NCBI RefSeq assembly: GCF_036127095.1
Contig: NZ_CP108006.1
Coordinates: 8,051,501-8,115,500 of the forward strand
Origin: Streptomyces sp. NBC_00335
Lineage (GTDB): Bacteria > Actinomycetota > Actinomycetes > Streptomycetales > Streptomycetaceae
DNA length: 64,000 bases
Direction of reading: 5' to 3'
The translations under genes and the position numbers were made by a program. Within the stretch, counting starts at the first letter, position 1. The number at the start of each line of letters is the position of its first letter. Below the pieces are notes generated by a model, which saw only the letters and a list, made by a program, of their open reading frames with translations, was not told the DNA's origin and made no database searches. This document shows positions 1 to 64,000 of this stretch, piece by piece.

Positions 1-57
1 GAGCGGGGCTGCCGCGGCCCGCGGGGCTCCCGTAGAGCTCTGGCGAGGAGGACGGCC

Positions 58-300
58 ATGGACGAGCAGGGTGGAGCGGGCGGAGTGCCGCTGGAAGGCG
101 GCCGGAAACCGGACCGGCACCGCACGGCGCGGGCGGGCCGCCGCGAGGACGGGGCGCGGGCCGACCGCCCCGACGACGGGACCACGTCCGCGGCCGACAC
201 GGACGAAGCCAGCAGGCTGGACCGTCCGCAGCAGCCCGAGAAGCCGGGCGGGAAGACGAGCCGGAAGGGGACGAGGTGGGTGGGCCCGCGTGATGCGTGA
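58..300 (+). CDS. small charged hypothetical protein
   Basis: An 80-residue protein rich in Arg, Gly, Asp and Pro, with no recognisable domain, signal peptide or membrane segment. The ATG at 58 has a good Shine-Dalgarno (GAGGAG, 45-50), and third codon positions are strongly G/C, both of which favour real coding. It ends 54 bp before the phosphatase gene and could be co-transcribed with it. The composition is close to what non-coding frames give in this GC range, so it may be spurious. No function is proposed. Confidence 0.4.
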   Translation: MDEQGGAGGVPLEGGRKPDRHRTARAGRREDGARADRPDDGTTSAADTDEASRLDRPQQPEKPGGKTSRKGTRWVGPRDA

Positions 301-354
301 GGGCCGCCGGACCGCATCCGGGCGGGCGGGGAGAGGGCGTGCCATGCTCAAGGA

Positions 355-2808
355 GTGAAGGGCGATGCCGCACCCGTGGGTGAGGGCGCCGCACCCGAGG
401 TGGTGGCGCTCGCCAGGGTCGTGGCCAGACTCCGGTCGGAAGTCGTCGACCTCGAAGGCGTCGCCGTGACCTCGGCGGTGGTCGAGCGGGCCAAGGGCGT
501 ACTCATGGCCCAGGCGGGCGTCAGCGCCGAATCGGCCTACGAGCTGCTCCTCGAACGGGCGGGCCGGCGCGGCGGTTCCGTCCTGGAGGAGTGCTGGATC
601 ACGCTGGGGCAGGTCCGCGTGCGCCGGTCGCAGGGGACCGCGAGGATCTCCCTGCCCACGGCCTCGGCCGCGCGTACCGGGAAACAGCCGAGCACCTCGG
701 CGCTGAGCCGTCGCCGCCATCTCGTGCGTCGCCGCCACGACCGTGGCGGCGAGCTGAACGGCCTGCTGGCGCGGCTCGCCGACGGTCTGGCCGCGGCGCA
801 CGGCGGCGATGACATCGCGGAGCTGCTGGTGACCGTACTGGGCGGGGCCACCGACGTGGACGCGGTGATGATCTACACCGTGGCCGCCGCCGGGAGCCTG
901 GATCTGGCCGGCAGCGCCGGAATCGACGGGGCGCTGGCCGAGCAGTGGCGCCACATTCCGCCGCTGAGCGGGGTCGCCGCCCTCGAAGCGATCGCCGGCC
1001 GCCGTGCCCTCTGGCTGGAGGACCCCGAACAGGACGCCCGGCGCTATTTGCTGATCGGGGACCCGCCGGAGCGGTGGCCGGCGCGCGCCTGGATCCCCTT
1101 GCCGGACGACGGGCCCGCGAGGGCGGCCATCGGGTTCCTGCGCACCCGGGCGGGCCCCTTCGCCGCCGACACCCGGGCGTTGCTGCGCCAGGCCACCCGG
1201 CTGTGCGCGGGGCCGCTGGGGGCGCCGGAACGAGCCCGCGACCCGGAGGGCGAGGGAGCGGCCGGTGGAGACTACGCGGCGACGGTCCAGCTGATCCTGG
1301 ACACCATGGCCGGACCCGCGACCCTGCTCACCCCCCTGCGCTCGGAGACGGGTGAGGTGGAGGACTACCGCATCGACGCGGCGGCGCCCGAATCCGTGGA
1401 CGTGGCCGGCCGGCGCGGCAAGGAGCTCGTGGGCCGCCGGATCCTGGAGACGTACCCCACCGTGGCGGGCACCGACCTCTGGGAGGGGTACCTCAAGGCG
1501 CTCACCACCGGAACCAGGTACGAGGGGGAACCCTTCACCTACGAGGAAGTGGTCGCCGGGGTCCCCCGGCAGTCCGTCTACTCGGTCCGGGCGTCCAGAC
1601 TCGGGGACCACCTGGTGGTCTCCTGGGTCTGCCATGACGGCAGCCAGCGCGAGATCCGCAGGCTGGCCGACATGCAGCGCCTCGGCAACCTCGGCTGGGC
1701 GGGCTGGAACCTGGTCACCGATACCGTCACCTGGTCCGATCAGGTCTATGCGATCTTCGACCGGGATCCGGGCCGGGGGCCGGTGCCACTGGAGGAACTT
1801 CGGGGTCACGTAGTCCCCGACGACCTCCACCAGCTGAGTGCCGCCGTCGAACGGCTGCTGAGCGAGGGGGAGGCCGTCGACCAGCCGTTCCGGATCACCA
1901 CCGGGCGCGGAGTCCGGCACCTGCGGATCGTCGCCGAGGCCCAGACGGACGCCGACGGCACACCCGTCGAGGTGCACGGCTTCTTCCAGGACCTGACCGC
2001 ACAGCACGACGTCGAACTCGCCCTGCGCGACAGCGAGCGGGCCGTCCTCCTCCAGCAGGGCATGCTGCAGGCCGAACGCGCGCTCGCCGCAAGCCTCCAG
2101 GACACGCTGCTGCCGATCCCCGAACAGTCGCTGGAACTGGCCGGCCTGTGCATCGACGTGGCCTACGTCCCCGCCGACAGCGGGATCAACGTCGGCGGCG
2201 ACTGGTACAGCGCCATCGAACTCCCCGACGAGAGCGCCCTGTTCGTCATCGGAGACGTGGCCGGCCACGGGCTGGCCGCCGTCGGGACCATGGCTCAGCT
2301 CCGGTTCACCACCAAGGGCATGGCCGTCACCGGCTCGCCCCTGCCCGACGTCCTGAGCCGGCTCAACACCCTCCTGCTGCACACCGGTTCGGAGCCGTCG
2401 GGCAGTGCCACCGCCACCATGGTGATGGCCCGCTACCAGCCCTGGGACCGGCGGCTGATCTGGGTACGGGCGGGCCACTTGCCGCCCCTGCTCATCCGCG
2501 GCGACCGGGCGGAGTTCCTCGAACAGCCCCGGGGCGCCCTTCTCGGGGCGACCTTCGAAGCCTCGTACGAGCAGGCCGCCATCGACCTGCTGCCCGGCGA
2601 TCACCTGCTCTTCTACACCGACGGGCTCGTGGAGGAGCCGGGCGAGGACATAGGGGCCGGCCTCGACCGTCTCGCGGAGACGGCGGTGCGACTCCTGCGG
2701 GAGGGCCGCGGCGAAACCCTCGCCCGCACCCTCGTCGCGTGGGGCACGGCCCACCGCGACGACATCTGCGTTCTGCACGTCCACGTACCGGACGGGGATG
2801 TTCCGTAG
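355..2808 (+). CDS. ANTAR-GAF-PAS-PP2C (SpoIIE-type) phosphatase
   Basis: A multidomain signalling phosphatase expected to dephosphorylate STAS anti-anti-sigma factors in a partner-switching pathway. Domains in order: an ANTAR-like helical module (residues 15-90, with VVERAKGVLMAQ); a GAF-like region (about 125-285); a PAS-like segment (about 300-420); a PAS_3-type fold (about 435-550); and a SpoIIE/PP2C catalytic domain (about 590-812). Metal-binding motifs GGDWY, GDVAGHG and the terminal DDICVL are intact. The start is uncertain: AAGGAG (350-355) overlaps GTG 355, so the in-frame GTG at 376 is an alternative. The sigma-factor gene lies 112 bp downstream, and STAS and RsbW-like genes are about 3 kb away. 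Confidence 0.9.
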   Translation: MKGDAAPVGEGAAPEVVALARVVARLRSEVVDLEGVAVTSAVVERAKGVLMAQAGVSAESAYELLLERAGRRGGSVLEECWITLGQVRVRRSQGTARISLPTASAARTGKQPSTSALSRRRHLVRRRHDRGGELNGLLARLADGLAAAHGGDDIAELLVTVLGGATDVDAVMIYTVAAAGSLDLAGSAGIDGALAEQWRHIPPLSGVAALEAIAGRRALWLEDPEQDARRYLLIGDPPERWPARAWIPLPDDGPARAAIGFLRTRAGPFAADTRALLRQATRLCAGPLGAPERARDPEGEGAAGGDYAATVQLILDTMAGPATLLTPLRSETGEVEDYRIDAAAPESVDVAGRRGKELVGRRILETYPTVAGTDLWEGYLKALTTGTRYEGEPFTYEEVVAGVPRQSVYSVRASRLGDHLVVSWVCHDGSQREIRRLADMQRLGNLGWAGWNLVTDTVTWSDQVYAIFDRDPGRGPVPLEELRGHVVPDDLHQLSAAVERLLSEGEAVDQPFRITTGRGVRHLRIVAEAQTDADGTPVEVHGFFQDLTAQHDVELALRDSERAVLLQQGMLQAERALAASLQDTLLPIPEQSLELAGLCIDVAYVPADSGINVGGDWYSAIELPDESALFVIGDVAGHGLAAVGTMAQLRFTTKGMAVTGSPLPDVLSRLNTLLLHTGSEPSGSATATMVMARYQPWDRRLIWVRAGHLPPLLIRGDRAEFLEQPRGALLGATFEASYEQAAIDLLPGDHLLFYTDGLVEEPGEDIGAGLDRLAETAVRLLREGRGETLARTLVAWGTAHRDDICVLHVHVPDGDVP

Positions 2809-2813
2809 AAGGG

Positions 2814-2839
2814 GGGTCGGTCTTCCCCGATGGGGGTAT
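2814..2839 (+). promoter_or_regulatory. possible SigB-type promoter of the sigma-factor gene
   Basis: GGGT (2814-2817), 16 bp, then GGGTAT (2834-2839) fits the relaxed Streptomyces SigB consensus recalled as GNNT-N14-16-GGGTA(C/T). It would give a leader of roughly 75 nt before ATG 2921. The surrounding G-run makes a chance match likely. Confidence 0.25.
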
Positions 2840-2920
2840 ATCCCTCTCGGAAAGACCACGACGGTTCCCGCTGCCCCGCTCCGGGGCGGCCGGTGCCCAC
2901 CAACCCGTCGGAGGAAGCTC

Positions 2921-3817
2921 ATGGCACCCGTTTCCAGCGACACCACGGATCCGCTCCGCATCGACCTCCGCATGGACCTCCGCACCGGGACGCCCGATGT
3001 CCCGGAGGATCCGCTCACCGTCAGTACCGGGGAGGCACGGACCCTGTCCTTCGCGCTCTTCCGGCGGCTGAAGCAGCTGAGCGAAGGGACGCCGGAATAC
3101 TCCTACGTGCGCAATACGCTCGTCGAGCTCAACCTCAGCCTGGTGAAATACGCGGCACGCCGGTTCCGCAACCGCTCCGAGCCGCTGGAGGACATCGTCC
3201 AGGTCGGCACGGTGGGCCTGATCAAGGCCATCAACCGGTACGACGTCGAGCGGGGGGTCGAGTTCGCCACGTTCGCCGTTCCCACCATCACCGGCGAGAT
3301 GAAGCGGTTCTTCCGTGACACCAGCTGGTCCGTGAAGGTCCCGAGGCGCCTCCAGGAACTCCGGCTCGACATCGCCAAAGCGCACGACGCGCTCGAACAG
3401 CGGCTGGGACGCCACCCCACCGACCTGGAGCTGGCGGAGCACCTCGGCATCACCACGGAGGCACTCGACGAGGGCCGCCGCGCGGCCAACGGCTACGTCG
3501 CGGGCTCTCTGGACGCCCCGCTGGGGCCCGAGGCGGACGGCGGGTCCCGGGGGTGGCCGCTGGGGGAGGAGGAGGCGGCGTACGACCGCATCGAATGCCT
3601 GGAGACGCTGAAGCCGCTGCTCGCCACGCTCAGTGACCGTGACCGGCTGATCCTCTCGCTGCGCTTCGGTCAGGAGCTGAACCAGTCCGAGATCGGCGAT
3701 CGGCTCGGCCTCTCCCAGATGCACGTCTCACGGCTGCTGAGCCGCATCATGGCCAGGCTGCGGACCGGGATGCTGGAGGACGCCGACGACGAGCACGAAG
3801 ACGGCGACGCGTGCTGA
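2921..3817 (+). CDS. SigB/SigF/SigG-family RNA polymerase sigma factor
   Basis: A 298-residue alternative sigma factor of the SigB/F/G group used in Streptomyces stress and differentiation. Region 2 (about 60-130) includes LEDIVQVGTVGLIKAI and FATFAVPTITGEMKRFFRD. Region 3 (about 140-190) has VPRRLQEL. Region 4 (about 235-285) has the helix-turn-helix NQSEIGDRLGLSQMHVSRLL. ATG 2921 was chosen because GGAGGAA (2910-2916) precedes it and the longer in-frame extension reads as non-conserved sequence. Neighbours supply the partner-switching parts: a PP2C phosphatase upstream, and STAS and RsbW-like genes on the opposite strand. Confidence 0.93.
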   Translation: MAPVSSDTTDPLRIDLRMDLRTGTPDVPEDPLTVSTGEARTLSFALFRRLKQLSEGTPEYSYVRNTLVELNLSLVKYAARRFRNRSEPLEDIVQVGTVGLIKAINRYDVERGVEFATFAVPTITGEMKRFFRDTSWSVKVPRRLQELRLDIAKAHDALEQRLGRHPTDLELAEHLGITTEALDEGRRAANGYVAGSLDAPLGPEADGGSRGWPLGEEEAAYDRIECLETLKPLLATLSDRDRLILSLRFGQELNQSEIGDRLGLSQMHVSRLLSRIMARLRTGMLEDADDEHEDGDAC

Positions 3818-3912
3818 TCCCGGTCGCCCGCGACGGCGGCGCGCCCAGACGCGTGGCCGAGCCGGCTCCGGCACGGAAAGGCGTTCGACAGCCCGGGCCC
3901 GGTGGGCCGAGA

Positions 3913-4734
3913 ATGACGAGCCCGTCACAGCGGACGAGCCCATCACGGCGGACGAAAGAACGGCCTGCACTGACGTACGACCTGCATACCCTGCCCCTGC
4001 CCGAGAACCTCGTGCCCCCCGCCGTTGATCCGGGCCTGCGCCACTGGGAGGGCCTCGACCCGGACCTCCACCCGTTCACCTGGGACGAGGACGAGGAGGC
4101 CCGCCTGCGCGCGCTGGTGTGCGAGTGGGTGCCACCCGTGCTCTCCGGCATGAGGGGCGGCTGGGCGGGCGAGGACTGGTGCGCACGCCAGGTGGACGCG
4201 ATCATCCGGGAGCGGTACGGGAACTGGGCTCAGGGGTGGAACTGGTGCTACCGGTACGGCGGGCCCATCGGCAGCTGGGTCGACGGGAAGGGCTCGGTGA
4301 CGACGCCCGATGAGACGGCGACGCGCGTCGTGGGCGCGCTGCTGGAGTGGCGGGAGTGGCTGGAGAGCATGGCGTTGCGTTTCGCAGAGTTGGCGCCCGT
4401 GCCGGAAGCGTCTGCCGAGGACCGCAGCTGGCACCTGGAGCGGGCCTGCGTCCGGCTCGTGACGGTCGCGCTGGGCCCGGAGGCGGAGGCCGGTTGGCAG
4501 CGGCAGGCCGCGCGAATCCTGCACTGGTTCCTCACCACCACCGGCATGGGGCAGGCCGAGGCCGAGCAGGCGGTCGACCGCGCGATCGGCGGCCGGTTCA
4601 AGAGCTGGGTGGACCCGGGACGAGCGCTGATCGAATCCGTCGGCGAGGACCTCGCCGTCGGCCTCACCGGCCGTGCGCCCTACCGGGACCACCGTGAGCG
4701 GGCGGACCTGGAGGACCTCCATGACCGCCGCTGA
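3913..4734 (+). CDS. uncharacterised protein coupled to a Fic-like gene
   Basis: A soluble protein of about 273 residues, acidic and rich in Trp (for example WAQGWNWCYRYGGPIGSW), with no family I recognise. ATG 3913 is a judgement; an in-frame GTG at 3811 would overlap the sigma-factor stop and add 34 residues. Its end overlaps the start of the Fic-like gene by 14 bp, so translation is probably coupled and the two products may act together. The arrangement is like a toxin with its regulator, but nothing in this protein resembles the known Fic inhibitory motif, so that role is only a guess. Confidence 0.7.
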   Translation: MTSPSQRTSPSRRTKERPALTYDLHTLPLPENLVPPAVDPGLRHWEGLDPDLHPFTWDEDEEARLRALVCEWVPPVLSGMRGGWAGEDWCARQVDAIIRERYGNWAQGWNWCYRYGGPIGSWVDGKGSVTTPDETATRVVGALLEWREWLESMALRFAELAPVPEASAEDRSWHLERACVRLVTVALGPEAEAGWQRQAARILHWFLTTTGMGQAEAEQAVDRAIGGRFKSWVDPGRALIESVGEDLAVGLTGRAPYRDHRERADLEDLHDRR

Positions 4735-5335
4735 CAGCCTCGCCACCTGGCTGCGCGTGCGCCGCGAAGCCGACTGGCACCGAGCACCCGTCCTCGTCCT
4801 GCGGGAAGGGCCGACCGCTCGTGACGGGTTCCGGGCCTGGTGCGAGGGGCCGGTCCGCCGGCGCGATCCCGTCCGAGCCGAGCGCCTTCTCCTCGCCCAC
4901 GCCCTGGCCCGGGCCGATGCCGCCCGCCGGGCCCCGCTGGACTTCGCGCTGCTGGCCGGTTGGCAGCGCCGTGTCCTCGGCGTGGATCGGGCGCCGTTCC
5001 GTACGGCCGACGCCTACGCGAAGGCCGGCCGCGAGCGTTACGCCCTGACCTCACGGACCGGGGCCGACTTCGCCGACTGCCTGCGCGAGGCGACCGATCC
5101 GGATCTCCCGCCGGCGGCCCGCGCGGCCCGGGCCTACCTCGACGTGGCGTTCTTCCACCCTTTCGCCGACGGCAATGCCCGGGCGGCCCTGCTGACCCTG
5201 GTCCACGTGCTGGCACGCGAGGGCATCGTCCTTCCCGAGGTCGAGCCCCTGCAGACGACCCGCTACGCGGACGACGCGGCGGGCGCCGCCGACCTGGCCG
5301 CGCTCATCGGCGTACTCAACCGCCGGCGGTCCTGA
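4721..5335 (+). CDS. Fic/DOC-family protein with an altered active-site motif
   Basis: A 204-residue protein. Fic enzymes transfer AMP or related groups onto target proteins. The Fic motif is at about residues 145-156: HPFADGNARAAL. The catalytic His, Phe, acidic residue and first Gly-Asn are present, but the canonical second Gly is Ala and the terminal Arg that contacts nucleotide phosphates is Leu. ATG 4721 follows GGAGGACC (4710-4717) and overlaps the preceding gene. The changed residues suggest altered nucleotide use or lost catalysis, though related actinobacterial proteins may share this form. Confidence 0.8.
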   Translation: MTAADSLATWLRVRREADWHRAPVLVLREGPTARDGFRAWCEGPVRRRDPVRAERLLLAHALARADAARRAPLDFALLAGWQRRVLGVDRAPFRTADAYAKAGRERYALTSRTGADFADCLREATDPDLPPAARAARAYLDVAFFHPFADGNARAALLTLVHVLAREGIVLPEVEPLQTTRYADDAAGAADLAALIGVLNRRRS

Positions 5336-5347
5336 GATCCTCAGGAC
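5329..5347. terminator. bidirectional hairpin between convergent genes
   Basis: Perfect 8-bp inverted repeat GTCCTGAG / CTCAGGAC with a 3-nt loop. It overlaps the stop codon of the Fic-like gene and of the opposing RsbW-like gene, so it can serve both transcripts. Confidence 0.6.
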
Positions 5348-5886
5348 GGACCGGGCGGTCGGGAGGGCCACGGCGGGGTCCGCCCGTGTGGTTCCCGGGG
5401 CGGCGCCCCGTGCTCCCGCAGGGCCGGTGGAGTGGCGACCTCCACCCATACGCACTTCCCGCCGTCGACCGGATCCGCCCCCCACGCGCGGGCCAGCCGC
5501 TTCACGATGAGCAGCCCGTGGCCGCCCGGGCGTGCCGGGTCGGTGGGGAAGCGGTAGGCCGGTAGGACCGGGCTGGAGTCCGTGACCTCGATGCGGAGCC
5601 GTTCGGCGGTGCAGTGCAGCAGCATCGAGCTCGGCCCGCCCGCGTGCATACAGGCGTTGGCCACCACCTCGGACACCAGGAGCAGCACGTCGTCCGCGGC
5701 TTCGGCGGTCTCGTCGCCGCCCTCGTCCTCGCCGCCGTTCCCGCTGCGGTTCCCACTGCCGGTCTCCGGCAGCCACTGCCACTCGGTCAGTGCCCGGCGG
5801 GTGAAGTCGCGGCAGCGTCCCACGAGATCCGTGGTGCCGTGCAACAGGAGACGCCGGGTCCACTCCGGTGACCGGCGCTCGCTCAT
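5341..5886 (-). CDS. RsbW-like HATPase (anti-sigma factor / serine kinase)
   Basis: A 181-residue protein with a GHKL ATPase fold (HATPase_c_2) of the RsbW/SpoIIAB group. Such proteins bind sigma factors and phosphorylate STAS antagonists. The N-box region reads LLLVSEVVANACMHAG (about residues 65-85) and the G-box reads RPGGHGLLIVKRLARAWG (about 120-140). The start at 5886 is preceded by GGAGGAG on the minus strand. It is last in an operon after two STAS genes, with 22 bp to the nearer one. Its sigma partner could be the SigB/F-like factor 2 kb away, an inference from position. Confidence 0.87.
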   Translation of the reverse strand: MSERRSPEWTRRLLLHGTTDLVGRCRDFTRRALTEWQWLPETGSGNRSGNGGEDEGGDETAEAADDVLLLVSEVVANACMHAGGPSSMLLHCTAERLRIEVTDSSPVLPAYRFPTDPARPGGHGLLIVKRLARAWGADPVDGGKCVWVEVATPPALREHGAPPREPHGRTPPWPSRPPGPS

Positions 5887-5908
5887 CCCTGCTCCTCCGC
5901 TCAGCGCG

Positions 5909-6265
5909 CTAGCGACTCGCCAGAGCCGCCTGCACATCGGGGTGCTGCGGGAAGAGCCCGTCGGCGCCGGTGACGTGGAACATCCGTGCGACCGGCTTGC
6001 GCAGGCCGATCAGCTCAAGGGTGCCGCCCGTTTCCCGGGCGGCGAGGCGGTTGTGCAACAACACGTTCAGTCCCGTGGAATCGCAGAACGCCAGAGCGGT
6101 GACATCGACCAGCAGGCGTCGCCCGCCATCCGCCCGGGCGGCTTCGAGAGCCTCGCGCAAGGGCTCGGCGGTGTCGTGGTCGAGCTCTCCGGCCAAGGTC
6201 AGGACCGTGGCCCCGTCGAGGGGGCGAACGTCGACCGCGAGGCGGTCATCCTCCTCGGAGGGCAT
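5909..6265 (-). CDS. STAS-domain anti-sigma factor antagonist
   Basis: A 118-residue single STAS domain of the SpoIIAA/RsbV/BldG type. The phosphorylatable serine motif is intact: CDSTGLNVLL at about residues 55-64. When unphosphorylated, such proteins bind RsbW-like kinases and release the sigma factor. The ATG at 6265 gives the usual family length. The gene lies between another STAS gene and the RsbW-like gene, and has its own SigB-type promoter candidate at 6322-6345, which would create positive feedback if used. Confidence 0.92.
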   Translation of the reverse strand: MPSEEDDRLAVDVRPLDGATVLTLAGELDHDTAEPLREALEAARADGGRRLLVDVTALAFCDSTGLNVLLHNRLAARETGGTLELIGLRKPVARMFHVTGADGLFPQHPDVQAALASR

Positions 6266-6321
6266 CGCATACCGCCTTCCCCCGGTGGAGTTCGGGTCTC
6301 GACACCGGATACGTCTCGCGC

Positions 6322-6345
6322 CTACCCCGTCAGGGGTCGCCAAAC
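6322..6345 (-). promoter_or_regulatory. candidate SigB-type promoter before the STAS gene
   Basis: On the minus strand, GTTT (6345-6342), a 14-bp spacer and GGGTAG (6327-6322) closely match the Streptomyces SigB promoter pattern. It sits at the 3' end of the upstream STAS gene, 57 bp before the ATG at 6265, so it would give a second transcript for the STAS/RsbW pair. Confidence 0.5.
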
Positions 6346-6692
6346 CCGGGCGGGAGGGTGTCGATGGGGAAGAGCGGGAGGGACCCGGTGATATCCAGCA
6401 GCCGTAGCATCTGGGCGTTCGGCGCGGCCAGGCGCAGCGTGCGGCCGGACTCCACGGCCTGCATGCGGGCACGGAGCAGCAGGTTCAGTCCGGCGGAATC
6501 GCAGAACGTGAGTCCGCTGAGGTCGACGACGATGTCGGCGGGCCCGCCGACGCGGGTCACCGCTTCGAGCAGCAGGGCGCGCACCTCGTCGACCCGGCTG
6601 AGGTCCATCTCGCCCGACAGACGGACCACGGCCGTCTGCCGGGCGGGGGGAGGCGGTCCGGCGGGATCGTGCGCGCCGTGCTCGTGCGGCAT
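6330..6692 (-). CDS. second STAS-domain anti-sigma factor antagonist
   Basis: A 120-residue STAS domain protein paralogous to its downstream neighbour. The serine motif is CDSAGLNLLLRAR (about residues 68-80), with Ala in place of Thr after the Ser. The N-terminal 20 residues are His/Pro/Ala-rich and not part of the fold. It starts 2 bp after the CsbD-like stop, so the two are co-translated. Two STAS proteins next to one RsbW-like kinase suggests two inputs converging on one switch. Confidence 0.9.
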   Translation of the reverse strand: MPHEHGAHDPAGPPPPARQTAVVRLSGEMDLSRVDEVRALLLEAVTRVGGPADIVVDLSGLTFCDSAGLNLLLRARMQAVESGRTLRLAAPNAQMLRLLDITGSLPLFPIDTLPPGFGDP

Positions 6693-6694
6693 GC

Positions 6695-6874
6695 TCAGCC
6701 GTGCCCCTTGGCCTTCTTCATCTTGTCCGCGGCGTCGGAGGTCATTTCCTCGGCCTTCCCGGCCATCCGCTCGGTGCTTCCCTCCGCCTGCATGCGCTTG
6801 TCGTCCATCGCGCTGCCGAGGTTCTCCTTGAGCTTGCCCTTGGCCTGCTTCGCCTTGCCCTTTGCCTTGCCCAT
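6695..6874 (-). CDS. CsbD-like stress protein
   Basis: A 59-residue, highly charged Lys/Ala/Glu/Met protein of the CsbD-like family. Its N-terminus (GKAKGKAKQAKGKLKENLG) carries the family's repeated Lys-Gly pattern. CsbD proteins are classic general-stress sigma targets in Bacillus; their biochemical role is unknown. ATG 6874 is preceded by a GGAAG-type ribosome site. It is the first gene of the operon that continues into two STAS genes and the RsbW-like kinase, which fits a stress regulon. Confidence 0.88.
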   Translation of the reverse strand: MGKAKGKAKQAKGKLKENLGSAMDDKRMQAEGSTERMAGKAEEMTSDAADKMKKAKGHG

Positions 6875-7057
6875 GACGGGTTCTTCCTTCCTGAGGGGGT
6901 ACTGCTGCCACCATGCGTCAGGGGACGGTGGCCTGCAATATGTGACGAATTGCCCGCCTTTCGGCCGTCTGGGGAGCCGGGAGTCGGCGAGGAATGCGGT
7001 ACGCGGCCCCGGGTAAGCGCCCGGTAGGTCGTACGCCCCCCAGACCGAGGAGTGATC

Positions 7058-7381
7058 ATGCCTCGTGGTTCCAGTGCCAAGCGGGAACGCCGGTACGAGC
7101 ACATCAAGGAGAGCGCCGAGAAGCGTGGCGAGAGCGCCGCGCGGGCGAAGGAGATCGCCGCGCGGACCGTCAACAAGGAGCGGGCCCGTGCCGGGGAGTC
7201 CGAAACGGCGAGCAAGAGCTCCATCGAGGACATCTCCTCGGCCAGGCGCGGCGGGCTGCGTTCGCACCGGGGTGCGCAGGGGCCGACGTACGACCAGCTC
7301 TATGCGGAGGCCAGGCGGCGTGATCTGTACGGCCGTTCCTCCATGGACAAGGCCGAACTGAAGCGCGAGCTCGGTTACTGA
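7058..7381 (+). CDS. conserved small basic protein (plasmid-stabilisation-like)
   Basis: A 107-residue, highly charged, probably helical protein. It starts PRGSSAKRERRYEHIKESAE and ends with a short helical module (SSMDKAELKRELGY) resembling Rho-N/SAP-like motifs. Proteins of this kind are common in actinomycetes and often labelled plasmid stabilisation protein, without a demonstrated role. ATG 7058 follows GAGGAG (7047-7052). A GGGTAA at 7011-7016 with GAAT 15 bp upstream is a poor SigB-like match. The gene ends before a strong hairpin. Confidence 0.82.
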   Translation: MPRGSSAKRERRYEHIKESAEKRGESAARAKEIAARTVNKERARAGESETASKSSIEDISSARRGGLRSHRGAQGPTYDQLYAEARRRDLYGRSSMDKAELKRELGY

Positions 7382-7407
7382 CGGCCCGGCTCCGTCCCTC
7401 GCGCCTC

Positions 7408-7440
7408 GCCGTTCCCCGTGACCTTCGCGCGGGGAACGGC
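7408..7440. terminator. strong hairpin terminator
   Basis: Perfect 11-bp arms (GCCGTTCCCCG at 7408-7418 and its complement at 7430-7440) around an 11-nt loop. It lies 26 bp after the stop of the small basic protein and also faces the opposing gene ending at 7505, so it probably terminates from both sides. Confidence 0.7.
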
Positions 7441-7504
7441 GGCTGTTCTCGGGGTCTGTGGCGCGGCGACTCCGCGGCTCCGCGACTCTGTGACTCCGCG
7501 GGCT

Positions 7505-7744
7505 CTATGACGGGCGTGGAGCGGCCGACCTGAAGCCGATGCATTCGACGTCGATCTGGTCGGCGAGTTCGGTCAGTACGCCCGCCAGGTCCTGGACGGT
7601 CTCCTCGTCGCCGCGCATCTCGCCGGTGTGTTCCGATTCCAGCCAGTCGGCTGCGAGGCTGCGCAGGAGCCCGGTGACGTGATCCGCGGGAATCAGAAGT
7701 GCGCCGTCGTCCGCGGGGATCAGCGGTATGGACATCTGGATCAT
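7505..7744 (-). CDS. small conserved actinobacterial protein (DUF6213-like)
   Basis: A 79-residue acidic protein. Its pattern (PLIPADDGALLIPADHVTGL, then AADWLESEH, and LTELADQIDVECIGF near the end) matches my recollection of the DUF6213 family; no function is known. The start at 7744 is supported by GGAGA 7-8 bp upstream on the minus strand. A membrane micro-protein gene lies 37 bp upstream in the same direction, so the two may be co-transcribed. Confidence 0.78.
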   Translation of the reverse strand: MIQMSIPLIPADDGALLIPADHVTGLLRSLAADWLESEHTGEMRGDEETVQDLAGVLTELADQIDVECIGFRSAAPRPS

Positions 7745-7781
7745 GGAACCGTCTCCCGTGGGGCGTTCGTGCGCGGCCGCG

Positions 7782-7937
7782 CTACCCATAGTGCCGTCGT
7801 CCTCCGACCGCGTGTCCGACGGAACCGAGCACCCATAGGACGACCCCGATGACGACGAGGATGATCCCCAGCGTCCAGAGGATCGAGATGCCGAGGAGGT
7901 AGCCGATGATCAGTAGGACAATGCCGAGCGCGATCAT
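7782..7937 (-). CDS. membrane micro-protein (DUF6131-like)
   Basis: A 51-residue protein that is almost entirely two hydrophobic helices (residues 1-20 and 22-38) followed by a short basic tail ending GGRRHYG. The regular Leu/Ile/Gly pattern (MIALGIVLLIIGYLLGI) matches the DUF6131 micro-proteins common in Streptomyces. A GGGAGA ribosome site precedes the ATG at 7937. It probably sits in the cytoplasmic membrane; its role is unknown. Confidence 0.8.
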   Translation of the reverse strand: MIALGIVLLIIGYLLGISILWTLGIILVVIGVVLWVLGSVGHAVGGRRHYG

Positions 7938-8066
7938 GTTGTTCTCCCGTCTCGCAGGCTTCTTCTGCCCCGATCCGGTGCCGGAATGCAGGAGGTGGCG
8001 GCCCGGTCCGGCGAGGGGGAGGCGGGGGCGCGCCGCAGCCCGTATTTCCTGCCGGCATTCGAAAGT

Positions 8067-8082
8067 ATCTTGACGTCAAGAT
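8067..8082. promoter_or_regulatory. palindromic operator candidate 1 upstream of MFS gene
   Basis: Perfect 16-bp palindrome ATCTTGACGTCAAGAT centred at 8074.5, about 77 bp before the MFS start. It resembles MarR-type operators (TTGAC-GTCAA core). The centre lies 41 bp from a second related palindrome, about four helical turns, so the two could be bound on one DNA face. Confidence 0.55.
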
Positions 8083-8105
8083 TGATCTCGGGCAGGCTTC
8101 CGCTG

Positions 8106-8125
8106 GTATCTCGACATCGAGATAC
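8106..8125. promoter_or_regulatory. palindromic operator candidate 2 upstream of MFS gene
   Basis: GTATCTCGA / TCGAGATAC arms (9 bp, 2-bp centre) form a near-perfect palindrome that shares the GTATCT...AGAT outline of the first site. It ends 26 bp before the MFS start, a position suited to repression. No MarR-family regulator gene is present in the window. Confidence 0.55.
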
Positions 8126-8151
8126 TTTCGCGGGGGCTCGGAGGCAGCGGG

Positions 8152-9633
8152 ATGCGGCGGCGCGGTACGGGGATCCGGAAGGGTTCGCAGGGGTGGCGGG
8201 GGCGGCCGGGGCAGAGGCGGGAGCGCGAGCGGGAGCGGGGTCAACGGCTCGGACTGGTCGCACAGTTGCGGAATCCGCCCGGGGGCCGGGACGCGCGGAT
8301 CATGCTGCTCGCCCAGCTGCTCGACCGCACCGGCACCGGCGTGTGGGCCGCCTCCTCGGTCCTCTACTTCACCTTCGTCATCGGCCTGGACACCGGGAGG
8401 ATCGGCCTCCTGCTCGGCGCCGCGGCCGTGGCGGGCATTGCCGGATCGCCCCTGGCGGGACACCTGGCGGGCCGCTTCCCGGTGCGGTCCCTGCTGATCG
8501 GCTGTCACCTGCTGCGCCTCGGAACCCTCGGCGCGCTGCTCGCGGTCACCCGCTTCGACGTCCTGCTGCCGCTGGTCGCCGTCACCTACCTCGGCGACCG
8601 GGCAGCCAAGGCGCTGGAAATGCTCTTCGCCACACGGGTGGCGGGCGAGCGGCGCGGCACCTACCAGGCCCTGTCACGCAGTACGGCGAACGCCGGCTAC
8701 GCGGTGGGCGCGGGGATCGCCGCCGCCGGTCTCGCGGTCGGGACGTCGGAGGCCTACCAGGCGCTGATCCTGGGCAACGCGCTGTCGTTCCTGGTGGCCG
8801 CCGCGCTGGTCTGGCGCACCCGCGAACCGCGAGCGGAGGGGCGTGTGGCCGCGGGCGCGGGGGATATGGCGGCGACGGGGGGTGCGTCGCCCGGGGGCGG
8901 GGGTGCGGCGATCGGGAGTGCGGTGCCCGGGAGTGCGTTGGCCGGGGGTGCGTTGCCAGGGGGTGCCGCCGCGCCCGGTCGGACGGGGGCGCCGAGCCCC
9001 TGGCGGGACCGCGGCTACCTGCGCTTCGTCCTGCTCGACATCCCGATGAACCTCGACGACTCGGTCCTGGCCGTCGGTCTGCCGCTGTGGCTCGTGGCCC
9101 ACACCGACGCACCGCACGCCCTGGTCCCGGCCTTCCTCGTCATCAACACCGTGCTGGTCGTCGTACTCCAGCTCCGCGTCTCGGCCAGGTTCGAGGAACC
9201 CCGCCGGGCCGCGGCGGCGGTCTCCGTGTACGGGCTGACCATGCTCGCGTGCTGCGCACTCCTGGCCCTCACCTCCGGGGCCGGGGCGGTCACGGCGACG
9301 GTGGTGCTCCTCGCCGCGGCGGTCCTGGTCACGCTGGCGGAACTGCTGCGGTCGGTGAGCTCCTGGGAGCTGGCGGTCTCGCTCGCCCCCGAGGAGGCGC
9401 GGGCGTCGTACCTGGGAGTGGCGGGCATGGCGCAGTCCGTCCAGAAGTCCGCCGGCCCGCTGCTCCTGACCGGGCTGGTGATGACGGCCGGGCCCGCGGG
9501 CTGGCTGGCCCTCGGCGCGGGGATCGCGGCCCTGTCGATGGTCCAGCGCCGCGCGTCCCTCCGCCGCGTGGACTCCGTACTCGCCCCGCCCGTCTCCACG
9601 GCACCCTCGGCGTCGGCCGCGCACGCGGGCTGA
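8152..9633 (+). CDS. MFS transporter
   Basis: A 493-residue major facilitator superfamily protein with about 12 predicted helices in two halves. The halves are split by a Gly/Ala/Pro-rich loop (about residues 225-285) built from short degenerate repeats. The first half starts near residue 48 (RIMLLAQLLDRTGTGVWAASS). A basic 35-residue N-terminal tail precedes it. ATG 8152 follows GGAGG (8140-8144), supporting the long N-terminus. Two operator-like palindromes upstream suggest ligand-controlled repression, as for drug-efflux genes. The substrate cannot be told from sequence. Confidence 0.88.
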   Translation: MRRRGTGIRKGSQGWRGRPGQRRERERERGQRLGLVAQLRNPPGGRDARIMLLAQLLDRTGTGVWAASSVLYFTFVIGLDTGRIGLLLGAAAVAGIAGSPLAGHLAGRFPVRSLLIGCHLLRLGTLGALLAVTRFDVLLPLVAVTYLGDRAAKALEMLFATRVAGERRGTYQALSRSTANAGYAVGAGIAAAGLAVGTSEAYQALILGNALSFLVAAALVWRTREPRAEGRVAAGAGDMAATGGASPGGGGAAIGSAVPGSALAGGALPGGAAAPGRTGAPSPWRDRGYLRFVLLDIPMNLDDSVLAVGLPLWLVAHTDAPHALVPAFLVINTVLVVVLQLRVSARFEEPRRAAAAVSVYGLTMLACCALLALTSGAGAVTATVVLLAAAVLVTLAELLRSVSSWELAVSLAPEEARASYLGVAGMAQSVQKSAGPLLLTGLVMTAGPAGWLALGAGIAALSMVQRRASLRRVDSVLAPPVSTAPSASAAHAG

Positions 9634-9673
9634 AACCGCGTACCCCGGCGCTTGGGCATGGGGGCAGGTCTGG

Positions 9674-10090
9674 TCAGGTCTGGTCGGCCGGGCCGTCCAT
9701 CGTCCAGGCGGAGTGGTGTGCGGTGAATCCGATGCGCGAGTAGTAGTTCGCGGCCGCCGGGGCCGCCAGCAGGATCAGCTGGGCCTGGGGTGCGGCCTCC
9801 CGGGTGGCGCGGATGAGGTCCTTGCCCACCCCCTTGCCCTGGTAGGCGGCGTCGACGGCGAGATCGCTGAGGTAGGTGGAGTACGCGCCGTCCGTGATCG
9901 AGCGGGAGATCCCGATGAGACGGCCGTCCTCGTCGCGGGCGACGATGACCAGGTTGGCGCCCGCGAGCATCCGGGTGAACCGCCGGGTGTCCTCCACGGG
10001 ACGGCGTTCGGCGAGGGTGGACGCCCGGTACAGGGCGGCCGCCTCTTCCACGTCGAGGGCGCTGCCGATGACCTGTTCACACTTCCACAT
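9674..10090 (-). CDS. GNAT-family N-acetyltransferase
   Basis: A 138-residue acetyltransferase that would move an acetyl group from acetyl-CoA to an amine. The acetyl-CoA binding motif is clear (LAVDAAYQGKGVGKDLIRATRE, about residues 77-98), as is the C-terminal strand-helix NYYSRIGFTAHHSAW. The length is typical of minimal single-domain GNATs. It converges with the MFS gene, with 40 bp between, and has no obvious partner. The substrate is unknown. Confidence 0.88.
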   Translation of the reverse strand: MWKCEQVIGSALDVEEAAALYRASTLAERRPVEDTRRFTRMLAGANLVIVARDEDGRLIGISRSITDGAYSTYLSDLAVDAAYQGKGVGKDLIRATREAAPQAQLILLAAPAAANYYSRIGFTAHHSAWTMDGPADQT

Positions 10091-10364
10091 GCTGGTACCG
10101 GTCCTTGCCGAGTTCTTCGAGTCGGGACGTGCGGTGGTTCCGGTGGGCGAGGAACCGCCGGGGTCGAGGAGGCCTGCGGGGATGGTGACCGCGCGCTTCG
10201 CCAGGGCGCCGGCCAGTGGGACCTTTGTACGCCAGTTCCGTCGGCGGCCGCCTGTACCAGCCGGTACGCGTGCTCGCGTCCCGCGCCGGTCGGCGATGAG
10301 GCCGGAGGCCGGGGCTTGCTGGTGGCGAGCGATCGTCAGGGCGTCCGACCCCGGTCGGCGGCGG

Positions 10365-10850
10365 TCACATGACCGGCGGATCGGCCAGGAGGACGACCCG
10401 ATCGGCCTCGACGTCGAAGCCCAGCACCGGATGGCCGTAATCGCCCTCCGGATCCATCAGTACCGGCTTGCCCAAGAGTCGCCCGATCTCCCGCAAGAAG
10501 CCGCAGAACACGTCCAGTCGCTCCTGGCCCTGCAACTCCCGCAGGTCAACGTCGAAGTCGATGGCGCCATCGTCAAGGAAACGGAAGATCGCCAGCACGT
10601 CGGCAGTCGGCCAGACCCGCAAGGTCGGGCACTCGGCGTCCGCCGGGCGGGACAGCACGGCCTCCGCCCGAGGCACCGGAAGCACCATCTCGCCTTCGGA
10701 GTACCGGCACTTCCAGCCCCTCGCCTCGACGAGGTCGAGAACCGTCTGCCAGTCCTCCACCGAGCAGCCCGGGACACGCACGTCAGGCAGCGACCCCATC
10801 AGGTCCGGGTCGAAGAAGCAGCTCACGTCATCCCACAGAAGATCAGCCAC
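10365..10850 (-). CDS. hypothetical acidic protein
   Basis: A soluble acidic protein of about 161 residues. The GTG at 10850 (ADLLWDDVSCFFDPDLMG) is preferred over an upstream in-frame TTG at 10874. Mid-protein segments read SVEDWQTVLDLVEARGW and FDVDLRELQGQERLDVFCGFL. I associate this layout with uncharacterised actinobacterial proteins, some of which act as immunity partners, but no toxin gene lies beside it. The 274 bp between it and the GNAT gene hold nothing I can name. Confidence 0.72.
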   Translation of the reverse strand: MADLLWDDVSCFFDPDLMGSLPDVRVPGCSVEDWQTVLDLVEARGWKCRYSEGEMVLPVPRAEAVLSRPADAECPTLRVWPTADVLAIFRFLDDGAIDFDVDLRELQGQERLDVFCGFLREIGRLLGKPVLMDPEGDYGHPVLGFDVEADRVVLLADPPVM

Positions 10851-10900
10851 ACCGCCATGCTGCCGCAGCCCCAAGTTCCTCGACTAAGGAGGGCCCCCAC

Positions 10901-11029
10901 GTGGTGACCCTGGCGGTGGCCATGGTCGCCCAGGTGTGGCGCCCGCTCCTGTTCTCGGCCATGATCCTGCGCACGCACGCCAACCTCGTCGTCGCCTCCG
11001 ACCGGGAGGCGGCGTCGAGGCTGGGGTGA
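10901..11029 (+). CDS. possible 42-residue micro-ORF or gene remnant
   Basis: A GTG at 10901 with AAGGAGG 7-8 bp upstream opens a 42-codon frame (VTLAVAMVAQVWRPLLFSAM at the start) with a short hydrophobic stretch. It lies between two minus-strand genes. It could be a leader peptide, a remnant of a larger gene, or chance; nothing else supports it. Confidence 0.2.
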   Translation: MVTLAVAMVAQVWRPLLFSAMILRTHANLVVASDREAASRLG

Positions 11030-11056
11030 CCCGGCGAAGTGCGGATCCGGCCGCCT

Positions 11057-11323
11057 TCAGAACCAGGTGAGGGTGAGGGGGAAGGTGGTGGTGGCGGTGG
11101 TCGGGGTGGTGTCGGTGGCGGTGATGGTGATCTGGATGGTTCCGGTGGCCCAGGGTTTGCCGGTGATGCGGCCGGTGGTGGTGTCGAGGGTCAGGCCCCA
11201 GGGGAGTCCGGTGGCGGTGTAGCGGACGGGGGCTTTGCCGCCCGTGGTGGTGAGCTGGATGGTGCAGTTCTGGTTGAACTTGCAGCTCTGCGGGCCGGGG
11301 TTGGTCAGCTTCAGCTCGGCCGA
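11057..11323 (-). repeat. left arm of a long inverted repeat (Ig-like domain module)
   Basis: 267 bp encoding the C-terminal Ig-like domain. Compared by eye with 33680-33946 on the opposite strand, only two substitutions were seen, both synonymous (TCG/TCA and CCG/CCA). The arms bracket the lipid-synthase cluster at a distance of about 22 kb. Confidence 0.9.
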
Positions 11324-12355
11324 AGTCGGAGTCGGGGTCGGGGTGGGTGTGGGTGTGGGTGTCGGGGTGGGAGTCGGCGTAGGTGTGGGGGTCGGCGTCG
11401 GCGTGCCGCCGCAGCCCGGGGTGGCCTCCGGGGGTAGGGGGACGCGCCACATTTGGGTGTCGTTCTCCGAGCCGACGAGCAGGGTGGTGCAGTCGAGGTA
11501 GGTCACCGTCTCGCCCTGCGACTGGGCGGGCAGGGCCACGTCCGCGAGCTTGGTGCCCGCGGTGTCGTACACCGAGGCCGTGTTGGCCCCCAGCGGCCCG
11601 CCGCTGCGCAGGGTGTACGAGGCCCCCGACAGGGAGAACGCGCCGTCGGTGGCGAAGACCGGGCCCGGCCGGACGGCGGTCAGGGTGCCCGGTTGCCCCG
11701 GCACGGGCGGCAGCGGAGCCTGGTACAACTGGCCTGCCGCGCCGATGAGTTTGCTCGCGATGTGGATCCGCCCGGTGACGGGATCGGCGAGCAGGGATTC
11801 GGCGTCGTGCTTCCCGTCGGCGTAGGTGAAGCGGTACGTCACGGGCGTCACCGAGGCGTTGGCGAGCTGGTCGGGCTCGGCGAAGGAGTGCACGGTGATC
11901 TCGGCGCGGCCGCTGAAGTTGTCGCCGATGTCGCCGACCAGGATCGTGGGGCGGCCCGCGGAGTCCTTGCCGATGGCCAGCCCCTCCCAGTCGGTGTTGC
12001 CGACCCCGGAGACCGTGTACGTGGCCTTGAGCAGTCCGGTGGCGCCACTGCAGTCGATGGCGAAGACCTGGTTGGTGTTGCCGCTGTCGTTGACGGCGTA
12101 GAAGACGCCGGGGTGTTTTCGGCTCATGGCGAGCCCGCTGAGCTCGGCCAGGCCTCCCGGGAGGGTGCACTGGCGCTCGGGAGCCGCGGCGGCGCCGGCA
12201 GCGCGGGAGAGGTGTGCGGACACAGGCGTCAGGGTGGACGCGTCGGCGGGCCCGGCGGCGGGTCCGGTCAGCCAGGCCGCGGCCGGCAGGGCCGCGGCGA
12301 GGACCGCCGTGGCCAGGGCGGCGGCCCGCGGGGGTGTGAGGAGTCGTCGTAACAT
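11057..12355 (-). CDS. secreted protein: beta-propeller-like region, PT linker, Ig-like domain
   Basis: A secreted protein of about 432 residues. A signal peptide of about 40 residues is followed by a globular region (about 60-315) whose repeated short motifs (HPGVFYAVNDSGNTNQVFAIDCSG, WEGLAIGKD) resemble a beta-propeller. Next comes a Pro-Thr repeat linker (about 318-345) and a C-terminal Ig-like (He_PIG-type) domain with a probable disulfide (CKFNQNC). An in-frame ATG at 12364 would add three residues. The last 267 bp, linker edge included, recur inverted at 33680-33946 in a phosphoesterase gene. It probably acts at the cell surface; its substrate is unknown. Confidence 0.82.
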   Translation of the reverse strand: MLRRLLTPPRAAALATAVLAAALPAAAWLTGPAAGPADASTLTPVSAHLSRAAGAAAAPERQCTLPGGLAELSGLAMSRKHPGVFYAVNDSGNTNQVFAIDCSGATGLLKATYTVSGVGNTDWEGLAIGKDSAGRPTILVGDIGDNFSGRAEITVHSFAEPDQLANASVTPVTYRFTYADGKHDAESLLADPVTGRIHIASKLIGAAGQLYQAPLPPVPGQPGTLTAVRPGPVFATDGAFSLSGASYTLRSGGPLGANTASVYDTAGTKLADVALPAQSQGETVTYLDCTTLLVGSENDTQMWRVPLPPEATPGCGGTPTPTPTPTPTPTPTPTPTPTPTPTPTSAELKLTNPGPQSCKFNQNCTIQLTTTGGKAPVRYTATGLPWGLTLDTTTGRITGKPWATGTIQITITATDTTPTTATTTFPLTLTWF

Positions 12356-12488
12356 GCCCACCATGTGAGGGGGTGTCAGGTTCTGGCGCCAGGGTCAATC
12401 GGCGTCCCTTTGAGCATCGTTCAATGCCGGACGGGCATGTCCCGGCCGTCGGGAGGGGCTCTTCGGCCGTCCTGTCCGGACCGTCCGG

Positions 12489-13382
12489 TCACCGGGAGGG
12501 CTCGCGTACGGGGGCCTTGTGCCGGGCGTGGGCGATGAAGGCGCGGGCGGCCCGGCTCAGCGGCCGGCGGGCGTGTGCGATGCCCACCGGGCGCAGGAGC
12601 GGTGGGGTGAAGGAACGTATCTCCGCCCTGCTTCCGAAGGCCCTGGCGACCACGTCGCGGTACCAGATGAGGGAGCCGCGGCCGTCGGTCACCCCCGTCA
12701 CCCAGCCGAGGCGTTCGTCCACCTCCAGGCAGGGCACCGGGCGCACGCCCAGACAGCTGAACATGGCCTCCATCTCGGTGCGCCGGCCGGTCCCGGGCGT
12801 GGGCAGCACCATGGGCAGCCCGTCGAGTGCGCGGAACGGCAACGGGTCGGGCAGCGCGGACCCGACGGGGGAGATGAGCACGACCTCGCGCTCCTGGATG
12901 TGATGGGTGGAGAGTTCCCCGTCGAGGGGGAGGTCCACCAGTGCCAACTCGGCCCGGCCCTGAGTCAGTTCCTGGATCAAGGCCTCGCGGCTGTCGTACT
13001 GGTGGAGCCTGACGTCGAGGCCGGGATGCCGCTCCGTGAAGGTGTGTACCAGCTCGGAGGCCAGATCGAGGGCCAGGGTGGGCGTGGTGACCATGGACAG
13101 GGCGGCCCTGGCGCCCAGCCCGTGGGGAGTGCCGATGTCGTCGATGGCCTCCACCGCATCGAGCACGGTGCGGGCCAGCCGGACGACCCGGGCCCCTTCC
13201 GGTGTGAGGTCCACCCCCCTTCCCCGGCGGGCGAGGAGATCGACGCCGAGGTCGCGCTCCATGGCTTGGACGGCGCGGGACAGGGCGGACTGGGCGACGA
13301 ACACGGAGGCCGCCGCGCCGGTGATGGAACGGCAGTCGGCGACGGCGACGAGGTAGCGGAGCTGGGCGAGGGTGGGGGTCAT
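12489..13382 (-). CDS. LysR-family transcriptional regulator
   Basis: A 297-residue LysR-type regulator. The N-terminal winged helix-turn-helix is canonical (LAQLRYLVAVADCRSITGAAASVFVAQSALSRAVQAME, within residues 4-45). A periplasmic-binding-protein-like effector domain follows (about 90-290). The start at 13382 gives the family's normal length; longer in-frame extensions do not look like LysR. It is divergent from the lipid-synthase operon, about 500 bp away, so it may regulate it. An inverted repeat with LysR-like spacing sits just upstream. Confidence 0.92.
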   Translation of the reverse strand: MTPTLAQLRYLVAVADCRSITGAAASVFVAQSALSRAVQAMERDLGVDLLARRGRGVDLTPEGARVVRLARTVLDAVEAIDDIGTPHGLGARAALSMVTTPTLALDLASELVHTFTERHPGLDVRLHQYDSREALIQELTQGRAELALVDLPLDGELSTHHIQEREVVLISPVGSALPDPLPFRALDGLPMVLPTPGTGRRTEMEAMFSCLGVRPVPCLEVDERLGWVTGVTDGRGSLIWYRDVVARAFGSRAEIRSFTPPLLRPVGIAHARRPLSRAARAFIAHARHKAPVREPSR

Positions 13383-13878
13383 GACCGGAAGGTAACCGGG
13401 CAAGGGTGTACCTGTAAGACCGCGTCGGGTGAACAACCACCAGACTTCGCAAAGGTGTTCATGCCGGACCGGTGGCATCTCATACCCATGCGGCATGAGC
13501 CCGGGCGGCCGAGGCACGCCGGCCTGGTGTCCGGGGGCGGGCCGCCCTGGCGCAACACCGCAGGTCATGGCCCCGGCGGCAGCGTGCCGACGGCGTGTCC
13601 GGGGGGCGGTGCGGGTGGTCGGTGGCCGTCCTGACTGCGAAGTGAACGGCTCCGGATGACCGTTGACAGTGCGGGGCCGTCACCGCACGATGCATCCCGG
13701 CACCAGGGAATTTGACCAACGCTCAACCCTGTCCCGCCGCATCGCCCGGCCGTTTCGCGCGTCGCCCACCTCGGATCCCCGGCGGGAGGGCGCCTCGTCC
13801 GCCGCCTTTCTCCCACGCCTTCCCCGGTCTTCCCTCCCGCACTGCGCCATGTCACACAGCACTGGAAGAGGAGCGTCC
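13383..13878. promoter_or_regulatory. intergenic control region between LysR gene and lipid-synthase operon
   Basis: 496 bp without a convincing gene. It holds the inverted repeat TGAACA (13430-13435) / TGTTCA (13456-13461) with a 20-bp spacer, 48 bp from the LysR start, and a TTGACA (13663-13668) that could be a -35 element for the synthase operon, with no good -10 visible. If that promoter is used, the leader before GTG 13879 is near 190 nt. An in-frame ATG at 13849 is an alternative start for the synthase. Confidence 0.45.
13430..13461. promoter_or_regulatory. inverted repeat upstream of LysR gene
   Basis: TGAACA...TGTTCA arms, extended imperfectly to GGTGAACAAC and GGTGTTCAT. The dyad fits a LysR autoregulatory site by position (48-79 bp upstream of the start); binding is inferred only. 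Confidence 0.35.
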
Positions 13879-16800
13879 GTGTCCCCCCAGCCCGAGCCGT
13901 CCCCCCAGCCCTCGCGTGCCCTCCCGCCCCACCAGCCCCCGCCGGCTCCGCGCCCTGCGCCGCCTTCACGCAGCCCGCGGCCTCCGCGACCGGCACGGCC
14001 CGCACAGACCGCACAGACCGCACCTTCCGGGCGATCGGCGCCGGCGGCCGCGACGACAGGGAGGTCGGGGGAGAAGTCCGCGCCGCTGGGGGAGCGGACC
14101 GAGCCGTCGGGCGCGGAGCGGCCCGAGTCGTCGCCCACCGAACGGCACGAACAGCACGAACAGCACGAACAGCACGAACGGCCCGGGCGGCTCCGCGCCG
14201 CCGACCGTGACCTCGTCGTCGCGCTCAGCCCGTTCGAGGAGCCCAACCCGCGGATCGTCACCGCCGCCGAGCGCGCCGGAGCCCTGGGCCTGCTCGACCT
14301 CGGCCGGGACGCCGGGGCCGCGCGGAGCGCCATGGCCGAGATCGCCCGCCGCCTCGGAGCCGGCCGCTACGGGGTACGCGTGCCCGCGGGCTGCACGGTC
14401 GGGCCCGAGGAGCTGCCGGCCGAAGTGGACACGGTGCTGCTCGCCGACCCCGCGGGCCACACCCCGGAAGGGGTGGCCGGCTGGGCGGCCGCCGACGGGA
14501 GGCCTCGGGTGTGGGCGGAGGTCACCGATCCGGCCGAAGCCGCGGCCGCGGTGGCCGCCGGGGTGAAGGCGCTCGTGGCCAAGGGGCACGAGGCGGGAGG
14601 CCGGGTGGGCGGGACCACCACCTTCGTACTCCTCCAACAGCTTCTCGCCGACCCCGGGTTCGGGCTGCCCGTTCGGGCGTACGGAGGGATCGGGCCGCAC
14701 ACGGCGGCCGCGGCCGTCGCGGGCGGAGCCGCTGGCGTGCTGGTCGACGTACAACTGGCCCTCACACCTGAGGGGGAGGTCGCACTGCCCGCCGAAGTGG
14801 ACGCGGCCGTACGGGCCATGGACGGCTCCGAAACCAGACTGCTGCAGGGCCACAGGGTGTACACGCGCCCCGACCTGACCCCGCCGCAGGGGCCTGTGGC
14901 CACCCTGCTGGGCGCCCGGGACCTGCGGACACAGCTGCTCCCGGTCGGGCAGGACGGGGCCTCGGCGGCCCGCCTGGCCGCCCGCCACCGGACGACCGGA
15001 GGCATCCTCCAAGGCATCCGGTCGGCCGTCGCGGGACATCTGGCGGCCGTCGTACGGGCCCGGCCGCTGGGGGGCGGCCACGGCCCGGGGCGACCGCTCC
15101 CGGTGGCGCAGGGGCCGATGACCCGGGTCAGCGACCAGGCGGCCTTCGCCGAAGCGGTGGCCGCAGGCGGCGGGGTCCCCTATCTGGCGCTCGCCGTCAT
15201 GGAGGGGCCGCAAGTGCGCCGGCTCCTCGCAGAGACCGCCGAGCGGCTCGGGGAGCGGCCCTGGGGCGTGGGAATGCTCGGCTTCGCCCCGGCCGAGCTG
15301 AGGGCCGAGCAGCTCGCGGCCGTCGCCGAGGTGCGCCCGCCGTACGCGATCATCGCGGGCGGCACCCCGGGGCAGGCGGCCCCGCTGGAGGCCGCCGGAA
15401 CCCGGACCCATCTCCACGTGCCCTCGCCCGGCCTGCTGGAGCGGTATCTCGCCGACGGGGCACGGCGGTTCGTGTTCGAGGGGCTGGAATGCGGGGGACA
15501 CGTCGGGCCGCGCGCCTCCTTCCCCCTGTGGGAGGAGCAGATCGAGCTGCTGCTCTCCTGCCCCGAACCGGCCGCGCTGGACGTGCTGTTCGCGGGCGGA
15601 ATCCACGACGCCCGATCCGCCGCCATGGCCGCGGCGGCCGCGGCACCGCTGGCCGAACGGGGTGCGCGCATCGGGGTGCTCATGGGCACCGCGTACCTGT
15701 TCACCGAGGAGGCGGTGGCCGCGGGCGCGGTCCTGCCCCGCTTCCAGCGGGCGGCGCTGGAGTGCGCGGACACCGTACTGCTGCACACGGCGCCGGGACA
15801 CGCCACCCGCTGCGCGGTCACCCCGTACGTGGACACCTTCGAGGCCACCCGCCGGCGGCTCGCGGAAGGCGGCGCCGAACCGCGCGAGGTGTGGGAGGAG
15901 CTGGAGCGGCTCAACCTGGGAAGGCTCCGGATCGCCAGCAAGGGCCTGCGGCGCGGGCCCGACGGTTCCGGGCTGGAGCCCGTGGGCGAGGAACAGCAGG
16001 GATCCGAGGGGCTGTTCATGCTGGGCCAGGCCGCAACCCTGCGCACCGGCACCACCACGATCGCCGCACTCCACGCCGAAGTCACCCAGGGTGCGACCGA
16101 GTTGCTGCGGCAGCGTGCCCAGGAGCTCGCCGGTCCCGACCCCGAAGGTGATGCCGCGGACGCGATGGCCGGCGGCGCCGCCGCACCGGCCGAGCCGCTG
16201 GACGTCGCCGTCGTCGGCATGGCCTGCGCCTACCCCGGCGCACCGGACCTCGCCGCCTACTGGGCGCGGATCCTGGACGGGAGCGATGCCGTGACCGAGG
16301 TCCCGGCCGAACGCTGGGACCCGGCGCTCCACTTCGACCCCGACCCGGCACGGGCCGGTGAACGCACCCCGTCCCGCTGGGGCGGCTTCCTCGGCCCGAT
16401 GGCCTTCGACGCCCTCGCGCACGGCATCCCGCCGGCCTCCCTGGCCGGGATCGAACCGGTACAGCTGCTCGCCCTGGAGATCTCCGCGCGGGCCCTGGCG
16501 GACGCCGGGTACGGCAAGGGCCGGGAATTCGACCGGTCCCGGACCTCGGTCGTGTTCGGCGCGGAAGCCGGCACCGAGCTGGCGGGCGCGTACGGGCTGC
16601 GCGCGCTCTACCCCGGATACCTGGGCGAGATCCCACCCGAGCTGGACGAGCAGCTCCCGCGGCTCACCGAGGACTCCTTCCCCGGTGTGCTCGCCAACGT
16701 CATCGCGGGCCGGGTCGCCAACCGGCTCGACCTCGGCGGCGCGAACTGCACGGTCGACGCCGCATGCGCCTCCTCGCTGGCCGCACTCGACCTCGCCTGC

Positions 16801-19800
16801 CGCCAACTGCGCGACAAGGACAGCGACATGGTGCTGTGCGGGGGCGCCGATGTGCACAACGGCATCAACGACTACCTGCTGTTCTCCTCCGTCCGCGCCT
16901 TGTCCCCGGGCGGCCGCTGCCGGCCCTTCGACGCGGCCGCCGACGGGATCGCCCTCGGGGAGGGGGTCGGGGCGCTCGTACTGAAGCGGCTCGCCGACGC
17001 GGAACGGGACGGCGACCGCGTGTACGCCGTGATCAAGGCGGTCGGCGCCGCCAGCGACGGACGCTCCCTGGGCCTGACCGCCCCCCGGCCGGAGGGACAG
17101 CGCAGGGCCCTGGACCGGGCCTACGCGCGGGCCGGGATCAACCCCGCCGAGGTCGGCCTCATCGAGGCGCACGGCACCGGCACCGTGGTCGGAGACACCA
17201 CCGAACTGGCGGTACTGACCTCCCTGTTCACGGAATCGGGCGCCGCCCCCGGAGCCTGCGCGCTGGGTTCGGTGAAATCCCAGATCGGGCACACCAAGTG
17301 CGCGGCCGGGCTCGCCGGACTGATCAAGGCCGTCAGGGCGGTCCACTCGGGCGTACGGCCGCCGACCCTGCACCTCGACGCACCGGTCCCGGCCTGGAGC
17401 GCGGAGGCCAGCCCCTTCTCCTTCGACGCCGGGGCCCGGCCGTGGGCGGTGCCCGCCGAACGGCGCATCGCCGGGGTGAGCGCCTTCGGGTTCGGGGGCA
17501 CCAACTACCACGCGGTGCTGACCGGTTACGCGGGAGCCGAGGAGCCGCGGCACGGACTGGAGGAATGGCCGGCCGAACTGTTCTGCTTCCGGGGCGAGGA
17601 CCGGCGGGCGGCGGGCCGGGCGATGGCCCGGCTGGCGGCCCGGCTGGAGGAGAACGACGCGGCCGGGCGCCCGTGGGCGCTGCGCGACCTCGCCGCCGAG
17701 GCCGCGGCCGGAGCGGGTGCGGTGCGGGTCGCCGTCGTGGCCGCCGACCTGGACGAGCTGGCGGACCGCCTTGAGCGGGCACGCGCCTTCACCCCGGGCG
17801 CGGGGGTCCACGTACGGGAGGAATCGGCGGCGCCCGGACAGGTGGCCTTCCTCTTCCCCGGCCAGGGCAGCCAACGTCCTGGCATGCTCGGTGAGTTGTT
17901 CACCGCCTTCCCGCCGCTCCGGGAGCTGCTGGACGCGGCGCCGAGCACGGTGATCTCCGCGATGTTCCCCCCGGCGGCCTTCACCGCACAGGGGCGGACC
18001 GCCCAGCGCGCCGCGGTCACCGACACCCGGGTGGCCCAGCCGGCCCTCGGGCTGGCGGGCTCGGCGGCGCACATGCTGCTCGGGGAACTCGGTGTGCGGC
18101 CGGACTGCGTGGCCGGGCACTCGTACGGCGAGCTCACCGCACTGTGGGCGGCCGGGGTGTGGGACCAGGAGAGCCTGCTGCGGCTGAGCGCGCGCCGGGC
18201 CGAAGCCATCCTCGCGGCCGCCGGGACGGATCCGGGGGCGATGGCGGCGGTGACCGCCGCGCCGGAGGAGGTGCGGGAGATAGCCGCGCGTGCCGGGTGC
18301 GTGATCGCCAACCACAACGCGCCCCGCCAGTGCGTGATTTCGGGTCCCTCCGCCGCCGTTGCCGAGGCGGTGACCGCCCTGCGGGAGGCGGGCTTGTCGG
18401 CGACGCCGCTCCCCGTGGCCTGCGCGTTCCACAGTGAGGTCGTGGCCGGCGCGGCCACGGCCCTGGCCGAGGAACTCGCCGGGACGGAACTGGCCGAGGC
18501 CGCCGTCCCGGTCTGGTCGAACACGACGGCCGCCCCGTACCCGTTGACCGCCGACGCGGTACGGAATCTGGTGGCCCGTCAGGTCGGCGAGCCGGTGCGG
18601 TTCGTGGAGCAGGTGGAGCACATGTACGCCGCCGGAGTACGGACCTTCGTGGAGGCCGGGCCGGGCCGCGTCCTGTCCGGCCTGGTCGGCCGCATCCTGG
18701 GCGACCGGCCGCACACGGTGGTGCCGCTGGACGTGCCGGGTGAGCACGGGCTGCTCCGCCTCGTCACCGCCCTGGCGGAACTGGTCGCGGCGGGCGTCCC
18801 GGTGGCACCCGAAGCCCTGTTCCGCGGCCGAACCTCCCGGCTCCCCGAGCGCGCTCCACGCCGCCCGGGCTGGCTGGTGGACGGCCACCTGGTCCGCACC
18901 CGGGACGGCAACCCCGTCCCCGGTGGCCTCCGCCCGGCCCGCCGGGTCCACGTCGCGGTATCCGAAGGAAAGGGAGCCCATCAGATGGCGCAGCCGAAGA
19001 ACGGCACCGGTCAGGTGGGGAGTTCCGCCGAGCCGGGGGCCCACGCGAACGGCGCCCCCGCGAGCCTGCCGACCCCTGCCGGGGGCGGGCACTGGCTGCC
19101 TGCCGAGGCCGGTTCGGCTTGGAGCCCCGCCCGGGAGGCGGCGATGGCGGACGGCCGCGAGAACGGCCGCTTCACGAGCAACGGGCACGGCGCCGCCCCT
19201 GACGGGGGTGGGCCTTGGCCGGCCGGCGGGGTGGCTGGTACGGGTGGCCAGGCAGGGGGCTTCGACCCGGCGGGGGGTGCGGTCGCGGGGCGCGTGGAGT
19301 CTCCCTTCGCGGGGCCGGGGAGTGGGGGTCCCGTCGGGGGTGGTCCTTGGTCGCAGGGCGCGGGCGCGGGCTCTGGCGCAAGTGGATCGGGCGCCGGCGT
19401 TGCGGGGCCGGGGAGCGGCGGTCCTGCCGGAGGCGGACACCGGTTGCCGGGTGGGGGGCCGGGTGTGGGTGGCTCGGGTGGCGGTTCCGGTCCGGTGGGA
19501 GGCCCGATGGGCGGCTACGCGGACGCGCGCAACGGCCGGGCCGGGACTCCGGCGGCCGAGGGGACGCCGTTCGTCCCCGGGAGCGGTGGTCCCGTGGTCG
19601 GTTCGGTCGTGGGGGGTGCGGATGGCCGGCGCCTCTGGACCGCGAACGGCGGCCCGGGCGCAGGTCTTGAGCTGCCGACGGGCCCGGCCACCTGGGCGGG
19701 GGCTCGCACCGGTCAGCCGGCCGAGCACGCCGCACCTGCCCCGGCGGACCGCCGTGAGGAGGCGGTCCTGGAGTACCTTCGCGGTTCGCGCGAACTGGTC

Positions 19801-22401
19801 CAGGCGCAGCGGGACGTGATGATCGGCTACCTGGCGTCGACCGCGACGGCCTTGCCGTGGGGCGGCCCGGACCAGGCTCCGCCCGGGCAGTTCGCCGTCA
19901 CCGGCCCTGCCCGCGCGATCCCGTCCTCCCCCCTCGGTGCCACCCCTGGCCCCGTGGACCCCCAGGGCGTGGGGGCGACCCCGGACCGGGGTCCCGGACA
20001 GGGGTTCGCGGCCCCGCGGGGAGCGGAGGGGGCTCCGGGGGTGTTGCAGGGCGCAGCTCCGGCTGCCTTCTGGTCCGAGCCCCGGCCGGACGGGCGAAGC
20101 CTGCCCGGAGGTGCCGACGGCGCCTGGTCCGGGGCCCATGCCGCGGCCCCGACGGGCGCGGATCCCGGTGCCGGGGGGTCGGGCTCGTGGCCGGCGGGAG
20201 CTGACGGCGCAGCCCCGGGCGCCGGACTGCCCGGCGGACGGGGGGCGACCCCGGGGATGCTCGCGGACGCAGCCTCTCCGTATGCGCGGGGCGAGTCCCG
20301 GTCTGACGGTGCGGGCCTGCTGGGGGGTGCCGACGCCTTCCGGCCCGCCGCTCAGGTCGGGAGCGACGGAGCAACTGGACCGTGGCCGACGGCTCCGGGT
20401 GGGCCGGCGTTCGACGGCGTGGCCCCGGGTTCCGGGATGCCCGGCGGTGCGGCCTCCGGTTCGGGGATGCCCGGGGGTGTCGCCCTGGGCAACGGGATGC
20501 CCGGCGGTCCGACCCCGGGGTCGGCGACACCCGGCGGCGTCCCGGGAGACGGCCTGTCCGCGGGTGACGAGCGTCGGGGTGCGGGCGACAGCGGGGGCGC
20601 GGCTCGTGGGGGGCCGCGGTCCGCCGAGGAGGTGATGGACGTGATCGTGGAGATCGTCCACACCCGGACCGGGTACCCGCGGGACATGCTCGCTCCCGAG
20701 CTGGACCTGGAGGCGGACCTGTCCATCGACTCCATCAAGCGGGTCGAGATCATCGGCGCCCTGGCCGACCGGATCGGCCTGCCCCAGGATGCGGGCGGCT
20801 CCGCCGATTCCGCGATCGAGGAGCTGTCCCGGATCAAGACCCTGCGCGGCATCGTGGACTGGGTCTCCGGCCACACCGCCCACCCCGAGCCGCCGGCCGT
20901 CGAAGCGGAGGCCCCGGCAGCCGCAGCGGCCCCGCCCGCGCTCGGCCGGCTCCGAGTGGAGCTGCACGCTCTGCCGCCCGCACCCGGGGACCCGGAGGCC
21001 CTGCGAGGTCTGCGGATCGGGGTCGTCGGGGAGGCAGGAGACGGCCAGGGCGTCGTGCCCGCTGTCCTCGGAGCCCTCCGGTCTCACGGGGCGGACGTAC
21101 GGCAACTCGCCGAGGGGGAAGCAGGGTTCGACGCGGTCCTCGACCTGTCCGCCCTGCGGCCGGGAGCGGAACCCGTCCTGCCCGAGTCCTTTCCCGGGCT
21201 GCAACGGGCCCTGACCGGCGGTGTGCACCGGCTCCTGATGGTCACCGTCCGCGGTGAGTCCGCCGGAGCGGGAGTGCACGGCTTCGCCCGCAGCGCCTCC
21301 CTCGAATACCCGGGCAGGCTGATCCGGGCCGTGGAGGTCCACTCCAAGGAGGACCCGGAGCGGATCGCGGCGCAGCTCCTCGCGGAGCTGAGCTGCGACC
21401 CGGCCGACCCGGCCGACCCGGCCCATGCCACCAGGTCTGCGGAGGCCCCCGCCTCCATCGCCTACACGGCCGAGGGCCTACGGGTCACCGCCCGGCCGGT
21501 ACCCGCACCGCTCGCCCCCGGCGACGGGACGCCGCCCCTCGATGCCGGCTCGGTGGTCCTGCTCACCGGCGGGGCCCGCGGGATCACCGCCCGGACCGCC
21601 CTGGCGCTGGCCCGGGCCACCGGATGCCACGTAGAGCTGATGGGGCGTACGCCTCAACCATCTTCAGAGGCAGATGAGTTCGGGCACGCCACCGATCGGG
21701 TCGCCCTGCGCGCCGCCCTCATCGCCACCGGCCTGCGCACCCCCGCGGAGATCGAGGCCGCGGCTTCGCGGATCCTCGCCGAGCGCGAGGTACGGGCCAC
21801 CCTGGAGGCCCTCGCGAGCGTGGCCGCGTCCGTCGGCTACCACTGCGCGGACGTCACGGACGAGCAGGCGGTACGGGGCGTCGTGGCCGCCGTACGGGCC
21901 CGCCACGGCCGGCTGGACGGGATCGTGCACGGAGCCGGGACGCTGAACGACGGGCTGCTCCGCGACAAGCAACCGGCCTCCTTCTCCGCGGTGTTCACCA
22001 CGAAGGTGACCGGTGCGCGCCACCTCGCCGCCGCCGCGGCCGAGCACGGCGCGGCGCCCGCACCCCGCTTCCTGGCCCTCTTCGGCAGCGTCGCGGGCGT
22101 GTACGGAAACCGGGGACAGACCGACTACGCCGCCGCCAACGACGCCCTCGACGGCCTCGCGCACATCTGGGCGGAGGACTTCCCGGGCCGGGTGCTCTCC
22201 CTCGACTGGGGCCCCTGGGCCGCGGAGGCGGGCGGCATGGTCAGCCCCGAACTGGCACGCGCGTACACCCGCCGGGGCATCGCGCTCATCGACCCGGAGG
22301 CGGGCGGCGCCGCGTTCCTCGCCGAACTCGCGCACGGGACCGACGTACAGGTGGTCCTGATGGCGGCCGACGGGCACGAGGGGGGTGAGCGGCGTGCCTG
22401 A
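13879..22401 (+). CDS. PUFA-synthase-like megasynthase: NMO/ER x2 - KS - AT - ACP - KR
   Basis: A 2840-residue iterative synthase of the secondary-lipid type. Domains by residue: Pro/Ser-rich tail (1-120); a nitronate-monooxygenase-like half (about 125-400) and a second complete PfaD-like one (about 410-740; QGPMTRVSD, GGTPGQAAPLEAAGTRTHLH), presumed trans-ER-type reductases; KS (775-1217; Cys963, His1098, His1138); AT (1320-1630; GHSYGE Ser1415, AFHS His1518, malonyl-type); Gly/Pro linker (about 1670-2245); one ACP (Ser2285 in IDSIKRVE); KR (2557-2830; Ser2737, Tyr2750). All catalytic residues are intact. GTG 13879 follows GGAAGAGGAG. EPA/DHA synthases usually have several ACPs; this has one. 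Confidence 0.9.
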   Translation: MSPQPEPSPQPSRALPPHQPPPAPRPAPPSRSPRPPRPARPAQTAQTAPSGRSAPAAATTGRSGEKSAPLGERTEPSGAERPESSPTERHEQHEQHEQHERPGRLRAADRDLVVALSPFEEPNPRIVTAAERAGALGLLDLGRDAGAARSAMAEIARRLGAGRYGVRVPAGCTVGPEELPAEVDTVLLADPAGHTPEGVAGWAAADGRPRVWAEVTDPAEAAAAVAAGVKALVAKGHEAGGRVGGTTTFVLLQQLLADPGFGLPVRAYGGIGPHTAAAAVAGGAAGVLVDVQLALTPEGEVALPAEVDAAVRAMDGSETRLLQGHRVYTRPDLTPPQGPVATLLGARDLRTQLLPVGQDGASAARLAARHRTTGGILQGIRSAVAGHLAAVVRARPLGGGHGPGRPLPVAQGPMTRVSDQAAFAEAVAAGGGVPYLALAVMEGPQVRRLLAETAERLGERPWGVGMLGFAPAELRAEQLAAVAEVRPPYAIIAGGTPGQAAPLEAAGTRTHLHVPSPGLLERYLADGARRFVFEGLECGGHVGPRASFPLWEEQIELLLSCPEPAALDVLFAGGIHDARSAAMAAAAAAPLAERGARIGVLMGTAYLFTEEAVAAGAVLPRFQRAALECADTVLLHTAPGHATRCAVTPYVDTFEATRRRLAEGGAEPREVWEELERLNLGRLRIASKGLRRGPDGSGLEPVGEEQQGSEGLFMLGQAATLRTGTTTIAALHAEVTQGATELLRQRAQELAGPDPEGDAADAMAGGAAAPAEPLDVAVVGMACAYPGAPDLAAYWARILDGSDAVTEVPAERWDPALHFDPDPARAGERTPSRWGGFLGPMAFDALAHGIPPASLAGIEPVQLLALEISARALADAGYGKGREFDRSRTSVVFGAEAGTELAGAYGLRALYPGYLGEIPPELDEQLPRLTEDSFPGVLANVIAGRVANRLDLGGANCTVDAACASSLAALDLACRQLRDKDSDMVLCGGADVHNGINDYLLFSSVRALSPGGRCRPFDAAADGIALGEGVGALVLKRLADAERDGDRVYAVIKAVGAASDGRSLGLTAPRPEGQRRALDRAYARAGINPAEVGLIEAHGTGTVVGDTTELAVLTSLFTESGAAPGACALGSVKSQIGHTKCAAGLAGLIKAVRAVHSGVRPPTLHLDAPVPAWSAEASPFSFDAGARPWAVPAERRIAGVSAFGFGGTNYHAVLTGYAGAEEPRHGLEEWPAELFCFRGEDRRAAGRAMARLAARLEENDAAGRPWALRDLAAEAAAGAGAVRVAVVAADLDELADRLERARAFTPGAGVHVREESAAPGQVAFLFPGQGSQRPGMLGELFTAFPPLRELLDAAPSTVISAMFPPAAFTAQGRTAQRAAVTDTRVAQPALGLAGSAAHMLLGELGVRPDCVAGHSYGELTALWAAGVWDQESLLRLSARRAEAILAAAGTDPGAMAAVTAAPEEVREIAARAGCVIANHNAPRQCVISGPSAAVAEAVTALREAGLSATPLPVACAFHSEVVAGAATALAEELAGTELAEAAVPVWSNTTAAPYPLTADAVRNLVARQVGEPVRFVEQVEHMYAAGVRTFVEAGPGRVLSGLVGRILGDRPHTVVPLDVPGEHGLLRLVTALAELVAAGVPVAPEALFRGRTSRLPERAPRRPGWLVDGHLVRTRDGNPVPGGLRPARRVHVAVSEGKGAHQMAQPKNGTGQVGSSAEPGAHANGAPASLPTPAGGGHWLPAEAGSAWSPAREAAMADGRENGRFTSNGHGAAPDGGGPWPAGGVAGTGGQAGGFDPAGGAVAGRVESPFAGPGSGGPVGGGPWSQGAGAGSGASGSGAGVAGPGSGGPAGGGHRLPGGGPGVGGSGGGSGPVGGPMGGYADARNGRAGTPAAEGTPFVPGSGGPVVGSVVGGADGRRLWTANGGPGAGLELPTGPATWAGARTGQPAEHAAPAPADRREEAVLEYLRGSRELVQAQRDVMIGYLASTATALPWGGPDQAPPGQFAVTGPARAIPSSPLGATPGPVDPQGVGATPDRGPGQGFAAPRGAEGAPGVLQGAAPAAFWSEPRPDGRSLPGGADGAWSGAHAAAPTGADPGAGGSGSWPAGADGAAPGAGLPGGRGATPGMLADAASPYARGESRSDGAGLLGGADAFRPAAQVGSDGATGPWPTAPGGPAFDGVAPGSGMPGGAASGSGMPGGVALGNGMPGGPTPGSATPGGVPGDGLSAGDERRGAGDSGGAARGGPRSAEEVMDVIVEIVHTRTGYPRDMLAPELDLEADLSIDSIKRVEIIGALADRIGLPQDAGGSADSAIEELSRIKTLRGIVDWVSGHTAHPEPPAVEAEAPAAAAAPPALGRLRVELHALPPAPGDPEALRGLRIGVVGEAGDGQGVVPAVLGALRSHGADVRQLAEGEAGFDAVLDLSALRPGAEPVLPESFPGLQRALTGGVHRLLMVTVRGESAGAGVHGFARSASLEYPGRLIRAVEVHSKEDPERIAAQLLAELSCDPADPADPAHATRSAEAPASIAYTAEGLRVTARPVPAPLAPGDGTPPLDAGSVVLLTGGARGITARTALALARATGCHVELMGRTPQPSSEADEFGHATDRVALRAALIATGLRTPAEIEAAASRILAEREVRATLEALASVAASVGYHCADVTDEQAVRGVVAAVRARHGRLDGIVHGAGTLNDGLLRDKQPASFSAVFTTKVTGARHLAAAAAEHGAAPAPRFLALFGSVAGVYGNRGQTDYAAANDALDGLAHIWAEDFPGRVLSLDWGPWAAEAGGMVSPELARAYTRRGIALIDPEAGGAAFLAELAHGTDVQVVLMAADGHEGGERRA
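18900..20610 (+). repeat. low-complexity Gly/Pro/Ser linker coding region in the synthase
   Basis: About 1.7 kb encoding an unstructured Gly-, Pro-, Ala- and Ser-rich linker between AT and ACP. It is broken once by a helical, conserved-looking segment (EEAVLEYLRGSRELVQAQRD, near 19755-19815). The 3' part has a repeating GMPGG/TPGG unit near 20430-20550. Reading frame and high GC3 continue through it, so it is probably translated. Confidence 0.8.
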
Positions 22402-25400
22402 CCGCCATCGACAGGGCCAAGGCCAAGGCCAGGGTCAGGGCCAGGCGGGCGGATGGGGCGCCGGCCAGCGGCGGCATCACCGTGGCCCGCGGCCCACCGA
22501 CGCGGCGATCGTCGGGATGGGCGCCGTGTTCCCGGGCGCCGCGGACCTGGCCGCCTACCGCCGCAACCTGCTGGCCGGTACGGACTGCATAGGCGACGTC
22601 CCGCCCGGGCGCTGGGACCCCGAGGTGTACTACGACCCGGGCGGCGCCGCCGGACCGGTCTCCGGCGACCGGTTCTACTGCCGGCGCGGAGGCTTCGTGG
22701 ACGGGCTTGCCGCCTTCGATCCGACCCGCTTCGGCATCATGCCGGCCACGGTGGAAGGGGCCGAACCCGACCAGATGCTGGCCCTGCACGCCACGGCCGA
22801 GGCCATCGCCGACGCGGGCGGCGAGGGCCGCCTGCCGGCGGACCGCTCGCGGATCGGGATCGTACTGGGCCGTGGCGGCTTCATGGGCGTGGCCACCGCC
22901 CGGCTCGACCAACGGGTACGTACCGCACACCAGTTGGCGCAGACCCTGCGAGAGCTGGCGCCCGAGCTCGGCGAGCGGCGGATCGCCGCCGTGCGCTCCG
23001 CCTTTCAGGAGGCGCTGGGCCCCGAACGGCCCGACGCCTCGATCGGACTCGTGCCGAGCTTCACGGCCGCCCGTACCGCCAACCGGCTCGATTTCCACGG
23101 ACCGGCCTACACCCTGGACGCGGCCTGCGCTTCCTCCCTGCTGGCGGTGGACCAGGCGGTGGGGCTGCTGGCCGGCGGGCGCTGTGACGCGGTGATCGCC
23201 GGAGCCGTGCACCACTGCCACATCGCCACCCTGTGGAGCGTGTTCACGCAGCTGCGCGCCCTGAGCCCCAGCGAGCGGATCCGCCCCTTCGACCGGCGCG
23301 CCGACGGAACCCTGCTGTCCGAGGGCACCGGGGTGGTGCTGCTGAAGCGGCTCGCCGACGCGGAGCGGGACGGCGACCGGATCTACGCGGTGATCCGCGG
23401 CACCGGCGTCGCCGGGGACGGCAGGGCGGCGAGCCTGATGAGCCCGCTCGTCGCGGGCCAGGTGCGGGCGCTGGAACGGGCCTGGCGGGAGGCGGGTCTT
23501 GATCCGCGGGCACCCGGCGCGCTGGGGCTGCTGGAGGCGCACGGTACCGGAACCCCGGTGGGGGACACGGCCGAACTGGACACGCTGGCGCAGGTGTTCG
23601 GCTCGTACGCGGGTGCCGGGATGGGGGGCGCGGCCGGTCTCGACGCCGCCCTCGACCTCGACGGCGGGAACGCGATCGGCTTCGGCTCCGTGAAGTCCAT
23701 GCTCGGCCACACCATGCAGGCCTCCGGCATGGCCGGGCTGATCAAGGCCGCGCTCGCGGTGCACGAGGGGGTGCTGCCGCCGACCCTGCACCTGGAGGAG
23801 CCGCACCCCGGCCTGGCCCGGACCCGGATGCGACCGGTGACGGCGGCCCGGCCGTGGGAACGCGGGCCGGCGCCGCGCAGGGCCGGTGTGAACGCCTTCG
23901 GCTTCGGCGGCATCAACGCGCACGTGGTGCTGGAGGAGGCTCCCGGCGCCGCGCGCCGAGCCGAGCCCTCGGGGCGTACGACGCCCTCGCGGCCGGCAGC
24001 GCCCGTACGCCGGTTCCTGCCGCTGGGCGGCGCGGCCGCGCCGGTGGGGGCGCCCGCGCGGGAGGAGGTACTGCTCCTGGCGGCATCCGACACGGCGGAG
24101 CTGACGGCCCGGCTGGCGTCCGGCGCCCCGGCATCCGGTGGAGACGGTCCCTGCCGGCTCGCCGTCGTGGGTCCCACGCCCCAGCGGCTCGCGCTTGCCG
24201 CGAAGGTGGTGGCGCGCGGCCGGGCGTGGCGGGGGCGCGGCGAGGTGTGGTTCACGCCCGAGCCGCTGGGCGGCCGGCTCGCCTTCCTGTTCCCCGGCCT
24301 GGAGCCGGAGTTCGCCCCGGCGCTGGACGACGTGGCGGACCGGCTCGGGCTGGAGCGGCCCCGGCTGACCCGGGGCGAGGAACTGACGGAGCGGGCCCTG
24401 GACGCCATCGCGACGGGCCGTTTCCTCGCCCGGGTGCTGCCCGAACTCGGCATCCAGGCAGACGTGCTGGCGGGCCACAGCCTGGGGGAGTGGGCGGCGA
24501 TGGTGGCCGCCGGGATGTACCGGCAGGACGCGGCCGACACCTTCCTGGACTCGCTGCGCCCCGGCTCGGTGAAGGTGCCGGACCTCGTCTACGCGGCGCT
24601 CGGGTGCGGAACCCGGCGGGCGGAAGCCGCGCTGCACGGACTGGACGGGGTGGTGGTCAGCCATGACAACTGCCCGCACCAGTCGGTCGTTTGCGGTGCT
24701 CCCGCCGAAGTCGCCACCGTCCTGGAACGGTTGAAGGCCGAGGGCGTTCTCGGACAGGAACTCCCCTTCCGCTCCGGCTTCCACACGCCTATGTGGGAGC
24801 CCTACCTGGGCCAGGTCCGCGCCGCCTTCGCCCGACTGCCGCTCCAGCGCGGGACCTTGCCCCTCTGGTCGGCGACCACCTGCGCGCCGTTCCCCCCGGA
24901 ACCCGAGGCCGTACGAGAGCTGGTGGTCCGCCATCTGCTGGAACCGGTCCGGTTCCGCGAGTTGACGCTCCGGCTGTACGAGGACGCGGGCGTTCGGGGC
25001 TTCGTCACACTGGGGCCGGGCAGTCTGCCGGGCTTCATCGAGGACACCCTGCGCGACCGCCCCCACTACTCGGTGGCGGCTTCCTCCCCCCGGCTCACCG
25101 GCCTCGCCGCCCTGCGGCGCACCTGCGCCGCCCTGTGGACCGAGGGGCACGCCCCGCGCTGGGACCGACTGGCCCCGGACGGAACGGGTGGACCGGCCCG
25201 GACCGCCAACGGACGTGCTGCACCTGTCGGCCCACCGGCAGTGCCGACCGCCGGGCGCGGAGTGCTGCTGGACCTCGGCTCGCCGCTGGTCCGCCTCGGC
25301 GAGGCCGCACGCGCCACCCTGTCCGGCCTCCTGCCGCAGGCCACCACCCCGATCGCCGCCCCCACCCAGACCACCACCACCCCGACCGCCCCGCTGCCCG

Positions 25401-27064
25401 CGGAACCCCGCCCGGTCCTCCTCTCTTCCCTGGACGCAACCCCCACCGAAGGACCGACCGAGACGCAAGCCGCGACGCAGACCGGGTCCCGGCCGCAGAC
25501 CCACACCCTGCGCCTCTCCCTCGCCACGCTGCCCTACGTCCGGGACCACTGCGTCTACCTCCAGCCCGACGCATGGCCGGAGGACTCCGACCGGTTCCCC
25601 GTGGTCCCCATGACGACGATGCTGGAGCTGGCGGCCGAGGCCGCACTGCGGGACGCACCCCCCGGCCTGGCCGTCATCGGCTACGAGCGGGTACGCGCCA
25701 TGCGCTGGCTCCCCGTGGAGCCGGCCCTCGACGTGGAGGTCACCGTACGGCCCGCCGGGTCCGGCCGCGTGCGCGTCACCCTCGGGGAGTACGCCGACGT
25801 GTTCGTACTGCTCGGAGAGGGCTACGAGGCCCTGCCCGGCCCCGACACCACCCCGCTGCGCGAGCCCCGGCCGGCCCCCGTCAGTGCCGAGGCCCTCTAC
25901 CGGTACCGGTGGATGTTCCACGGCCCCCGCTTCGCCGGGGTGCACGAGGTGCGGTCCGTCGGAGAGGACGGCATCCGGGGCGTGCTGCGGGCGCTGCCCG
26001 ACCCGGGGGCACTGCTCGACGCCGCCGGGCAGCTCTTCGGGCACTGGATGCAGTTGCGGCTCCCCGTGGACCGGCTGGTGTTCCCGGCCACCGTGGACGC
26101 CATCCGCTTCTCGGGGCCGCCGCCCGCCCCGTACGAGCTCGTCGGGGCCACGGCCCGGATCCGCGAGGTGCGCGATGTCACCGTGCGCGGCGACCTCGAA
26201 CTGCTCCGGGCCGACGGCCGGGTGTGGGCCCGGATCGACGGCTGGACGTACCGCCGCTTCGGCGCCGACGAGCGGGTCTGGCCGATGAAGTTCACCCCGG
26301 AGGTCTGCGGCATCGGCGAACCCCGCCCCGAGGGCTGGTGCCTGGCCCGCCGCCGCTGGACCGACCCCGCCTCGCAGGAGCTGGTCATGCGCCGCTACCT
26401 CGGCGCCGCCGAGCGCGCGGCCTACGAGCGGCTCGCGCCGCGCGCCCGGGTGCCTTGGCTGCTGGGCCGGATCGCCGCCAAGGACGCGCTGCGCCACCTG
26501 CTCTGGGACGGCGGGGCCGGGCCGGTCTTCCCGGCCGAGGTGCCGATCGGCAACGACCCGGCCGGGCGGCCCTTCGCCGGGGGCGCCCTGGCCGGGGGAG
26601 TCCACCTGACCATCGCCCACAAGGACCGGATCGGGGTCGCCCTCGCCCACCACGGCCTGCCGGTCGGCATCGACGTGGAACAGGTGACCACCGACCCGGA
26701 CGCGCTCATCCGCGTCGCCCTGGCGCCGGGCGAACTCGCCCTCGCCGAGCGGCTGGCGGCCCAGGAGGGCACCGGACTCCCGGCCGCGCTCACCGCCCTG
26801 TGGTGCGCCAAGGAGGCGGCCGCCAAGGCCGCCGGAACCGGACTCGGAGGCCGCCCGCGCGACTGGCGGACCACCGGCGACCCGGGCTCCGGCGAGCTGA
26901 CAGTGCTCTCCCCGGACGGGCAGCCGTATCCGGTCCGCACCACCCTGCTCGTGCTCGCGGACGAGCCACTCGCCCACCCCGACCACGTGGTGGCCTGGAC
27001 CGACCGTCCCGCGATTCCGTCCCCCGTCCCCTTCCACCTCACGGAGACCAGTCATGGCAGCTGA
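22385..27064 (+). CDS. PUFA-synthase-like protein: KS - AT-like - DH - phosphopantetheinyl transferase
   Basis: A 1559-residue partner of the upstream synthase. Domains: KS (about 38-520; Cys248 in DAACASS, His386, downstream KSMLGHT); PfaB-like acyltransferase (about 630-930; GHSLGE Ser699, GFHTP); double-hotdog dehydratase (about 1030-1320; His1055 in RDHCVY, Asp1212 in LLDAAGQ); and a fused Sfp-type PPTase (about 1340-1540; GIDVE near 1430, WCAKEAAAKA near 1475), which could prime the ACPs of this cluster. The GTG start overlaps the previous stop by 17 bp; GTG 22394 is an alternative. A short Gln/Gly repeat follows the start. Confidence 0.9.
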   Translation: MSGVPDRHRQGQGQGQGQGQAGGWGAGQRRHHRGPRPTDAAIVGMGAVFPGAADLAAYRRNLLAGTDCIGDVPPGRWDPEVYYDPGGAAGPVSGDRFYCRRGGFVDGLAAFDPTRFGIMPATVEGAEPDQMLALHATAEAIADAGGEGRLPADRSRIGIVLGRGGFMGVATARLDQRVRTAHQLAQTLRELAPELGERRIAAVRSAFQEALGPERPDASIGLVPSFTAARTANRLDFHGPAYTLDAACASSLLAVDQAVGLLAGGRCDAVIAGAVHHCHIATLWSVFTQLRALSPSERIRPFDRRADGTLLSEGTGVVLLKRLADAERDGDRIYAVIRGTGVAGDGRAASLMSPLVAGQVRALERAWREAGLDPRAPGALGLLEAHGTGTPVGDTAELDTLAQVFGSYAGAGMGGAAGLDAALDLDGGNAIGFGSVKSMLGHTMQASGMAGLIKAALAVHEGVLPPTLHLEEPHPGLARTRMRPVTAARPWERGPAPRRAGVNAFGFGGINAHVVLEEAPGAARRAEPSGRTTPSRPAAPVRRFLPLGGAAAPVGAPAREEVLLLAASDTAELTARLASGAPASGGDGPCRLAVVGPTPQRLALAAKVVARGRAWRGRGEVWFTPEPLGGRLAFLFPGLEPEFAPALDDVADRLGLERPRLTRGEELTERALDAIATGRFLARVLPELGIQADVLAGHSLGEWAAMVAAGMYRQDAADTFLDSLRPGSVKVPDLVYAALGCGTRRAEAALHGLDGVVVSHDNCPHQSVVCGAPAEVATVLERLKAEGVLGQELPFRSGFHTPMWEPYLGQVRAAFARLPLQRGTLPLWSATTCAPFPPEPEAVRELVVRHLLEPVRFRELTLRLYEDAGVRGFVTLGPGSLPGFIEDTLRDRPHYSVAASSPRLTGLAALRRTCAALWTEGHAPRWDRLAPDGTGGPARTANGRAAPVGPPAVPTAGRGVLLDLGSPLVRLGEAARATLSGLLPQATTPIAAPTQTTTTPTAPLPAEPRPVLLSSLDATPTEGPTETQAATQTGSRPQTHTLRLSLATLPYVRDHCVYLQPDAWPEDSDRFPVVPMTTMLELAAEAALRDAPPGLAVIGYERVRAMRWLPVEPALDVEVTVRPAGSGRVRVTLGEYADVFVLLGEGYEALPGPDTTPLREPRPAPVSAEALYRYRWMFHGPRFAGVHEVRSVGEDGIRGVLRALPDPGALLDAAGQLFGHWMQLRLPVDRLVFPATVDAIRFSGPPPAPYELVGATARIREVRDVTVRGDLELLRADGRVWARIDGWTYRRFGADERVWPMKFTPEVCGIGEPRPEGWCLARRRWTDPASQELVMRRYLGAAERAAYERLAPRARVPWLLGRIAAKDALRHLLWDGGAGPVFPAEVPIGNDPAGRPFAGGALAGGVHLTIAHKDRIGVALAHHGLPVGIDVEQVTTDPDALIRVALAPGELALAERLAAQEGTGLPAALTALWCAKEAAAKAAGTGLGGRPRDWRTTGDPGSGELTVLSPDGQPYPVRTTLLVLADEPLAHPDHVVAWTDRPAIPSPVPFHLTETSHGS

Positions 27065-27404
27065 CATCCTCGCCGAGATCACCGGCATGCTCGTGGAGAT
27101 CGTCGGTGACGAACACCTCCTCGCGGACGAGGTCACGATGAAGACGACGTTCAACGAGGACCTCGCCCTGGAGAGCATCGAGTTCGTCGCCCTCGCCGAA
27201 CTCCTCCACCACCGCTACGGAGCCCAAGTCGACCTGATGGGCTTCCTGTCCGAGAAGGACATGGACGGCATCCTCGCCATGTCCGTGGGCGAACTCGTCA
27301 CGCACATCGGCCGGATCACCCACGCCTCCCTCACGCACGCCACCCGCACCCATGCCTCAGCGGGTGCCGCCCGCGCCGCCGCCCCGGCCGGATCGGACGG
27401 CTGA
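27054..27404 (+). CDS. free-standing acyl carrier protein
   Basis: A 116-residue protein whose first 80 residues form an acyl carrier domain. The phosphopantetheine serine is Ser41 (EDLALESIEFVALAE). The C-terminal 30 residues are an Ala/Thr/His-rich tail. The ATG at 27054 lies inside the end of the PKS2 gene (11-bp overlap), so expression is coupled. It may shuttle the acyl chain from the synthase to the hydrolase or glycosyltransferase, or supply starter units; sequence cannot decide. Confidence 0.92.
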   Translation: MAADILAEITGMLVEIVGDEHLLADEVTMKTTFNEDLALESIEFVALAELLHHRYGAQVDLMGFLSEKDMDGILAMSVGELVTHIGRITHASLTHATRTHASAGAARAAAPAGSDG

Positions 27405-27410
27405 TCCGCC

Positions 27411-28286
27411 ATGGCCTTCGTTCCCGCGGGCGCCGTCCGCTTCCACGTCCAGCAGCTCCCGGCCACCGCGCACGCGGCCGGCCCCGACGCCGCCGACCGC
27501 CCCGTGGTCGTCTTCCTGCACGGGCTGGTCGTCGACAACCTCTCCTCCTTCTACTGCCCCCTGGCCGTCCCGGTGGCCCGGGCCGGGTACGAGGTGGTCC
27601 TCTACGACCTGCGCGGCCACGGCCGTACCGAGCGCCCGGACACCGGCTACGACAGCCGCACCGCCGTACGGGACCTCTTCGCCCTGCTCGGCGCACTCGG
27701 CCTCGGGCAGCGTCCGGTGCACCTGGTGGGCAACAGCTACGGCGGCACCCTGGCACTGCACGCCGCCCTCGCCCGGCCCGACCTGGTCGCCGGCCTCACC
27801 CTGCTCGAACCCCCGCTCAGCGGGGCATGGGTGGACAACATGGTGGACACCCTGTCGGCGGCCGCCCTCGGCCTGGAGGACAGTGCGGTACCCGCCGAGC
27901 TGCTCACCCTGCGGCTGCGCAAGGCGGCCAACCTCACGGCCATCGCCGACGACCTGCTCAACCGCACCACCCTCATCGACGACATCGCCGCGAGCCGCAC
28001 CTTCACCCCGGGCGACTACGCCGGACTGCGCTGCCCCGTCCTGATCGTCTGCGGCGAGCACTCCGAACTGGTCCCGGGTGCAATGGAATTGGCCCGCCAC
28101 GCCCCGCACGTGACCGCCGTCGAGATCCTGCCGGGCCTGGGGCACGACGTGCTGAAGGAGAACAGCGGAGCACTGCGAGCGGCCGTACTCGCCCACCTCG
28201 ACGCGACGGCCACGGCGGGGGCACTCACGGGGGCATCGGCATCGAGATCGACGGTACGGCCGCGGGCGGGAGCGCTGGTCCGATGA
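27411..28286 (+). CDS. alpha/beta-hydrolase
   Basis: A 291-residue alpha/beta-hydrolase with the oxyanion-hole region FLHGLVVDN, nucleophile elbow GNSYGG (Ser109), and late motifs VCGEHSELV and GLGHDVL, whose His completes the triad. The usual acid after the GE motif is Glu or displaced, so the acidic residue is not certain. It lies 6 bp after the ACP gene and shares an ATGA overlap with the glycosyltransferase gene. In this setting it may act as a thioesterase or acyltransferase that releases the chain from an ACP. Confidence 0.86.
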   Translation: MAFVPAGAVRFHVQQLPATAHAAGPDAADRPVVVFLHGLVVDNLSSFYCPLAVPVARAGYEVVLYDLRGHGRTERPDTGYDSRTAVRDLFALLGALGLGQRPVHLVGNSYGGTLALHAALARPDLVAGLTLLEPPLSGAWVDNMVDTLSAAALGLEDSAVPAELLTLRLRKAANLTAIADDLLNRTTLIDDIAASRTFTPGDYAGLRCPVLIVCGEHSELVPGAMELARHAPHVTAVEILPGLGHDVLKENSGALRAAVLAHLDATATAGALTGASASRSTVRPRAGALVR

Positions 28287-29458
28287 AGGTGCTCTTCACG
28301 GTGCCGCCGCTCGCGGGGCACGTCAATCCGACCGTGGCGGTCGGCGCCGAACTGGCCGCCCGCGGCCACGAGGTCGCCTGGACCGGCCCGCCCGGGGCGC
28401 TGGCCCGGCTGCTGCCCGAGCACGCACGGATCCTCTCCGCGGGCGCCGAAGCGGGCGGCGACTACGCGATGCTGCACACCCGCTGGCGCGATCTGCGCGG
28501 AGTCGGGGCGCTGCGGTTCCTCTGGGAGGAGGCGCTGGTCCCCCTGGCCAGGGCGATGCTCCCCGGCGTGGTCCGGGCGGCCGGCGCCTTCCAGCCGGAC
28601 GTGCTCGTCGCCGACCAGCAGGCCCTGGCCGGTCCGGTGGCCGCGCGGCGGCTCGGGATTCCCTGGGTGACCTCCGCCAGCACCTCGGCCGAACTGACCC
28701 TCCCCTTCGCGGACTTCCCGAAGGTCGGCGAGTGGGTGGCCGCGCAGATCGCCGGCCTGCTGGCGGAGTGCGGGGCCGAGCCGGAGCCGGCCGGAGCGGC
28801 GTGGGATCCACGGTTCTCGGAGCAGCTGGTCCTGGTGTTCTCCAGCCGCGAACTGGTGGGGGGAGACGGGAAGTTCCCGCCGCACTACGCCTTCGTAGGC
28901 CCGGCCTTCGGGTCCCGGCCGTCCGTACCCGGCTTCCCCTGGGAGCAGCTGGATCCGGAGCGGCGACGGGTGCTCGTCTCACTGGGAACCCTCAACCAGG
29001 AGGCCGGGGGCCGGTTCTACGGCGCGGTGCTGGGCGCCGCCGAACGACTGCACAAGGAAGTCCAGTTGGTCCTGGCGGCCCCCGCCGCCCTGGTCGGGAA
29101 GGTCCCCGGGAACGTCCTGCTGCGCGACAGCGTGCCGCAGCTGGATCTGCTCCGACACCTGGACGCCGTGGTCTGCCACGGCGGCCACAACACCGTCTGC
29201 GAGGCCCTCGCGCACGGGCTGCCGCTGGTCGTCGCCCCGATCCGCGACGACCAGCCGATCGTCGCCCGCCAGGTCGTGGAGGCCGGGGCCGGGGTTCGGG
29301 TGCGCTTCGGCAGGACCCGGGCCGAGGAACTGCGCGACGCGCTGACGGCCGTACTGGACGATCCCGGCCACCGCCGGGGCGCCCGGCGGATCCAGGCCTC
29401 ATTCGCCGCGGCCGGCGGGGCAGCCGCCGCGGCCGACCGGTTGGAGGAACTCGTATGA
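28283..29458 (+). CDS. MGT-family glycosyltransferase (GT1-like)
   Basis: A 391-residue UDP/TDP-sugar transferase of the macrolide/MGT type. The N-terminal acceptor domain begins VLFTVPPLAGHVNPTVAVGAELAARGHEV. The C-terminal nucleotide-sugar signature is intact: HGGHNTVCEALAHGLPLVVAP near residue 298, then DDQPIVARQV. Proteins of this class glycosylate lipids, carotenoids or polyketides at a hydroxyl. ATG 28283 overlaps the hydrolase stop (ATGA). Placed inside the lipid-synthase operon, it probably adds sugar to the synthase product. Confidence 0.92.
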   Translation: MKVLFTVPPLAGHVNPTVAVGAELAARGHEVAWTGPPGALARLLPEHARILSAGAEAGGDYAMLHTRWRDLRGVGALRFLWEEALVPLARAMLPGVVRAAGAFQPDVLVADQQALAGPVAARRLGIPWVTSASTSAELTLPFADFPKVGEWVAAQIAGLLAECGAEPEPAGAAWDPRFSEQLVLVFSSRELVGGDGKFPPHYAFVGPAFGSRPSVPGFPWEQLDPERRRVLVSLGTLNQEAGGRFYGAVLGAAERLHKEVQLVLAAPAALVGKVPGNVLLRDSVPQLDLLRHLDAVVCHGGHNTVCEALAHGLPLVVAPIRDDQPIVARQVVEAGAGVRVRFGRTRAEELRDALTAVLDDPGHRRGARRIQASFAAAGGAAAAADRLEELV

Positions 29459-31512
29459 CGCGCTCCCCGCTCCCTTCCCCCGCCCGGATCCGCCGCACCG
29501 CGCGCCCGCTGCTGTCCGGCGTCCGGTGGACCTCCGTCCTCCTGCTCGCCGCCCTCGGCGCGGGCACGGTGCGCGCGGCCCGCCGCCTGCGGGCGGTCCC
29601 GGTACTGCCCATGACCGCCCCCGCGGACGCCGGGGTGCCGCGCGCCGCCGGCTGGCGGCTGCTCACAGCCGGCGGCGTCGAGCCCGACGTGGTCACCTTC
29701 CTGGCCGCCTGCGCGTACGCCGACCGGGAGGGGCTGCGGGTACTGGACCTGCTGCCCGGGGACCTGCCCACCGAGCGGGTGCTCGGCCTGCTGCGCCTGG
29801 TTGACCCGGCCGGCTACCGGCAGGACCGGCTCGGCGAGGGGCGCGGGGCCGGCTTCGCCGTGCTCGTCGCCGAGGAGGTGCTCGCCCGGGCCGGGGTGGA
29901 CCTGCCGGGACCGGACGCCACGCCGGCGGAACTCATGGCCGTCGTCCGGCGCGTGAAGGAATACGCCGCCGATGCCACGGGACTGGCCATCGCACCCGCC
30001 CTGAGCTGCGGACCACCCGCCGCCACGGACGGACCGGCGCGGGCGGCCGAACTGCGGGCCCAGGGACTGCCGCCCGGGGCGCTCGCCGCCGCCCAGCTCG
30101 CCGGGCTGGCCCTGCTGGCCGGGGCCGCCGTACGCCAGGGCCGGTGGGGCGCCGCCGCGGCGGGGCTGTACTGGATCCAGCCCTACCTGGCCCTCGGCCG
30201 GTCCGGCGCGCTGCGCCCCGGCGACCTCGCCCGGGCCACGGCCGCCCGGCCCGTACGCTCCCTCGGCGCGGCCGTGCGTACGGCCGCCGCGACGACCCGT
30301 ACGCCGCCACCCGGGGCCGCCGTCCCGGCGAACGGCCCGGCCGCTGCGCAGGACGCGGACCGGACCGGCATCAGGGCCGAGGGGGTCAGGGCCGAGGGGG
30401 TCCGGGCGGAGGTGGTTCGGGCCGAGTCCCTCCGGGCCGAGTCCCTCCGGGCCGAGGCGGACCGGGCCGAGTCGGTCCGCGCCGAGGCCGTCCAGGCGTA
30501 CCGGGCCGACCTGGCCGCCGGCACCGACCGGTTCTTCGAACCGCGCCGCCCGGACTGCCCCTGGTGCGGCTCGCGCCGCCTCACCGTGCGGGTCCGGGTG
30601 CCCGACCTGCTCCAGGGCAAGCCGGGCCGCTTCACCCTGGAACAGTGCGGAGCCTGTGGGCACGTCTTCCAGAACCCCCGACTCTCCCCGGAGGGTCTGG
30701 AGTTCTACTACCGCGACTTCTACGACGGCCGCGGCGGCGAGGGCGCGGCCACCGTCTTCGGCCGGCTCGGCGCCGCCTACCACGGCCGGGCCGAAATGCT
30801 CCGCCCGCACACCGATCCCGTGTCCTGGCTCGATGTCGGCACCGGACACGGCCACTTCTGCAACGCGGCCCGCGCCGTCTGGCCCGACACCCGGTTCGAC
30901 GGACTGGACATGGGCGACGGGGTCCGCGAGGCCGAGCGGCGCGGCTGGGTGGAGACGGGGTACCAGGGCCAGTTCCCGGAGTTCGCGGTGAAACTGGCGG
31001 GTCAGTACGAGGTGGTCAGCATGTACCACTACCTGGAGCACACCCGGGACCCGCTGGCGGAACTGGACACGGCGGCCGCCGTCCTCGCCCCCGGCGGCTA
31101 CCTCACCATCGAACTCCCCGACCCCGAGTCCCGGATGGCCCGGCTGCTCGGCCCGGCCTGGCTGCCCTGGTTCCAGCCGCAGCACCAGCACCTGATCCCC
31201 TCCTCGAACCTGCGCGAAGCCCTGGCCGACCGGGGGTTCACCGTCCTCGCCGAGGAACACGGGCCGGCCCACCAGGGCAACGACTTCTTCGGCGCGGTGG
31301 CCCTGACCGCGACCCGGCTGGCTCCCGACCCGGACCGCCCCTGGGGGCCCCCGGCCACCACCGGCCGACGCGTCCTGACCGGCGCCGTACGCCTGGCCTC
31401 GCTGCCGCTCTTCGCCGCCGCGGCGGTGCTCGACGGACTGCGCACCGCCGCGGCCCGGCGCACGGACGGCGGCAACGCCTACCGGATGCTGGCCCGCAAG
31501 GACGAGCTGTGA
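29455..31512 (+). CDS. membrane-anchored fusion with zinc motif and SAM methyltransferase domain
   Basis: A 685-residue fusion. Residues 20-45 form one hydrophobic segment. Residues 55-260 are Leu/Ala-rich without an identified family and include another hydrophobic stretch near 215-245. Eight tandem pentapeptide repeats of the xRAEx type follow (305-344). A CPWC...CGAC zinc-ribbon-like motif (about 367-400) then leads into a class I methyltransferase (about 455-600; WLDVGTGHGHF SAM loop). The start overlaps the previous stop (ATGA). Likely role: methylation of the lipid or its sugar at the membrane. The N-terminal half has no assigned function. Confidence 0.85.
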   Translation: MTRSPLPSPARIRRTARPLLSGVRWTSVLLLAALGAGTVRAARRLRAVPVLPMTAPADAGVPRAAGWRLLTAGGVEPDVVTFLAACAYADREGLRVLDLLPGDLPTERVLGLLRLVDPAGYRQDRLGEGRGAGFAVLVAEEVLARAGVDLPGPDATPAELMAVVRRVKEYAADATGLAIAPALSCGPPAATDGPARAAELRAQGLPPGALAAAQLAGLALLAGAAVRQGRWGAAAAGLYWIQPYLALGRSGALRPGDLARATAARPVRSLGAAVRTAAATTRTPPPGAAVPANGPAAAQDADRTGIRAEGVRAEGVRAEVVRAESLRAESLRAEADRAESVRAEAVQAYRADLAAGTDRFFEPRRPDCPWCGSRRLTVRVRVPDLLQGKPGRFTLEQCGACGHVFQNPRLSPEGLEFYYRDFYDGRGGEGAATVFGRLGAAYHGRAEMLRPHTDPVSWLDVGTGHGHFCNAARAVWPDTRFDGLDMGDGVREAERRGWVETGYQGQFPEFAVKLAGQYEVVSMYHYLEHTRDPLAELDTAAAVLAPGGYLTIELPDPESRMARLLGPAWLPWFQPQHQHLIPSSNLREALADRGFTVLAEEHGPAHQGNDFFGAVALTATRLAPDPDRPWGPPATTGRRVLTGAVRLASLPLFAAAAVLDGLRTAAARRTDGGNAYRMLARKDEL
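30367..30486 (+). repeat. eight 15-bp in-frame tandem repeats
   Basis: Eight units of 15 bp, each encoding a variant of x-x-Arg-Ala-Glu, form a charged helical spacer between the N-terminal membrane region and the zinc/methyltransferase half of the fusion protein. Whole-codon units mean copy-number changes would keep the frame. Confidence 0.85.
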
Positions 31513-32561
31513 CGGGCCCCGGCGCGCGGACCGGCCCGGTCTGCGCCGCCACCGGCCCCACCACCGACCCCGCCACCGGCCGGGCTGCCACCGGCCCCAC
31601 CACCGGCCAGGCAGCCACCGGCCCCGGCCCCGAGGCGCTCACCGGAGGCGACCTGGCCCGCCGGGCCACCGCCGACCCGCTCTTCCGCCTGGTCGCCTAC
31701 GCCCTGGAGGCCGCCCACGGCCGCCCCCCGGCCGCCGTCTGGAGCGCCCCGTACACCTTCCACCTCGGTTCCCCGGGCCTCGTCGCGGCAGCCGGCTGGC
31801 CGGTGGCGGCCGCGGCGGCCCCGCGCGCCGACGGCCTCGTACGGCTCAGCTCCCTGGCCCACCCGGCGGACGGCTGCGACCTCCCGCTGACCCTGTCCGG
31901 GCCGCCGCCCGCCACCCCGGCCTGGGCCGCCCGCCCGTACGCACTGCTGCGCGCGCTGGCCCGGGCCGGGTACGGCCGGGGCGGCACCGACCTGCACGTG
32001 CAGGGCTCCCTCACCGCGGCCGCCGGGCTGGCCACGCAGGAGGCCGCGGACTGCGCGGTGGCGCTCGCGGTGGCCGACGTCCACACACCGGCGGGCGAGG
32101 ACCCGGACCGGGTGCGGCTGGCCCGGCTGATGGCGGAGGCGCTGCCGGACGGCGACGACCCGCTGCGCCGCGGCGCCCTCTTCGCCCGGCCGGGCAGGGC
32201 CCTGCTGCTCGGCCAGGGTCCACCCCGGCCGGAGCCCCGGCGGCAACGCCAGCGGTACGTGGTCTTCGACCCGGCCGACTCGGGCGCACGCCTGGTGCTG
32301 TTGGCCCTGCGGCCGGACCCCGACGGCACGCAGGACCGTACGGCCGACCTGGCCCGGGCCGTCGGGTGCGCCCGGCGGGCCGGGGCCCTGAGCGCCTGGC
32401 AGCCCGGAGAGCGGCCCGGGCGGAGCGTTCTGGTCCTGCTGCCCGAAGCCCGGCTCGCGACGGTGCGGGCCGCGGTCGCGGAGGACTTCCGCGACCGGGG
32501 GCTGCCCGTGCCCCGGTTCCTGAACATCACCGTGGCCGGCGCGGCCCGCCGCGAGGCGTGA
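31509..32561 (+). CDS. degenerate galactokinase/GHMP-kinase-like protein
   Basis: A 350-residue protein with an Ala/Thr/Gly/Pro-rich first 40 residues, then a region that aligns by pattern with galactokinases. The stretch from PAWAARPYALLRALARAG to DLHVQGSLTAAAGLATQEAADCAVALAVADVH corresponds to the GHMP core, and the C-terminus resembles the galactokinase end. The key ATP loop (normally GLSSSAA) reads GLATQEA, and the N-terminal substrate motif (GEHTDY) is not preserved. Catalysis is therefore doubtful. The GTG start overlaps the methyltransferase stop. It could bind a sugar or regulate, or be decaying. The assignment is by eye and moderate. Confidence 0.6.
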   Translation: MTGPGARTGPVCAATGPTTDPATGRAATGPTTGQAATGPGPEALTGGDLARRATADPLFRLVAYALEAAHGRPPAAVWSAPYTFHLGSPGLVAAAGWPVAAAAAPRADGLVRLSSLAHPADGCDLPLTLSGPPPATPAWAARPYALLRALARAGYGRGGTDLHVQGSLTAAAGLATQEAADCAVALAVADVHTPAGEDPDRVRLARLMAEALPDGDDPLRRGALFARPGRALLLGQGPPRPEPRRQRQRYVVFDPADSGARLVLLALRPDPDGTQDRTADLARAVGCARRAGALSAWQPGERPGRSVLVLLPEARLATVRAAVAEDFRDRGLPVPRFLNITVAGAARREA

Positions 32562-32638
32562 CGCCGGCCCCCGGCCCCCGGCCATCGACCACCGCCCCCC
32601 CCGAGCACCCCACCACTCATCACGAGGAGGAACCACCC

Positions 32639-33946
32639 ATGCCACTCCGTCCCCCGACCACACCGGGCGCGAGCGCGAGCGCAAACGCGCCCGCGACCGC
32701 TCGCGCGAGACACCGGGTCCGCTGGTCCGCCCTGATCGCCGGCATCGGCGCCCTCGGCCTGCTGGGCGCCTTCACCATCGCCAACTCCCAAGCGGCCGAA
32801 AGTGGTTCCGCGTCGTCTTCGGCCGCGGCCGCACTGCCCGCGTACGACCACGTGGTCGTCGTCGTGTACGAGAACAAGCAGTACGGCGAGATCATGGGCA
32901 GCGCCAACGCCCCCTACATCAACCAGCTGGCGAGCGGCGGCGCGAGCCTGACCGGAATGAAGGCGCTGACCCACCCCAGCCAGCCGAACTACTTCAACCT
33001 CTTCTCCGGCGCCACCCAGGGCATCACCGGGGACGGCTGCTACACCCCGCAGTCGATGACGGCGCCCAACCTCGGCCAGGAACTGATCGCGGCCGGCAAG
33101 ACCTTCGCGACGTACAACGAGGACCTGCCGAGCGAGGGTTCCACGGCCTGCACCAACGGCCAGTACGCCCAGAAGCACAACCCGTGGTTCGCCTTCAAGA
33201 ACGTGCCGCTGAACACCGGCAAGACCTGGGCGCAGTTCCCGCAGAACAACTTCGCGGCGCTGCCGAACCTGTCGTTCGTCGTCCCCAACCAGTGCAACGA
33301 CATGCACTCCTGCTCGGTCGGCACGGGTGACACCTGGACGAAGAACAACATCGACGCCTACGCGCAGTGGGCGAAGGCCAACAACAGCCTGCTGGTGCTG
33401 ACCTGGGACGAGGACAACTACCTCGGCTCCAACCAGATCGCCACCGTCTTCTACGGGGCGAACGTCAAGACGGGCACGTACTCCACGGCCTTCAACCACC
33501 ACCACCTGCTGCGCACCTTCGAGGACCTGTTCGGCACGGCCACGCACGCCGGGAACGCGGCCAACGTCCAGCCGATCAGCGAGGTGTTCGCCTCGACGAC
33601 CCCGACCCCGACTCCGACGCCCACCTCGACCACGACCCCCACCCCGACACCCACACCCACCCCGACCCCGACCCCGACTTCAGCCGAGCTGAAGCTGACC
33701 AACCCCGGCCCGCAGAGCTGCAAGTTCAACCAGAACTGCACCATCCAGCTCACCACCACGGGCGGCAAAGCCCCCGTCCGCTACACCGCCACCGGACTCC
33801 CCTGGGGCCTGACCCTCGACACCACCACCGGCCGCATCACCGGCAAACCCTGGGCCACCGGAACCATCCAGATCACCATCACCGCCACCGACACCACCCC
33901 AACCACCGCCACCACCACCTTCCCCCTCACCCTCACCTGGTTCTGA
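32639..33946 (+). CDS. secreted phosphoesterase (acid-phosphatase type) with Ig-like tail
   Basis: A 435-residue exported protein of the PF04185 phosphoesterase family. An N-terminal signal sequence (about 30-55, ALIAGIGALGLLGAF) precedes the catalytic domain (about 65-315), with metal-site segments VVVYENKQY, NQCNDMHSC and LTWDEDN. A Pro-Thr linker (about 320-345) and an Ig-like domain follow. ATG 32639 has GAGGAGGA at 32624-32631. It lies 77 bp after the galactokinase-like gene, so it may not belong to the lipid operon. Its tail is nearly identical to that of the secreted protein ending at 11057. Confidence 0.9.
   Translation: MPLRPPTTPGASASANAPATARARHRVRWSALIAGIGALGLLGAFTIANSQAAESGSASSSAAAALPAYDHVVVVVYENKQYGEIMGSANAPYINQLASGGASLTGMKALTHPSQPNYFNLFSGATQGITGDGCYTPQSMTAPNLGQELIAAGKTFATYNEDLPSEGSTACTNGQYAQKHNPWFAFKNVPLNTGKTWAQFPQNNFAALPNLSFVVPNQCNDMHSCSVGTGDTWTKNNIDAYAQWAKANNSLLVLTWDEDNYLGSNQIATVFYGANVKTGTYSTAFNHHHLLRTFEDLFGTATHAGNAANVQPISEVFASTTPTPTPTPTSTTTPTPTPTPTPTPTPTSAELKLTNPGPQSCKFNQNCTIQLTTTGGKAPVRYTATGLPWGLTLDTTTGRITGKPWATGTIQITITATDTTPTTATTTFPLTLTWF
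33680..33946 (+). repeat. right arm of a long inverted repeat (Ig-like domain module)
   Basis: 267 bp, inverted and near-identical to 11057-11323 (two synonymous differences seen). The Pro-Thr linker just upstream is similar but differs in repeat number and order, as expected of a repeat-mediated copy. Confidence 0.9.
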
Positions 33947-33976
33947 CTCACCTGGTTCCGACTCATCTGGTCGTGA
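33932..33976 (+). repeat. three 15-bp tandem repeats spanning a stop codon
   Basis: CTCACCTGGTTCTGA, CTCACCTGGTTCCGA and CTCATCTGGTCGTGA follow head to tail. The first contains the phosphoesterase stop; the others lie in the gap before the MFS gene. A local duplication is the simplest reading. Confidence 0.8.
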
Positions 33977-33993
33977 ACGTGAAGGAGGCACCC

Positions 33994-35262
33994 GTGTACC
34001 TGTCGACCAGCCGTGCGGCGGACATCGCCGCAGACCCTCCGGCTCCGAAGGGCCCGCTGCGGGCCGTCCCCGGCACGGTGCTCGCGCTCGGCATGGTCAG
34101 CCTGGTCACGGATGTCTCCGCGGAGATGGTCACCGCCGTCCTGCCGCTGTACCTGGTGGCCGGACTCGGGATGTCCCCGCTCGCCTTCGGCGCCCTGGAC
34201 GGACTCAACCAGGGCGCCACCGCGCTGCTGCGCCTCGTGGGCGGACGGGTTTCCGACCGTACGCAGCGCCGCAAGCTCGTCGCCGGCACCGGCTACGCGA
34301 TCTCCGCCGTCTGCAAGGCGGCCCTGCTCGCGGTCACCACCCCCTGGTCGGTGGCGGCGGTCCTGGCCGCCGACCGGACCGGCAAGGGGCTGCGCACCGC
34401 CCCGCGCGATGCGCTGATCTCACTGTCCTGCCCGCCGGGGGAGCAGGGCCGCGCCTTCGGCGTGCACCGCGCGCTGGACACGGCCGGGGCCCTGCTGGGA
34501 CCGCTGGCCGCGTTCGGCGTGCTGTGGGTGGCGGTGGACGGGTACGAGGCCGTCTTCACCGTGAGCTGCTGCCTCGCCCTGCTGGGCGTCCTGGTGCTGG
34601 TCCTGTTCGTACGGGAGAGCCCCGCGCCCGCACCGGCGGCCGGCACGCCCGCGGCCCGCACCCTCCTGCGGATCCCCGGTCTGCGGCGGCTCTGTCTGAC
34701 GGCCGCCGTGCTCGGCGTGTTCACCGTCGGGGACGCCTTCCTCTACCTGCTGCTCCAGCGGCGCCTGGACCTGCCGGCCGCCTGGTTCCCGCTGCTGGCG
34801 GTGGGCACCGCGGCCGTGTTCCTGCTGGCCGCGGTGCCCGTGGGACGGCTCGCCGACCGGCTGGGCCGCCACCGGGTCTTCCTCGGCGGCCACCTGCTGC
34901 TGCTCGGCGCCTGCCTGCTGCTCCTGGCCCCGGTACCGCCGGGTCCCGCGCTCGTGTGCGCGGTCCTCGGCCTGCTCGGCCTGTTCTACGCGGCCACCGA
35001 CGGCGTCCTGATGGCCGCCGCCGGTCCGTTGCTGCCCCCCGGGCTGCGCACCACGGGGCTCGCGGTGCTCCAGACGGCGCAGGCCCTGGCGCGGTTCGCC
35101 GGCTCCCTGCTCTTCGGGGCCGCCTGGACCCTGTGGGGGCCGGGTCCGGCGCTGGCCGCGGCGGCCGGCGGACTGCTGCTGGCCCTGACCGCCACGGCCC
35201 TGGCCCCGTCCGCCTTCGCGGGCCGGGGCCACGCCGCGGGGGAGGAGTCCCCCGAGGCGTGA
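33994..35262 (+). CDS. MFS transporter
   Basis: A 422-residue major facilitator protein with about 12 predicted membrane helices. The first half begins GTVLALGMVSLVTDVSAEMVTAVLPLYLV; the loop-2/3 region has GGRVSDRTQRRKLVAG, a typical MFS signature. GTG 33994 follows AAGGAGG (33982-33988). It lies 47 bp after the phosphoesterase stop and converges with a second MFS gene. It could export a product of the adjacent lipid cluster, but similarity to general drug or sugar porters is as likely. Confidence 0.88.
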   Translation: MYLSTSRAADIAADPPAPKGPLRAVPGTVLALGMVSLVTDVSAEMVTAVLPLYLVAGLGMSPLAFGALDGLNQGATALLRLVGGRVSDRTQRRKLVAGTGYAISAVCKAALLAVTTPWSVAAVLAADRTGKGLRTAPRDALISLSCPPGEQGRAFGVHRALDTAGALLGPLAAFGVLWVAVDGYEAVFTVSCCLALLGVLVLVLFVRESPAPAPAAGTPAARTLLRIPGLRRLCLTAAVLGVFTVGDAFLYLLLQRRLDLPAAWFPLLAVGTAAVFLLAAVPVGRLADRLGRHRVFLGGHLLLLGACLLLLAPVPPGPALVCAVLGLLGLFYAATDGVLMAAAGPLLPPGLRTTGLAVLQTAQALARFAGSLLFGAAWTLWGPGPALAAAAGGLLLALTATALAPSAFAGRGHAAGEESPEA

Positions 35263-35272
35263 CGGCGCCGGC

Positions 35273-36565
35273 TCAGGCGGGTGCTCCGCTCGGCTGCGCC
35301 TCCTTCGCGGCCCGCTGCCGCAGGGAGTCCTCGTCGGTGTCCGCGTCGTAGGAGATCAGCTTCGGCAGCAGGGCGGCCAGCACCGCCACCGAGGCCACGC
35401 AGGCGAGCCCGCCGCTCCAGAAGGCCGAGCGGGTGCCGGTCCAGCCGGCCATCGCGCCCGCGCGGACCTGGCCGAGCTGCGGGCCGACGGTGTAGGAGAG
35501 CACCTCGATGCCCGCCAGCCGGCCCCGCAGCTCCTCGGGGATCGTCTGGTTCCAGATGGTGGCGCGCCCCAGCCCGCTGAGCATGTCGCCCGCGCCGGCC
35601 ACGGCGAGGCACAGCAGCACGAGCCAGATGTTCGCGGACCAGCCGGCGGCCGCGATGGCCAGCCCCCAGACCCCCGCCCCGCACACCACCAGCAGCCCGT
35701 GCCGGCGTACCCGCGAGGCCCAGCCGCTGGTCAGGCCCAGCGCCAGCGAGCCGACCGCGCCCGCCGCGTACATCAGACCGAGCGCCCACACGGCGTCGAG
35801 CTCGTCGGCGAGGAAGGGGAAGATGGCGTTCGGGAAGGCGAAGAGCATCGCCGCCATGTCCACGGCGTACGTGCCGAGCAGCACGGGCCGGCTCCACGCG
35901 TACCGGGCCCCCTCGGCGATCCCCCGCAGCGAGGGCCGCTCGGCGTCCCGCGCGGGCGGAGCCGGACGCAGCCGCAGGCACAGCAGCACCGATACGAGGA
36001 ACCCCGCGACGGTGATCGCGTACGCGGAAACGTGCCCGGCGTACGCCACGACCAGACCGGCCGCCGCGGGACCCGCGATGGCGCCGAACTGGTAGCGCAG
36101 CCCGTTCAGCGCGGCGGCGGCGGTGAGCTGGTCGTGCGGCACGATCCGCGCCATCAGCGAGTCCATGGCCGGCCGCTGCAGGCCGGTCAGTGCCGATACG
36201 CACGCCGCGACCACGTACAGCGGCCACAGCATGGGACTCGGCAGGGCCGCGTTCACCAGCAGGACCAGGGCGAGCACCCCGAGTCCGGCCTCGGTCAGCA
36301 GGATCATCCGCCGCCGGTCCACGGCGTCGGCGAGGGCGCCCCCGTAGAGACCGAAGACCACCAGCGGGAGCAGTTCCACCGCGCCCATCGCACCGACCGC
36401 GAGCGGCGAGTCCGTCATGTGCTTGATCTGCAGCGGCAGCGCGATCATCGCCATGAACGAGCCGAAGTAGGTGACCGTGCCCTGGTAGAACAGCACCCGG
36501 AAATCGGGGCTGGACCGCAGCGGGCCGAGGTCGGGCAGTACGGAGGCGAAACGGGATCTGCTCAC
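35273..36565 (-). CDS. MFS transporter (enterobactin-exporter-like)
   Basis: A 430-residue MFS protein with about 12 helices. Signature segments are FYQGTVTYFGSFMAMIALPLQI in helix 1 and GLYGGALADAVDRRRMILLTE in loop 2/3, like the MFS_3/EntS-type exporters. The C-terminal tail is charged (YDADTDEDSLRQRAAKEAQ). The GTG at 36565 gives an N-terminus that starts just before the first conserved segment. It is 10 bp from the stop of the convergent MFS gene and divergent from the peptidase gene. Confidence 0.9.
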   Translation of the reverse strand: MSRSRFASVLPDLGPLRSSPDFRVLFYQGTVTYFGSFMAMIALPLQIKHMTDSPLAVGAMGAVELLPLVVFGLYGGALADAVDRRRMILLTEAGLGVLALVLLVNAALPSPMLWPLYVVAACVSALTGLQRPAMDSLMARIVPHDQLTAAAALNGLRYQFGAIAGPAAAGLVVAYAGHVSAYAITVAGFLVSVLLCLRLRPAPPARDAERPSLRGIAEGARYAWSRPVLLGTYAVDMAAMLFAFPNAIFPFLADELDAVWALGLMYAAGAVGSLALGLTSGWASRVRRHGLLVVCGAGVWGLAIAAAGWSANIWLVLLCLAVAGAGDMLSGLGRATIWNQTIPEELRGRLAGIEVLSYTVGPQLGQVRAGAMAGWTGTRSAFWSGGLACVASVAVLAALLPKLISYDADTDEDSLRQRAAKEAQPSGAPA

Positions 36566-36659
36566 GACGGGCCATCGTCCGCGCCCGCCCGTTCCCGGGC
36601 AACCGGTTTTCGGTCGACGACAGGCCGGGGCCCGTCGTCCGATCCTGCACAATCGGCGG

Positions 36660-38729
36660 ATGAGCGATGAAGACCCCTACCTCTGGCTGGAAGACGTCAC
36701 CGGCGAGGCCGCCCTGTCCTGGGTGCGCGAACGCAACGAAGAAGCGGTGTCCGCGCTGGCCTCGGACCCCGGGTTCAAGGTGCTGGAGTCGGAGGTCCGC
36801 GAGGTCCTCGACGACGACGGCAGGATCCCGTACGCGCGCCGGCGGGGACGGCACCTCTACAACTTCCGGCAGGACGCCGACCACGTCCGCGGTCTGTGGC
36901 GGCGCACCACCCTGGAGGAGTACCGCAAGGACCGGCCCGACTGGGAGCCGGTCCTGGACCTGGACGCGCTCGCCGAGGCCGAGGGGGAGAAGTGGGCCTG
37001 GGCGGGCAGCGCCGTCCTGGCCCCCGATCACCGCCACGCCCTGGTGATGCTGTCGCGGGACGGGGCGGACGCCTGCGTGGTGCGCGAGTTCGACCTGGTG
37101 GACCGGGAGTTCGTCCCGGGCGGCTTCGAGGTCGCCGAGGCCAAGACCCGGATCGGCTGGATCGACCGGGACCTGGTCTGGATCGGCACGGACTTCGGCC
37201 CCGGCTCGATGTCCGCGTCCGGCTACCCCCTCCAGGTCCGCCGGTGGCGCCGCGGCACCCCCCTCGCGGAGGCGGAACTGGTCTACGAGGGCCGGCCGAC
37301 GGACCTGTCCGCCTCCGGCTGGCACGACGACACGCCCGGTTTCGAACGGGACTTCGTCCACCGGCAGATCGACTTCTGGAAGCAGGAGCTGCTCCTCCTC
37401 CCCGGGCACGGGGGAGGGGCTGGGGACGGATCCGGGGCCGGAACCCCGGATCCGGCCGGGCCCGAGAAGATCGACGTCCCGGACGACGCCAGTGCCTCCG
37501 TCCACCGCGAGTGGCTGATCGTCGCGCCCAAGTCGCCGTGGCTCGGCCACGTCGCGGGCAGCCTGCTCGCCTTCGACTTCGAGGCCTTCCGGACGGGGGA
37601 CCGGGAAGCGGCGGTGCTCTTCACCCCCGACGAGCACACCGCCCTCGCGGGCTGGAGCTGGACCCGCCACCACCTGATCCTCACCACCAGCGCCGACGTC
37701 TCCTCCCGGCTGGAGATCCTGACCCCCGGGCCGGGCCCCGACGGCTGGAGCCGCGCCCCGCTGGCCGGCGTACCCCCGTTGTCCACGGCCTCCGTCACCG
37801 GCACCGACCCGGACGTGAGCGACGAGTTCTTCCTGAACGTCTCGGGCTACCTCCAGCCGTCCACCCTCTACCGGGGTACGGCGCCGGCCGGCGCCGACGA
37901 GACCCTGAAGCAGGGCCCGGCGCTCTTCGACACTGCCGGCCTGGCGGTCCGGCAGTACTTCGCGAGCTCCGCGGACGGCACGAAGGTGCCGTACTTCGTC
38001 GTCGGCCCCGAGGACCGCACGGGCCCCGGCCCCACCCTGCTCTACGGCTACGGAGGCTTCGAGGTCTCGATGGTCCCGGGCTACAGCGCCGTCACCGGCC
38101 GCACCTGGCTCGCGCGCGGCGGCACCTACGTGGTGGCGGGCATCCGGGGCGGCCACGAGTACGGGCCCCAGTGGCACAAGGCCGCGCTCGGAGCGAACCG
38201 GGTCCGGGCCTACGAGGACTTCGCCGCCGTGGCCCGGGACCTCATCGCCCGGGACGTCACCACCCCCGCCCAGCTCGGCATCGAAGGCGGCAGCAACGGC
38301 GGACTGCTCATGGGCGCGATGCTCACCCGCGACCCCGCACTGTTCGGCGCGGTCGTCGCCCACGTGCCGCTGCTGGACATGCTCCGCTTCCACAAGCTGC
38401 TCGCCGGAGCGAGCTGGATCGCCGAGTACGGGGACCCCGACGACCCGGCCGACCGGCCCCACCTGGAGGAGATCTCCCCGTACCACCAGGTCCGAACGGA
38501 GGGACCCCCGTACCCCCCGCTGCTCCTGCTGACCTCGACCCGCGACGACCGCGTCCACCCCGGGCACGCCCGCAAGATGGCCGCCCGGCTGCGGGAGGCG
38601 GGTCACCCCGTCCTCTTCCACGAGCACCTCGGCGGCGGCCATGCGGGCGCCACCGACCACGGGCAGACCGCCTACAACGAGGCGCTGGTCCACACCTTCC
38701 TGTGGGAGCGGCTGACCTCCCGGAGGTGA
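36660..38729 (+). CDS. prolyl oligopeptidase family serine peptidase
   Basis: A 689-residue S9A peptidase. The N-terminal beta-propeller region (about 60-400) starts after the family opening DPYLWLEDV. The C-terminal alpha/beta-hydrolase domain has nucleophile motif GGSNGGL (about 543-549), Asp in STRDDRVHPGH (about 626), and His in GGGHAGA (about 660). Such enzymes cut short peptides after proline or related residues. No signal peptide is seen, so it is likely cytoplasmic. ATG 36660 is the only good start. A strong hairpin lies 20 bp after its stop. Confidence 0.93.
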   Translation: MSDEDPYLWLEDVTGEAALSWVRERNEEAVSALASDPGFKVLESEVREVLDDDGRIPYARRRGRHLYNFRQDADHVRGLWRRTTLEEYRKDRPDWEPVLDLDALAEAEGEKWAWAGSAVLAPDHRHALVMLSRDGADACVVREFDLVDREFVPGGFEVAEAKTRIGWIDRDLVWIGTDFGPGSMSASGYPLQVRRWRRGTPLAEAELVYEGRPTDLSASGWHDDTPGFERDFVHRQIDFWKQELLLLPGHGGGAGDGSGAGTPDPAGPEKIDVPDDASASVHREWLIVAPKSPWLGHVAGSLLAFDFEAFRTGDREAAVLFTPDEHTALAGWSWTRHHLILTTSADVSSRLEILTPGPGPDGWSRAPLAGVPPLSTASVTGTDPDVSDEFFLNVSGYLQPSTLYRGTAPAGADETLKQGPALFDTAGLAVRQYFASSADGTKVPYFVVGPEDRTGPGPTLLYGYGGFEVSMVPGYSAVTGRTWLARGGTYVVAGIRGGHEYGPQWHKAALGANRVRAYEDFAAVARDLIARDVTTPAQLGIEGGSNGGLLMGAMLTRDPALFGAVVAHVPLLDMLRFHKLLAGASWIAEYGDPDDPADRPHLEEISPYHQVRTEGPPYPPLLLLTSTRDDRVHPGHARKMAARLREAGHPVLFHEHLGGGHAGATDHGQTAYNEALVHTFLWERLTSRR

Positions 38730-38748
38730 CCTCGGGGAACCGGCCGCG

Positions 38749-38781
38749 TTCGCCGAACGGGTGCGAAGACCGTTCGGCGAA
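38749..38781. terminator. bidirectional hairpin terminator
   Basis: Perfect 12-bp inverted repeat (TTCGCCGAACGG / CCGTTCGGCGAA) around a 9-nt loop. It lies between the convergent prolyl oligopeptidase and peptidoglycan-binding genes and can terminate both transcripts. Confidence 0.75.
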
Positions 38782-38816
38782 CGGACCGGGGTACGGAGGC
38801 GCACGTCAGGTGCGGT

Positions 38817-39203
38817 CTACCACCAGACGCCGGCGCGCAGCTTGCTCCAGGTGTTGGGGCCGACCTCGCCGTCGACCTGGATCCCGGCCTTCTGCTGGAC
38901 CGCCTTCACGGCGTTGTAGGTGGCCTGACCGAACTTGCCGTCCTCCTCCAGCCAGGTCGGGTAGCTCGTGTTGTAGTTGATCAGGCACTGCACCTGCTTG
39001 ATGCGCTTGACCGCCGCGTCGCCGGTCTGCCCCGTCTTGGTGAGCGTGGTGCCGGACGTGTAGTAGTTGCAGGCGGCGGCGGCGCTCTGCCCCGAGAGCG
39101 TCGCGGACGCCGGACCGGCGGCGTTGGCGGTGCCACCGACGGCGAGTCCGCTGCCGAGGACGGTCGCGGCCAAGGTCACGATGATCGGCTTGCGAAGGTT
39201 CAT
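38817..39203 (-). CDS. secreted peptidoglycan-binding protein
   Basis: A 128-residue exported protein. A Sec signal peptide (residues 1-29, NLRKPIIVTLAATVLGSGLAVGG, ending in ANA) precedes a PG_binding_1 domain (about 55-125; VKRIKQVQCLINYN, EEDGKFGQATYNAVKAVQQKAG, GEVGPNTWSKL). Two cysteines flank the fold. The start at 39203 follows GGAGGAAAG on the minus strand. No catalytic domain is fused, so it probably binds the wall or regulates. It is divergent from an XRE protein that carries the same domain. Confidence 0.9.
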   Translation of the reverse strand: MNLRKPIIVTLAATVLGSGLAVGGTANAAGPASATLSGQSAAAACNYYTSGTTLTKTGQTGDAAVKRIKQVQCLINYNTSYPTWLEEDGKFGQATYNAVKAVQQKAGIQVDGEVGPNTWSKLRAGVWW

Positions 39204-39311
39204 TCTGCTTTCCTCCGTTGTCGAGGACCGGGTATTCGGCCCGGTGCTGGCAGCGACTCTCCTGCGCCAACATCGGCGGTGTCCAGGGAGCCCGGAGACC
39301 AGGGTCAGCGC

Positions 39312-39345
39312 GGGACGTCCCACGCTCTGACCTGCTGGGACGTCC
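39312..39345. promoter_or_regulatory. paired GGGACGTCC sites in the divergent region
   Basis: GGGACGTCCC (39312-39321, a perfect palindrome) and GGGACGTCC (39337-39345) are 25 bp apart, and a half-site CGGGACG follows. They lie between the divergent peptidoglycan-binding and XRE genes, so the XRE protein may bind here; this is inference. Confidence 0.4.
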
Positions 39346-39468
39346 AGAGCCGGGACGCTTTCGTGGGATGCCGGGAGGAGGGGAAAGATTCCGCCAATGC
39401 CCGCGAGCCACTGGTCAGCCCCCGCGCGGTGGCCCGATGCTGTGCGCTGAATCGAGGGGGAAGCCAGA

Positions 39469-40257
39469 GTGGCGCGTTGGAAGGAACTGCCCGCCGGGCT
39501 CGACAGCCGGGAGGGCCGGCTCGTCGCCGAGTTGCGGCGACTGAAGGACCGCAGCGGGCTGAGTCTGGCCGCCCTCGCGGCGAAGACCGGCTACAGCCGC
39601 TCCTCGTGGGAGCGGTACCTCAACGGGAAGCAGCCCGTGCCCCGCGCGGCCGTGGAGGAACTGGCCCGGCTCTGCGGGGCGGACGAGACGCGTCTGGTGG
39701 TCCTGCACGAGGTCGCCGTACAAGCGCGCCGGCTGGCTCCGGCCGCACCGGTCGAGGTAGCCGCCGAGGCGACGGGCGGTACGACGAACGCCCCGGCGGG
39801 CGGTGTGACGCCGGGGCCGGAGCCCGTAGCCGTACCGGCCCCGCGCATCGTCCGGCTGCGCACCTTCCTCGCCGGGATCGCGGCAGCCGTGGTCGTGGCC
39901 TTCGGCGCGGGACTGCTGACCGGCGGCGCATGGGCCGACGAGGCGCCGCGCGGTGAGGACGCCGGTACGTCCGGCTACCGCCGCGGAGTGGCGTACGAGT
40001 GCGGCACCGAACGCAAGGACGGCGAGCGGCGGGCCGGGCACAGCACCAGCCGCCAGATCCTGCTCGACACCAACAGCACGGGCTTCGACGTCGTCGAGGT
40101 CCAGTGCCTGCTGCGCCAGCACGGCTTCGACCCGAAGACCACCGACGGACTGTACGGCCAGGACACCAAGGAGGCCGCGATCCGGTTCCAGGCCGCGCGC
40201 GGCCTGGTCACGGACGGCATCGTCGGGCCGAAGACCTGGGCGGAGCTGCGCAAGTGA
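39469..40257 (+). CDS. XRE regulator with membrane anchor and peptidoglycan-binding domain
   Basis: A 262-residue fusion: N-terminal XRE-type helix-turn-helix (about 15-75; LSLAALAAKTGYSRSSWERYLNGK), Pro/Ala linker, one transmembrane helix (about 124-152), an extracytoplasmic segment with two Cys, and a PG_binding_1 domain (about 190-260; FDVVEVQCLLRQHGFDPKTT, GIVGPKTWAEL). The topology suits a one-component sensor of wall state. The start is GTG 39469. Its GTGA end overlaps the next XRE gene. Confidence 0.92.
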   Translation: MARWKELPAGLDSREGRLVAELRRLKDRSGLSLAALAAKTGYSRSSWERYLNGKQPVPRAAVEELARLCGADETRLVVLHEVAVQARRLAPAAPVEVAAEATGGTTNAPAGGVTPGPEPVAVPAPRIVRLRTFLAGIAAAVVVAFGAGLLTGGAWADEAPRGEDAGTSGYRRGVAYECGTERKDGERRAGHSTSRQILLDTNSTGFDVVEVQCLLRQHGFDPKTTDGLYGQDTKEAAIRFQAARGLVTDGIVGPKTWAELRK

Positions 40258-41198
40258 CCCTGCCCGCGGAGTGCGGGCACCTCGCCGCCGAACTCAGCCG
40301 GCTGCGCCTGCGGACGGGGCTGAGCCTCGTGGACCTCGGCCGGCGCACGCCGTACAGCAAGTCCTCCTGGGAGCGCTACCTCAACGGCAAGCAGCAGCCG
40401 CCCCGGCAGGCGGTCGAGGTGCTGTGCGCCGTGGCCCGCCAGCACCCGGGCAGGCTGCTGGCACTCTGGGAGCTGGCGGACACCGTCTGGAGCGGCCGGG
40501 CCGTCCCCGCGTCCCCGCGGGCCGTCCTCGTGCCCGCCTCCGCACTCGGTGCCGCCGGATCCGCCTCCGCCCCCCGTGCTGCCGGATCCGCCCCCGCCCC
40601 TGCCGGACCCGCCTTCACCGGGCCCACCTTCACCGGGCCCGCCCCCGCCCCCGAGGGTGCTTCCGTGCCGGGAGGGCGTCGGCGGCTGGTCCTGACGGGC
40701 TCCGTCCTGGGCGGCGTCCTCCTCGTACTGACCGCGGGTCTGCTGCTGTCCCGGGGATCCGGACCGCGGCCCGCCGACGACACCGGGTCGGCGGAGTTGA
40801 TGATCCGCAACCCCGGCTGCGCGGGGGCGGGCTGCGCCGGCAAGGACCCGGTCCGCATGGGATGCGGGGGCGCGGGCATGGTCACCGATCTGCGTACCGA
40901 CACGGGACCCGGAGGTCGTCAACTGGAGCTGCGGTACGGGGCGTTGTGCGAGGCCGTGTGGGTGCGGGCGTCGGGCCTGCGGCCCGGGGACCGCGTCGAG
41001 TTGCTCGTGCCGGGTGTCGCCGAGCCCCAGGAGGTGCGGGCGGGCGACCTGGACGTCGGCAAGTACGTGGCGACGCCGATGGCCCCGGTGCTCCGGGGGA
41101 CCGCCGGCATCCGCTCGTGCGTGACGCCGGAGCGGCCGGCCGAAGCCCGGTCCGCTTCGGCCGAGCCGGCCGCCGAAGCCCGCGTCTGCTTCGGCTGA
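40254..41198 (+). CDS. XRE regulator with membrane anchor and DUF2690 domain
   Basis: A 314-residue protein with the same plan as its upstream neighbour: XRE helix-turn-helix (about 10-65; LVDLGRRTPYSKSSWERYLNGKQ), Pro/Ala linker, one transmembrane helix (about 143-165), and an exported C-terminus resembling DUF2690 (about 180-240; the GCAGAGCAGKDPVRMGCG Cys pattern). The GTG start overlaps the previous stop. The end of the frame runs into a tandem repeat, so the last residues (SAEPAAEARVCFG) are repeat-encoded and probably not functional. Confidence 0.88.
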   Translation: MTLPAECGHLAAELSRLRLRTGLSLVDLGRRTPYSKSSWERYLNGKQQPPRQAVEVLCAVARQHPGRLLALWELADTVWSGRAVPASPRAVLVPASALGAAGSASAPRAAGSAPAPAGPAFTGPTFTGPAPAPEGASVPGGRRRLVLTGSVLGGVLLVLTAGLLLSRGSGPRPADDTGSAELMIRNPGCAGAGCAGKDPVRMGCGGAGMVTDLRTDTGPGGRQLELRYGALCEAVWVRASGLRPGDRVELLVPGVAEPQEVRAGDLDVGKYVATPMAPVLRGTAGIRSCVTPERPAEARSASAEPAAEARVCFG

Positions 41199-41263
41199 GC
41201 CCACGGCCGAAGCCCGCGTCCGCTTCGGCTGAGCCCACCGCCGAAGCCCGGGTCCGCTTCGGC
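41139..41263 (+). repeat. four tandem hairpin-forming repeats
   Basis: Four copies of about 34 bp each form a GCCGAAGC...GCTTCGGC hairpin (41139-41161, 41172-41195, 41206-41229, 41240-41263). The first two lie in the DUF2690 gene, which stops at 41198 immediately after copy 2; the others follow it. They sit between convergent genes and look like a multiplied terminator. Confidence 0.8.
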
Positions 41264-41293
41264 TGAGCCGCCCGGCGCGGGACCGGCTCCCCC

Positions 41294-41998
41294 TCAGAGG
41301 GCCTTTCCTCCCCGGAGCACCTCGACCCGGGTCTCGATCGCGTTGATCAGGGCTTCCACCCGGGCCTCGAAGATCTGCTCTTCCGTGACCTCGGCCAGCT
41401 GGGCGCCGAGCCGGGTGATGTGGGGGAAGCCCGTGGGGTCGACCAGGCGGTACTCGCGGTGCCAGGAGGACTCGTCGGCGGCCCGGACGTCCGCGTCGAA
41501 CAGCAGGTAGGCGGCGCGCTGGCCGACGTAGGCCAGGAGGGAGTCGCCGACCATCCGGTAGTGGACGGCCGCCTCCGCCCCTTCGAGGCCGGCCTCCGTC
41601 ACCGCGCCGAGGATCAGTTCCACGACACGGAACTCGTTGGGCCTGCGGGTGGTCCGGCTGGCCATGGTCGAGCCGACCACCGGGTACCTGAGCGCGACTT
41701 CGAGGGAACCCTCGGCGAGTGCCCGCAGCCGGTCCTTCCAGTCGAGCCCTTCGGGGATGCTGTCGAGCACCTCGCGGAGCATGCGGTCGGCGACGGACAG
41801 CAACAGCTCGTCCTTGTCGCGGAAGTGCCGGTAGATCGCGGTCGGGTCGGCGCCGAGTTCCCCGCCGAGACGTCGCACGGTGAAGGCGTCCTCGCTGCCG
41901 CGAGCCGCGATGCGCAGGCTCGCTTCGATGATCGCGTCGGGTGTGAGCTGGCTGCCCGCGCGCTTGGACCGGGCGGGTGTGTCGGATGACTTCGGCAT
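41294..41998 (-). CDS. TetR-family transcriptional regulator
   Basis: A 234-residue TetR repressor. The DNA-binding domain (about 18-65) reads TPDAIIEASLRIAARG and FTVRRLGGELGADPTAIYRHFRDKDELLL. The C-terminal ligand domain (about 80-225) resembles the TetR_C type. The start at 41998 is the only ATG that keeps the full HTH. It is divergent from the amidohydrolase/oligopeptide-transport operon, and a 10-bp-armed palindrome sits between them, so it likely represses that operon and itself. Confidence 0.92.
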   Translation of the reverse strand: MPKSSDTPARSKRAGSQLTPDAIIEASLRIAARGSEDAFTVRRLGGELGADPTAIYRHFRDKDELLLSVADRMLREVLDSIPEGLDWKDRLRALAEGSLEVALRYPVVGSTMASRTTRRPNEFRVVELILGAVTEAGLEGAEAAVHYRMVGDSLLAYVGQRAAYLLFDADVRAADESSWHREYRLVDPTGFPHITRLGAQLAEVTEEQIFEARVEALINAIETRVEVLRGGKAL

Positions 41999-42030
41999 GG
42001 TGGGGCCAGTGTAACGATGTGGAACAGAGC

Positions 42031-42063
42031 GAGCGCAACACCGTTGACAACATTGTTGCGCTC
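42031..42063. promoter_or_regulatory. TetR operator candidate
   Basis: Perfect 10-bp arms GAGCGCAACA (42031-42040) and TGTTGCGCTC (42054-42063) with a 13-bp spacer that includes TTGACA (42044-42049). It lies between the divergent TetR and amidohydrolase genes. Binding would block a -35 element on the plus strand. Confidence 0.6.
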
Positions 42064-42127
42064 CCGTTCACTCCTCCTCAACGAACCAGCCGTGCGGGGC
42101 TCACCCGCCGAGCCGAAGGATGCGTCG

Positions 42128-43810
42128 ATGGGCAACACCAGGCAGCGTGCCGACATCGTCTTCGTAGGGGGACGCGTCTTCACCGGCACCTCACCCACCC
42201 CGATCGACGCCGCCGTCGCCGTCGGAGGCGGCCGGATCATCGCCGTGGCCGACGCGGCCACCGTCCGCTCGCTCGCGGACGCCGACACCGAGGTCGTCGA
42301 CCTCGCGGGAGGACTGCTCGTCCCCGGATTCCAGGACGCCCACGTGCACCCCGCGGTGGCCGGAGTCCAGATGCTCGGCTGCGACCTCAGCGAGGAGCGC
42401 ACCATCGACGGCTACCTCGCGGTGGTCGCGGAGTTCGCCGCGGCCCACCCCGACGCGGCCTGGATCCGCGGCGGCGGCTGGTCGATGGACGTCTTCCCCG
42501 GGGGCACGCCGACCCGCGCCATGCTCGACGCGGTGGTCCCCGACCGGCCCGTCCTGCTCACCAACCGGGACGGCCACGGGGCCTGGGTCAACACCCGGGC
42601 GTTCGAGATCGCCGGCGTCGACCGCACCACCCCCGACCCGGCCGACGGCCGGATCGAGCGGGAGGAGGACGGAAGCCCGGCCGGCACCCTCCAGGAGGGC
42701 GCCGTGGAGCTGGTGGCACACCACGTGCCCCTCGCGACCCCGGACGAGGCGCTCGCCGGCCTGCTCGCCGCACAGGAGCACCTCTTCTCCCTCGGCGTCA
42801 CCAGCTGGCAGGACGCCATGATCGGCGCCTTCCCCGGCAACCCCGACAACTACGGCGTCTACCTGCGCGCCGCCCGCGAGGGCTCCCTGCGCGCCCGCGT
42901 CGTCGGCGCCCTGTGGTGGGACCGCGAACGCGGCCTGGAACAGATACCCGACCTGGAGGAGCGCCGCCGCACCGGACAGGTCGGCCGCTTCAACGCCACC
43001 AGCGTGAAGATGATGCAGGACGGCATCGCCGAGAACTTCACCGCCGGCATGCTGGAGCCCTACCTCGACGGCTGCGGCTGCGCCACCAACAACTCCGGGC
43101 TCAGCTTCATCGATCCGAAGGTGCTCACCGCGGCCGTGTCCCTGCTCGACCGCGCGGGCTTCCAGATCCACTTCCACGCCCTCGGCGACCGGGCCGTGCG
43201 CGAGGTGCTCGACGCCCTCGCCGAGGCCCGCGAGGCCAACGGGACCAACGACAACCGCCACCACCTCGCCCACCTCCAGCTCGTCCACCCGGACGACATC
43301 GCCCGCTTCGCGAGCCTGGACGCGGCCGCCAACATCCAGGCGCTGTGGGCCGCCCACGAACCGCAGATGGACGAGCTGACGATCCCCTTCCTCGGACCGG
43401 AACGGGCCCGCCTCCAGTACCCGTTCGGCGACCTCCAGCGCGCCGGAGCCCGCCTGGTCGCCGGCAGCGACTGGTCGGTCAGCAGCCCCAACCCGCTCTG
43501 GGGCATCCACGTCGCGGTCAACCGCTCCGTACCCGACGAGGCCCCGGGCGCGACCGGGACCTTCGAACCGGCGCCGCCGTTCTTCCCCGAGCAGGCCCTG
43601 ACCCTCTCCCAGGCGCTCACCGCCTACACCGCCGGCAGCGCATGGGTGAACCACCTCGACGAGGTCACCGGCACCGTCGAGGAGGGCAAGTACGCGGACC
43701 TCGTCGTCCTCGACCGGGACCCCTTCGCGCACCCCCCGATGGAGATCGCCGACACCCGCGTGCTGCGCACGTACATCGACGGCGAACTGGTCTTCGCCGC
43801 GACCGACTGA
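42128..43810 (+). CDS. amidohydrolase (YtcJ-like, Amidohydro_3)
   Basis: A 560-residue metal-dependent hydrolase. The metal-binding DAHVHPAV motif is at about residues 73-80. Lys in TSVKMMQDG, His in FHALGDRAVREV and Asp in AGSDWSVSS are the later ligands. A composite beta-sandwich is formed by both termini (LAGGLLVPGF early, EEGKYADLVVLDRDP late). Family members hydrolyse amides or esters, often N-acyl groups. ATG 42128 follows GAAGGA. It starts the operon with the oligopeptide ABC genes, suggesting use of an imported acylated substrate. Confidence 0.9.
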   Translation: MGNTRQRADIVFVGGRVFTGTSPTPIDAAVAVGGGRIIAVADAATVRSLADADTEVVDLAGGLLVPGFQDAHVHPAVAGVQMLGCDLSEERTIDGYLAVVAEFAAAHPDAAWIRGGGWSMDVFPGGTPTRAMLDAVVPDRPVLLTNRDGHGAWVNTRAFEIAGVDRTTPDPADGRIEREEDGSPAGTLQEGAVELVAHHVPLATPDEALAGLLAAQEHLFSLGVTSWQDAMIGAFPGNPDNYGVYLRAAREGSLRARVVGALWWDRERGLEQIPDLEERRRTGQVGRFNATSVKMMQDGIAENFTAGMLEPYLDGCGCATNNSGLSFIDPKVLTAAVSLLDRAGFQIHFHALGDRAVREVLDALAEAREANGTNDNRHHLAHLQLVHPDDIARFASLDAAANIQALWAAHEPQMDELTIPFLGPERARLQYPFGDLQRAGARLVAGSDWSVSSPNPLWGIHVAVNRSVPDEAPGATGTFEPAPPFFPEQALTLSQALTAYTAGSAWVNHLDEVTGTVEEGKYADLVVLDRDPFAHPPMEIADTRVLRTYIDGELVFAATD

Positions 43811-43898
43811 GTCGCGACCGTCCGAATCCCCACCGGCCGGGCCGCCACCGGCCGAGCGTCACCCACCCCACCGAGCTCATCCCTCAGGGAGTCAGACG

Positions 43899-45581
43899 AT
43901 GCCATCAACCCGATCGGGATCCCCGCAGTACCCCGGCCGCCGCATCCGCCGCATCCGCAACAGCGCCGCGGCCGCCTTCGCCGCGGCCGCCGTGCTCGTC
44001 ACGAGCGCCTGCGGCGGTGCCGCGCCCGACAAGGACGCGGACCGGGCCGCCGCGTACAAGATCACGGACAAGACGCCCGCCGCCGCCGGGAACGTGGACT
44101 CCTTCACCTGGTCCGTCTACGCGGAGCCGACCACCATCGACTACGCGTACTCCTTCGACTTCCCGCCCAACCAGATCCTCGCCAACGTCTGCGAGAGCCT
44201 GCTGCGCTGGAACCCCGACCTGACGACCTCCCCGGGCCTCGCGGCCTCGTACGCCAACCCCACGCCCACCACCTGGGTGTACCAGATCCGCCCCGGCGTT
44301 CACTTCCACGACGGAACGGTGCTCACCGCCGCCGACGTCGTCGCCTCCCTGAGCCGCAACCTCGACCCCGCCACCGGCAGCGTCTGGGCGAACCAGTACA
44401 AGAACGTCAAGTCCATAGACAAGACCGGCCCGATGGAAGTCACCGTCACCCTGGCCAAGCCGGACTCCACCTTCAACAAGTACCTGGCGGCCGGCCCGGG
44501 CACCGTGGAGTCCGCCGCCACCCTGGCCAAGTCCGGCAAGGACTACGGCAATCCGCAGACCGGTGTGAACTGCACCGGCCCCTTCTCCTTCGCCTCCTGG
44601 ACCTCCGGCCAGTCCCTCACCCTCAAGCGGTTCGACGGGTACTGGAACCAGGAGCTCAAGGCCAAGTCCGGCGAGGTGAAGTTCGTCTTCCTCGCCGATG
44701 CCACCACCCGCGTCAACGCCTTCCAGAGCGGCGAGGTCGACGGCGGCTGGATGGTCCCGCCGAACGCCTACGCCCAACTCGGCTCCACCCAGGCCGGAAA
44801 GCTCTACTTCGGCCGCAACACCACCGTCGCCGACGAGGTCGTCGCCAACCTCAAGGGCCCCCTCGGCAACCCGAAGGTCCGCCAGGCCCTCCTCATGGCC
44901 ACCGACCGCAAGGGCATCGTCAAGGCCGGCGCCGCCGGGGTCGGCGAGGTCTCCGACTCGCTCGTCACCGACAACCTGTGGGCCGACGCGCCCCCCGCGA
45001 CCCGCGAAGCCCTCGTGAAGGACCTGCCGAAGTACCCGTACGACCCGGCCAAGGCCAAGGCGCTCGCCGCCGAGGCCGGCGTGAACGGTCAGGAGATCGT
45101 GATCGCGACCAGCCCGCTGGACTCGCAGACCACGATCATCACCCAGGCCATCGCCCAGGCCGCCACCGCCATCGGACTGAAGCCGCGGATCGACTCCCTG
45201 TCCGCGGAGAAGTACACGACCCTCTTCACCGACCCCGCGGCCCGCGAGGGCATCGACCTCTTCCTCACCTTCTGGTACACGTCCATCACCGACCCGCTGG
45301 ACATGTTCGCCTCGCTGGAGACCGGAGCCTTCAGCAACTACGGCAACTGGTCCGACCCTGCCTTCGACGCCGCCGTCGAGAAGGCCGTCGGGGCCCACGA
45401 CCCGGCGGAGCACGCGGCCGCCAACGCCGAGGCGCAGAAGATCGCCTCGCGCGAACTGCCCTGGCTGCCCCTCTACACCCTCCCCGTCAGCGTCTTCATG
45501 GGCAAGAAGATCACCGGCGTCCAGCCCTCCATCGCCTACCTCTACCACCCGTGGGCGGCCGAGATCGGAGCCAGGGGATGA
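43899..45581 (+). CDS. ABC transporter substrate-binding lipoprotein (oligopeptide type)
   Basis: A 560-residue SBP_bac_5-family lipoprotein. The signal sequence and lipobox (VTSACGG, Cys near residue 38) are clear. The mature part has the family's ILANVCESLLRWNPDLTTSPGLAASY and a later GPFSF. It would capture a peptide or another substrate outside the membrane. The stop overlaps the first permease start (ATGA), beginning a five-gene oligopeptide-type transporter. The gap to the amidohydrolase gene is 88 bp. Confidence 0.92.
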   Translation: MPSTRSGSPQYPGRRIRRIRNSAAAAFAAAAVLVTSACGGAAPDKDADRAAAYKITDKTPAAAGNVDSFTWSVYAEPTTIDYAYSFDFPPNQILANVCESLLRWNPDLTTSPGLAASYANPTPTTWVYQIRPGVHFHDGTVLTAADVVASLSRNLDPATGSVWANQYKNVKSIDKTGPMEVTVTLAKPDSTFNKYLAAGPGTVESAATLAKSGKDYGNPQTGVNCTGPFSFASWTSGQSLTLKRFDGYWNQELKAKSGEVKFVFLADATTRVNAFQSGEVDGGWMVPPNAYAQLGSTQAGKLYFGRNTTVADEVVANLKGPLGNPKVRQALLMATDRKGIVKAGAAGVGEVSDSLVTDNLWADAPPATREALVKDLPKYPYDPAKAKALAAEAGVNGQEIVIATSPLDSQTTIITQAIAQAATAIGLKPRIDSLSAEKYTTLFTDPAAREGIDLFLTFWYTSITDPLDMFASLETGAFSNYGNWSDPAFDAAVEKAVGAHDPAEHAAANAEAQKIASRELPWLPLYTLPVSVFMGKKITGVQPSIAYLYHPWAAEIGARG

Positions 45582-46558
45582 CGGCCGCGGCGACGGCCGC
45601 GACGGCCCGCGCCGTCCGGGTGCTGCGCAAGCTCGCCGGCATGGCGGCGACCCTGCTCGTCACTTCCTTCCTCGTCTTCTCCTCCCTCTTCCTGGCCCCC
45701 GGCGACCCGGCGAGCTTCCTCATCAAGGGACGCAGCCCCAGCCCGGAGGACCTGGCCGCGCTCCGCAGCCAGTACGGCTTCGACGAGCCCTTCCTGGTTC
45801 GCTACTGGAACTGGCTCGAAGGGGTGCTGCACGGCGACTTCGGCCGCTCGTACCTCTTCCACCAGGACGTCTCCGCGGTCATCTGGTCGCGGCTGCCCTC
45901 CTCCATGCTGCTGATCTCCGTATCCGGCCTGATGATCGCCGTGGTCGGCATCGGCTCCGGCATCATCGGCGCGCTGCGCCGGGGTTCGCGCACCGACCGC
46001 TCCCTGATGCTGCTCGTCACGGTGGGCGCGGCCGCACCCGCCTTCGTCGCCGCCCTGCTCCTGCGGTCGGTGTTCGGGGTGCAGCTGGGCTGGTTCCCCA
46101 CCATCGGCAACGGCGAAGGCCTCATGGACCGGCTGCACCACGTGATCCTCCCGGCGGCGGCCCTGTCCGTCACCTTCACCGCCCTGGTGACCCGCGTGAC
46201 CCGTTCGGCCATGCTCGACGAGCTGAGCCGCGACCACGTGGAGGTCGCGCTGAGCCGCGGCGCGCCACGGCGCACCGTCATCCGGCGGCACGTCCTGCGC
46301 AACGCGCTCGGACCGATCGTCACCGTCTCCGCGCTCCTGGTCTCCGGCATGCTGGTCAGCACCGCGATCGTGGAAACCGCCTTCGGAATGTCCGGCGTCG
46401 GCTCCCTGCTGGTGCAGTCCGTCGACCAGCTCGACTTCCAGGTCGTCCAGGCCATCGTGCTGCTGGTCGTGGCCGCCTTCGTCATCGTCAACGCCCTGGT
46501 GGACCTGGTCCACCCGCTGATCGATCCGCGCACGGCCGCGGCGGGGAGCGCCCGATGA
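45578..46558 (+). CDS. ABC transporter permease (DppB/OppB type)
   Basis: A 326-residue membrane protein with six predicted helices and an N-terminal signal-like helix (AATLLVTSFLVFSSLFLAPGD). The EAA-like loop ALSRGAPRRTVIRRHVLRNALGP (about 220-245) contacts the ATPases. The DPASF motif near the first loop is typical of DppB. It is the first permease of the transporter, overlapping the binding-protein stop (ATGA) and the next permease start. Confidence 0.93.
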   Translation: MTAAATAATARAVRVLRKLAGMAATLLVTSFLVFSSLFLAPGDPASFLIKGRSPSPEDLAALRSQYGFDEPFLVRYWNWLEGVLHGDFGRSYLFHQDVSAVIWSRLPSSMLLISVSGLMIAVVGIGSGIIGALRRGSRTDRSLMLLVTVGAAAPAFVAALLLRSVFGVQLGWFPTIGNGEGLMDRLHHVILPAAALSVTFTALVTRVTRSAMLDELSRDHVEVALSRGAPRRTVIRRHVLRNALGPIVTVSALLVSGMLVSTAIVETAFGMSGVGSLLVQSVDQLDFQVVQAIVLLVVAAFVIVNALVDLVHPLIDPRTAAAGSAR

Positions 46559-47463
46559 GCACCCTTCCCGAAACGGGCGTCACGACCCGCACCCCGCGCA
46601 CCCCCCGCACCCCGCGCACCCCCCGCGCTCCGCTCGCCCGGCTGCGCCGCCTCGGCGGCAGCCGGCTGCAGCGGACCTGCCTGGCGCTCCTCGTCCTGTT
46701 CGTGCTCCTCGCGATCCTCGGCCCCTGGATCGCCCCGTACGACCCCACCTTCGGACAGCTCGGCGACACCCTCCTGGGGCCGAGCGCCCAGCACTGGCTG
46801 GGCACCGACCAGGGCGGACACGACACCCTCTCGGCGCTCGTCGTCGCCGCCCGGACCAGCCTGGCCGGACCGCTCGCCGTCGTCCTGTTCTCCACGATCC
46901 TCGGCGTCGCCGTCGGCCTGTTCACCGCCTGGCGCGGAGGCTGGATCGACACCGCCGTCGGCCGGGTCCTCGACGTCCTGTTCGCCTTCCCCGCGCTGCT
47001 CCTCGCGATCCTCGCGGTGGCCCTGTTCGGCAAGGGGATGACGGCCCCGGTCATCGCCATGGCCATCGCCTACATGCCGTACACCGCACGCCTCGTACGG
47101 GGCCTGGCCGTCCGGGAGAAGTCCCGGCCCTACATCGCCGCCTACCAGGTGCAGGGCCACTCGCCCCTGTACGTCACCGTCCGCAGGCTGCTGCCCAACA
47201 TCTCCCCGACGCTGCTCGCGCAGTCGACGGTGAACTTCGGCTACGCCCTGCTCGACCTCGCCGCCCTCTCCTTCCTCGGCCTCGGCGTACAGCCGCCCAC
47301 CCCCGACTGGGGAGCCATGATCAACCAGGGGCAGGCGGCCGTCCTGCAGGGCCAGCCGCTCTCCGCGATCGCGCCGGCCGTGGCGGTCGTCCTGGTCGTG
47401 GTCGCCTTCAACGTCGTCGGGGAAGACCTCGGCGACCGGCTCGCGGGGAGGGACTCCCGATGA
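46555..47463 (+). CDS. ABC transporter permease (DppC/OppC type)
   Basis: A 302-residue second permease with five to six helices. The N-terminus carries a Thr-Pro-Arg tandem stretch (residues 10-22) encoded by short repeats, unlike typical DppC and probably a slippage product. Family features are APYDPTF after helix 1, HWLGTDQGGHDTLSALVVAARTSL, and the EAA loop near AAYQVQGHSPLYVTVRRLLPN. The start overlaps the upstream permease stop and the stop overlaps the ATPase start. Confidence 0.92.
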   Translation: MSTLPETGVTTRTPRTPRTPRTPRAPLARLRRLGGSRLQRTCLALLVLFVLLAILGPWIAPYDPTFGQLGDTLLGPSAQHWLGTDQGGHDTLSALVVAARTSLAGPLAVVLFSTILGVAVGLFTAWRGGWIDTAVGRVLDVLFAFPALLLAILAVALFGKGMTAPVIAMAIAYMPYTARLVRGLAVREKSRPYIAAYQVQGHSPLYVTVRRLLPNISPTLLAQSTVNFGYALLDLAALSFLGLGVQPPTPDWGAMINQGQAAVLQGQPLSAIAPAVAVVLVVVAFNVVGEDLGDRLAGRDSR

Positions 47464-48434
47464 CACTGCTCGACTACGAAGCCCTGCGCATCACCCTTCC
47501 CGCGATGGCCCGCCCCCTCCTCGACGGCGTCAGCCTCACCGTCGCGGCCGGCGAGGTCGTCGCCCTGGTCGGCGAATCCGGCTCCGGCAAGTCCGTCACC
47601 GCCCGCGCCGCCCTCGGCCTGTTCCCGCAGGGCGCCGAGATCGGCGGCCGGGTCCGCGTGGACGGCACCGACCTGGTCGGCGCCACCCCCGCGAGCCTGC
47701 GCGAGGTCCGCACCGACAAGGCGGCGATGATCTACCAGGACCCCCGGGCCGCCATCAACCCGGTGCGCCGGGTCGGGGACTTCCTCACCGAACCGCTGCG
47801 CCTGGTGCACGGCTGGACCAAGGCCCGGGCGAACGTCAGGGCCGCCGAACTGCTCGACGCGGTCGGCCTGCCCGACCCCGTACGCCACCTGAACCAGTTC
47901 CCGCACGAGCTCTCCGGCGGCATGCTCCAGCGCGTCGTGATCGCCGCGGCCCTCACCGCCGAACCCCGGCTCCTGCTCTGCGACGAGCCGACCACCGCGC
48001 TCGACGTCAGCACCCAGGCCGAGATCCTGGCCGTCCTGGGCCGCCTCCAGCGCGAACGCGGCCTCGGACTCCTCCTCATCACCCACGACATCGAGCTGGC
48101 AGCCTCGGTCAGCGACCGGATCTACGTCATGTACGCGGGCCGGATCGTCGAAACGGCGCCCGTGGCGGAACTCTTCGCCTCCCCACGGCACCCCTACACC
48201 GCGGGCCTGCTCGGATCCTCCCCGCCCCTCGAAGGCCCCCTGGCCCGCCTCACCCCCATCCCCGGCGCCCCGATGGGCCTGCTGGAGTCGGCGCCCGGCT
48301 GCGCCTTCGCATCCCGCTGCCGGTTCGCCGAGCCGGGCCGCTGCGACCGGTCCGCGCCGGAGCTCGTGCGGCACGGCCCGGCCGAGGTCGCCTGCCACCG
48401 CACCGCCGAAATCGGCCCGAAGGAGGACAGTTGA
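47460..48434 (+). CDS. ABC transporter ATP-binding protein (DppD type)
   Basis: A 324-residue nucleotide-binding subunit. Walker A is GESGSGKS (about 41-48), signature LSGGMLQRV (about 158), and Walker B LLLCDEPTTALD (about 177). The C-terminal oligopeptide extension (about 260-315) has the Cys pattern GCAFASRCRFAEPGRCDRS, which may hold an Fe-S cluster in this subgroup. It overlaps the permease stop (ATGA) and the next ATPase start (TTGA). Confidence 0.93.
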   Translation: MTLLDYEALRITLPAMARPLLDGVSLTVAAGEVVALVGESGSGKSVTARAALGLFPQGAEIGGRVRVDGTDLVGATPASLREVRTDKAAMIYQDPRAAINPVRRVGDFLTEPLRLVHGWTKARANVRAAELLDAVGLPDPVRHLNQFPHELSGGMLQRVVIAAALTAEPRLLLCDEPTTALDVSTQAEILAVLGRLQRERGLGLLLITHDIELAASVSDRIYVMYAGRIVETAPVAELFASPRHPYTAGLLGSSPPLEGPLARLTPIPGAPMGLLESAPGCAFASRCRFAEPGRCDRSAPELVRHGPAEVACHRTAEIGPKEDS

Positions 48435-49312
48435 GCAACCGTCCGAGCAAAGACCCCGCCCCGGGACTTCCTCCGGGACCTCCTCCGGAACTTCCCCCCG
48501 AGCTCCTCCGGGTGAGCGGACTGCGCAAGACCTACCGGACCGGCGGGACGGAGGTCGTCGCCGTCGACGACCTGTCGTTCTCCGTACGGGCCGGCGGCGC
48601 GCTCGGCATCGTGGGGGAATCCGGTTCCGGCAAGACCACCACGGCCCGGATGCTGATCGGCCTGGAACGCCCCGACGCGGGCGAGATCCTGGTCCAGGGC
48701 CGGCCGCTGGCGGCCTCCGTACGGGGGAGGCCGGCCCGGCTGGCCCGCGCCAAGGCGGTGCAGATCGTCTTCCAGGACCCCTACCTCTCCCTGGACGCGC
48801 GGATCAGCATCGGCGCGACCGTCGACGGCGTGCTCAGACTGCACGGCATGTCCGACCGTGCGGCCCGGGCAGCACGGGTACGGGAATTGCTGGCCAAAGT
48901 CGGCCTCGGCGACCGCGAGGCCGCCGCCCTGCCCCGCCGGCTCTCCGGCGGGCAGCGCCAGCGCGCCGCGATCGCACGGGCGCTGGCCGTCGAACCCGCC
49001 GTCCTGGTGCTCGACGAAGCGGTGTCCGCCCTGGACGTCTCCGTGCAGGCGCAGGTGCTCAACCTGCTCTCCGACATCCGGCGCGACACCGGGATCGGCC
49101 TGGTCTTCGTCAGCCACGACCTGGCCGTCGTCCGCTACGTCTGCGACGAGGCGCTCGTCATGTACCGCGGCCGCACGATGGAACACCGCCCCGTGGGCGA
49201 GCTCCTCACCGACCCCGAGCACCCCTACACCCGGCTGCTGCTGGCCTCCGTACCCCGTCCGGGCTGGGACCCCGACTCCATCAGCCGGCGCCGCCGCGAA
49301 CTCACCCCCTGA
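48431..49312 (+). CDS. ABC transporter ATP-binding protein (DppF type)
   Basis: A 293-residue second ATPase of the oligopeptide transporter. Walker A is GESGSGKTT, signature LSGGQRQRAAIARAL, and Walker B VLVLDEAVSALD, with Ala in place of the usual Pro after DE. A Pro-rich stretch at residues 9-22 precedes the domain. The TTG start overlaps the DppD stop (TTGA). The 280 bp after it contain no gene I can support. Confidence 0.92.
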   Translation: MSNRPSKDPAPGLPPGPPPELPPELLRVSGLRKTYRTGGTEVVAVDDLSFSVRAGGALGIVGESGSGKTTTARMLIGLERPDAGEILVQGRPLAASVRGRPARLARAKAVQIVFQDPYLSLDARISIGATVDGVLRLHGMSDRAARAARVRELLAKVGLGDREAAALPRRLSGGQRQRAAIARALAVEPAVLVLDEAVSALDVSVQAQVLNLLSDIRRDTGIGLVFVSHDLAVVRYVCDEALVMYRGRTMEHRPVGELLTDPEHPYTRLLLASVPRPGWDPDSISRRRRELTP

Positions 49313-49592
49313 CGGCGCTGACGGCGCTGACCGCGCCGGCGGCGGGGGAGCGACGCCGGGGCGGGGTCGTGCGAACCCGCCCCGGCCCCCGGTCCGCGCG
49401 AGGGAACGGCGGGGCCGGCGGACCGTCACCACCGGGCGTCCGAGTGATCTTGGCCGGATCGGCGCGGTACGCCGCGGCGTCCCCGGAAAGCATCGCCGAA
49501 GATCCCTCGACGGGCGCCACCCGTGGCTTACGATCTCGGCGGACGGTCCCGTCCCGTGATCGCCGCTCGCCCCGCACTCGTGGAGGTCAACC

Positions 49593-50441
49593 GTGTTCCG
49601 GACGGCCAGAGGAAACCGCACGCGCCCCAGCAGCCTCCGAATCCGCGTCGCCGCCGCGGCCGCGGCGGCGGGCGCGCTCCTCGTCGCGGGATGCTCCTCG
49701 GGCGGCGACGGCCCGGGCGAGGCGGCGGGCGGAGTGCCCGTCGTGGAGAAGGGCAAGCTGACCACCTGCACCCACCTGCCCTATCCGCCGTTCCAGTTCG
49801 AGCAGGACGGCAAGGTCGTCGGTTTCGACGTGGCCCTGGTCGACCTGGTGGCGAGCCGGCTCAAGGTCGAGCAGAAGATCCTCGACACCCCCTTCGAGAA
49901 CTTCAAGACCGGCGCCTTCCTGAACTCAGGCGAGTGCGACCTCGCGGCCGCCGGGATGACGATCACCGACGAACGCAAGAAGAACGTCGACTTCTCCGTC
50001 CCCTACTTCGACGCCACGCAGGCCCTGCTCGCCACCAAGAAGAGCGGCGTGACCACGCTGGCCGACCTCAAGGCGAAGTCGAAGAAGCTGGGCGCGCAGG
50101 CCGGGACCACCGGCGAGAGCTACGCCAAGGCCCAGGGGTTCGACCCCGTCGCCTTCGAGAGCTCGGACGCGGTCCTCAACGGACTGCGCACCGGCCAGGT
50201 GGACGCGGTCGTCATCGACTACCCCGTGGTCCAGGGCTGGCTCAAGGACACCAAGAACGCCGCCGAGTTCACCGTCGGACAGAACATCGAGACCGGCGAG
50301 CAGTACGGCTTCTCGGTGAAGAAGGGCAACACCGCCCTGGTGGCCGCGATCGACAAGGCGATCACCGACGCCAAGGCCGACGGCACCTACAAGAAGCTCT
50401 ACGAGCAGTGGATCGGCCCGCTGCCCACGACCACCCCGTGA
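49593..50441 (+). CDS. amino-acid ABC transporter substrate-binding lipoprotein
   Basis: A 282-residue SBP_bac_3-family lipoprotein, glutamine/polar amino acid type. The lipobox LLVAGCSS puts the lipidated Cys near residue 34. The family opening LTTCTHLPYPPFQFEQDGKVVGFDV and later FKTGAFLNSGECDLAAAGMTIT are typical. GTG 49593 starts a full-length signal sequence. The stop overlaps the permease start (GTGA), so the three transporter genes form one operon. Confidence 0.92.
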   Translation: MFRTARGNRTRPSSLRIRVAAAAAAAGALLVAGCSSGGDGPGEAAGGVPVVEKGKLTTCTHLPYPPFQFEQDGKVVGFDVALVDLVASRLKVEQKILDTPFENFKTGAFLNSGECDLAAAGMTITDERKKNVDFSVPYFDATQALLATKKSGVTTLADLKAKSKKLGAQAGTTGESYAKAQGFDPVAFESSDAVLNGLRTGQVDAVVIDYPVVQGWLKDTKNAAEFTVGQNIETGEQYGFSVKKGNTALVAAIDKAITDAKADGTYKKLYEQWIGPLPTTTP

Positions 50442-51238
50442 CCTCCCGGCTGACCCGGCGCCAGCGCCGCCGGGTCTCGCAGGGGCTGCAGTACGCGCTC
50501 TTCGTCGCGGTGCTGGTGCTGATCGCCGTCTCCGCGGACTGGGGGAGGCTGCAGAACCAGTTCGCCCAGAAGGACCTGGCGCTGCGGCTCTTCCCGGACA
50601 TCATCACCACGGCCCTGCGCAACACCGTGATCTACACGACCTCCGGGTTCCTCCTCGGCCTCGTCCTCGGCCTGGTCATCGCCATGATGCGGTTGTCCTC
50701 CGTGGCCCCGTACCGGTGGGTCGCGAGCGTCTACATCGAGCTGTTCCGGGGGCTCCCGGCCCTGCTGATCTTCATCTTCGTGGGCGTGGCGGTGCCCCTG
50801 GCGTTCCCCGGTACGGAGATCCCCGGCGGCACGTACGGCAAGGTCGCCATCGGTCTGGGACTGGTGGCCGCCGCCTACATGGCGGAAACGATTCGGGCCG
50901 GCATCCAGGCGGTACCCAAGGGGCAGATGGAAGCCGCCCGCTCGCTGGGCTTCTCGCACGCCCGCGCCATGGTCTCGGTCGTCATCCCGCAGGCCTTCCG
51001 CATCGTCATCCCGCCCCTCACCAACGAGCTCGTCCTGCTGTTCAAGGACTCCTCGCTCGTGCTGTTCCTCGGCGTGACGCTGCAGGAGCGCGAACTGACG
51101 AAGTTCGGGCGGGACCTCGCCAGCCAGACCGCCAACTCCACCCCGATCCTGGTCGCGGGCCTGTGCTACCTCCTGGTGACCGTGCCGCTGAGCTTCGTGG
51201 TGCGCCGCCTGGAGGCCCGCGCGGACAAGGCCGTGTGA
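50438..51238 (+). CDS. amino-acid ABC transporter permease (HisM/GlnP type)
   Basis: A 266-residue membrane permease with about five helices. The loop motif [29 protein letters not shown] (about 167-195) contacts the ATPase. An unusually direct N-terminus ([17 protein letters not shown]) puts a basic patch before helix 1. It overlaps the binding-protein stop and lies 7 bp before the ATPase gene. Confidence 0.93.
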
Positions 51239-51245
51239 GGAAGAC

Positions 51246-52079
51246 ATGCCACAGGAGACCCCAGCGGTGGACACGACGGCCACGGACCGCCCGGAGATCG
51301 AGATCCGCGGACTGCACAAGTCCTTCGGCGCCAACCACGTCCTGCGCGGCATCGACCTCGACATCGCCCGCGGCGAGGTGGTGTGCGTCATCGGGCCCTC
51401 CGGCTCGGGCAAATCGACGCTCCTGCGCTGTGTGAACCTGCTCGAAGAGCCCAGCGAGGGCCGGGTCTTCGTCGGCGGCACGGAGGTCACCGACCTGGAC
51501 GTCGACATCGACGCCGTACGCCGCCGCATCGGGATGGTCTTCCAGCAGTTCAACCTCTTCCCGCACGTCAGCGTGCTCGAAAACCTCGCTCTGCCCCAGC
51601 GCCGCGTCCTGGGCAGGGGCAAGGCCGAGGCCCGGGCCGTGGCCCTGAAGAATCTCGGCCGCGTCGGTCTCACCGACAAGTCCGATGCGTACCCGGCCCA
51701 GTTGTCCGGCGGTCAGCAGCAGCGGGTGGCGATCGCAAGGGCCCTGTCGATGGGCCCGGAAGTGATGCTCTTCGACGAGCCGACCTCGGCGCTGGACCCC
51801 GAACTCGTCGGCGAGGTACTGGCGGTGATGCGGGTCCTGGCGGGCGAGGGCATGACGATGATGGTCGTCACCCACGAGATGAGCTTCGCCCGCGAGGTCG
51901 CGGACCGGGTCGTGTTCATGGACGGCGGAGTCGTCGTCGAGCACGGACCGGCGGCCCAGGTGGTGGGGGATCCCCGCCAGGAGCGCACCAGGGAGTTCCT
52001 CAACCGGCTCCTGGACCCTGCGGCGACCGAGGCACCCGGAGCCCGCGGCGAAGGCGGGCAACCGGACGGGGACGCCTGA
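51246..52079 (+). CDS. amino-acid ABC transporter ATP-binding protein
   Basis: A 277-residue GlnQ-type ATPase. Walker A is GPSGSGKST (about 55), Q-loop [15 protein letters not shown], signature [15 protein letters not shown], and Walker [13 protein letters not shown]. The C-terminal tail is Gly/Ala-rich. ATG 51246 follows GAGGAAGAC. It completes a three-gene polar amino acid importer, distinct from the oligopeptide transporter upstream. Confidence 0.94.
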
Positions 52080-52142
52080 CCACACCGATCACCGGTCCGG
52101 GCCGGGAGCCCACCTGCGCCGCCGTGTTGATCATGGTGCAGG

Positions 52143-52295
52143 ATGGCACCTCGTTCCGTATGCGCACGCATGCGCGAACGCGGCCCCACGCACGACGAAC
52201 TGACAGGTGACAAGGTGACCACACCCCTCATCCCGCGGCCCGCAGGGCCGGCCCTCGCCTCCCCGGTGCGCCGAGCGGCGGAGGACGTCCGTTGA
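52143..52295 (+). CDS. possible leader ORF before the MscS gene
   Basis: A 50-codon frame whose TGA overlaps the TTG start of the channel gene (TTGA). An internal GTG at 52215 with a nearby GGTGAC sequence would give 26 residues. No conserved features are seen. It might couple translation to the channel gene, or be chance. Confidence 0.2.
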   Translation: MAPRSVCARMRERGPTHDELTGDKVTTPLIPRPAGPALASPVRRAAEDVR

Positions 52296-53419
52296 GCCGG
52301 GACCTCGTCCTGCACGACTGGCTGATCGCCGGAATCGCGCTGGCCGCGGGCGGGCTCGCCGGGCTGCTGCTGCGCGCCCTCGTACGGTGGCTGGCCAAGC
52401 ACGCCCTCAGGACCCGGTGGAGCGGCGACGACATCATGGTCGACGGGCTGCGCACCCTGGCTCCGGCGGCGGCCGTCATCGCGGGCGCCGCCGTGGCCGC
52501 CTCGACGCTGCCGCTCAGCAGCCGGGTCTCCGGGTGGGTGAACCACTCGCTGACCGCGCTGCTGATCCTCGTGGCCACGGTCGGCGTGGCCCGTGTGGTC
52601 GCCGGCCTCGTCCAGTCCGTGGCCCAGGCGCGGACGGGAGTGGCCGGATCGGCCACCATATTCGTCAACATCACGCGCGTCCTGGTGCTCGCGATGGGTG
52701 TGCTCGTCGCCCTCGAATCCGTGGGCGTGTCCATCGCACCCCTGCTCACCGCCCTCGGCGTGGGCGGTCTGGCGGTCGCCCTGGCGCTGCAGGACACCCT
52801 CGCCAACCTCTTCGCGGGCGTGCACATCCTCGCCTCGAAGACGGTGCAGCCCGGTGACTACATCCGGCTGACGAGCGGTGAGGAGGGGTACGTCGTCGAC
52901 ATCAACTGGCGCAACACGGTGGTCCGCAACCTGTCGAACAACCTGGTGATCATCCCCAACGGGCGGCTCGCGCGCACGAACATGACCAACTTCACCCAGC
53001 CCGAGCAGCAGTTGTCCATCATGGTCCAGGTGGGAGTGGGCTACGAGAGCGACCTGGAGCACGTCGAGCGGGTGACCCTCGACGTGGTCGACGGGGTGAT
53101 GGCGGACATCAACGGCGCGGTCCCCGACCACGAGGGAGCCGTACGCTTCCACACCTTCGCGGACTCCAGGATCAACTTCACGGTGATCCTCGGCGTCGGC
53201 GAGTTCAGTGACCAGTACCGGATCAAGCACGAGTTCATCAAGCGGCTGCACAGCCGGTTCCGGGCCGAGGGCATTTCGATCCCCGCCCCCACGCGGACGG
53301 TCGCGCTCCAGCAGGAGGACGTCCGTTCCTCCGTGCCGCTCGTCGCGGTCTCGCCGGTCCCGCCTGTCCCGCACCAGCGCGAGGCGCCGGTCGACGTCCT
53401 GGCGGACGGCGTCCGCTAG
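52292..53419 (+). CDS. MscS-type mechanosensitive ion channel
   Basis: A 375-residue small-conductance mechanosensitive channel. Four predicted membrane helices precede the pore-lining TM3 signature (LTALGVGGLAVALALQDTLANLFAG, about 151-175). A beta domain (HILASKTVQPGDYIRL) and C-terminal cytoplasmic domain follow to about 335. It would open under hypo-osmotic stress and release solutes. TTG 52292 follows GGAGGAC (52280-52286). The gene ends at a strong hairpin. Confidence 0.93.
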   Translation: MSRDLVLHDWLIAGIALAAGGLAGLLLRALVRWLAKHALRTRWSGDDIMVDGLRTLAPAAAVIAGAAVAASTLPLSSRVSGWVNHSLTALLILVATVGVARVVAGLVQSVAQARTGVAGSATIFVNITRVLVLAMGVLVALESVGVSIAPLLTALGVGGLAVALALQDTLANLFAGVHILASKTVQPGDYIRLTSGEEGYVVDINWRNTVVRNLSNNLVIIPNGRLARTNMTNFTQPEQQLSIMVQVGVGYESDLEHVERVTLDVVDGVMADINGAVPDHEGAVRFHTFADSRINFTVILGVGEFSDQYRIKHEFIKRLHSRFRAEGISIPAPTRTVALQQEDVRSSVPLVAVSPVPPVPHQREAPVDVLADGVR

Positions 53420-53446
53420 CGGGCGGACCGGGACGACGCCGCATGG

Positions 53447-53473
53447 CCCCGCGCCCCCTCCCGGGGCGTGGGG
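53447..53473 (+). terminator. hairpin terminator after the MscS gene
   Basis: CCCCGCGCCCC (53447-53457) and GGGGCGTGGGG (53463-53473) pair with a single mismatch that becomes a G-U pair in RNA, around a 5-nt loop. It begins 28 bp after the channel stop. Confidence 0.6.
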
Positions 53474-53577
53474 GACACCGGCGGCGGGTGGCGGGGAGGC
53501 GGGTCATAGGCTGACCGCTCCGGGGGCCCGCCCAGCCGTGTTCCCGGTACCGAGCCGCCCGTCGAGAGGACCACGTC

Positions 53578-53829
53578 ATGAGTGAGAAGGCCCGCAAGCT
53601 GTTCGATGCGCTCGACCTGAACAGCGACGGGGTCCTGACCAGGGTCGAGGTGATCACGGCCCTGCGCAGCAAGGGCCCGACCCTCGCCGCCCACGGCGAT
53701 CTGCCCTTCTGGGCCGTGGGCGACGTGGACACCTCCTCGGCCCTCTTCGACCGGGCCAACGCGGACGGCGACGACGTACTGACCTTCGAGGAGTTCGAGC
53801 GCGAGGTCGACCGCCGCTTCGGCTGGTAG
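53578..53829 (+). CDS. EF-hand calcium-binding protein
   Basis: An 83-residue protein with two EF-hand motifs. The first loop is DLNSDGVLTRVE (about 13-24) and the second NADGDDVLTFEEF (about 61-73), each with acidic ligands and the central Gly. The second is slightly modified (GDDVL). Such small Ca2+ sensors (calerythrin-like) are common in actinomycetes, with unknown targets. ATG 53578 is clear. It converges with the P450 operon, 29 bp away. Confidence 0.9.
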   Translation: MSEKARKLFDALDLNSDGVLTRVEVITALRSKGPTLAAHGDLPFWAVGDVDTSSALFDRANADGDDVLTFEEFEREVDRRFGW

Positions 53830-53858
53830 CGGCGATCGGGCCCCGGCTCAGTGCCCGC

Positions 53859-55097
<1,239 letters not shown>

Positions 55098-55121
55098 GAG
55101 GGTCCTCCGGGAACGTGCGGG

Positions 55122-56516
55122 TCAGTGCCCGGCGGGGGTGAAGGTGGCGATCCGGCGGTCGGCCGGCGAGTACCCGCTGAGGGTGATGGTCGGGCCGTGC
55201 GTGGGCACGGAGGGGTCGGGGAAGTCGGCCGGGATCGGCCGCTGCCCGTCCGGGCGCCGGTCCACCGTGGTGAACGGGGGCGGGAAGGGCGCGCAGGCCT
55301 CGATCTGCTTCTCGTAGAACTGCAGCCAGCGCCCGTTGTCGAAGGTGACCGCGCCGATCACCCGGCCCTGGTAGCCGTAGACCGCGGTGAACCGGCGCTC
55401 GGCCCGAGACCCCTGGGTGAACATGATCTCGCTGCCCATGGAGGGCACGCCCACGGACTTGATGTTCACGCCGAACTGCGAGGACCAGAAAGCCGGTACC
55501 CACAGGTGCGGCCGGCGGTCGGTGCTCTCGCTCAGCATGTTGTGGGCGGCGGTCTCGGCCTGCGCCACGGCGTTGCCCCAGTGCTCCAGGGAGAGGAACT
55601 GGTAGCCGAAGAGCGCGTGCGGGGAGCGGGCCACGTCGCCCGCCACGTAGATGTCGTCGGTGACGATCCCGCGGAGGTCGAAGGCCCGGCAGCCCGCGTC
55701 GCAGGCGATGCCGCGCGGACCCGCGCCGAGTCCGGAGCCGGTCAGCCACTCGGTGTTGCGCTGCGCGCCGAGCGAGACGACCACCACGTCGCATTCCAGG
55801 GTGGTGCCGTCGGAGAGGTGTGCGGCCCTGACCCGGCCGGTGGAATCGCCCTCCAGCCCGGTCACCATGATTCCGGTCCGCAGGTCCACGCCGTTCTCCC
55901 GGTGGAGTTCGGCGGCGACCGCCCCGATCACCCCGCCCAGGGCGCCGACCAGGGGGCCGTCGCCGCGTTCGGCGACGGTCACGTCCAGCCCGCGCTCCCG
56001 GCACGCCGAGGCGATCTCCGAGCCGGTGAATCCGGCGCCGATGACCAGGACCCGGCGCGGTCCGGCCGCCAGGGCGCGGGCCAGGCCCGCCCCGTCCTCA
56101 CGGGTGCGCAGGGTGAAGACCCCGTCGAGCTCGCCCTCGGCCTCGTTCGGCCAGGGCCGGGCCCGGACCCCGGTGGCGATCAGGAGCCGGTCGTACGGGA
56201 CCTCCTCGCCATCGGCGAGCTTGACCGTACGGGCTGCCATGTCGAGCCCGGTGGCCGCGACGCCGAGGCGCCATTCGGCGTCGATGTCGAGCCGCCGGGG
56301 GAGCAGGGTGTGGTCGGCGTCGGCCTTGCCCAGCAGCACCTGCTTGGACAGCGGCGGGCGGTCGTACGGCTCGTGGCGCTCGTCGCCGACCAGGGTCAGC
56401 GAGCCGGCGAAGCCCTTCTGCCGCATGACCTCGGCGGCGCGCAGGCCGGCCAGCGAAGCACCGACGACCACGATCCGGCCGGAGCGCCTGAGCTGGTCCA
56501 GGGCGGTGTCAACCAT
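55122..56516 (-). CDS. NAD(P)H-dependent FAD ferredoxin reductase
   Basis: A 464-residue pyridine-nucleotide-disulfide oxidoreductase of the ferredoxin/rubredoxin reductase type. The FAD motif VVVGASLAGLRAAEVMR is at about 16-32, the NAD motif VLVIGAGFTGSEIASACRERG near 150, and the late FAD motif VTDDIYVAGDVA near 290. The C-terminal reductase domain (about 330-410) follows. The start at 56516 overlaps the ferredoxin stop by 8 bp. It would pass electrons from NAD(P)H to the ferredoxin and then to the P450. Confidence 0.93.
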   Translation of the reverse strand: MVDTALDQLRRSGRIVVVGASLAGLRAAEVMRQKGFAGSLTLVGDERHEPYDRPPLSKQVLLGKADADHTLLPRRLDIDAEWRLGVAATGLDMAARTVKLADGEEVPYDRLLIATGVRARPWPNEAEGELDGVFTLRTREDGAGLARALAAGPRRVLVIGAGFTGSEIASACRERGLDVTVAERGDGPLVGALGGVIGAVAAELHRENGVDLRTGIMVTGLEGDSTGRVRAAHLSDGTTLECDVVVVSLGAQRNTEWLTGSGLGAGPRGIACDAGCRAFDLRGIVTDDIYVAGDVARSPHALFGYQFLSLEHWGNAVAQAETAAHNMLSESTDRRPHLWVPAFWSSQFGVNIKSVGVPSMGSEIMFTQGSRAERRFTAVYGYQGRVIGAVTFDNGRWLQFYEKQIEACAPFPPPFTTVDRRPDGQRPIPADFPDPSVPTHGPTITLSGYSPADRRIATFTPAGH

Positions 56517-56778
56517 CGGAGGACCCCCTTGCGGTGCCGGAGGCCGCTGCTGCCGGGGTGCGTGCGGAGTGGTCGCCCGCCCGGTCCAGATCGTCCACGA
56601 GGATGGCCTGTACGGGGCAGGCGGCGGCGGCCTGGGCCACGCGCTCGCGCTGGGCCTCCTCGGCCTCGGGATCGTAGAGGAGCCCCTCGTCCCCGTGCAT
56701 CGCGAAGACGTCGGGGGCGAGGAAGGCGCACTGCGCGTATCCCTGGCACCGGTTGAGATCGACGACGAGCCTCAGCAA
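56509..56778 (-). CDS. 3Fe-4S-type ferredoxin
   Basis: An 89-residue ferredoxin typical of actinobacterial P450 systems. The cluster cysteines are Cys11 and Cys17 (RCQGYAQC) and Cys55 (AAACPVQAI); the missing second Cys position of a 4Fe-4S site fits a 3Fe-4S cluster. A 25-residue Ala/Ser/Gly-rich tail is unusual. It leads the operon ferredoxin - reductase - P450. Confidence 0.92.
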   Translation of the reverse strand: MLRLVVDLNRCQGYAQCAFLAPDVFAMHGDEGLLYDPEAEEAQRERVAQAAAACPVQAILVDDLDRAGDHSARTPAAAASGTARGSSDG

Positions 56779-56883
56779 GGTGTGGTCCTTTCGGTGCCCC
56801 CCTGTGCTTCCCGGACCAGCGTGCGCGCGGCGCCGCCGGGGGGCCCGTCCGCGGCGGCCATTGGAGTGAGGTTGTGGCGCCCG

Positions 56884-57540
56884 TCAGGGGGCCGGAAGGG
56901 GGGCCGGGCCGGGGCGGCCCCGGCCCGACCGCAGGATGTACAGGCTCACGGCCAGGGCCCAGGCCGGGAAGACCAGCTCGGACCAGGGCAGGGAGGAGCC
57001 CGCCACCAGCAGCACCAGGCCGGCGAGGTACCCGACCAGGGCCAGCGGGCGCGGGAACGCCCCGAGCCGGCGGCCGATGGTGGAGGTCGCGAACACGAAC
57101 ACGGCGGCCATCCGCATCCCGTACGTGGTCAGCAGGGTGTAGGCGAAGTGGCGGCCGAACTCCTGGGGCTGATCGGCGTCCAGCACCGTCCCGGCGGCCG
57201 CGGCGGCGCCGAACAGGCTGGCGACGAAGATCAGCCCGCTGCCCAGGAAGACGGTGGCCACGAACCGGTCCTCGGCCTCGCCGGAGTGCTCCCGCAGCGC
57301 GCCCATGAACCACAGGAAGGCGATGCCCGCGAAGGGGACGAGCTCCAGCGCGGTGGTCACCGCGTCCCGCTGCCCCGAGGTGACCTCGATCTCGGCCGCG
57401 CCGCCCCCCTCGGGCAGGCCGATCCGGGCCAGCACGATCGCCGCCGCCATGAGGACGGCGAAGAGGATCCCCGCGAGCCCGGCCGCCCGGGGGGTGCTCA
57501 GGCTCTGTCCCGGGGGCGTCCCCGGTGCTTCTGCTCTCAT
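56884..57540 (-). CDS. multi-pass membrane protein of unknown function
   Basis: A 218-residue protein with about six hydrophobic helices (for example AGLAGILFAVLMAAAIVLARIG, VPFAGIAFLWFMGALRE, LALVGYLAGLVLLVAGSSLPW). No enzymatic motif is seen. The ATG at 57540 was chosen over an upstream in-frame start that adds 20 basic residues. It is divergent from the membrane protein/XRE operon. A hairpin (57598-57605 with 57616-57623) lies in the shared upstream region. Confidence 0.78.
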   Translation of the reverse strand: MRAEAPGTPPGQSLSTPRAAGLAGILFAVLMAAAIVLARIGLPEGGGAAEIEVTSGQRDAVTTALELVPFAGIAFLWFMGALREHSGEAEDRFVATVFLGSGLIFVASLFGAAAAAGTVLDADQPQEFGRHFAYTLLTTYGMRMAAVFVFATSTIGRRLGAFPRPLALVGYLAGLVLLVAGSSLPWSELVFPAWALAVSLYILRSGRGRPGPAPLPAP

Positions 57541-57642
57541 GCGTCCAGCAAGCCCGGGGTGCGGCCGTGGTGCCAGTGGGGCCGCGCGCCCGGGTGACAC
57601 GGGGGCCGGACCCCGCCCCCGTGGGGTCGATGTAAGGAATCA

Positions 57643-57682
57643 TTGACATGAGGTATGGATTCTTTTACCTTCGTGATGTCAA
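57643..57682 (+). promoter_or_regulatory. promoter with overlapping inverted repeat
   Basis: TTGACA (57643-57648), 17 bp, then TACCTT (57666-57671) fit a housekeeping promoter. TTGACAT (57643-57649) and ATGTCAA (57676-57682) form an inverted repeat spanning it, and TTCTTTTAC occurs twice (57660-57668 and 57685-57693). It could be the operator of the downstream XRE protein. Confidence 0.5.
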
Positions 57683-57711
57683 AGTTCTTTTACATGGGAG
57701 CGGGTGCGGTC

Positions 57712-58143
57712 GTGGCCTTCGAAGAGAAGCGCGCATGGATCATGGGGGTGGTCGCGATCGTCGGATACGCGGTCTACCTGGTCGTCGTGCTGGGCCGGTC
57801 GGGCGACGGGGTCCCCCTCGCGGAGGTCCCGTACGTCATGCCGCTGCTCTGGACGGTCGGGGGCGCCATCGCCGCCGCGATCCTCCTCAACATCGCCGTG
57901 GCGGTGGCCAAGCCGGGCGAGGCCGACGTCAAGGATCAGCGGGACAAGGAGATCGGCCTCCTCGGCGAGCACGCCGGGCAGTCCTTCCTCGCCATCGGCG
58001 CCGTGACCGCGCTGATCCTCTCGATGGCCGGCGCGGACCGCTTCTGGATCTCGAACGCCCTCTACCTCGGGTTCGTCCTCTCGGCGGTGCTCGGTTCGGC
58101 CGTCAAGCTCGCGGCCTACCGCGAGGGGTTCCAGTCGTGGTGA
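57712..58143 (+). CDS. small multi-pass membrane protein
   Basis: A 143-residue membrane protein with four predicted helices ([77 protein letters not shown]). GTG 57712 (AFEEKRAW) was chosen because in-frame ATGs at 57655 and 57676 lie inside the promoter or before any ribosome site. The stop overlaps the XRE gene (GTGA), the usual pair of a membrane protein with a one-component regulator. Confidence 0.82.
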
Positions 58144-58379
58144 AGCCGACCGGCATCACGAACCGGATCAGGATCCTGCGCTTCGAACGCGGTGAGATGA
58201 CGCAGGCGGAGCTGGCGGAGCGCATCGGCGTGACCCGCCAGACCGTCATCGCCATCGAGAAGGGCCGCTACTCGCCCTCGCTGGAGACGGCCTTCAGGAT
58301 CGCCGGTGTCTTCGCGGTACCGCTCGAACAGGTATTCCAGTACGCAGGCAGCGCAGACGACGAAGGGACGACGCCGTGA
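58140..58379 (+). CDS. XRE-family regulator
   Basis: A 79-residue, nearly all-helix-turn-helix protein ([36 protein letters not shown], about 6-42). Small proteins of this kind commonly regulate their own operon. It overlaps the membrane-protein stop upstream and the oxidoreductase start downstream (GTGA at both junctions), so all three genes are co-transcribed. GAGGGG (58123-58128) lies 11 bp before the GTG. Confidence 0.9.
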
Positions 58380-59347
58380 AGGCGATCGTGCAGGACACGT
58401 ACGGCTCCAGCGAAGTACTGGAGCTCAGGGACGTCGAAACGCCGAGACCGGGCACGGGCGAAGTGCTCATAGCCGTCCGGGCCGCCGGCCTGGACGCGGG
58501 GGTCTGGCACCTCATGACCGGCAAGCCCTACCTGCTGCGCCTCCTCGGCTACGGGCTGCGCGCACCCAGCGTGCCCGTACGCGGCCGGGAGGTCTCCGGG
58601 CGGGTCGAAGCGGTCGGCGAGGGGGTGAGCGCCTTCGGGGTGGGCGACGAGGTCTTCGGCATCTGCGAGGGCTCCTTCGCGCAGTACGCGACGGCCCGGC
58701 AGGACAAGCTGGCGCACAAGCCCGCCGGGATGCCCCTGGAGGAGGCGGCGGCCCTCCCCATCTCCGGGCTCACCGCCCTCCAGGCGCTGCGCGACGCGGG
58801 GCGCGTGCGGCCGGGGCAGCGGGTCCTGGTCATCGGAGCCGCGGGCGGGGTCGGAACCTTCGCGGTCCAGCTGGCGAAGGCCTTCGGGGCGCATGTGACC
58901 GGAGTGTGCAGCACCACGAAGACGGAGCTGGTGCTCGGGCTCGGCGCGGACGAGGTCATCGACTACACCCGCGAGGAGTTCGCGGACGGTGTGCGCCGCT
59001 ACGACCTCATCCTGGACATCGCGGGCAACCGCGCCCTGTCCCACCTCCGGCGCGCCCTGACCCCGCGCGGAACGCTCGTGATCGTCGGCGGCGAGGGCGG
59101 CGGCCCCTGGCTGGGCGGCATGGGCCGGGTCCTGTGGGCCGTGCTGCTGAACCCCTTCGTGCGCCACGGCCTCAAGGGGTTCGTCTCCGCCGAGCGTCAG
59201 GCGGATCTGAAGATCCTGGGGCAGCACGTCGACGACGGCACCCTGTCCCCGGCCGTCCACCTCACCTGCCGGCTCGCCGAGGCCCCCGAGGCCATCGACC
59301 GGCTCCACCGGGGTGAAGCGCGCGGAAAGATCCTGATCACGCCCTAA
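58376..59347 (+). CDS. NAD(P)-dependent alcohol dehydrogenase/quinone reductase (MDR family)
   Basis: A 323-residue zinc-independent MDR oxidoreductase. The N-terminal GroES-like domain begins [19 protein letters not shown]. The Rossmann motif [28 protein letters not shown] is at about residues 149-176. The zinc ligands of alcohol dehydrogenases are absent, as in quinone reductases. GTG 58376 overlaps the XRE stop. The substrate is probably a reactive quinone, enone or aldehyde. Confidence 0.92.
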
Positions 59348-60402
59348 GGCGTGGGTGCGGCGGACGTGCCCGGAGCGGTGGCCTCGGGGGACGTGCTCGG
59401 CGTGGCGGACGTGCTGGGTGCGGGGGACGTGCTGGGCGCCGCCGGCGCCGCCGGGGTTCCGGGGGAGCCCGACGGAGTGCCGGGAGGGCCCGACGGAGTC
59501 GCGCCGGGCGTGGCCGTCGGGGACTCCGGGGCGCAGACGATCTCGTCGCGCGGGGTGTAGTGCGTACGGAACGTCTCGCGGCCGACCTCGTGGCCGCCCC
59601 GGACGAAGACGCGGTCCACGGAGACGTCGAAGCCTTCCAGTGGGGTCTGCGGCTCGCAGGTGGGGCCGGTGACGGTGCGCTTCACGGGCGGCGTGATGTG
59701 GGTGCGCGGGCCCTTGGTGGCGCGGATCTCGTCGTACTGCTTCGTTCCGAGCAGGGTGATGGTCACCGAGGTGGAGGTGGAGGAGGCCCGGACCGTCACG
59801 GGGTGCCCCGAGTCGTTCTGCCAGCGCAGGTCGAGGGTGCCCCAGGCGACGGTGGCCTCGCGGCCTTCCGGGTACCGCTCGATGTAGAAGGAGTGGGCCC
59901 CGTGCTCCAGCGGCTTCAGGCCCGCGAAGAACATGGCGTTGTACATGGTCGTCGCGACCGCGGAGACCCCGCCGCCGGGGGATTTCACGTAACGGCCGTC
60001 GTTGATCATGATGCCGTCGACGAAGCCGTTCTCCTCGGTCCGCTCGCCCACCGCCTGGTTGAAGCTCCAGATGTCGCCCTGCTCGACGACGGCCCCGTTG
60101 ATCAGCTCCACGGCGCGCGCGATGTTGTGCGTGCGGTAGGGCGCGGCGGGATAGGCGACGGTGAAGGTGGAGAGGACCTGCTGCCCGACGGCTGCCGGGG
60201 CGGCGGCGGTGGCGGTGGCAGGGGCAGGGGGAGGGGTAGTGGCGCCGGCCGTGGCCGTGGGCCCGGCGGTGCGGTCAGGGGCGGGCGTACCCGCGGCGGC
60301 CGCGGTACCGGCGGACAGGCCGCCGAGGCCGAGCACGGCGGCCGTCCCGGCCGATATCAGGGCGATCCGCGTGGTGGCCGTACGGCCGTGGGCGCGTCGC
60401 AT
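59344..60402 (-). CDS. secreted VanW-like protein
   Basis: A 352-residue exported protein. A signal peptide (about 1-35) and an Ala/Pro/Thr-rich spacer (36-75) precede the VanW-like domain (about 80-290): VVEQGDIWSFNQAVGERTEENGF, GDGxY-like DGRYVKSP, and GGGVSAVATTMYNAMFFAGL. A Cys seen at the GGGICQ position of many VanW proteins is here Ser (GGGVSAV). A Pro/Ser/Thr tail closes it. ATG 60402 is preceded by GGGAGA. It sits near the end of the beta-glucosidase/MFS operon but behind a terminator, so it is probably expressed separately. Confidence 0.87.
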   Translation of the reverse strand: MRRAHGRTATTRIALISAGTAAVLGLGGLSAGTAAAAGTPAPDRTAGPTATAGATTPPPAPATATAAAPAAVGQQVLSTFTVAYPAAPYRTHNIARAVELINGAVVEQGDIWSFNQAVGERTEENGFVDGIMINDGRYVKSPGGGVSAVATTMYNAMFFAGLKPLEHGAHSFYIERYPEGREATVAWGTLDLRWQNDSGHPVTVRASSTSTSVTITLLGTKQYDEIRATKGPRTHITPPVKRTVTGPTCEPQTPLEGFDVSVDRVFVRGGHEVGRETFRTHYTPRDEIVCAPESPTATPGATPSGPPGTPSGSPGTPAAPAAPSTSPAPSTSATPSTSPEATAPGTSAAPTP

Positions 60403-60472
60403 GTCTCTCCCTGTCGCTTCGGAATCCGAACCACACAAGTCTGGTCCAAATCGACCCAAAAGGGTGAGAAAT

Positions 60473-60497
60473 GTGCCCGGTCTCACGATCCGGGCAC
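60473..60497 (-). terminator. Rho-independent terminator of the beta-glucosidase/MFS operon
   Basis: On the minus strand GTGCCCGG / CCGGGCAC (8-bp arms, 9-nt loop) begins 12 bp after the MFS stop and is followed by a T-rich run (ATTTCTCACCCTTTT). It separates the sugar operon from the VanW-like gene. Confidence 0.7.
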
Positions 60498-60508
60498 CGG
60501 AGGGCCCG

Positions 60509-61756
60509 CTACGGAACCGAGCGGATCCGCCTGACCAGCAGCGATCCCGCCAGGGCGAGGGCGCCCGCCAGCGCGTACAGGGCCGTGTATCCGCCGAGGT
60601 GGGTGACGACCGGGGCCGCGATCACCGGGGCCAGCACCTGGGGCAGCGCGTTGGCGATGTTGATGACGCCCAGGTCCCTGCCCCGGTCCTCGGCGGTCGG
60701 CAGCACGTCCGTGAGCAGGGCGAAGTCCACCGCCGTGTACACGCCGTAGCCGAGGCCCAGGACGAGCGAGGCCACGATGGCGCCGGTCCAGGTCTGCCAG
60801 ACGGCGAGCAGCAGCGTGGCCGCGGCGATGACCAGCCCCGACCGGATGACGTAGGACTTGCGGCGGCCGCTGCGGTCGGACCGGATGCCGCTGATCACCA
60901 CCGTGGCGAGCAGGGTGAGGGCGTTGAGCGCCGTGAGGATCAGGACCCCGGTGTCCGCGTCGCCCCGGTAGCGCACGGCGTCGGTCAGGTAGTAGAGCAG
61001 GTACATCGTGCTGATGGAGTACGAGAGGTTCATCAGGAACCGGGTCAGCCAGGCCCAGCCGAAATCGGGATGGCGCCGCGGGTCGATCCAGAAGCCGGTC
61101 AGGAAGCCGCGCCACCGGAAGGCCGGCCGGTCGGCGGGGGCGAGCACCGAGTCCCGCCGCATCAGTACGTACGGCACGGCCGCGAGGACCGAGAAGGCCG
61201 CGCAGGCCAGATATCCGGCGGTGATCCCGCCCGCTACGGTGGCCAGCGCCGTGCCGATCAGGATCCCGATGACCTGGGAGACGCCCAGCCAGCCGCCGAC
61301 CAGCCCGCGGCGGCGGACCGGGACCTGGTCGGGTACGGCGGCGGTGAGCGCGGCGAAGGCGGCGTTGAGGGCGAGCTGCACCAGGCACCAGCCCGCGATC
61401 ACCACGGCGACGCTCTGCGCGAGCCCGAGCACCACCAGGCCCGCCGCCCCGCCCGTCACCCCGGCGACCACCCAGGGGATGCGGCGGCCCGCGCGCGCCG
61501 TCGTACGGTCGGACAGCGCTCCGAAGACGGGATTGGCGACCATCGAGACGGCCGCCCCCAGCCCCGTCACCAGGGCGAGGGTGGACGCCTTGTTCTCCGG
61601 GGTGAGGAACTCGGCCTGGCGTGCCAGCAGCAACTGGAGCGGGCCGAACCAGCCGACCCACACCCCGAGGTTGGCGAGGGACAGCGCGCTCACCCACCGG
61701 CCGCCCGGCGGCGTGGCGGCCTCCGTGGCCGCCGCGGCCTTCGGCCCGGCGGTCAC
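60509..61756 (-). CDS. MFS sugar transporter
   Basis: A 415-residue transporter with about 12 helices of the GPH/MFS_1 kind. Segments include LGVWVGWFGPLQLLLARQ, VFGALSDRTTARAGRRIPWVVAG (loop 2/3) and LTDVLPTAEDRGRDLGVINIANALPQ, the last typical of sucrose/maltose-type porters. The GTG at 61756 overlaps the beta-glucosidase stop (GTGA), so the two form an operon for uptake and hydrolysis of a beta-glucoside. The very long in-frame extension upstream is antisense-like noise over the glucosidase gene. Confidence 0.9.
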   Translation of the reverse strand: MTAGPKAAAATEAATPPGGRWVSALSLANLGVWVGWFGPLQLLLARQAEFLTPENKASTLALVTGLGAAVSMVANPVFGALSDRTTARAGRRIPWVVAGVTGGAAGLVVLGLAQSVAVVIAGWCLVQLALNAAFAALTAAVPDQVPVRRRGLVGGWLGVSQVIGILIGTALATVAGGITAGYLACAAFSVLAAVPYVLMRRDSVLAPADRPAFRWRGFLTGFWIDPRRHPDFGWAWLTRFLMNLSYSISTMYLLYYLTDAVRYRGDADTGVLILTALNALTLLATVVISGIRSDRSGRRKSYVIRSGLVIAAATLLLAVWQTWTGAIVASLVLGLGYGVYTAVDFALLTDVLPTAEDRGRDLGVINIANALPQVLAPVIAAPVVTHLGGYTALYALAGALALAGSLLVRRIRSVP

Positions 61757-63138
61757 CTGCCGCTCTTGATCAGGTCGCGGTACCAGGCGTACGACTCCTT
61801 GGGGGTCCGGGCGAGGGTCTCGTAGTCGACGTGGACGAGGCCGAACCGCTGCCGGTAGCCCTCCGCCCACTCGAAGTTGTCGAGGATCGACCAGATGAAG
61901 TAGCCGCGGACGTCGGCCCCCTCGGCCATCGCCTCGTGCAGGGCGCGCACGTGGCCCTCGTGGTAGGCGATCCGGCGCGCGTCCTCGATCCGGCCCGTGC
62001 CCGGATCCGGACCGTCCCCGTACGAGCAGCCGTTCTCGGTGATGTACAGCGGCGGCAGCCGGTCGCCGTAGCGCTCGCGCAGGGTGGCGAGCAGCTCGCG
62101 CAGCCCGTCCGGGACCACCGGCCAGTCGAAGTCGGTGCGTTCGTACCCCTCGATCTCCCGGATGGCGAAGGGGAGGCCGGAGGGGATCTCGATCCCGCCG
62201 AAGGCGGAGGCGGCGGCCGGGGTGGGGGCGCCGACGAGCATCGGGTTGTAGTAGTTGACCCCGTACCAGTCCAGCGGTGCCGAGATCGCCTTGAGGTCCT
62301 CGGCCACCGGGCCGGGCAGCAGGGATTCCAGGCCGTCCGGGTAGGCGCCGGTCAGGATCGGGTCGGCGAAGAGGCGGTTGGTGAGGGTGTCGTACAAGTC
62401 GGCGGCGGCCCGGTCCTCTTCGCCCTCGCCGGCGGCCCATACGGGGCTGTGCGAGGCGGCTATCCCGATGTTGCGGGCGCCCGCCGCGCGCAGGGCCTGT
62501 ACGCCCAGACCGTGGGCCAGCAGCTGGTGGTGGGCCGCGGGCAGGGCGTCGAACACGAGCTGCTTGCCGGGGGCGTGTTCGCCGAGGCCGTAGCCGAGGA
62601 GGGTCACCTCGGCGGGTTCGTTGATGGTGATCCACATGGGCACCCGGTCCGCCAGCCGCTCCGCGACCACCGAGGCGTACGCCGCGAAACGCTCGGCCGT
62701 GTCCCGCTCCAGCCAGCCGCCCCGTTCCTCCAGGGCGAGCGGGGTGTCCCAGTGGAAGAGGGTGGGCACCGGATCGATCCCCGCGGCGCACAGCTCGTCC
62801 ACCAGCCGGTCGTAGAAGTCCAGCCCGGCCCGGTTGACGGCCCCGTGCCCGTCGGGCAGGACCCGCGACCAGGAGACGGAGAACCGGTAGGCGTCCACGC
62901 CCAGTCCACCCATCAGCGCCACGTCCTCGCGGTAGCGGCGGTAGTGGTCGGTGGCCACCTCCGCGTGCGAGCCGTCCTTGACGCGCCCCCGCTCCCGGGT
63001 GAAGGCGTCCCAGGAGGAGGGCCCCCGGCCGTCGGCGGTGGGCGAGCCCTCGATCTGGAAGGCGGAGGCGGAGACCCCCCAGCGGAAGCCGGCCGGGAAA
63101 CGGGGCACGGAAGGCGTGGGCGGTACGGACGCTGTCAT
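61753..63138 (-). CDS. GH1 beta-glucosidase
   Basis: A 461-residue glycoside hydrolase family 1 enzyme. The N-terminal GH1 signature FPAGFRWGVSASAFQIEG is at residues 14-31. The acid/base Glu is in ITINEP (about 170) and the nucleophile Glu in YITENG (about 367). No signal peptide is seen, so it acts in the cytoplasm on imported cellobiose or other beta-glucosides. ATG 63138 starts the operon that continues into the MFS transporter. Confidence 0.95.
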   Translation of the reverse strand: MTASVPPTPSVPRFPAGFRWGVSASAFQIEGSPTADGRGPSSWDAFTRERGRVKDGSHAEVATDHYRRYREDVALMGGLGVDAYRFSVSWSRVLPDGHGAVNRAGLDFYDRLVDELCAAGIDPVPTLFHWDTPLALEERGGWLERDTAERFAAYASVVAERLADRVPMWITINEPAEVTLLGYGLGEHAPGKQLVFDALPAAHHQLLAHGLGVQALRAAGARNIGIAASHSPVWAAGEGEEDRAAADLYDTLTNRLFADPILTGAYPDGLESLLPGPVAEDLKAISAPLDWYGVNYYNPMLVGAPTPAAASAFGGIEIPSGLPFAIREIEGYERTDFDWPVVPDGLRELLATLRERYGDRLPPLYITENGCSYGDGPDPGTGRIEDARRIAYHEGHVRALHEAMAEGADVRGYFIWSILDNFEWAEGYRQRFGLVHVDYETLARTPKESYAWYRDLIKSGR

Positions 63139-63177
63139 GCGGACTCGCTTCGGTCTCGGGGACGTTCACGGCACTTT

Positions 63178-63202
63178 CGGGTCCCCGGACCCGCCCTGTC
63201 AA
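63178..63202 (-). promoter_or_regulatory. promoter and operator candidate of the beta-glucosidase operon
   Basis: On the minus strand TTGACA (63202-63197) is followed by an inverted repeat with 7-bp arms, CGGGTCC / GGACCCG (63193-63178), 40 bp before the start. The palindrome would sit between -35 and -10. No clear -10 is visible. It differs from the CebR-type site TGGGAGCGCTCCCA. Confidence 0.4.
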
Positions 63203-63219
63203 TGGAAAGTGAACAATTC

Positions 63220-63789
63220 TCAACTTTTACCGGAGCGTGCCGCGTCGAGCAGGGCGAGCTGTTCCGAGCCGGCCTTCTCCAGCTCACCGGCGAGCTCCCG
63301 CGCCTCCCCGGCCCCGCCCGAGGCGCGTTCACCCGCGCAGAGCAGCAGGGACTGCGCGAGGTGGGCGCGCAAGGCGGTGGCGAAGAGCCGGTCGAACTCC
63401 TCCCCCGACAGGGCTCCGGCCCTGCGCAGGGTGTCGGCGGACACCATGCCCGGCATGTCGTGCCCCTCGTGCGGGCGGGTGTCGGGCGCCCCGGACCGGG
63501 CCAGGAGCCCGCGCAGCACGGCCAGTTCGGCCTCCTGCCGGTCCGCCGCCCGCCCTGCGAACCGCGCCAGCGCCGGGTCCGCGGTGCGCGCCGGCGCCAG
63601 ATCCGTCAGCAGCCGGGCCCGCTCGTCCATCGGGATCATCAGCTGGATCCAGGCGACATCGGTGGCGTTGAAGGCCGCGGCCCGCGGCGTCCCGGCCACC
63701 GGCTGCGTGCTGCAGCCGGTGACCAGGAGCGCCGCGAGCAGCAGCACCCGTACGGGCCGCCGGCTCAGAACGTACCGGCGGAGTTGCAC
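63220..63789 (-). CDS. DUF305-like lipoprotein
   Basis: A lipoprotein of about 189 residues. The N-terminus is basic (QLRRYVLSRRPVRV) and the lipobox LLVTGC lies near residue 25. The mature region follows the DUF305 pattern (TDVAWIQLMIPMDERARLL, later HEGHDMPGM), but the His-His pair usual after the first Met reads MDE, so metal binding is doubtful. GTG 63789 is preferred because it gives a complete signal; GTG 63747 is an alternative. It overlaps the upstream gene's stop. Confidence 0.8.
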   Translation of the reverse strand: MQLRRYVLSRRPVRVLLLAALLVTGCSTQPVAGTPRAAAFNATDVAWIQLMIPMDERARLLTDLAPARTADPALARFAGRAADRQEAELAVLRGLLARSGAPDTRPHEGHDMPGMVSADTLRRAGALSGEEFDRLFATALRAHLAQSLLLCAGERASGGAGEARELAGELEKAGSEQLALLDAARSGKS

Positions 63790-64000
63790 TTGGCGCTCTG
63801 TACGACGCAGTCCTTCACGCGCTGCCCCAGGGCCGCGTTCTCCCAGGCGTTGAAGAAGTCGCCGTGGATGGAGGAGGCCATGCCCGAGGACAGGGAGAGG
63901 CCGTCCGGGTTGCCGCCGGTCGGGTAGCCGATCACGAAGGAGACGGAGGGGATGGCCACCGGATAGGCGCCCCCGCACTTGCCGTTGACGGTGGTGAAGG
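63765..64000 (-). CDS. DUF1996-like secreted protein, 3' end only
   Basis: The last 77 codons of a gene that begins beyond the window. The fragment has the closing pattern I associate with DUF1996: CGGAYPVAIPSVSFVIGYPT, then LSLSSGMASSIHGDFFNAWE, and a paired-Cys end (DCVVQSAKCNSAG). Such proteins are secreted, sometimes carbohydrate-related, with unknown function. Its stop lies inside the DUF305-like gene start region, so the two are probably coupled. Confidence 0.7.
   Translation of the reverse strand, partial: FTTVNGKCGGAYPVAIPSVSFVIGYPTGGNPDGLSLSSGMASSIHGDFFNAWENAALGQRVKDCVVQSAKCNSAGTF

Follow-up and report, generated by a model that had tools for sequence, protein, structure and literature searches.

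A conserved seven-gene Streptomyces operon with Pfa-like synthases and a predicted pseudo-galactokinase as a candidate pathway for a long-chain glycolipid

Positions 13879-32561 of the window, the whole 64,000-nucleotide stretch of Streptomyces sp. NBC_00335 DNA analysed here, hold a complete and conserved seven-gene operon that probably, if not firmly, specifies the synthesis of a specialised long-chain glycolipid and is linked to a LysR gene. Judged from their sequences, both synthases belong with the Pfa-like "secondary lipid" synthases and not with modular PKSs, and the nearest architecture found is that of the ars (Type P) phenolic-lipid synthases. The last gene is predicted to encode a pseudo-galactokinase, newly recognised here. 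Many bacteria have Pfa-like synthases, but products are known for few of them. From this self-contained, widely conserved unit with its ars-like core follows a definite prediction that can be tested: a glycosylated chain that is long and mostly saturated.

The operon and its recurrence

The seven genes, with the evidence for each assignment, are as follows.

13879..22401, + strand: g1, PfaD-PfaA fusion with tandem FabK/NMO-like ER, KS, AT, ACP and KR (domain models, FabK structures, motifs)
22385..27064, + strand: g2, PfaBC-like KS, AT, PS-DH and PPTase (Pfam domains, alignments)
27054..27404, + strand: g3, free acyl carrier protein (weak ACP models, conserved Ser)
27411..28286, + strand: g4, alpha/beta hydrolase, candidate thioesterase or acyltransferase (Pfam Abhydrolase)
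28283..29458, + strand: g5, GT1 (MGT/OleD/YjiC-like) glycosyltransferase (Pfam/NCBIfam, conserved His13)
29455..31512, + strand: g6, methyltransferase with CxxC..CxxC and a fused N-terminal membrane/alpha-beta region (Methyltransf_23)
31509..32561, + strand: g7, pseudo-galactokinase (weak galactokinase match, active-site comparison)

Start and stop codons and coordinates were checked; neighbouring genes overlap by 17, 11, 4, 4 and 4 bp and the single gap, of 6 bp, lies between g3 and g4. Together with the domain searches, this check confirmed the seven genes joined by overlaps or gaps of at most 6 bp that a first-pass annotation had described. The start codon of g1 is GTG with AGGAG 5′ of it. 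All identifiable catalytic residues of g1-g6 are intact and are conserved over 35-42 sequences per domain, the KS and AT counts keeping the g1 and g2 domains apart in loci holding only one gene.

Relatives of the synthases were found at 44 loci in one scan, two of them (L049 and L051) via g1 only, and the downstream genes keep their order wherever the sequence extends far enough. Because synthase relatives and ordered downstream genes recur together in this way, the operon is not a chance assembly. In loci with room, the hydrolase was present in 36/36, the glycosyltransferase in 35/35, the ACP in 35/36 and both the methyltransferase and g7 in 32/33, so that the tailoring set, which the first-pass annotation had regarded as special to this version, is in fact family-wide. 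Two plasmids carry a six-gene version without the LysR gene, g7 and the methyltransferase extension. Used as a marker, g7 was found in 10 genomes among 150 from the genus, its own genome included, a count that misses versions lacking g7.

The synthases and their relatives

Pfam matched KS, AT and KR on g1 and KS-AT-PS-DH-ACPS on g2. The ER of g1 is of FabK/NMO type and lies in two stretches, recognised by TIGR03151 (87.4 bits, below the cut-off) and by FabK structures. The Pfam NMO and PP-binding models gave no match on g1, whereas both match the Beijerinckia homologue, PP-binding in two stretches; the ACP of g1 is marked by one D-S-I motif in the stretch from AT to KR, and the Ser of this motif is kept in 38/38 sequences. 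No Pfam match was obtained for g3, on which the NCBIfam ACP models scored weakly (24.2 bits at best, under the cut-off) and whose Ser is conserved in 37/37. The operon thus holds the at least one KS, ACP and KR by which Shulse and Allen recognise Pfa-like secondary lipid synthases.

Conservation of the reductive domains also bears on how far the chain would be reduced. The DH His and Asp (39/39) and the KR residues (40/40) are conserved, the second AT and the free ACP could serve a change of programme, and PMC13291983 proposes alternating reduction for the related chitinimine synthase, all of which would suit a glycosylated conjugated polyene or partly reduced polyketide made with an ER active in some cycles only. 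Conservation of both ER barrels, with the FabK-type EGxExGGHxG motif in 37/37 sequences, fits routine enoyl reduction instead, and such a product is regarded as unlikely.

Two KS trees were built with reference sequences taken from plasmid records, among them one that PMC3098273 assigns to Type P. In both trees KS1 shared a clade with KSs of the PfaA type and of Type P. Support for placing KS1 together with Type P was 97/93 in the first tree, and this placement lost its resolution after leaving out 10 rows, mostly long-branched. KS2 formed a separate clade within the secondary-lipid group in both trees, neither of which settles its position inside that group. Both KSs stood apart from the five modular KSs in both trees and a modular PKS was therefore rejected; the outcome named beforehand as contrary to the secondary-lipid reading, KSs within modular clades, appeared in neither tree. 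The domains and trees together support the first-pass view of an operon for a secondary-lipid synthase that also carries genes for glycosyl and methyl transfer. Among the records listed for the g1 KS-AT part, synthases of Methylosinus, Azospirillum and Beijerinckia came first with 47-50% identity. A second group, including the Pfa-like ones inspected, reached 41-46%, and the rest, for the most part carrying a type I PKS annotation, 37-39%.

Of the NCBIfam models, TIGR02813 PfaA scored highest on both g1 and g2, with 880.8 and 398.3 bits against a cut-off of 1010.1. Papers attach the label eicosapentaenoic acid to a different Streptomyces Pfa-like cluster, S. coelicolor SCO0124-0129, and an EPA/DHA-like polyunsaturated fatty acid synthase was weighed here on these two grounds. 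The likeness to PUFA synthases drawn in the first-pass annotation holds for the PfaA-type KS and PfaD-like ER, which the operon has in common with PfaABCDE, but fails for the other hallmarks. No FabA-like DH/isomerase (PF07977) was found in g2, while one is present in a Persicobacter Pfa-like protein; there is no CLF, g2 having one KS followed by AT where the reference proteins have a second KS-like domain; and there are no tandem ACPs, with one D/E-S-L/I/M motif between the AT and KR of g1 against six PP-binding stretches in Persicobacter PfaA. On these domains a PUFA synthase was rejected as very improbable, and because its hallmarks are absent a long, mostly saturated chain is the likelier product.

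The coelicolor cluster is moreover placed in Type L, given in PMC3098273 as KS-CLF-DH2-AT with a 5′ pfaD; it shares with the operon a Streptomyces Pfa-like nature and an unproven product and differs in architecture. The Type F heterocyst glycolipid synthase is set apart by published description, since HglC is given there as KS-CLF-AT without DH/I (PMC3098273) and g2 carries a DH and lacks a CLF.

The ars comparison was made with Beijerinckia indica, while the ars product is known from Azotobacter vinelandii; Beijerinckia is placed in Type P in PMC3098273, which also states that phenolic lipids were not found to be made by it. The Beijerinckia counterpart of g1 has the same fused ER-KS-AT-ACP-KR (43% identity over 1651 columns), with two ACP stretches where g1 has one ACP motif. 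Its ArsD-like protein carries PS-DH and PPTase on one chain as g2 does (28% over 566 columns), but without the KS-AT that is fused to them in g2. To this core the operon adds the free ACP, hydrolase, GT1 enzyme, methyltransferase and pseudo-galactokinase. Two KS III-type genes are annotated in Beijerinckia, whereas no type III PKS (counterparts of ArsB and ArsC) was seen among the seven operon genes and ten neighbours scanned, so that any chemistry shared with ars would end at the chain.

The scanned neighbours bear equally on the thought that a long acyl chain is loaded onto a peptide, aromatic or polymer scaffold encoded elsewhere, on which the glycosyltransferase and methyltransferase then act. 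Hand-over by way of the free ACP and second AT would be possible, and according to PMC3098273 and PMC13291983 type III PKSs or PKS-NRPS lines are supplied by related Pfa-like synthases. Neither an NRPS, a type III PKS nor another condensing partner was found among the ten neighbours, none is annotated beside the six-gene unit on the two plasmids (where the gene table is incomplete), and this reading is held to be quite improbable.

The text description of Type M in PMC13291983, given for Renibacterium as a fused PfaDA and a PfaBC with PPTase, fits g1 and g2. Its members are Renibacterium, Frankia, Actinosynnema and Streptomyces avermitilis and the type is an uncharacterised orphan; the operon may thus connect orphan actinobacterial types with a characterised pathway.

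Tailoring proteins, the pseudo-galactokinase and the proposed product

In g4 the nucleophile Ser is conserved in 38/39 and the His in 39/39 sequences, the likely acid residue varies, and no solved-structure relative was found at E 1e-15. The MGT model scored 194.1 bits on g5 against a cut-off of 260, and His13 was present in 39/39. GT1 enzymes often act on antibiotics, and for that reason the acceptor of g5 could be a non-lipid. The N-terminal domain of g6 had no Pfam match in 6/6 sequences at E up to 5, and the rows of its fold comparison covered mainly residues 365-685. The chains of the NDP-sugar C-methyltransferases MtmC, KijD1 and TcaB9 run about 130-150 residues past the aligned part; g6 differs from them in its membrane parts and its N-domain.

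The fold test placed g7 in the GHMP/galactokinase fold, with a weak match to the galactokinase model. The earlier label "galactokinase-like" is accurate for the fold and not for the active site, as the E, H and D of the GalK sugar site (GEHTD) and the catalytic Asp of MDQ were kept in 0/36 sequences. A working galactokinase supplying UDP-galactose was rejected on this loss of active-site residues; another galactokinase, above the model cut-off, is encoded elsewhere in the genome. Yeast Gal3, a galactokinase-like protein without kinase function, has the same fold and its chains were among the structure matches of g7. The gene is maintained under purifying selection (dN/dS 0.18-0.30) with invariant residues of its own, and the first and fourth Gly of the TGGGFGG loop persist in 35/36 and 33/36 sequences, as might be expected if the protein were still a kinase, working through a new active site, and not a dead enzyme. 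The remaining three glycines, present in only 3, 3 and 0 of 36, and the complete loss of the GalK residues checked speak against this, making a new kinase improbable. Read as a pseudo-galactokinase, the maintained g7 resembles a sugar kinase converted to non-catalytic service in a pathway, and it lends itself directly to binding studies.

In the proposed pathway the PPTase at the g2 C-terminus would charge the ACPs and the two KS-AT proteins would elongate malonyl units iteratively, with KR, PS-type DH and FabK-like ER giving a mostly saturated chain, as the ars synthase does in phenolic lipids. The chain could pass to g4 for release from the free ACP and/or from the second AT, which would act as a terminal acyltransferase in the manner of PfaB. 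A hexose would be added by g5, the membrane-anchored g6 would methylate the sugar or the acyl part, and g7 may be a non-catalytic partner, perhaps of the extra domain of g6. Chain length, saturation, step order, sugar, methylation site, regulation and the role of g7 are all what we infer.

Alkylresorcinols are a phosphorus-free membrane component of Azotobacter cysts. By extension, and on the doubtful side, the product could be an acyl glycoside with a very long chain of ars type, methylated at the membrane by g6 in complex with a dead galactokinase as sugar- or glycolipid-binding subunit. It would then represent a new actinobacterial class of membrane or surface lipid and could itself be a phosphorus-free membrane component. 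No report of a product for this cluster was found in the literature at the level of the listed titles and abstract starts. Glycolipids of the fattiviracin, cycloviracin and glucolypsin type were considered as possible products; among the papers listed, none had a title or abstract start about a gene cluster for them, from which nothing was concluded.

Upstream region and flanking genes

The following features lie beside the operon.

12489..13382, - strand: divergent LysR-type regulator (Pfam HTH_1 and LysR_substrate; longest ORF to 13568)
13481..13497, no strand assigned: palindrome CATACC-N5-GGCATG with T-N11-A spacing, candidate LysR box (conservation upstream)
13663..13691, + strand: TTGACA-like element followed by the inverted repeat GTGCGG-N8-CCGCAC, candidate promoter/operator (conservation)
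32639..33946, + strand: phosphoesterase (PF04185) with TP-rich linker and He_PIG domain, flanking the operon and not a member (domain match)
33994..35262, + strand: MFS transporter, candidate exporter with uncertain start, flanking (domain match)

The LysR gene, for which alignment and the sequence letters indicate a likely ATG start at 13382, was present in 25/29 loci with room upstream, and it has a parallel in ArpR, the LysR-type activator of arsABCD in Azotobacter (PMC4824345). A slightly looser form of the palindrome was found in 21/25 intergenic regions, the window included and L020 left out, as no coordinates could be assigned to it, and lay 105-111 nt from the LysR HTH start in 17 of the 21. 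Genome-wide the pattern was not enriched, with 2 places against 3 and 4 in the reversed control. GTTGAC was identical in 14 aligned regions, chosen from 25, and a scan for a sigma-70 consensus promoter gave no full site; the element at 13663..13691 would act as promoter/operator.

The flanking phosphoesterase, probably secreted as judged by its N-terminus, was present in 26/29 loci with room. It prompted the idea of a PHO box, which was rejected after 8 weak matches in the window against a chance mean of 5.46, none of them upstream of the operon. The MFS transporter was present in 14/27 loci with room.

Operon layout and distribution

The pathway encoded by g1-g7 is real, conserved and orphan. 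The seven genes occupy 13879-32561 on the + strand, and their junctions are overlaps of 17, 11, 4, 4 and 4 bp and one gap of 6 bp.

Window and operon genes (all genes on the + strand)
Window: source genome G000 (9.0 Mb, 2 contigs), C1:8051501-8115500
g1: 2840 aa; FabK/NMO-type enoyl reductase region, KS, AT, one ACP motif and KR, by profile matches and motif
g2: 1559 aa; KS-AT-PS-DH-PPTase
g3: short ACP, model matches weak
g4: alpha/beta hydrolase
g5: GT1 glycosyltransferase of the MGT/OleD/YjiC kind
g6: methyltransferase with predicted membrane helices
g7: weak galactokinase match

The enoyl reductase region of g1 matched TIGR03151 in two stretches (87.4 bits) and FabK structures with E about 1e-10. 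The N-terminal domain of g6 (29554-30360) is without a Pfam match, and separate or partial hypothetical proteins with the same domain occur in a few Streptomyces.

One scan found synthase relatives at 44 loci, three genomes each being divided over two loci and L049 and L051 being matched by g1 only. The hosts are mostly Streptomyces, together with Actinomadura, Yinghuangia, Thermomonospora, Longimycelium and one Gemmatimonadetes MAG. Among loci with enough downstream sequence, the synthases were followed by the ACP in 35/36, the hydrolase in 36/36, the glycosyltransferase in 35/35, the methyltransferase and g7 each in 32/33, the phosphoesterase in 26/29 and the MFS transporter gene in 14/27. 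With the tailoring genes this widespread, the first-pass annotation was less right in singling out this version as worth isolating. The Thermomonospora locus is without ACP, methyltransferase, g7 and phosphoesterase. The LysR gene lies upstream in 25 of 29 loci and is absent from L041, L045, L048 and L051. A six-gene version, g1-g6 only, was found on two Streptomyces linear plasmids (L053 and L054), where the methyltransferase has 355 aa and no N-terminal extension, and where LysR and g7 gave no match. On these large plasmids the core operon lies near transposase genes. Of 150 genomes from the genus, 10 (the source genome among them) carry g7, taken here as a marker.

Kinship of the synthases

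A tree of 53 KS domains, picked from the 107 available (34 loci and the window), placed the KS of g1 (KS1) in one clade with PfaA-type, Beijerinckia and Methylosinus KSs (support 98/98), the latter two standing next to it (97/93), separated only by a single long Rhodobacteraceae row. With 10 rows removed, most of them long-branched, the remaining 43 kept KS1 within the secondary-lipid group at 99/97 and apart from five modular KSs, which bears out the class first proposed; the order of KS1, Type P (ars phenolic-lipid synthases) and PUFA-type PfaA was without resolution in this tree. KS2, of g2, formed its own clade with the family KS2s in both trees, its placement relative to PfaC-type and PfaA-type KSs being without resolution. 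In an identity ranking of the g1 KS-AT (best 50 of 1294 records), the matches listed gave 62% to its own kind on two plasmids, 47-50% to the next closest, from Methylosinus, Azospirillum and Beijerinckia, 41-46% to one group and 37-39% to the remainder.

The PUFA likeness suggested earlier held in part, in that KS1 groups with PfaA-type KSs, but the six ACPs, second KS-like (CLF) domain and FabA domain of the Persicobacter Pfa-like synthase are all lacking from the operon. The PfaC-like protein of Persicobacter matches the solved ORF10, the KS-CLF of Moritella PfaC, at 733.8 bits. In the Beijerinckia record, NMO-KS-AT-ACP(2)-KR is accompanied by two genes of KS III type, by a glycosyltransferase and by a PS-DH-PPTase protein; the first protein is of the same kind as g1 (43% over 1651 columns) and the PS-DH-PPTase protein aligns with the end of g2 (28% over 566 columns). 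The glycosyltransferase gene (L056 23084-24460) adjoins the Type P cluster, and lipids of this sort may thus be glycosylated more widely. PMC3098273 assigns Azotobacter vinelandii and Beijerinckia indica ATCC 9039 to Type P; phenolic-lipid chains of C22-C26 were shown for Azotobacter, and Beijerinckia is not known to make phenolic lipids. The same paper counts the "eicosapentaenoic acid" cluster of S. coelicolor as Type L, without demonstrated PUFA; the layout of this cluster differs from that of the operon. As described in PMC13291983, the Type M layout of Renibacterium, with fused pfaDA and with pfaBC carrying a PPTase, also fits the operon. A Rhodobacteraceae plasmid (L063 7892-22511) carries a further secondary-lipid layout, with an NMO-KS-AT-KR synthase, an AT/PS-DH/PPTase protein, a TauD-family dioxygenase and a methyltransferase.

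Active sites and proposed mechanism

Active-site residues were counted over 46 loci (L009-L054), with the window included in the counts, where at least 60% of each domain was covered, and the KS and AT domains of g1 and g2 were held apart. KS1 kept the Cys and both His in 36/36, and KS2 the Cys and first His in 42/42 and the second His in 41/42, the exception being a gap. The AT Ser was found in 35/35 (AT1) and 40/41 (AT2), and both ATs have an F-H motif, which by the usual rules for such motifs suits malonyl. Conservation was likewise high for the DH of g2 (His1055 and Asp1212 39/39, Gln1216 38/39), the KR Lys, Ser, Tyr and Asn (40/40), the ACP Ser of g1 (38/38) and of the free ACP g3 (37/37), and EGxExGGHxG of the second enoyl reductase barrel of g1 (37/37, two Type P-like proteins also being offered to this set). 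The g4 hydrolase kept Ser in 38/39 and His in 39/39 with a variable likely acid residue, g5 kept His13 in 39/39 and its D-Q pair in 39/39 and 38/39, and the Cys pairs of g6 were present in 36/36. With catalytic residues so kept across loci, the steps from g1 through g6 appear to be functional. The galactokinase-like naming of g7 was less apt than the class assignment.

The anatomy supports iterative, malonyl-based chain elongation with full reductive capacity, and the chain would be mostly saturated, of about C20 or more. AT2 would transfer the chain by analogy with PfaB, the terminal acyltransferase (PMC12895367). The chain would then be released by g4, glycosylated with UDP-hexose by g5 and methylated by g6, and g7 may be a partner of g6, a guess from their co-occurrence.

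Upstream region and surroundings

Between the LysR gene and g1, CATRCC-N5-GGCATG (end base free to vary) was found in 21 of 25 regions, L020 being excluded for unusable coordinates, and in 17 of the 21 it lies 105-111 nt from the LysR HTH start; this pattern did not find it in L029, L030, L036 and L042. The pattern has the T-N11-A spacing of the LysR motif. Genome-wide the pattern was no more frequent than its reversed control, so only conservation speaks for it as a candidate LysR motif. Downstream of the palindrome, 14 aligned regions have a GTTGAC(A) element and a less strictly kept GTGCGG/CCGCAC repeat; a promoter scan did not find the full consensus. The arsABCD genes of Azotobacter are under a LysR-type activator, ArpR, whose co-inducer is acetoacetyl-CoA (PMC4824345); this is a parallel to the LysR gene here and no proof.

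On the second contig (C2, 296,690 bases), 79759-193518 contains several KS genes; their frame lengths and their places in the tree suggest modular or type II enzymes. An inverted repeat of 348 nt (95%) flanks the operon at 11057-11404 and 33599-33946. It encodes the C-ends of two otherwise different proteins on opposite strands 22 kb apart, both ending in a nearly identical stretch of TP-rich linker and He_PIG domain (113/115 residues). Gene conversion within the region may have occurred, or the intervening segment may have been inverted. Several relatives, compared by position, have both proteins at matching places.
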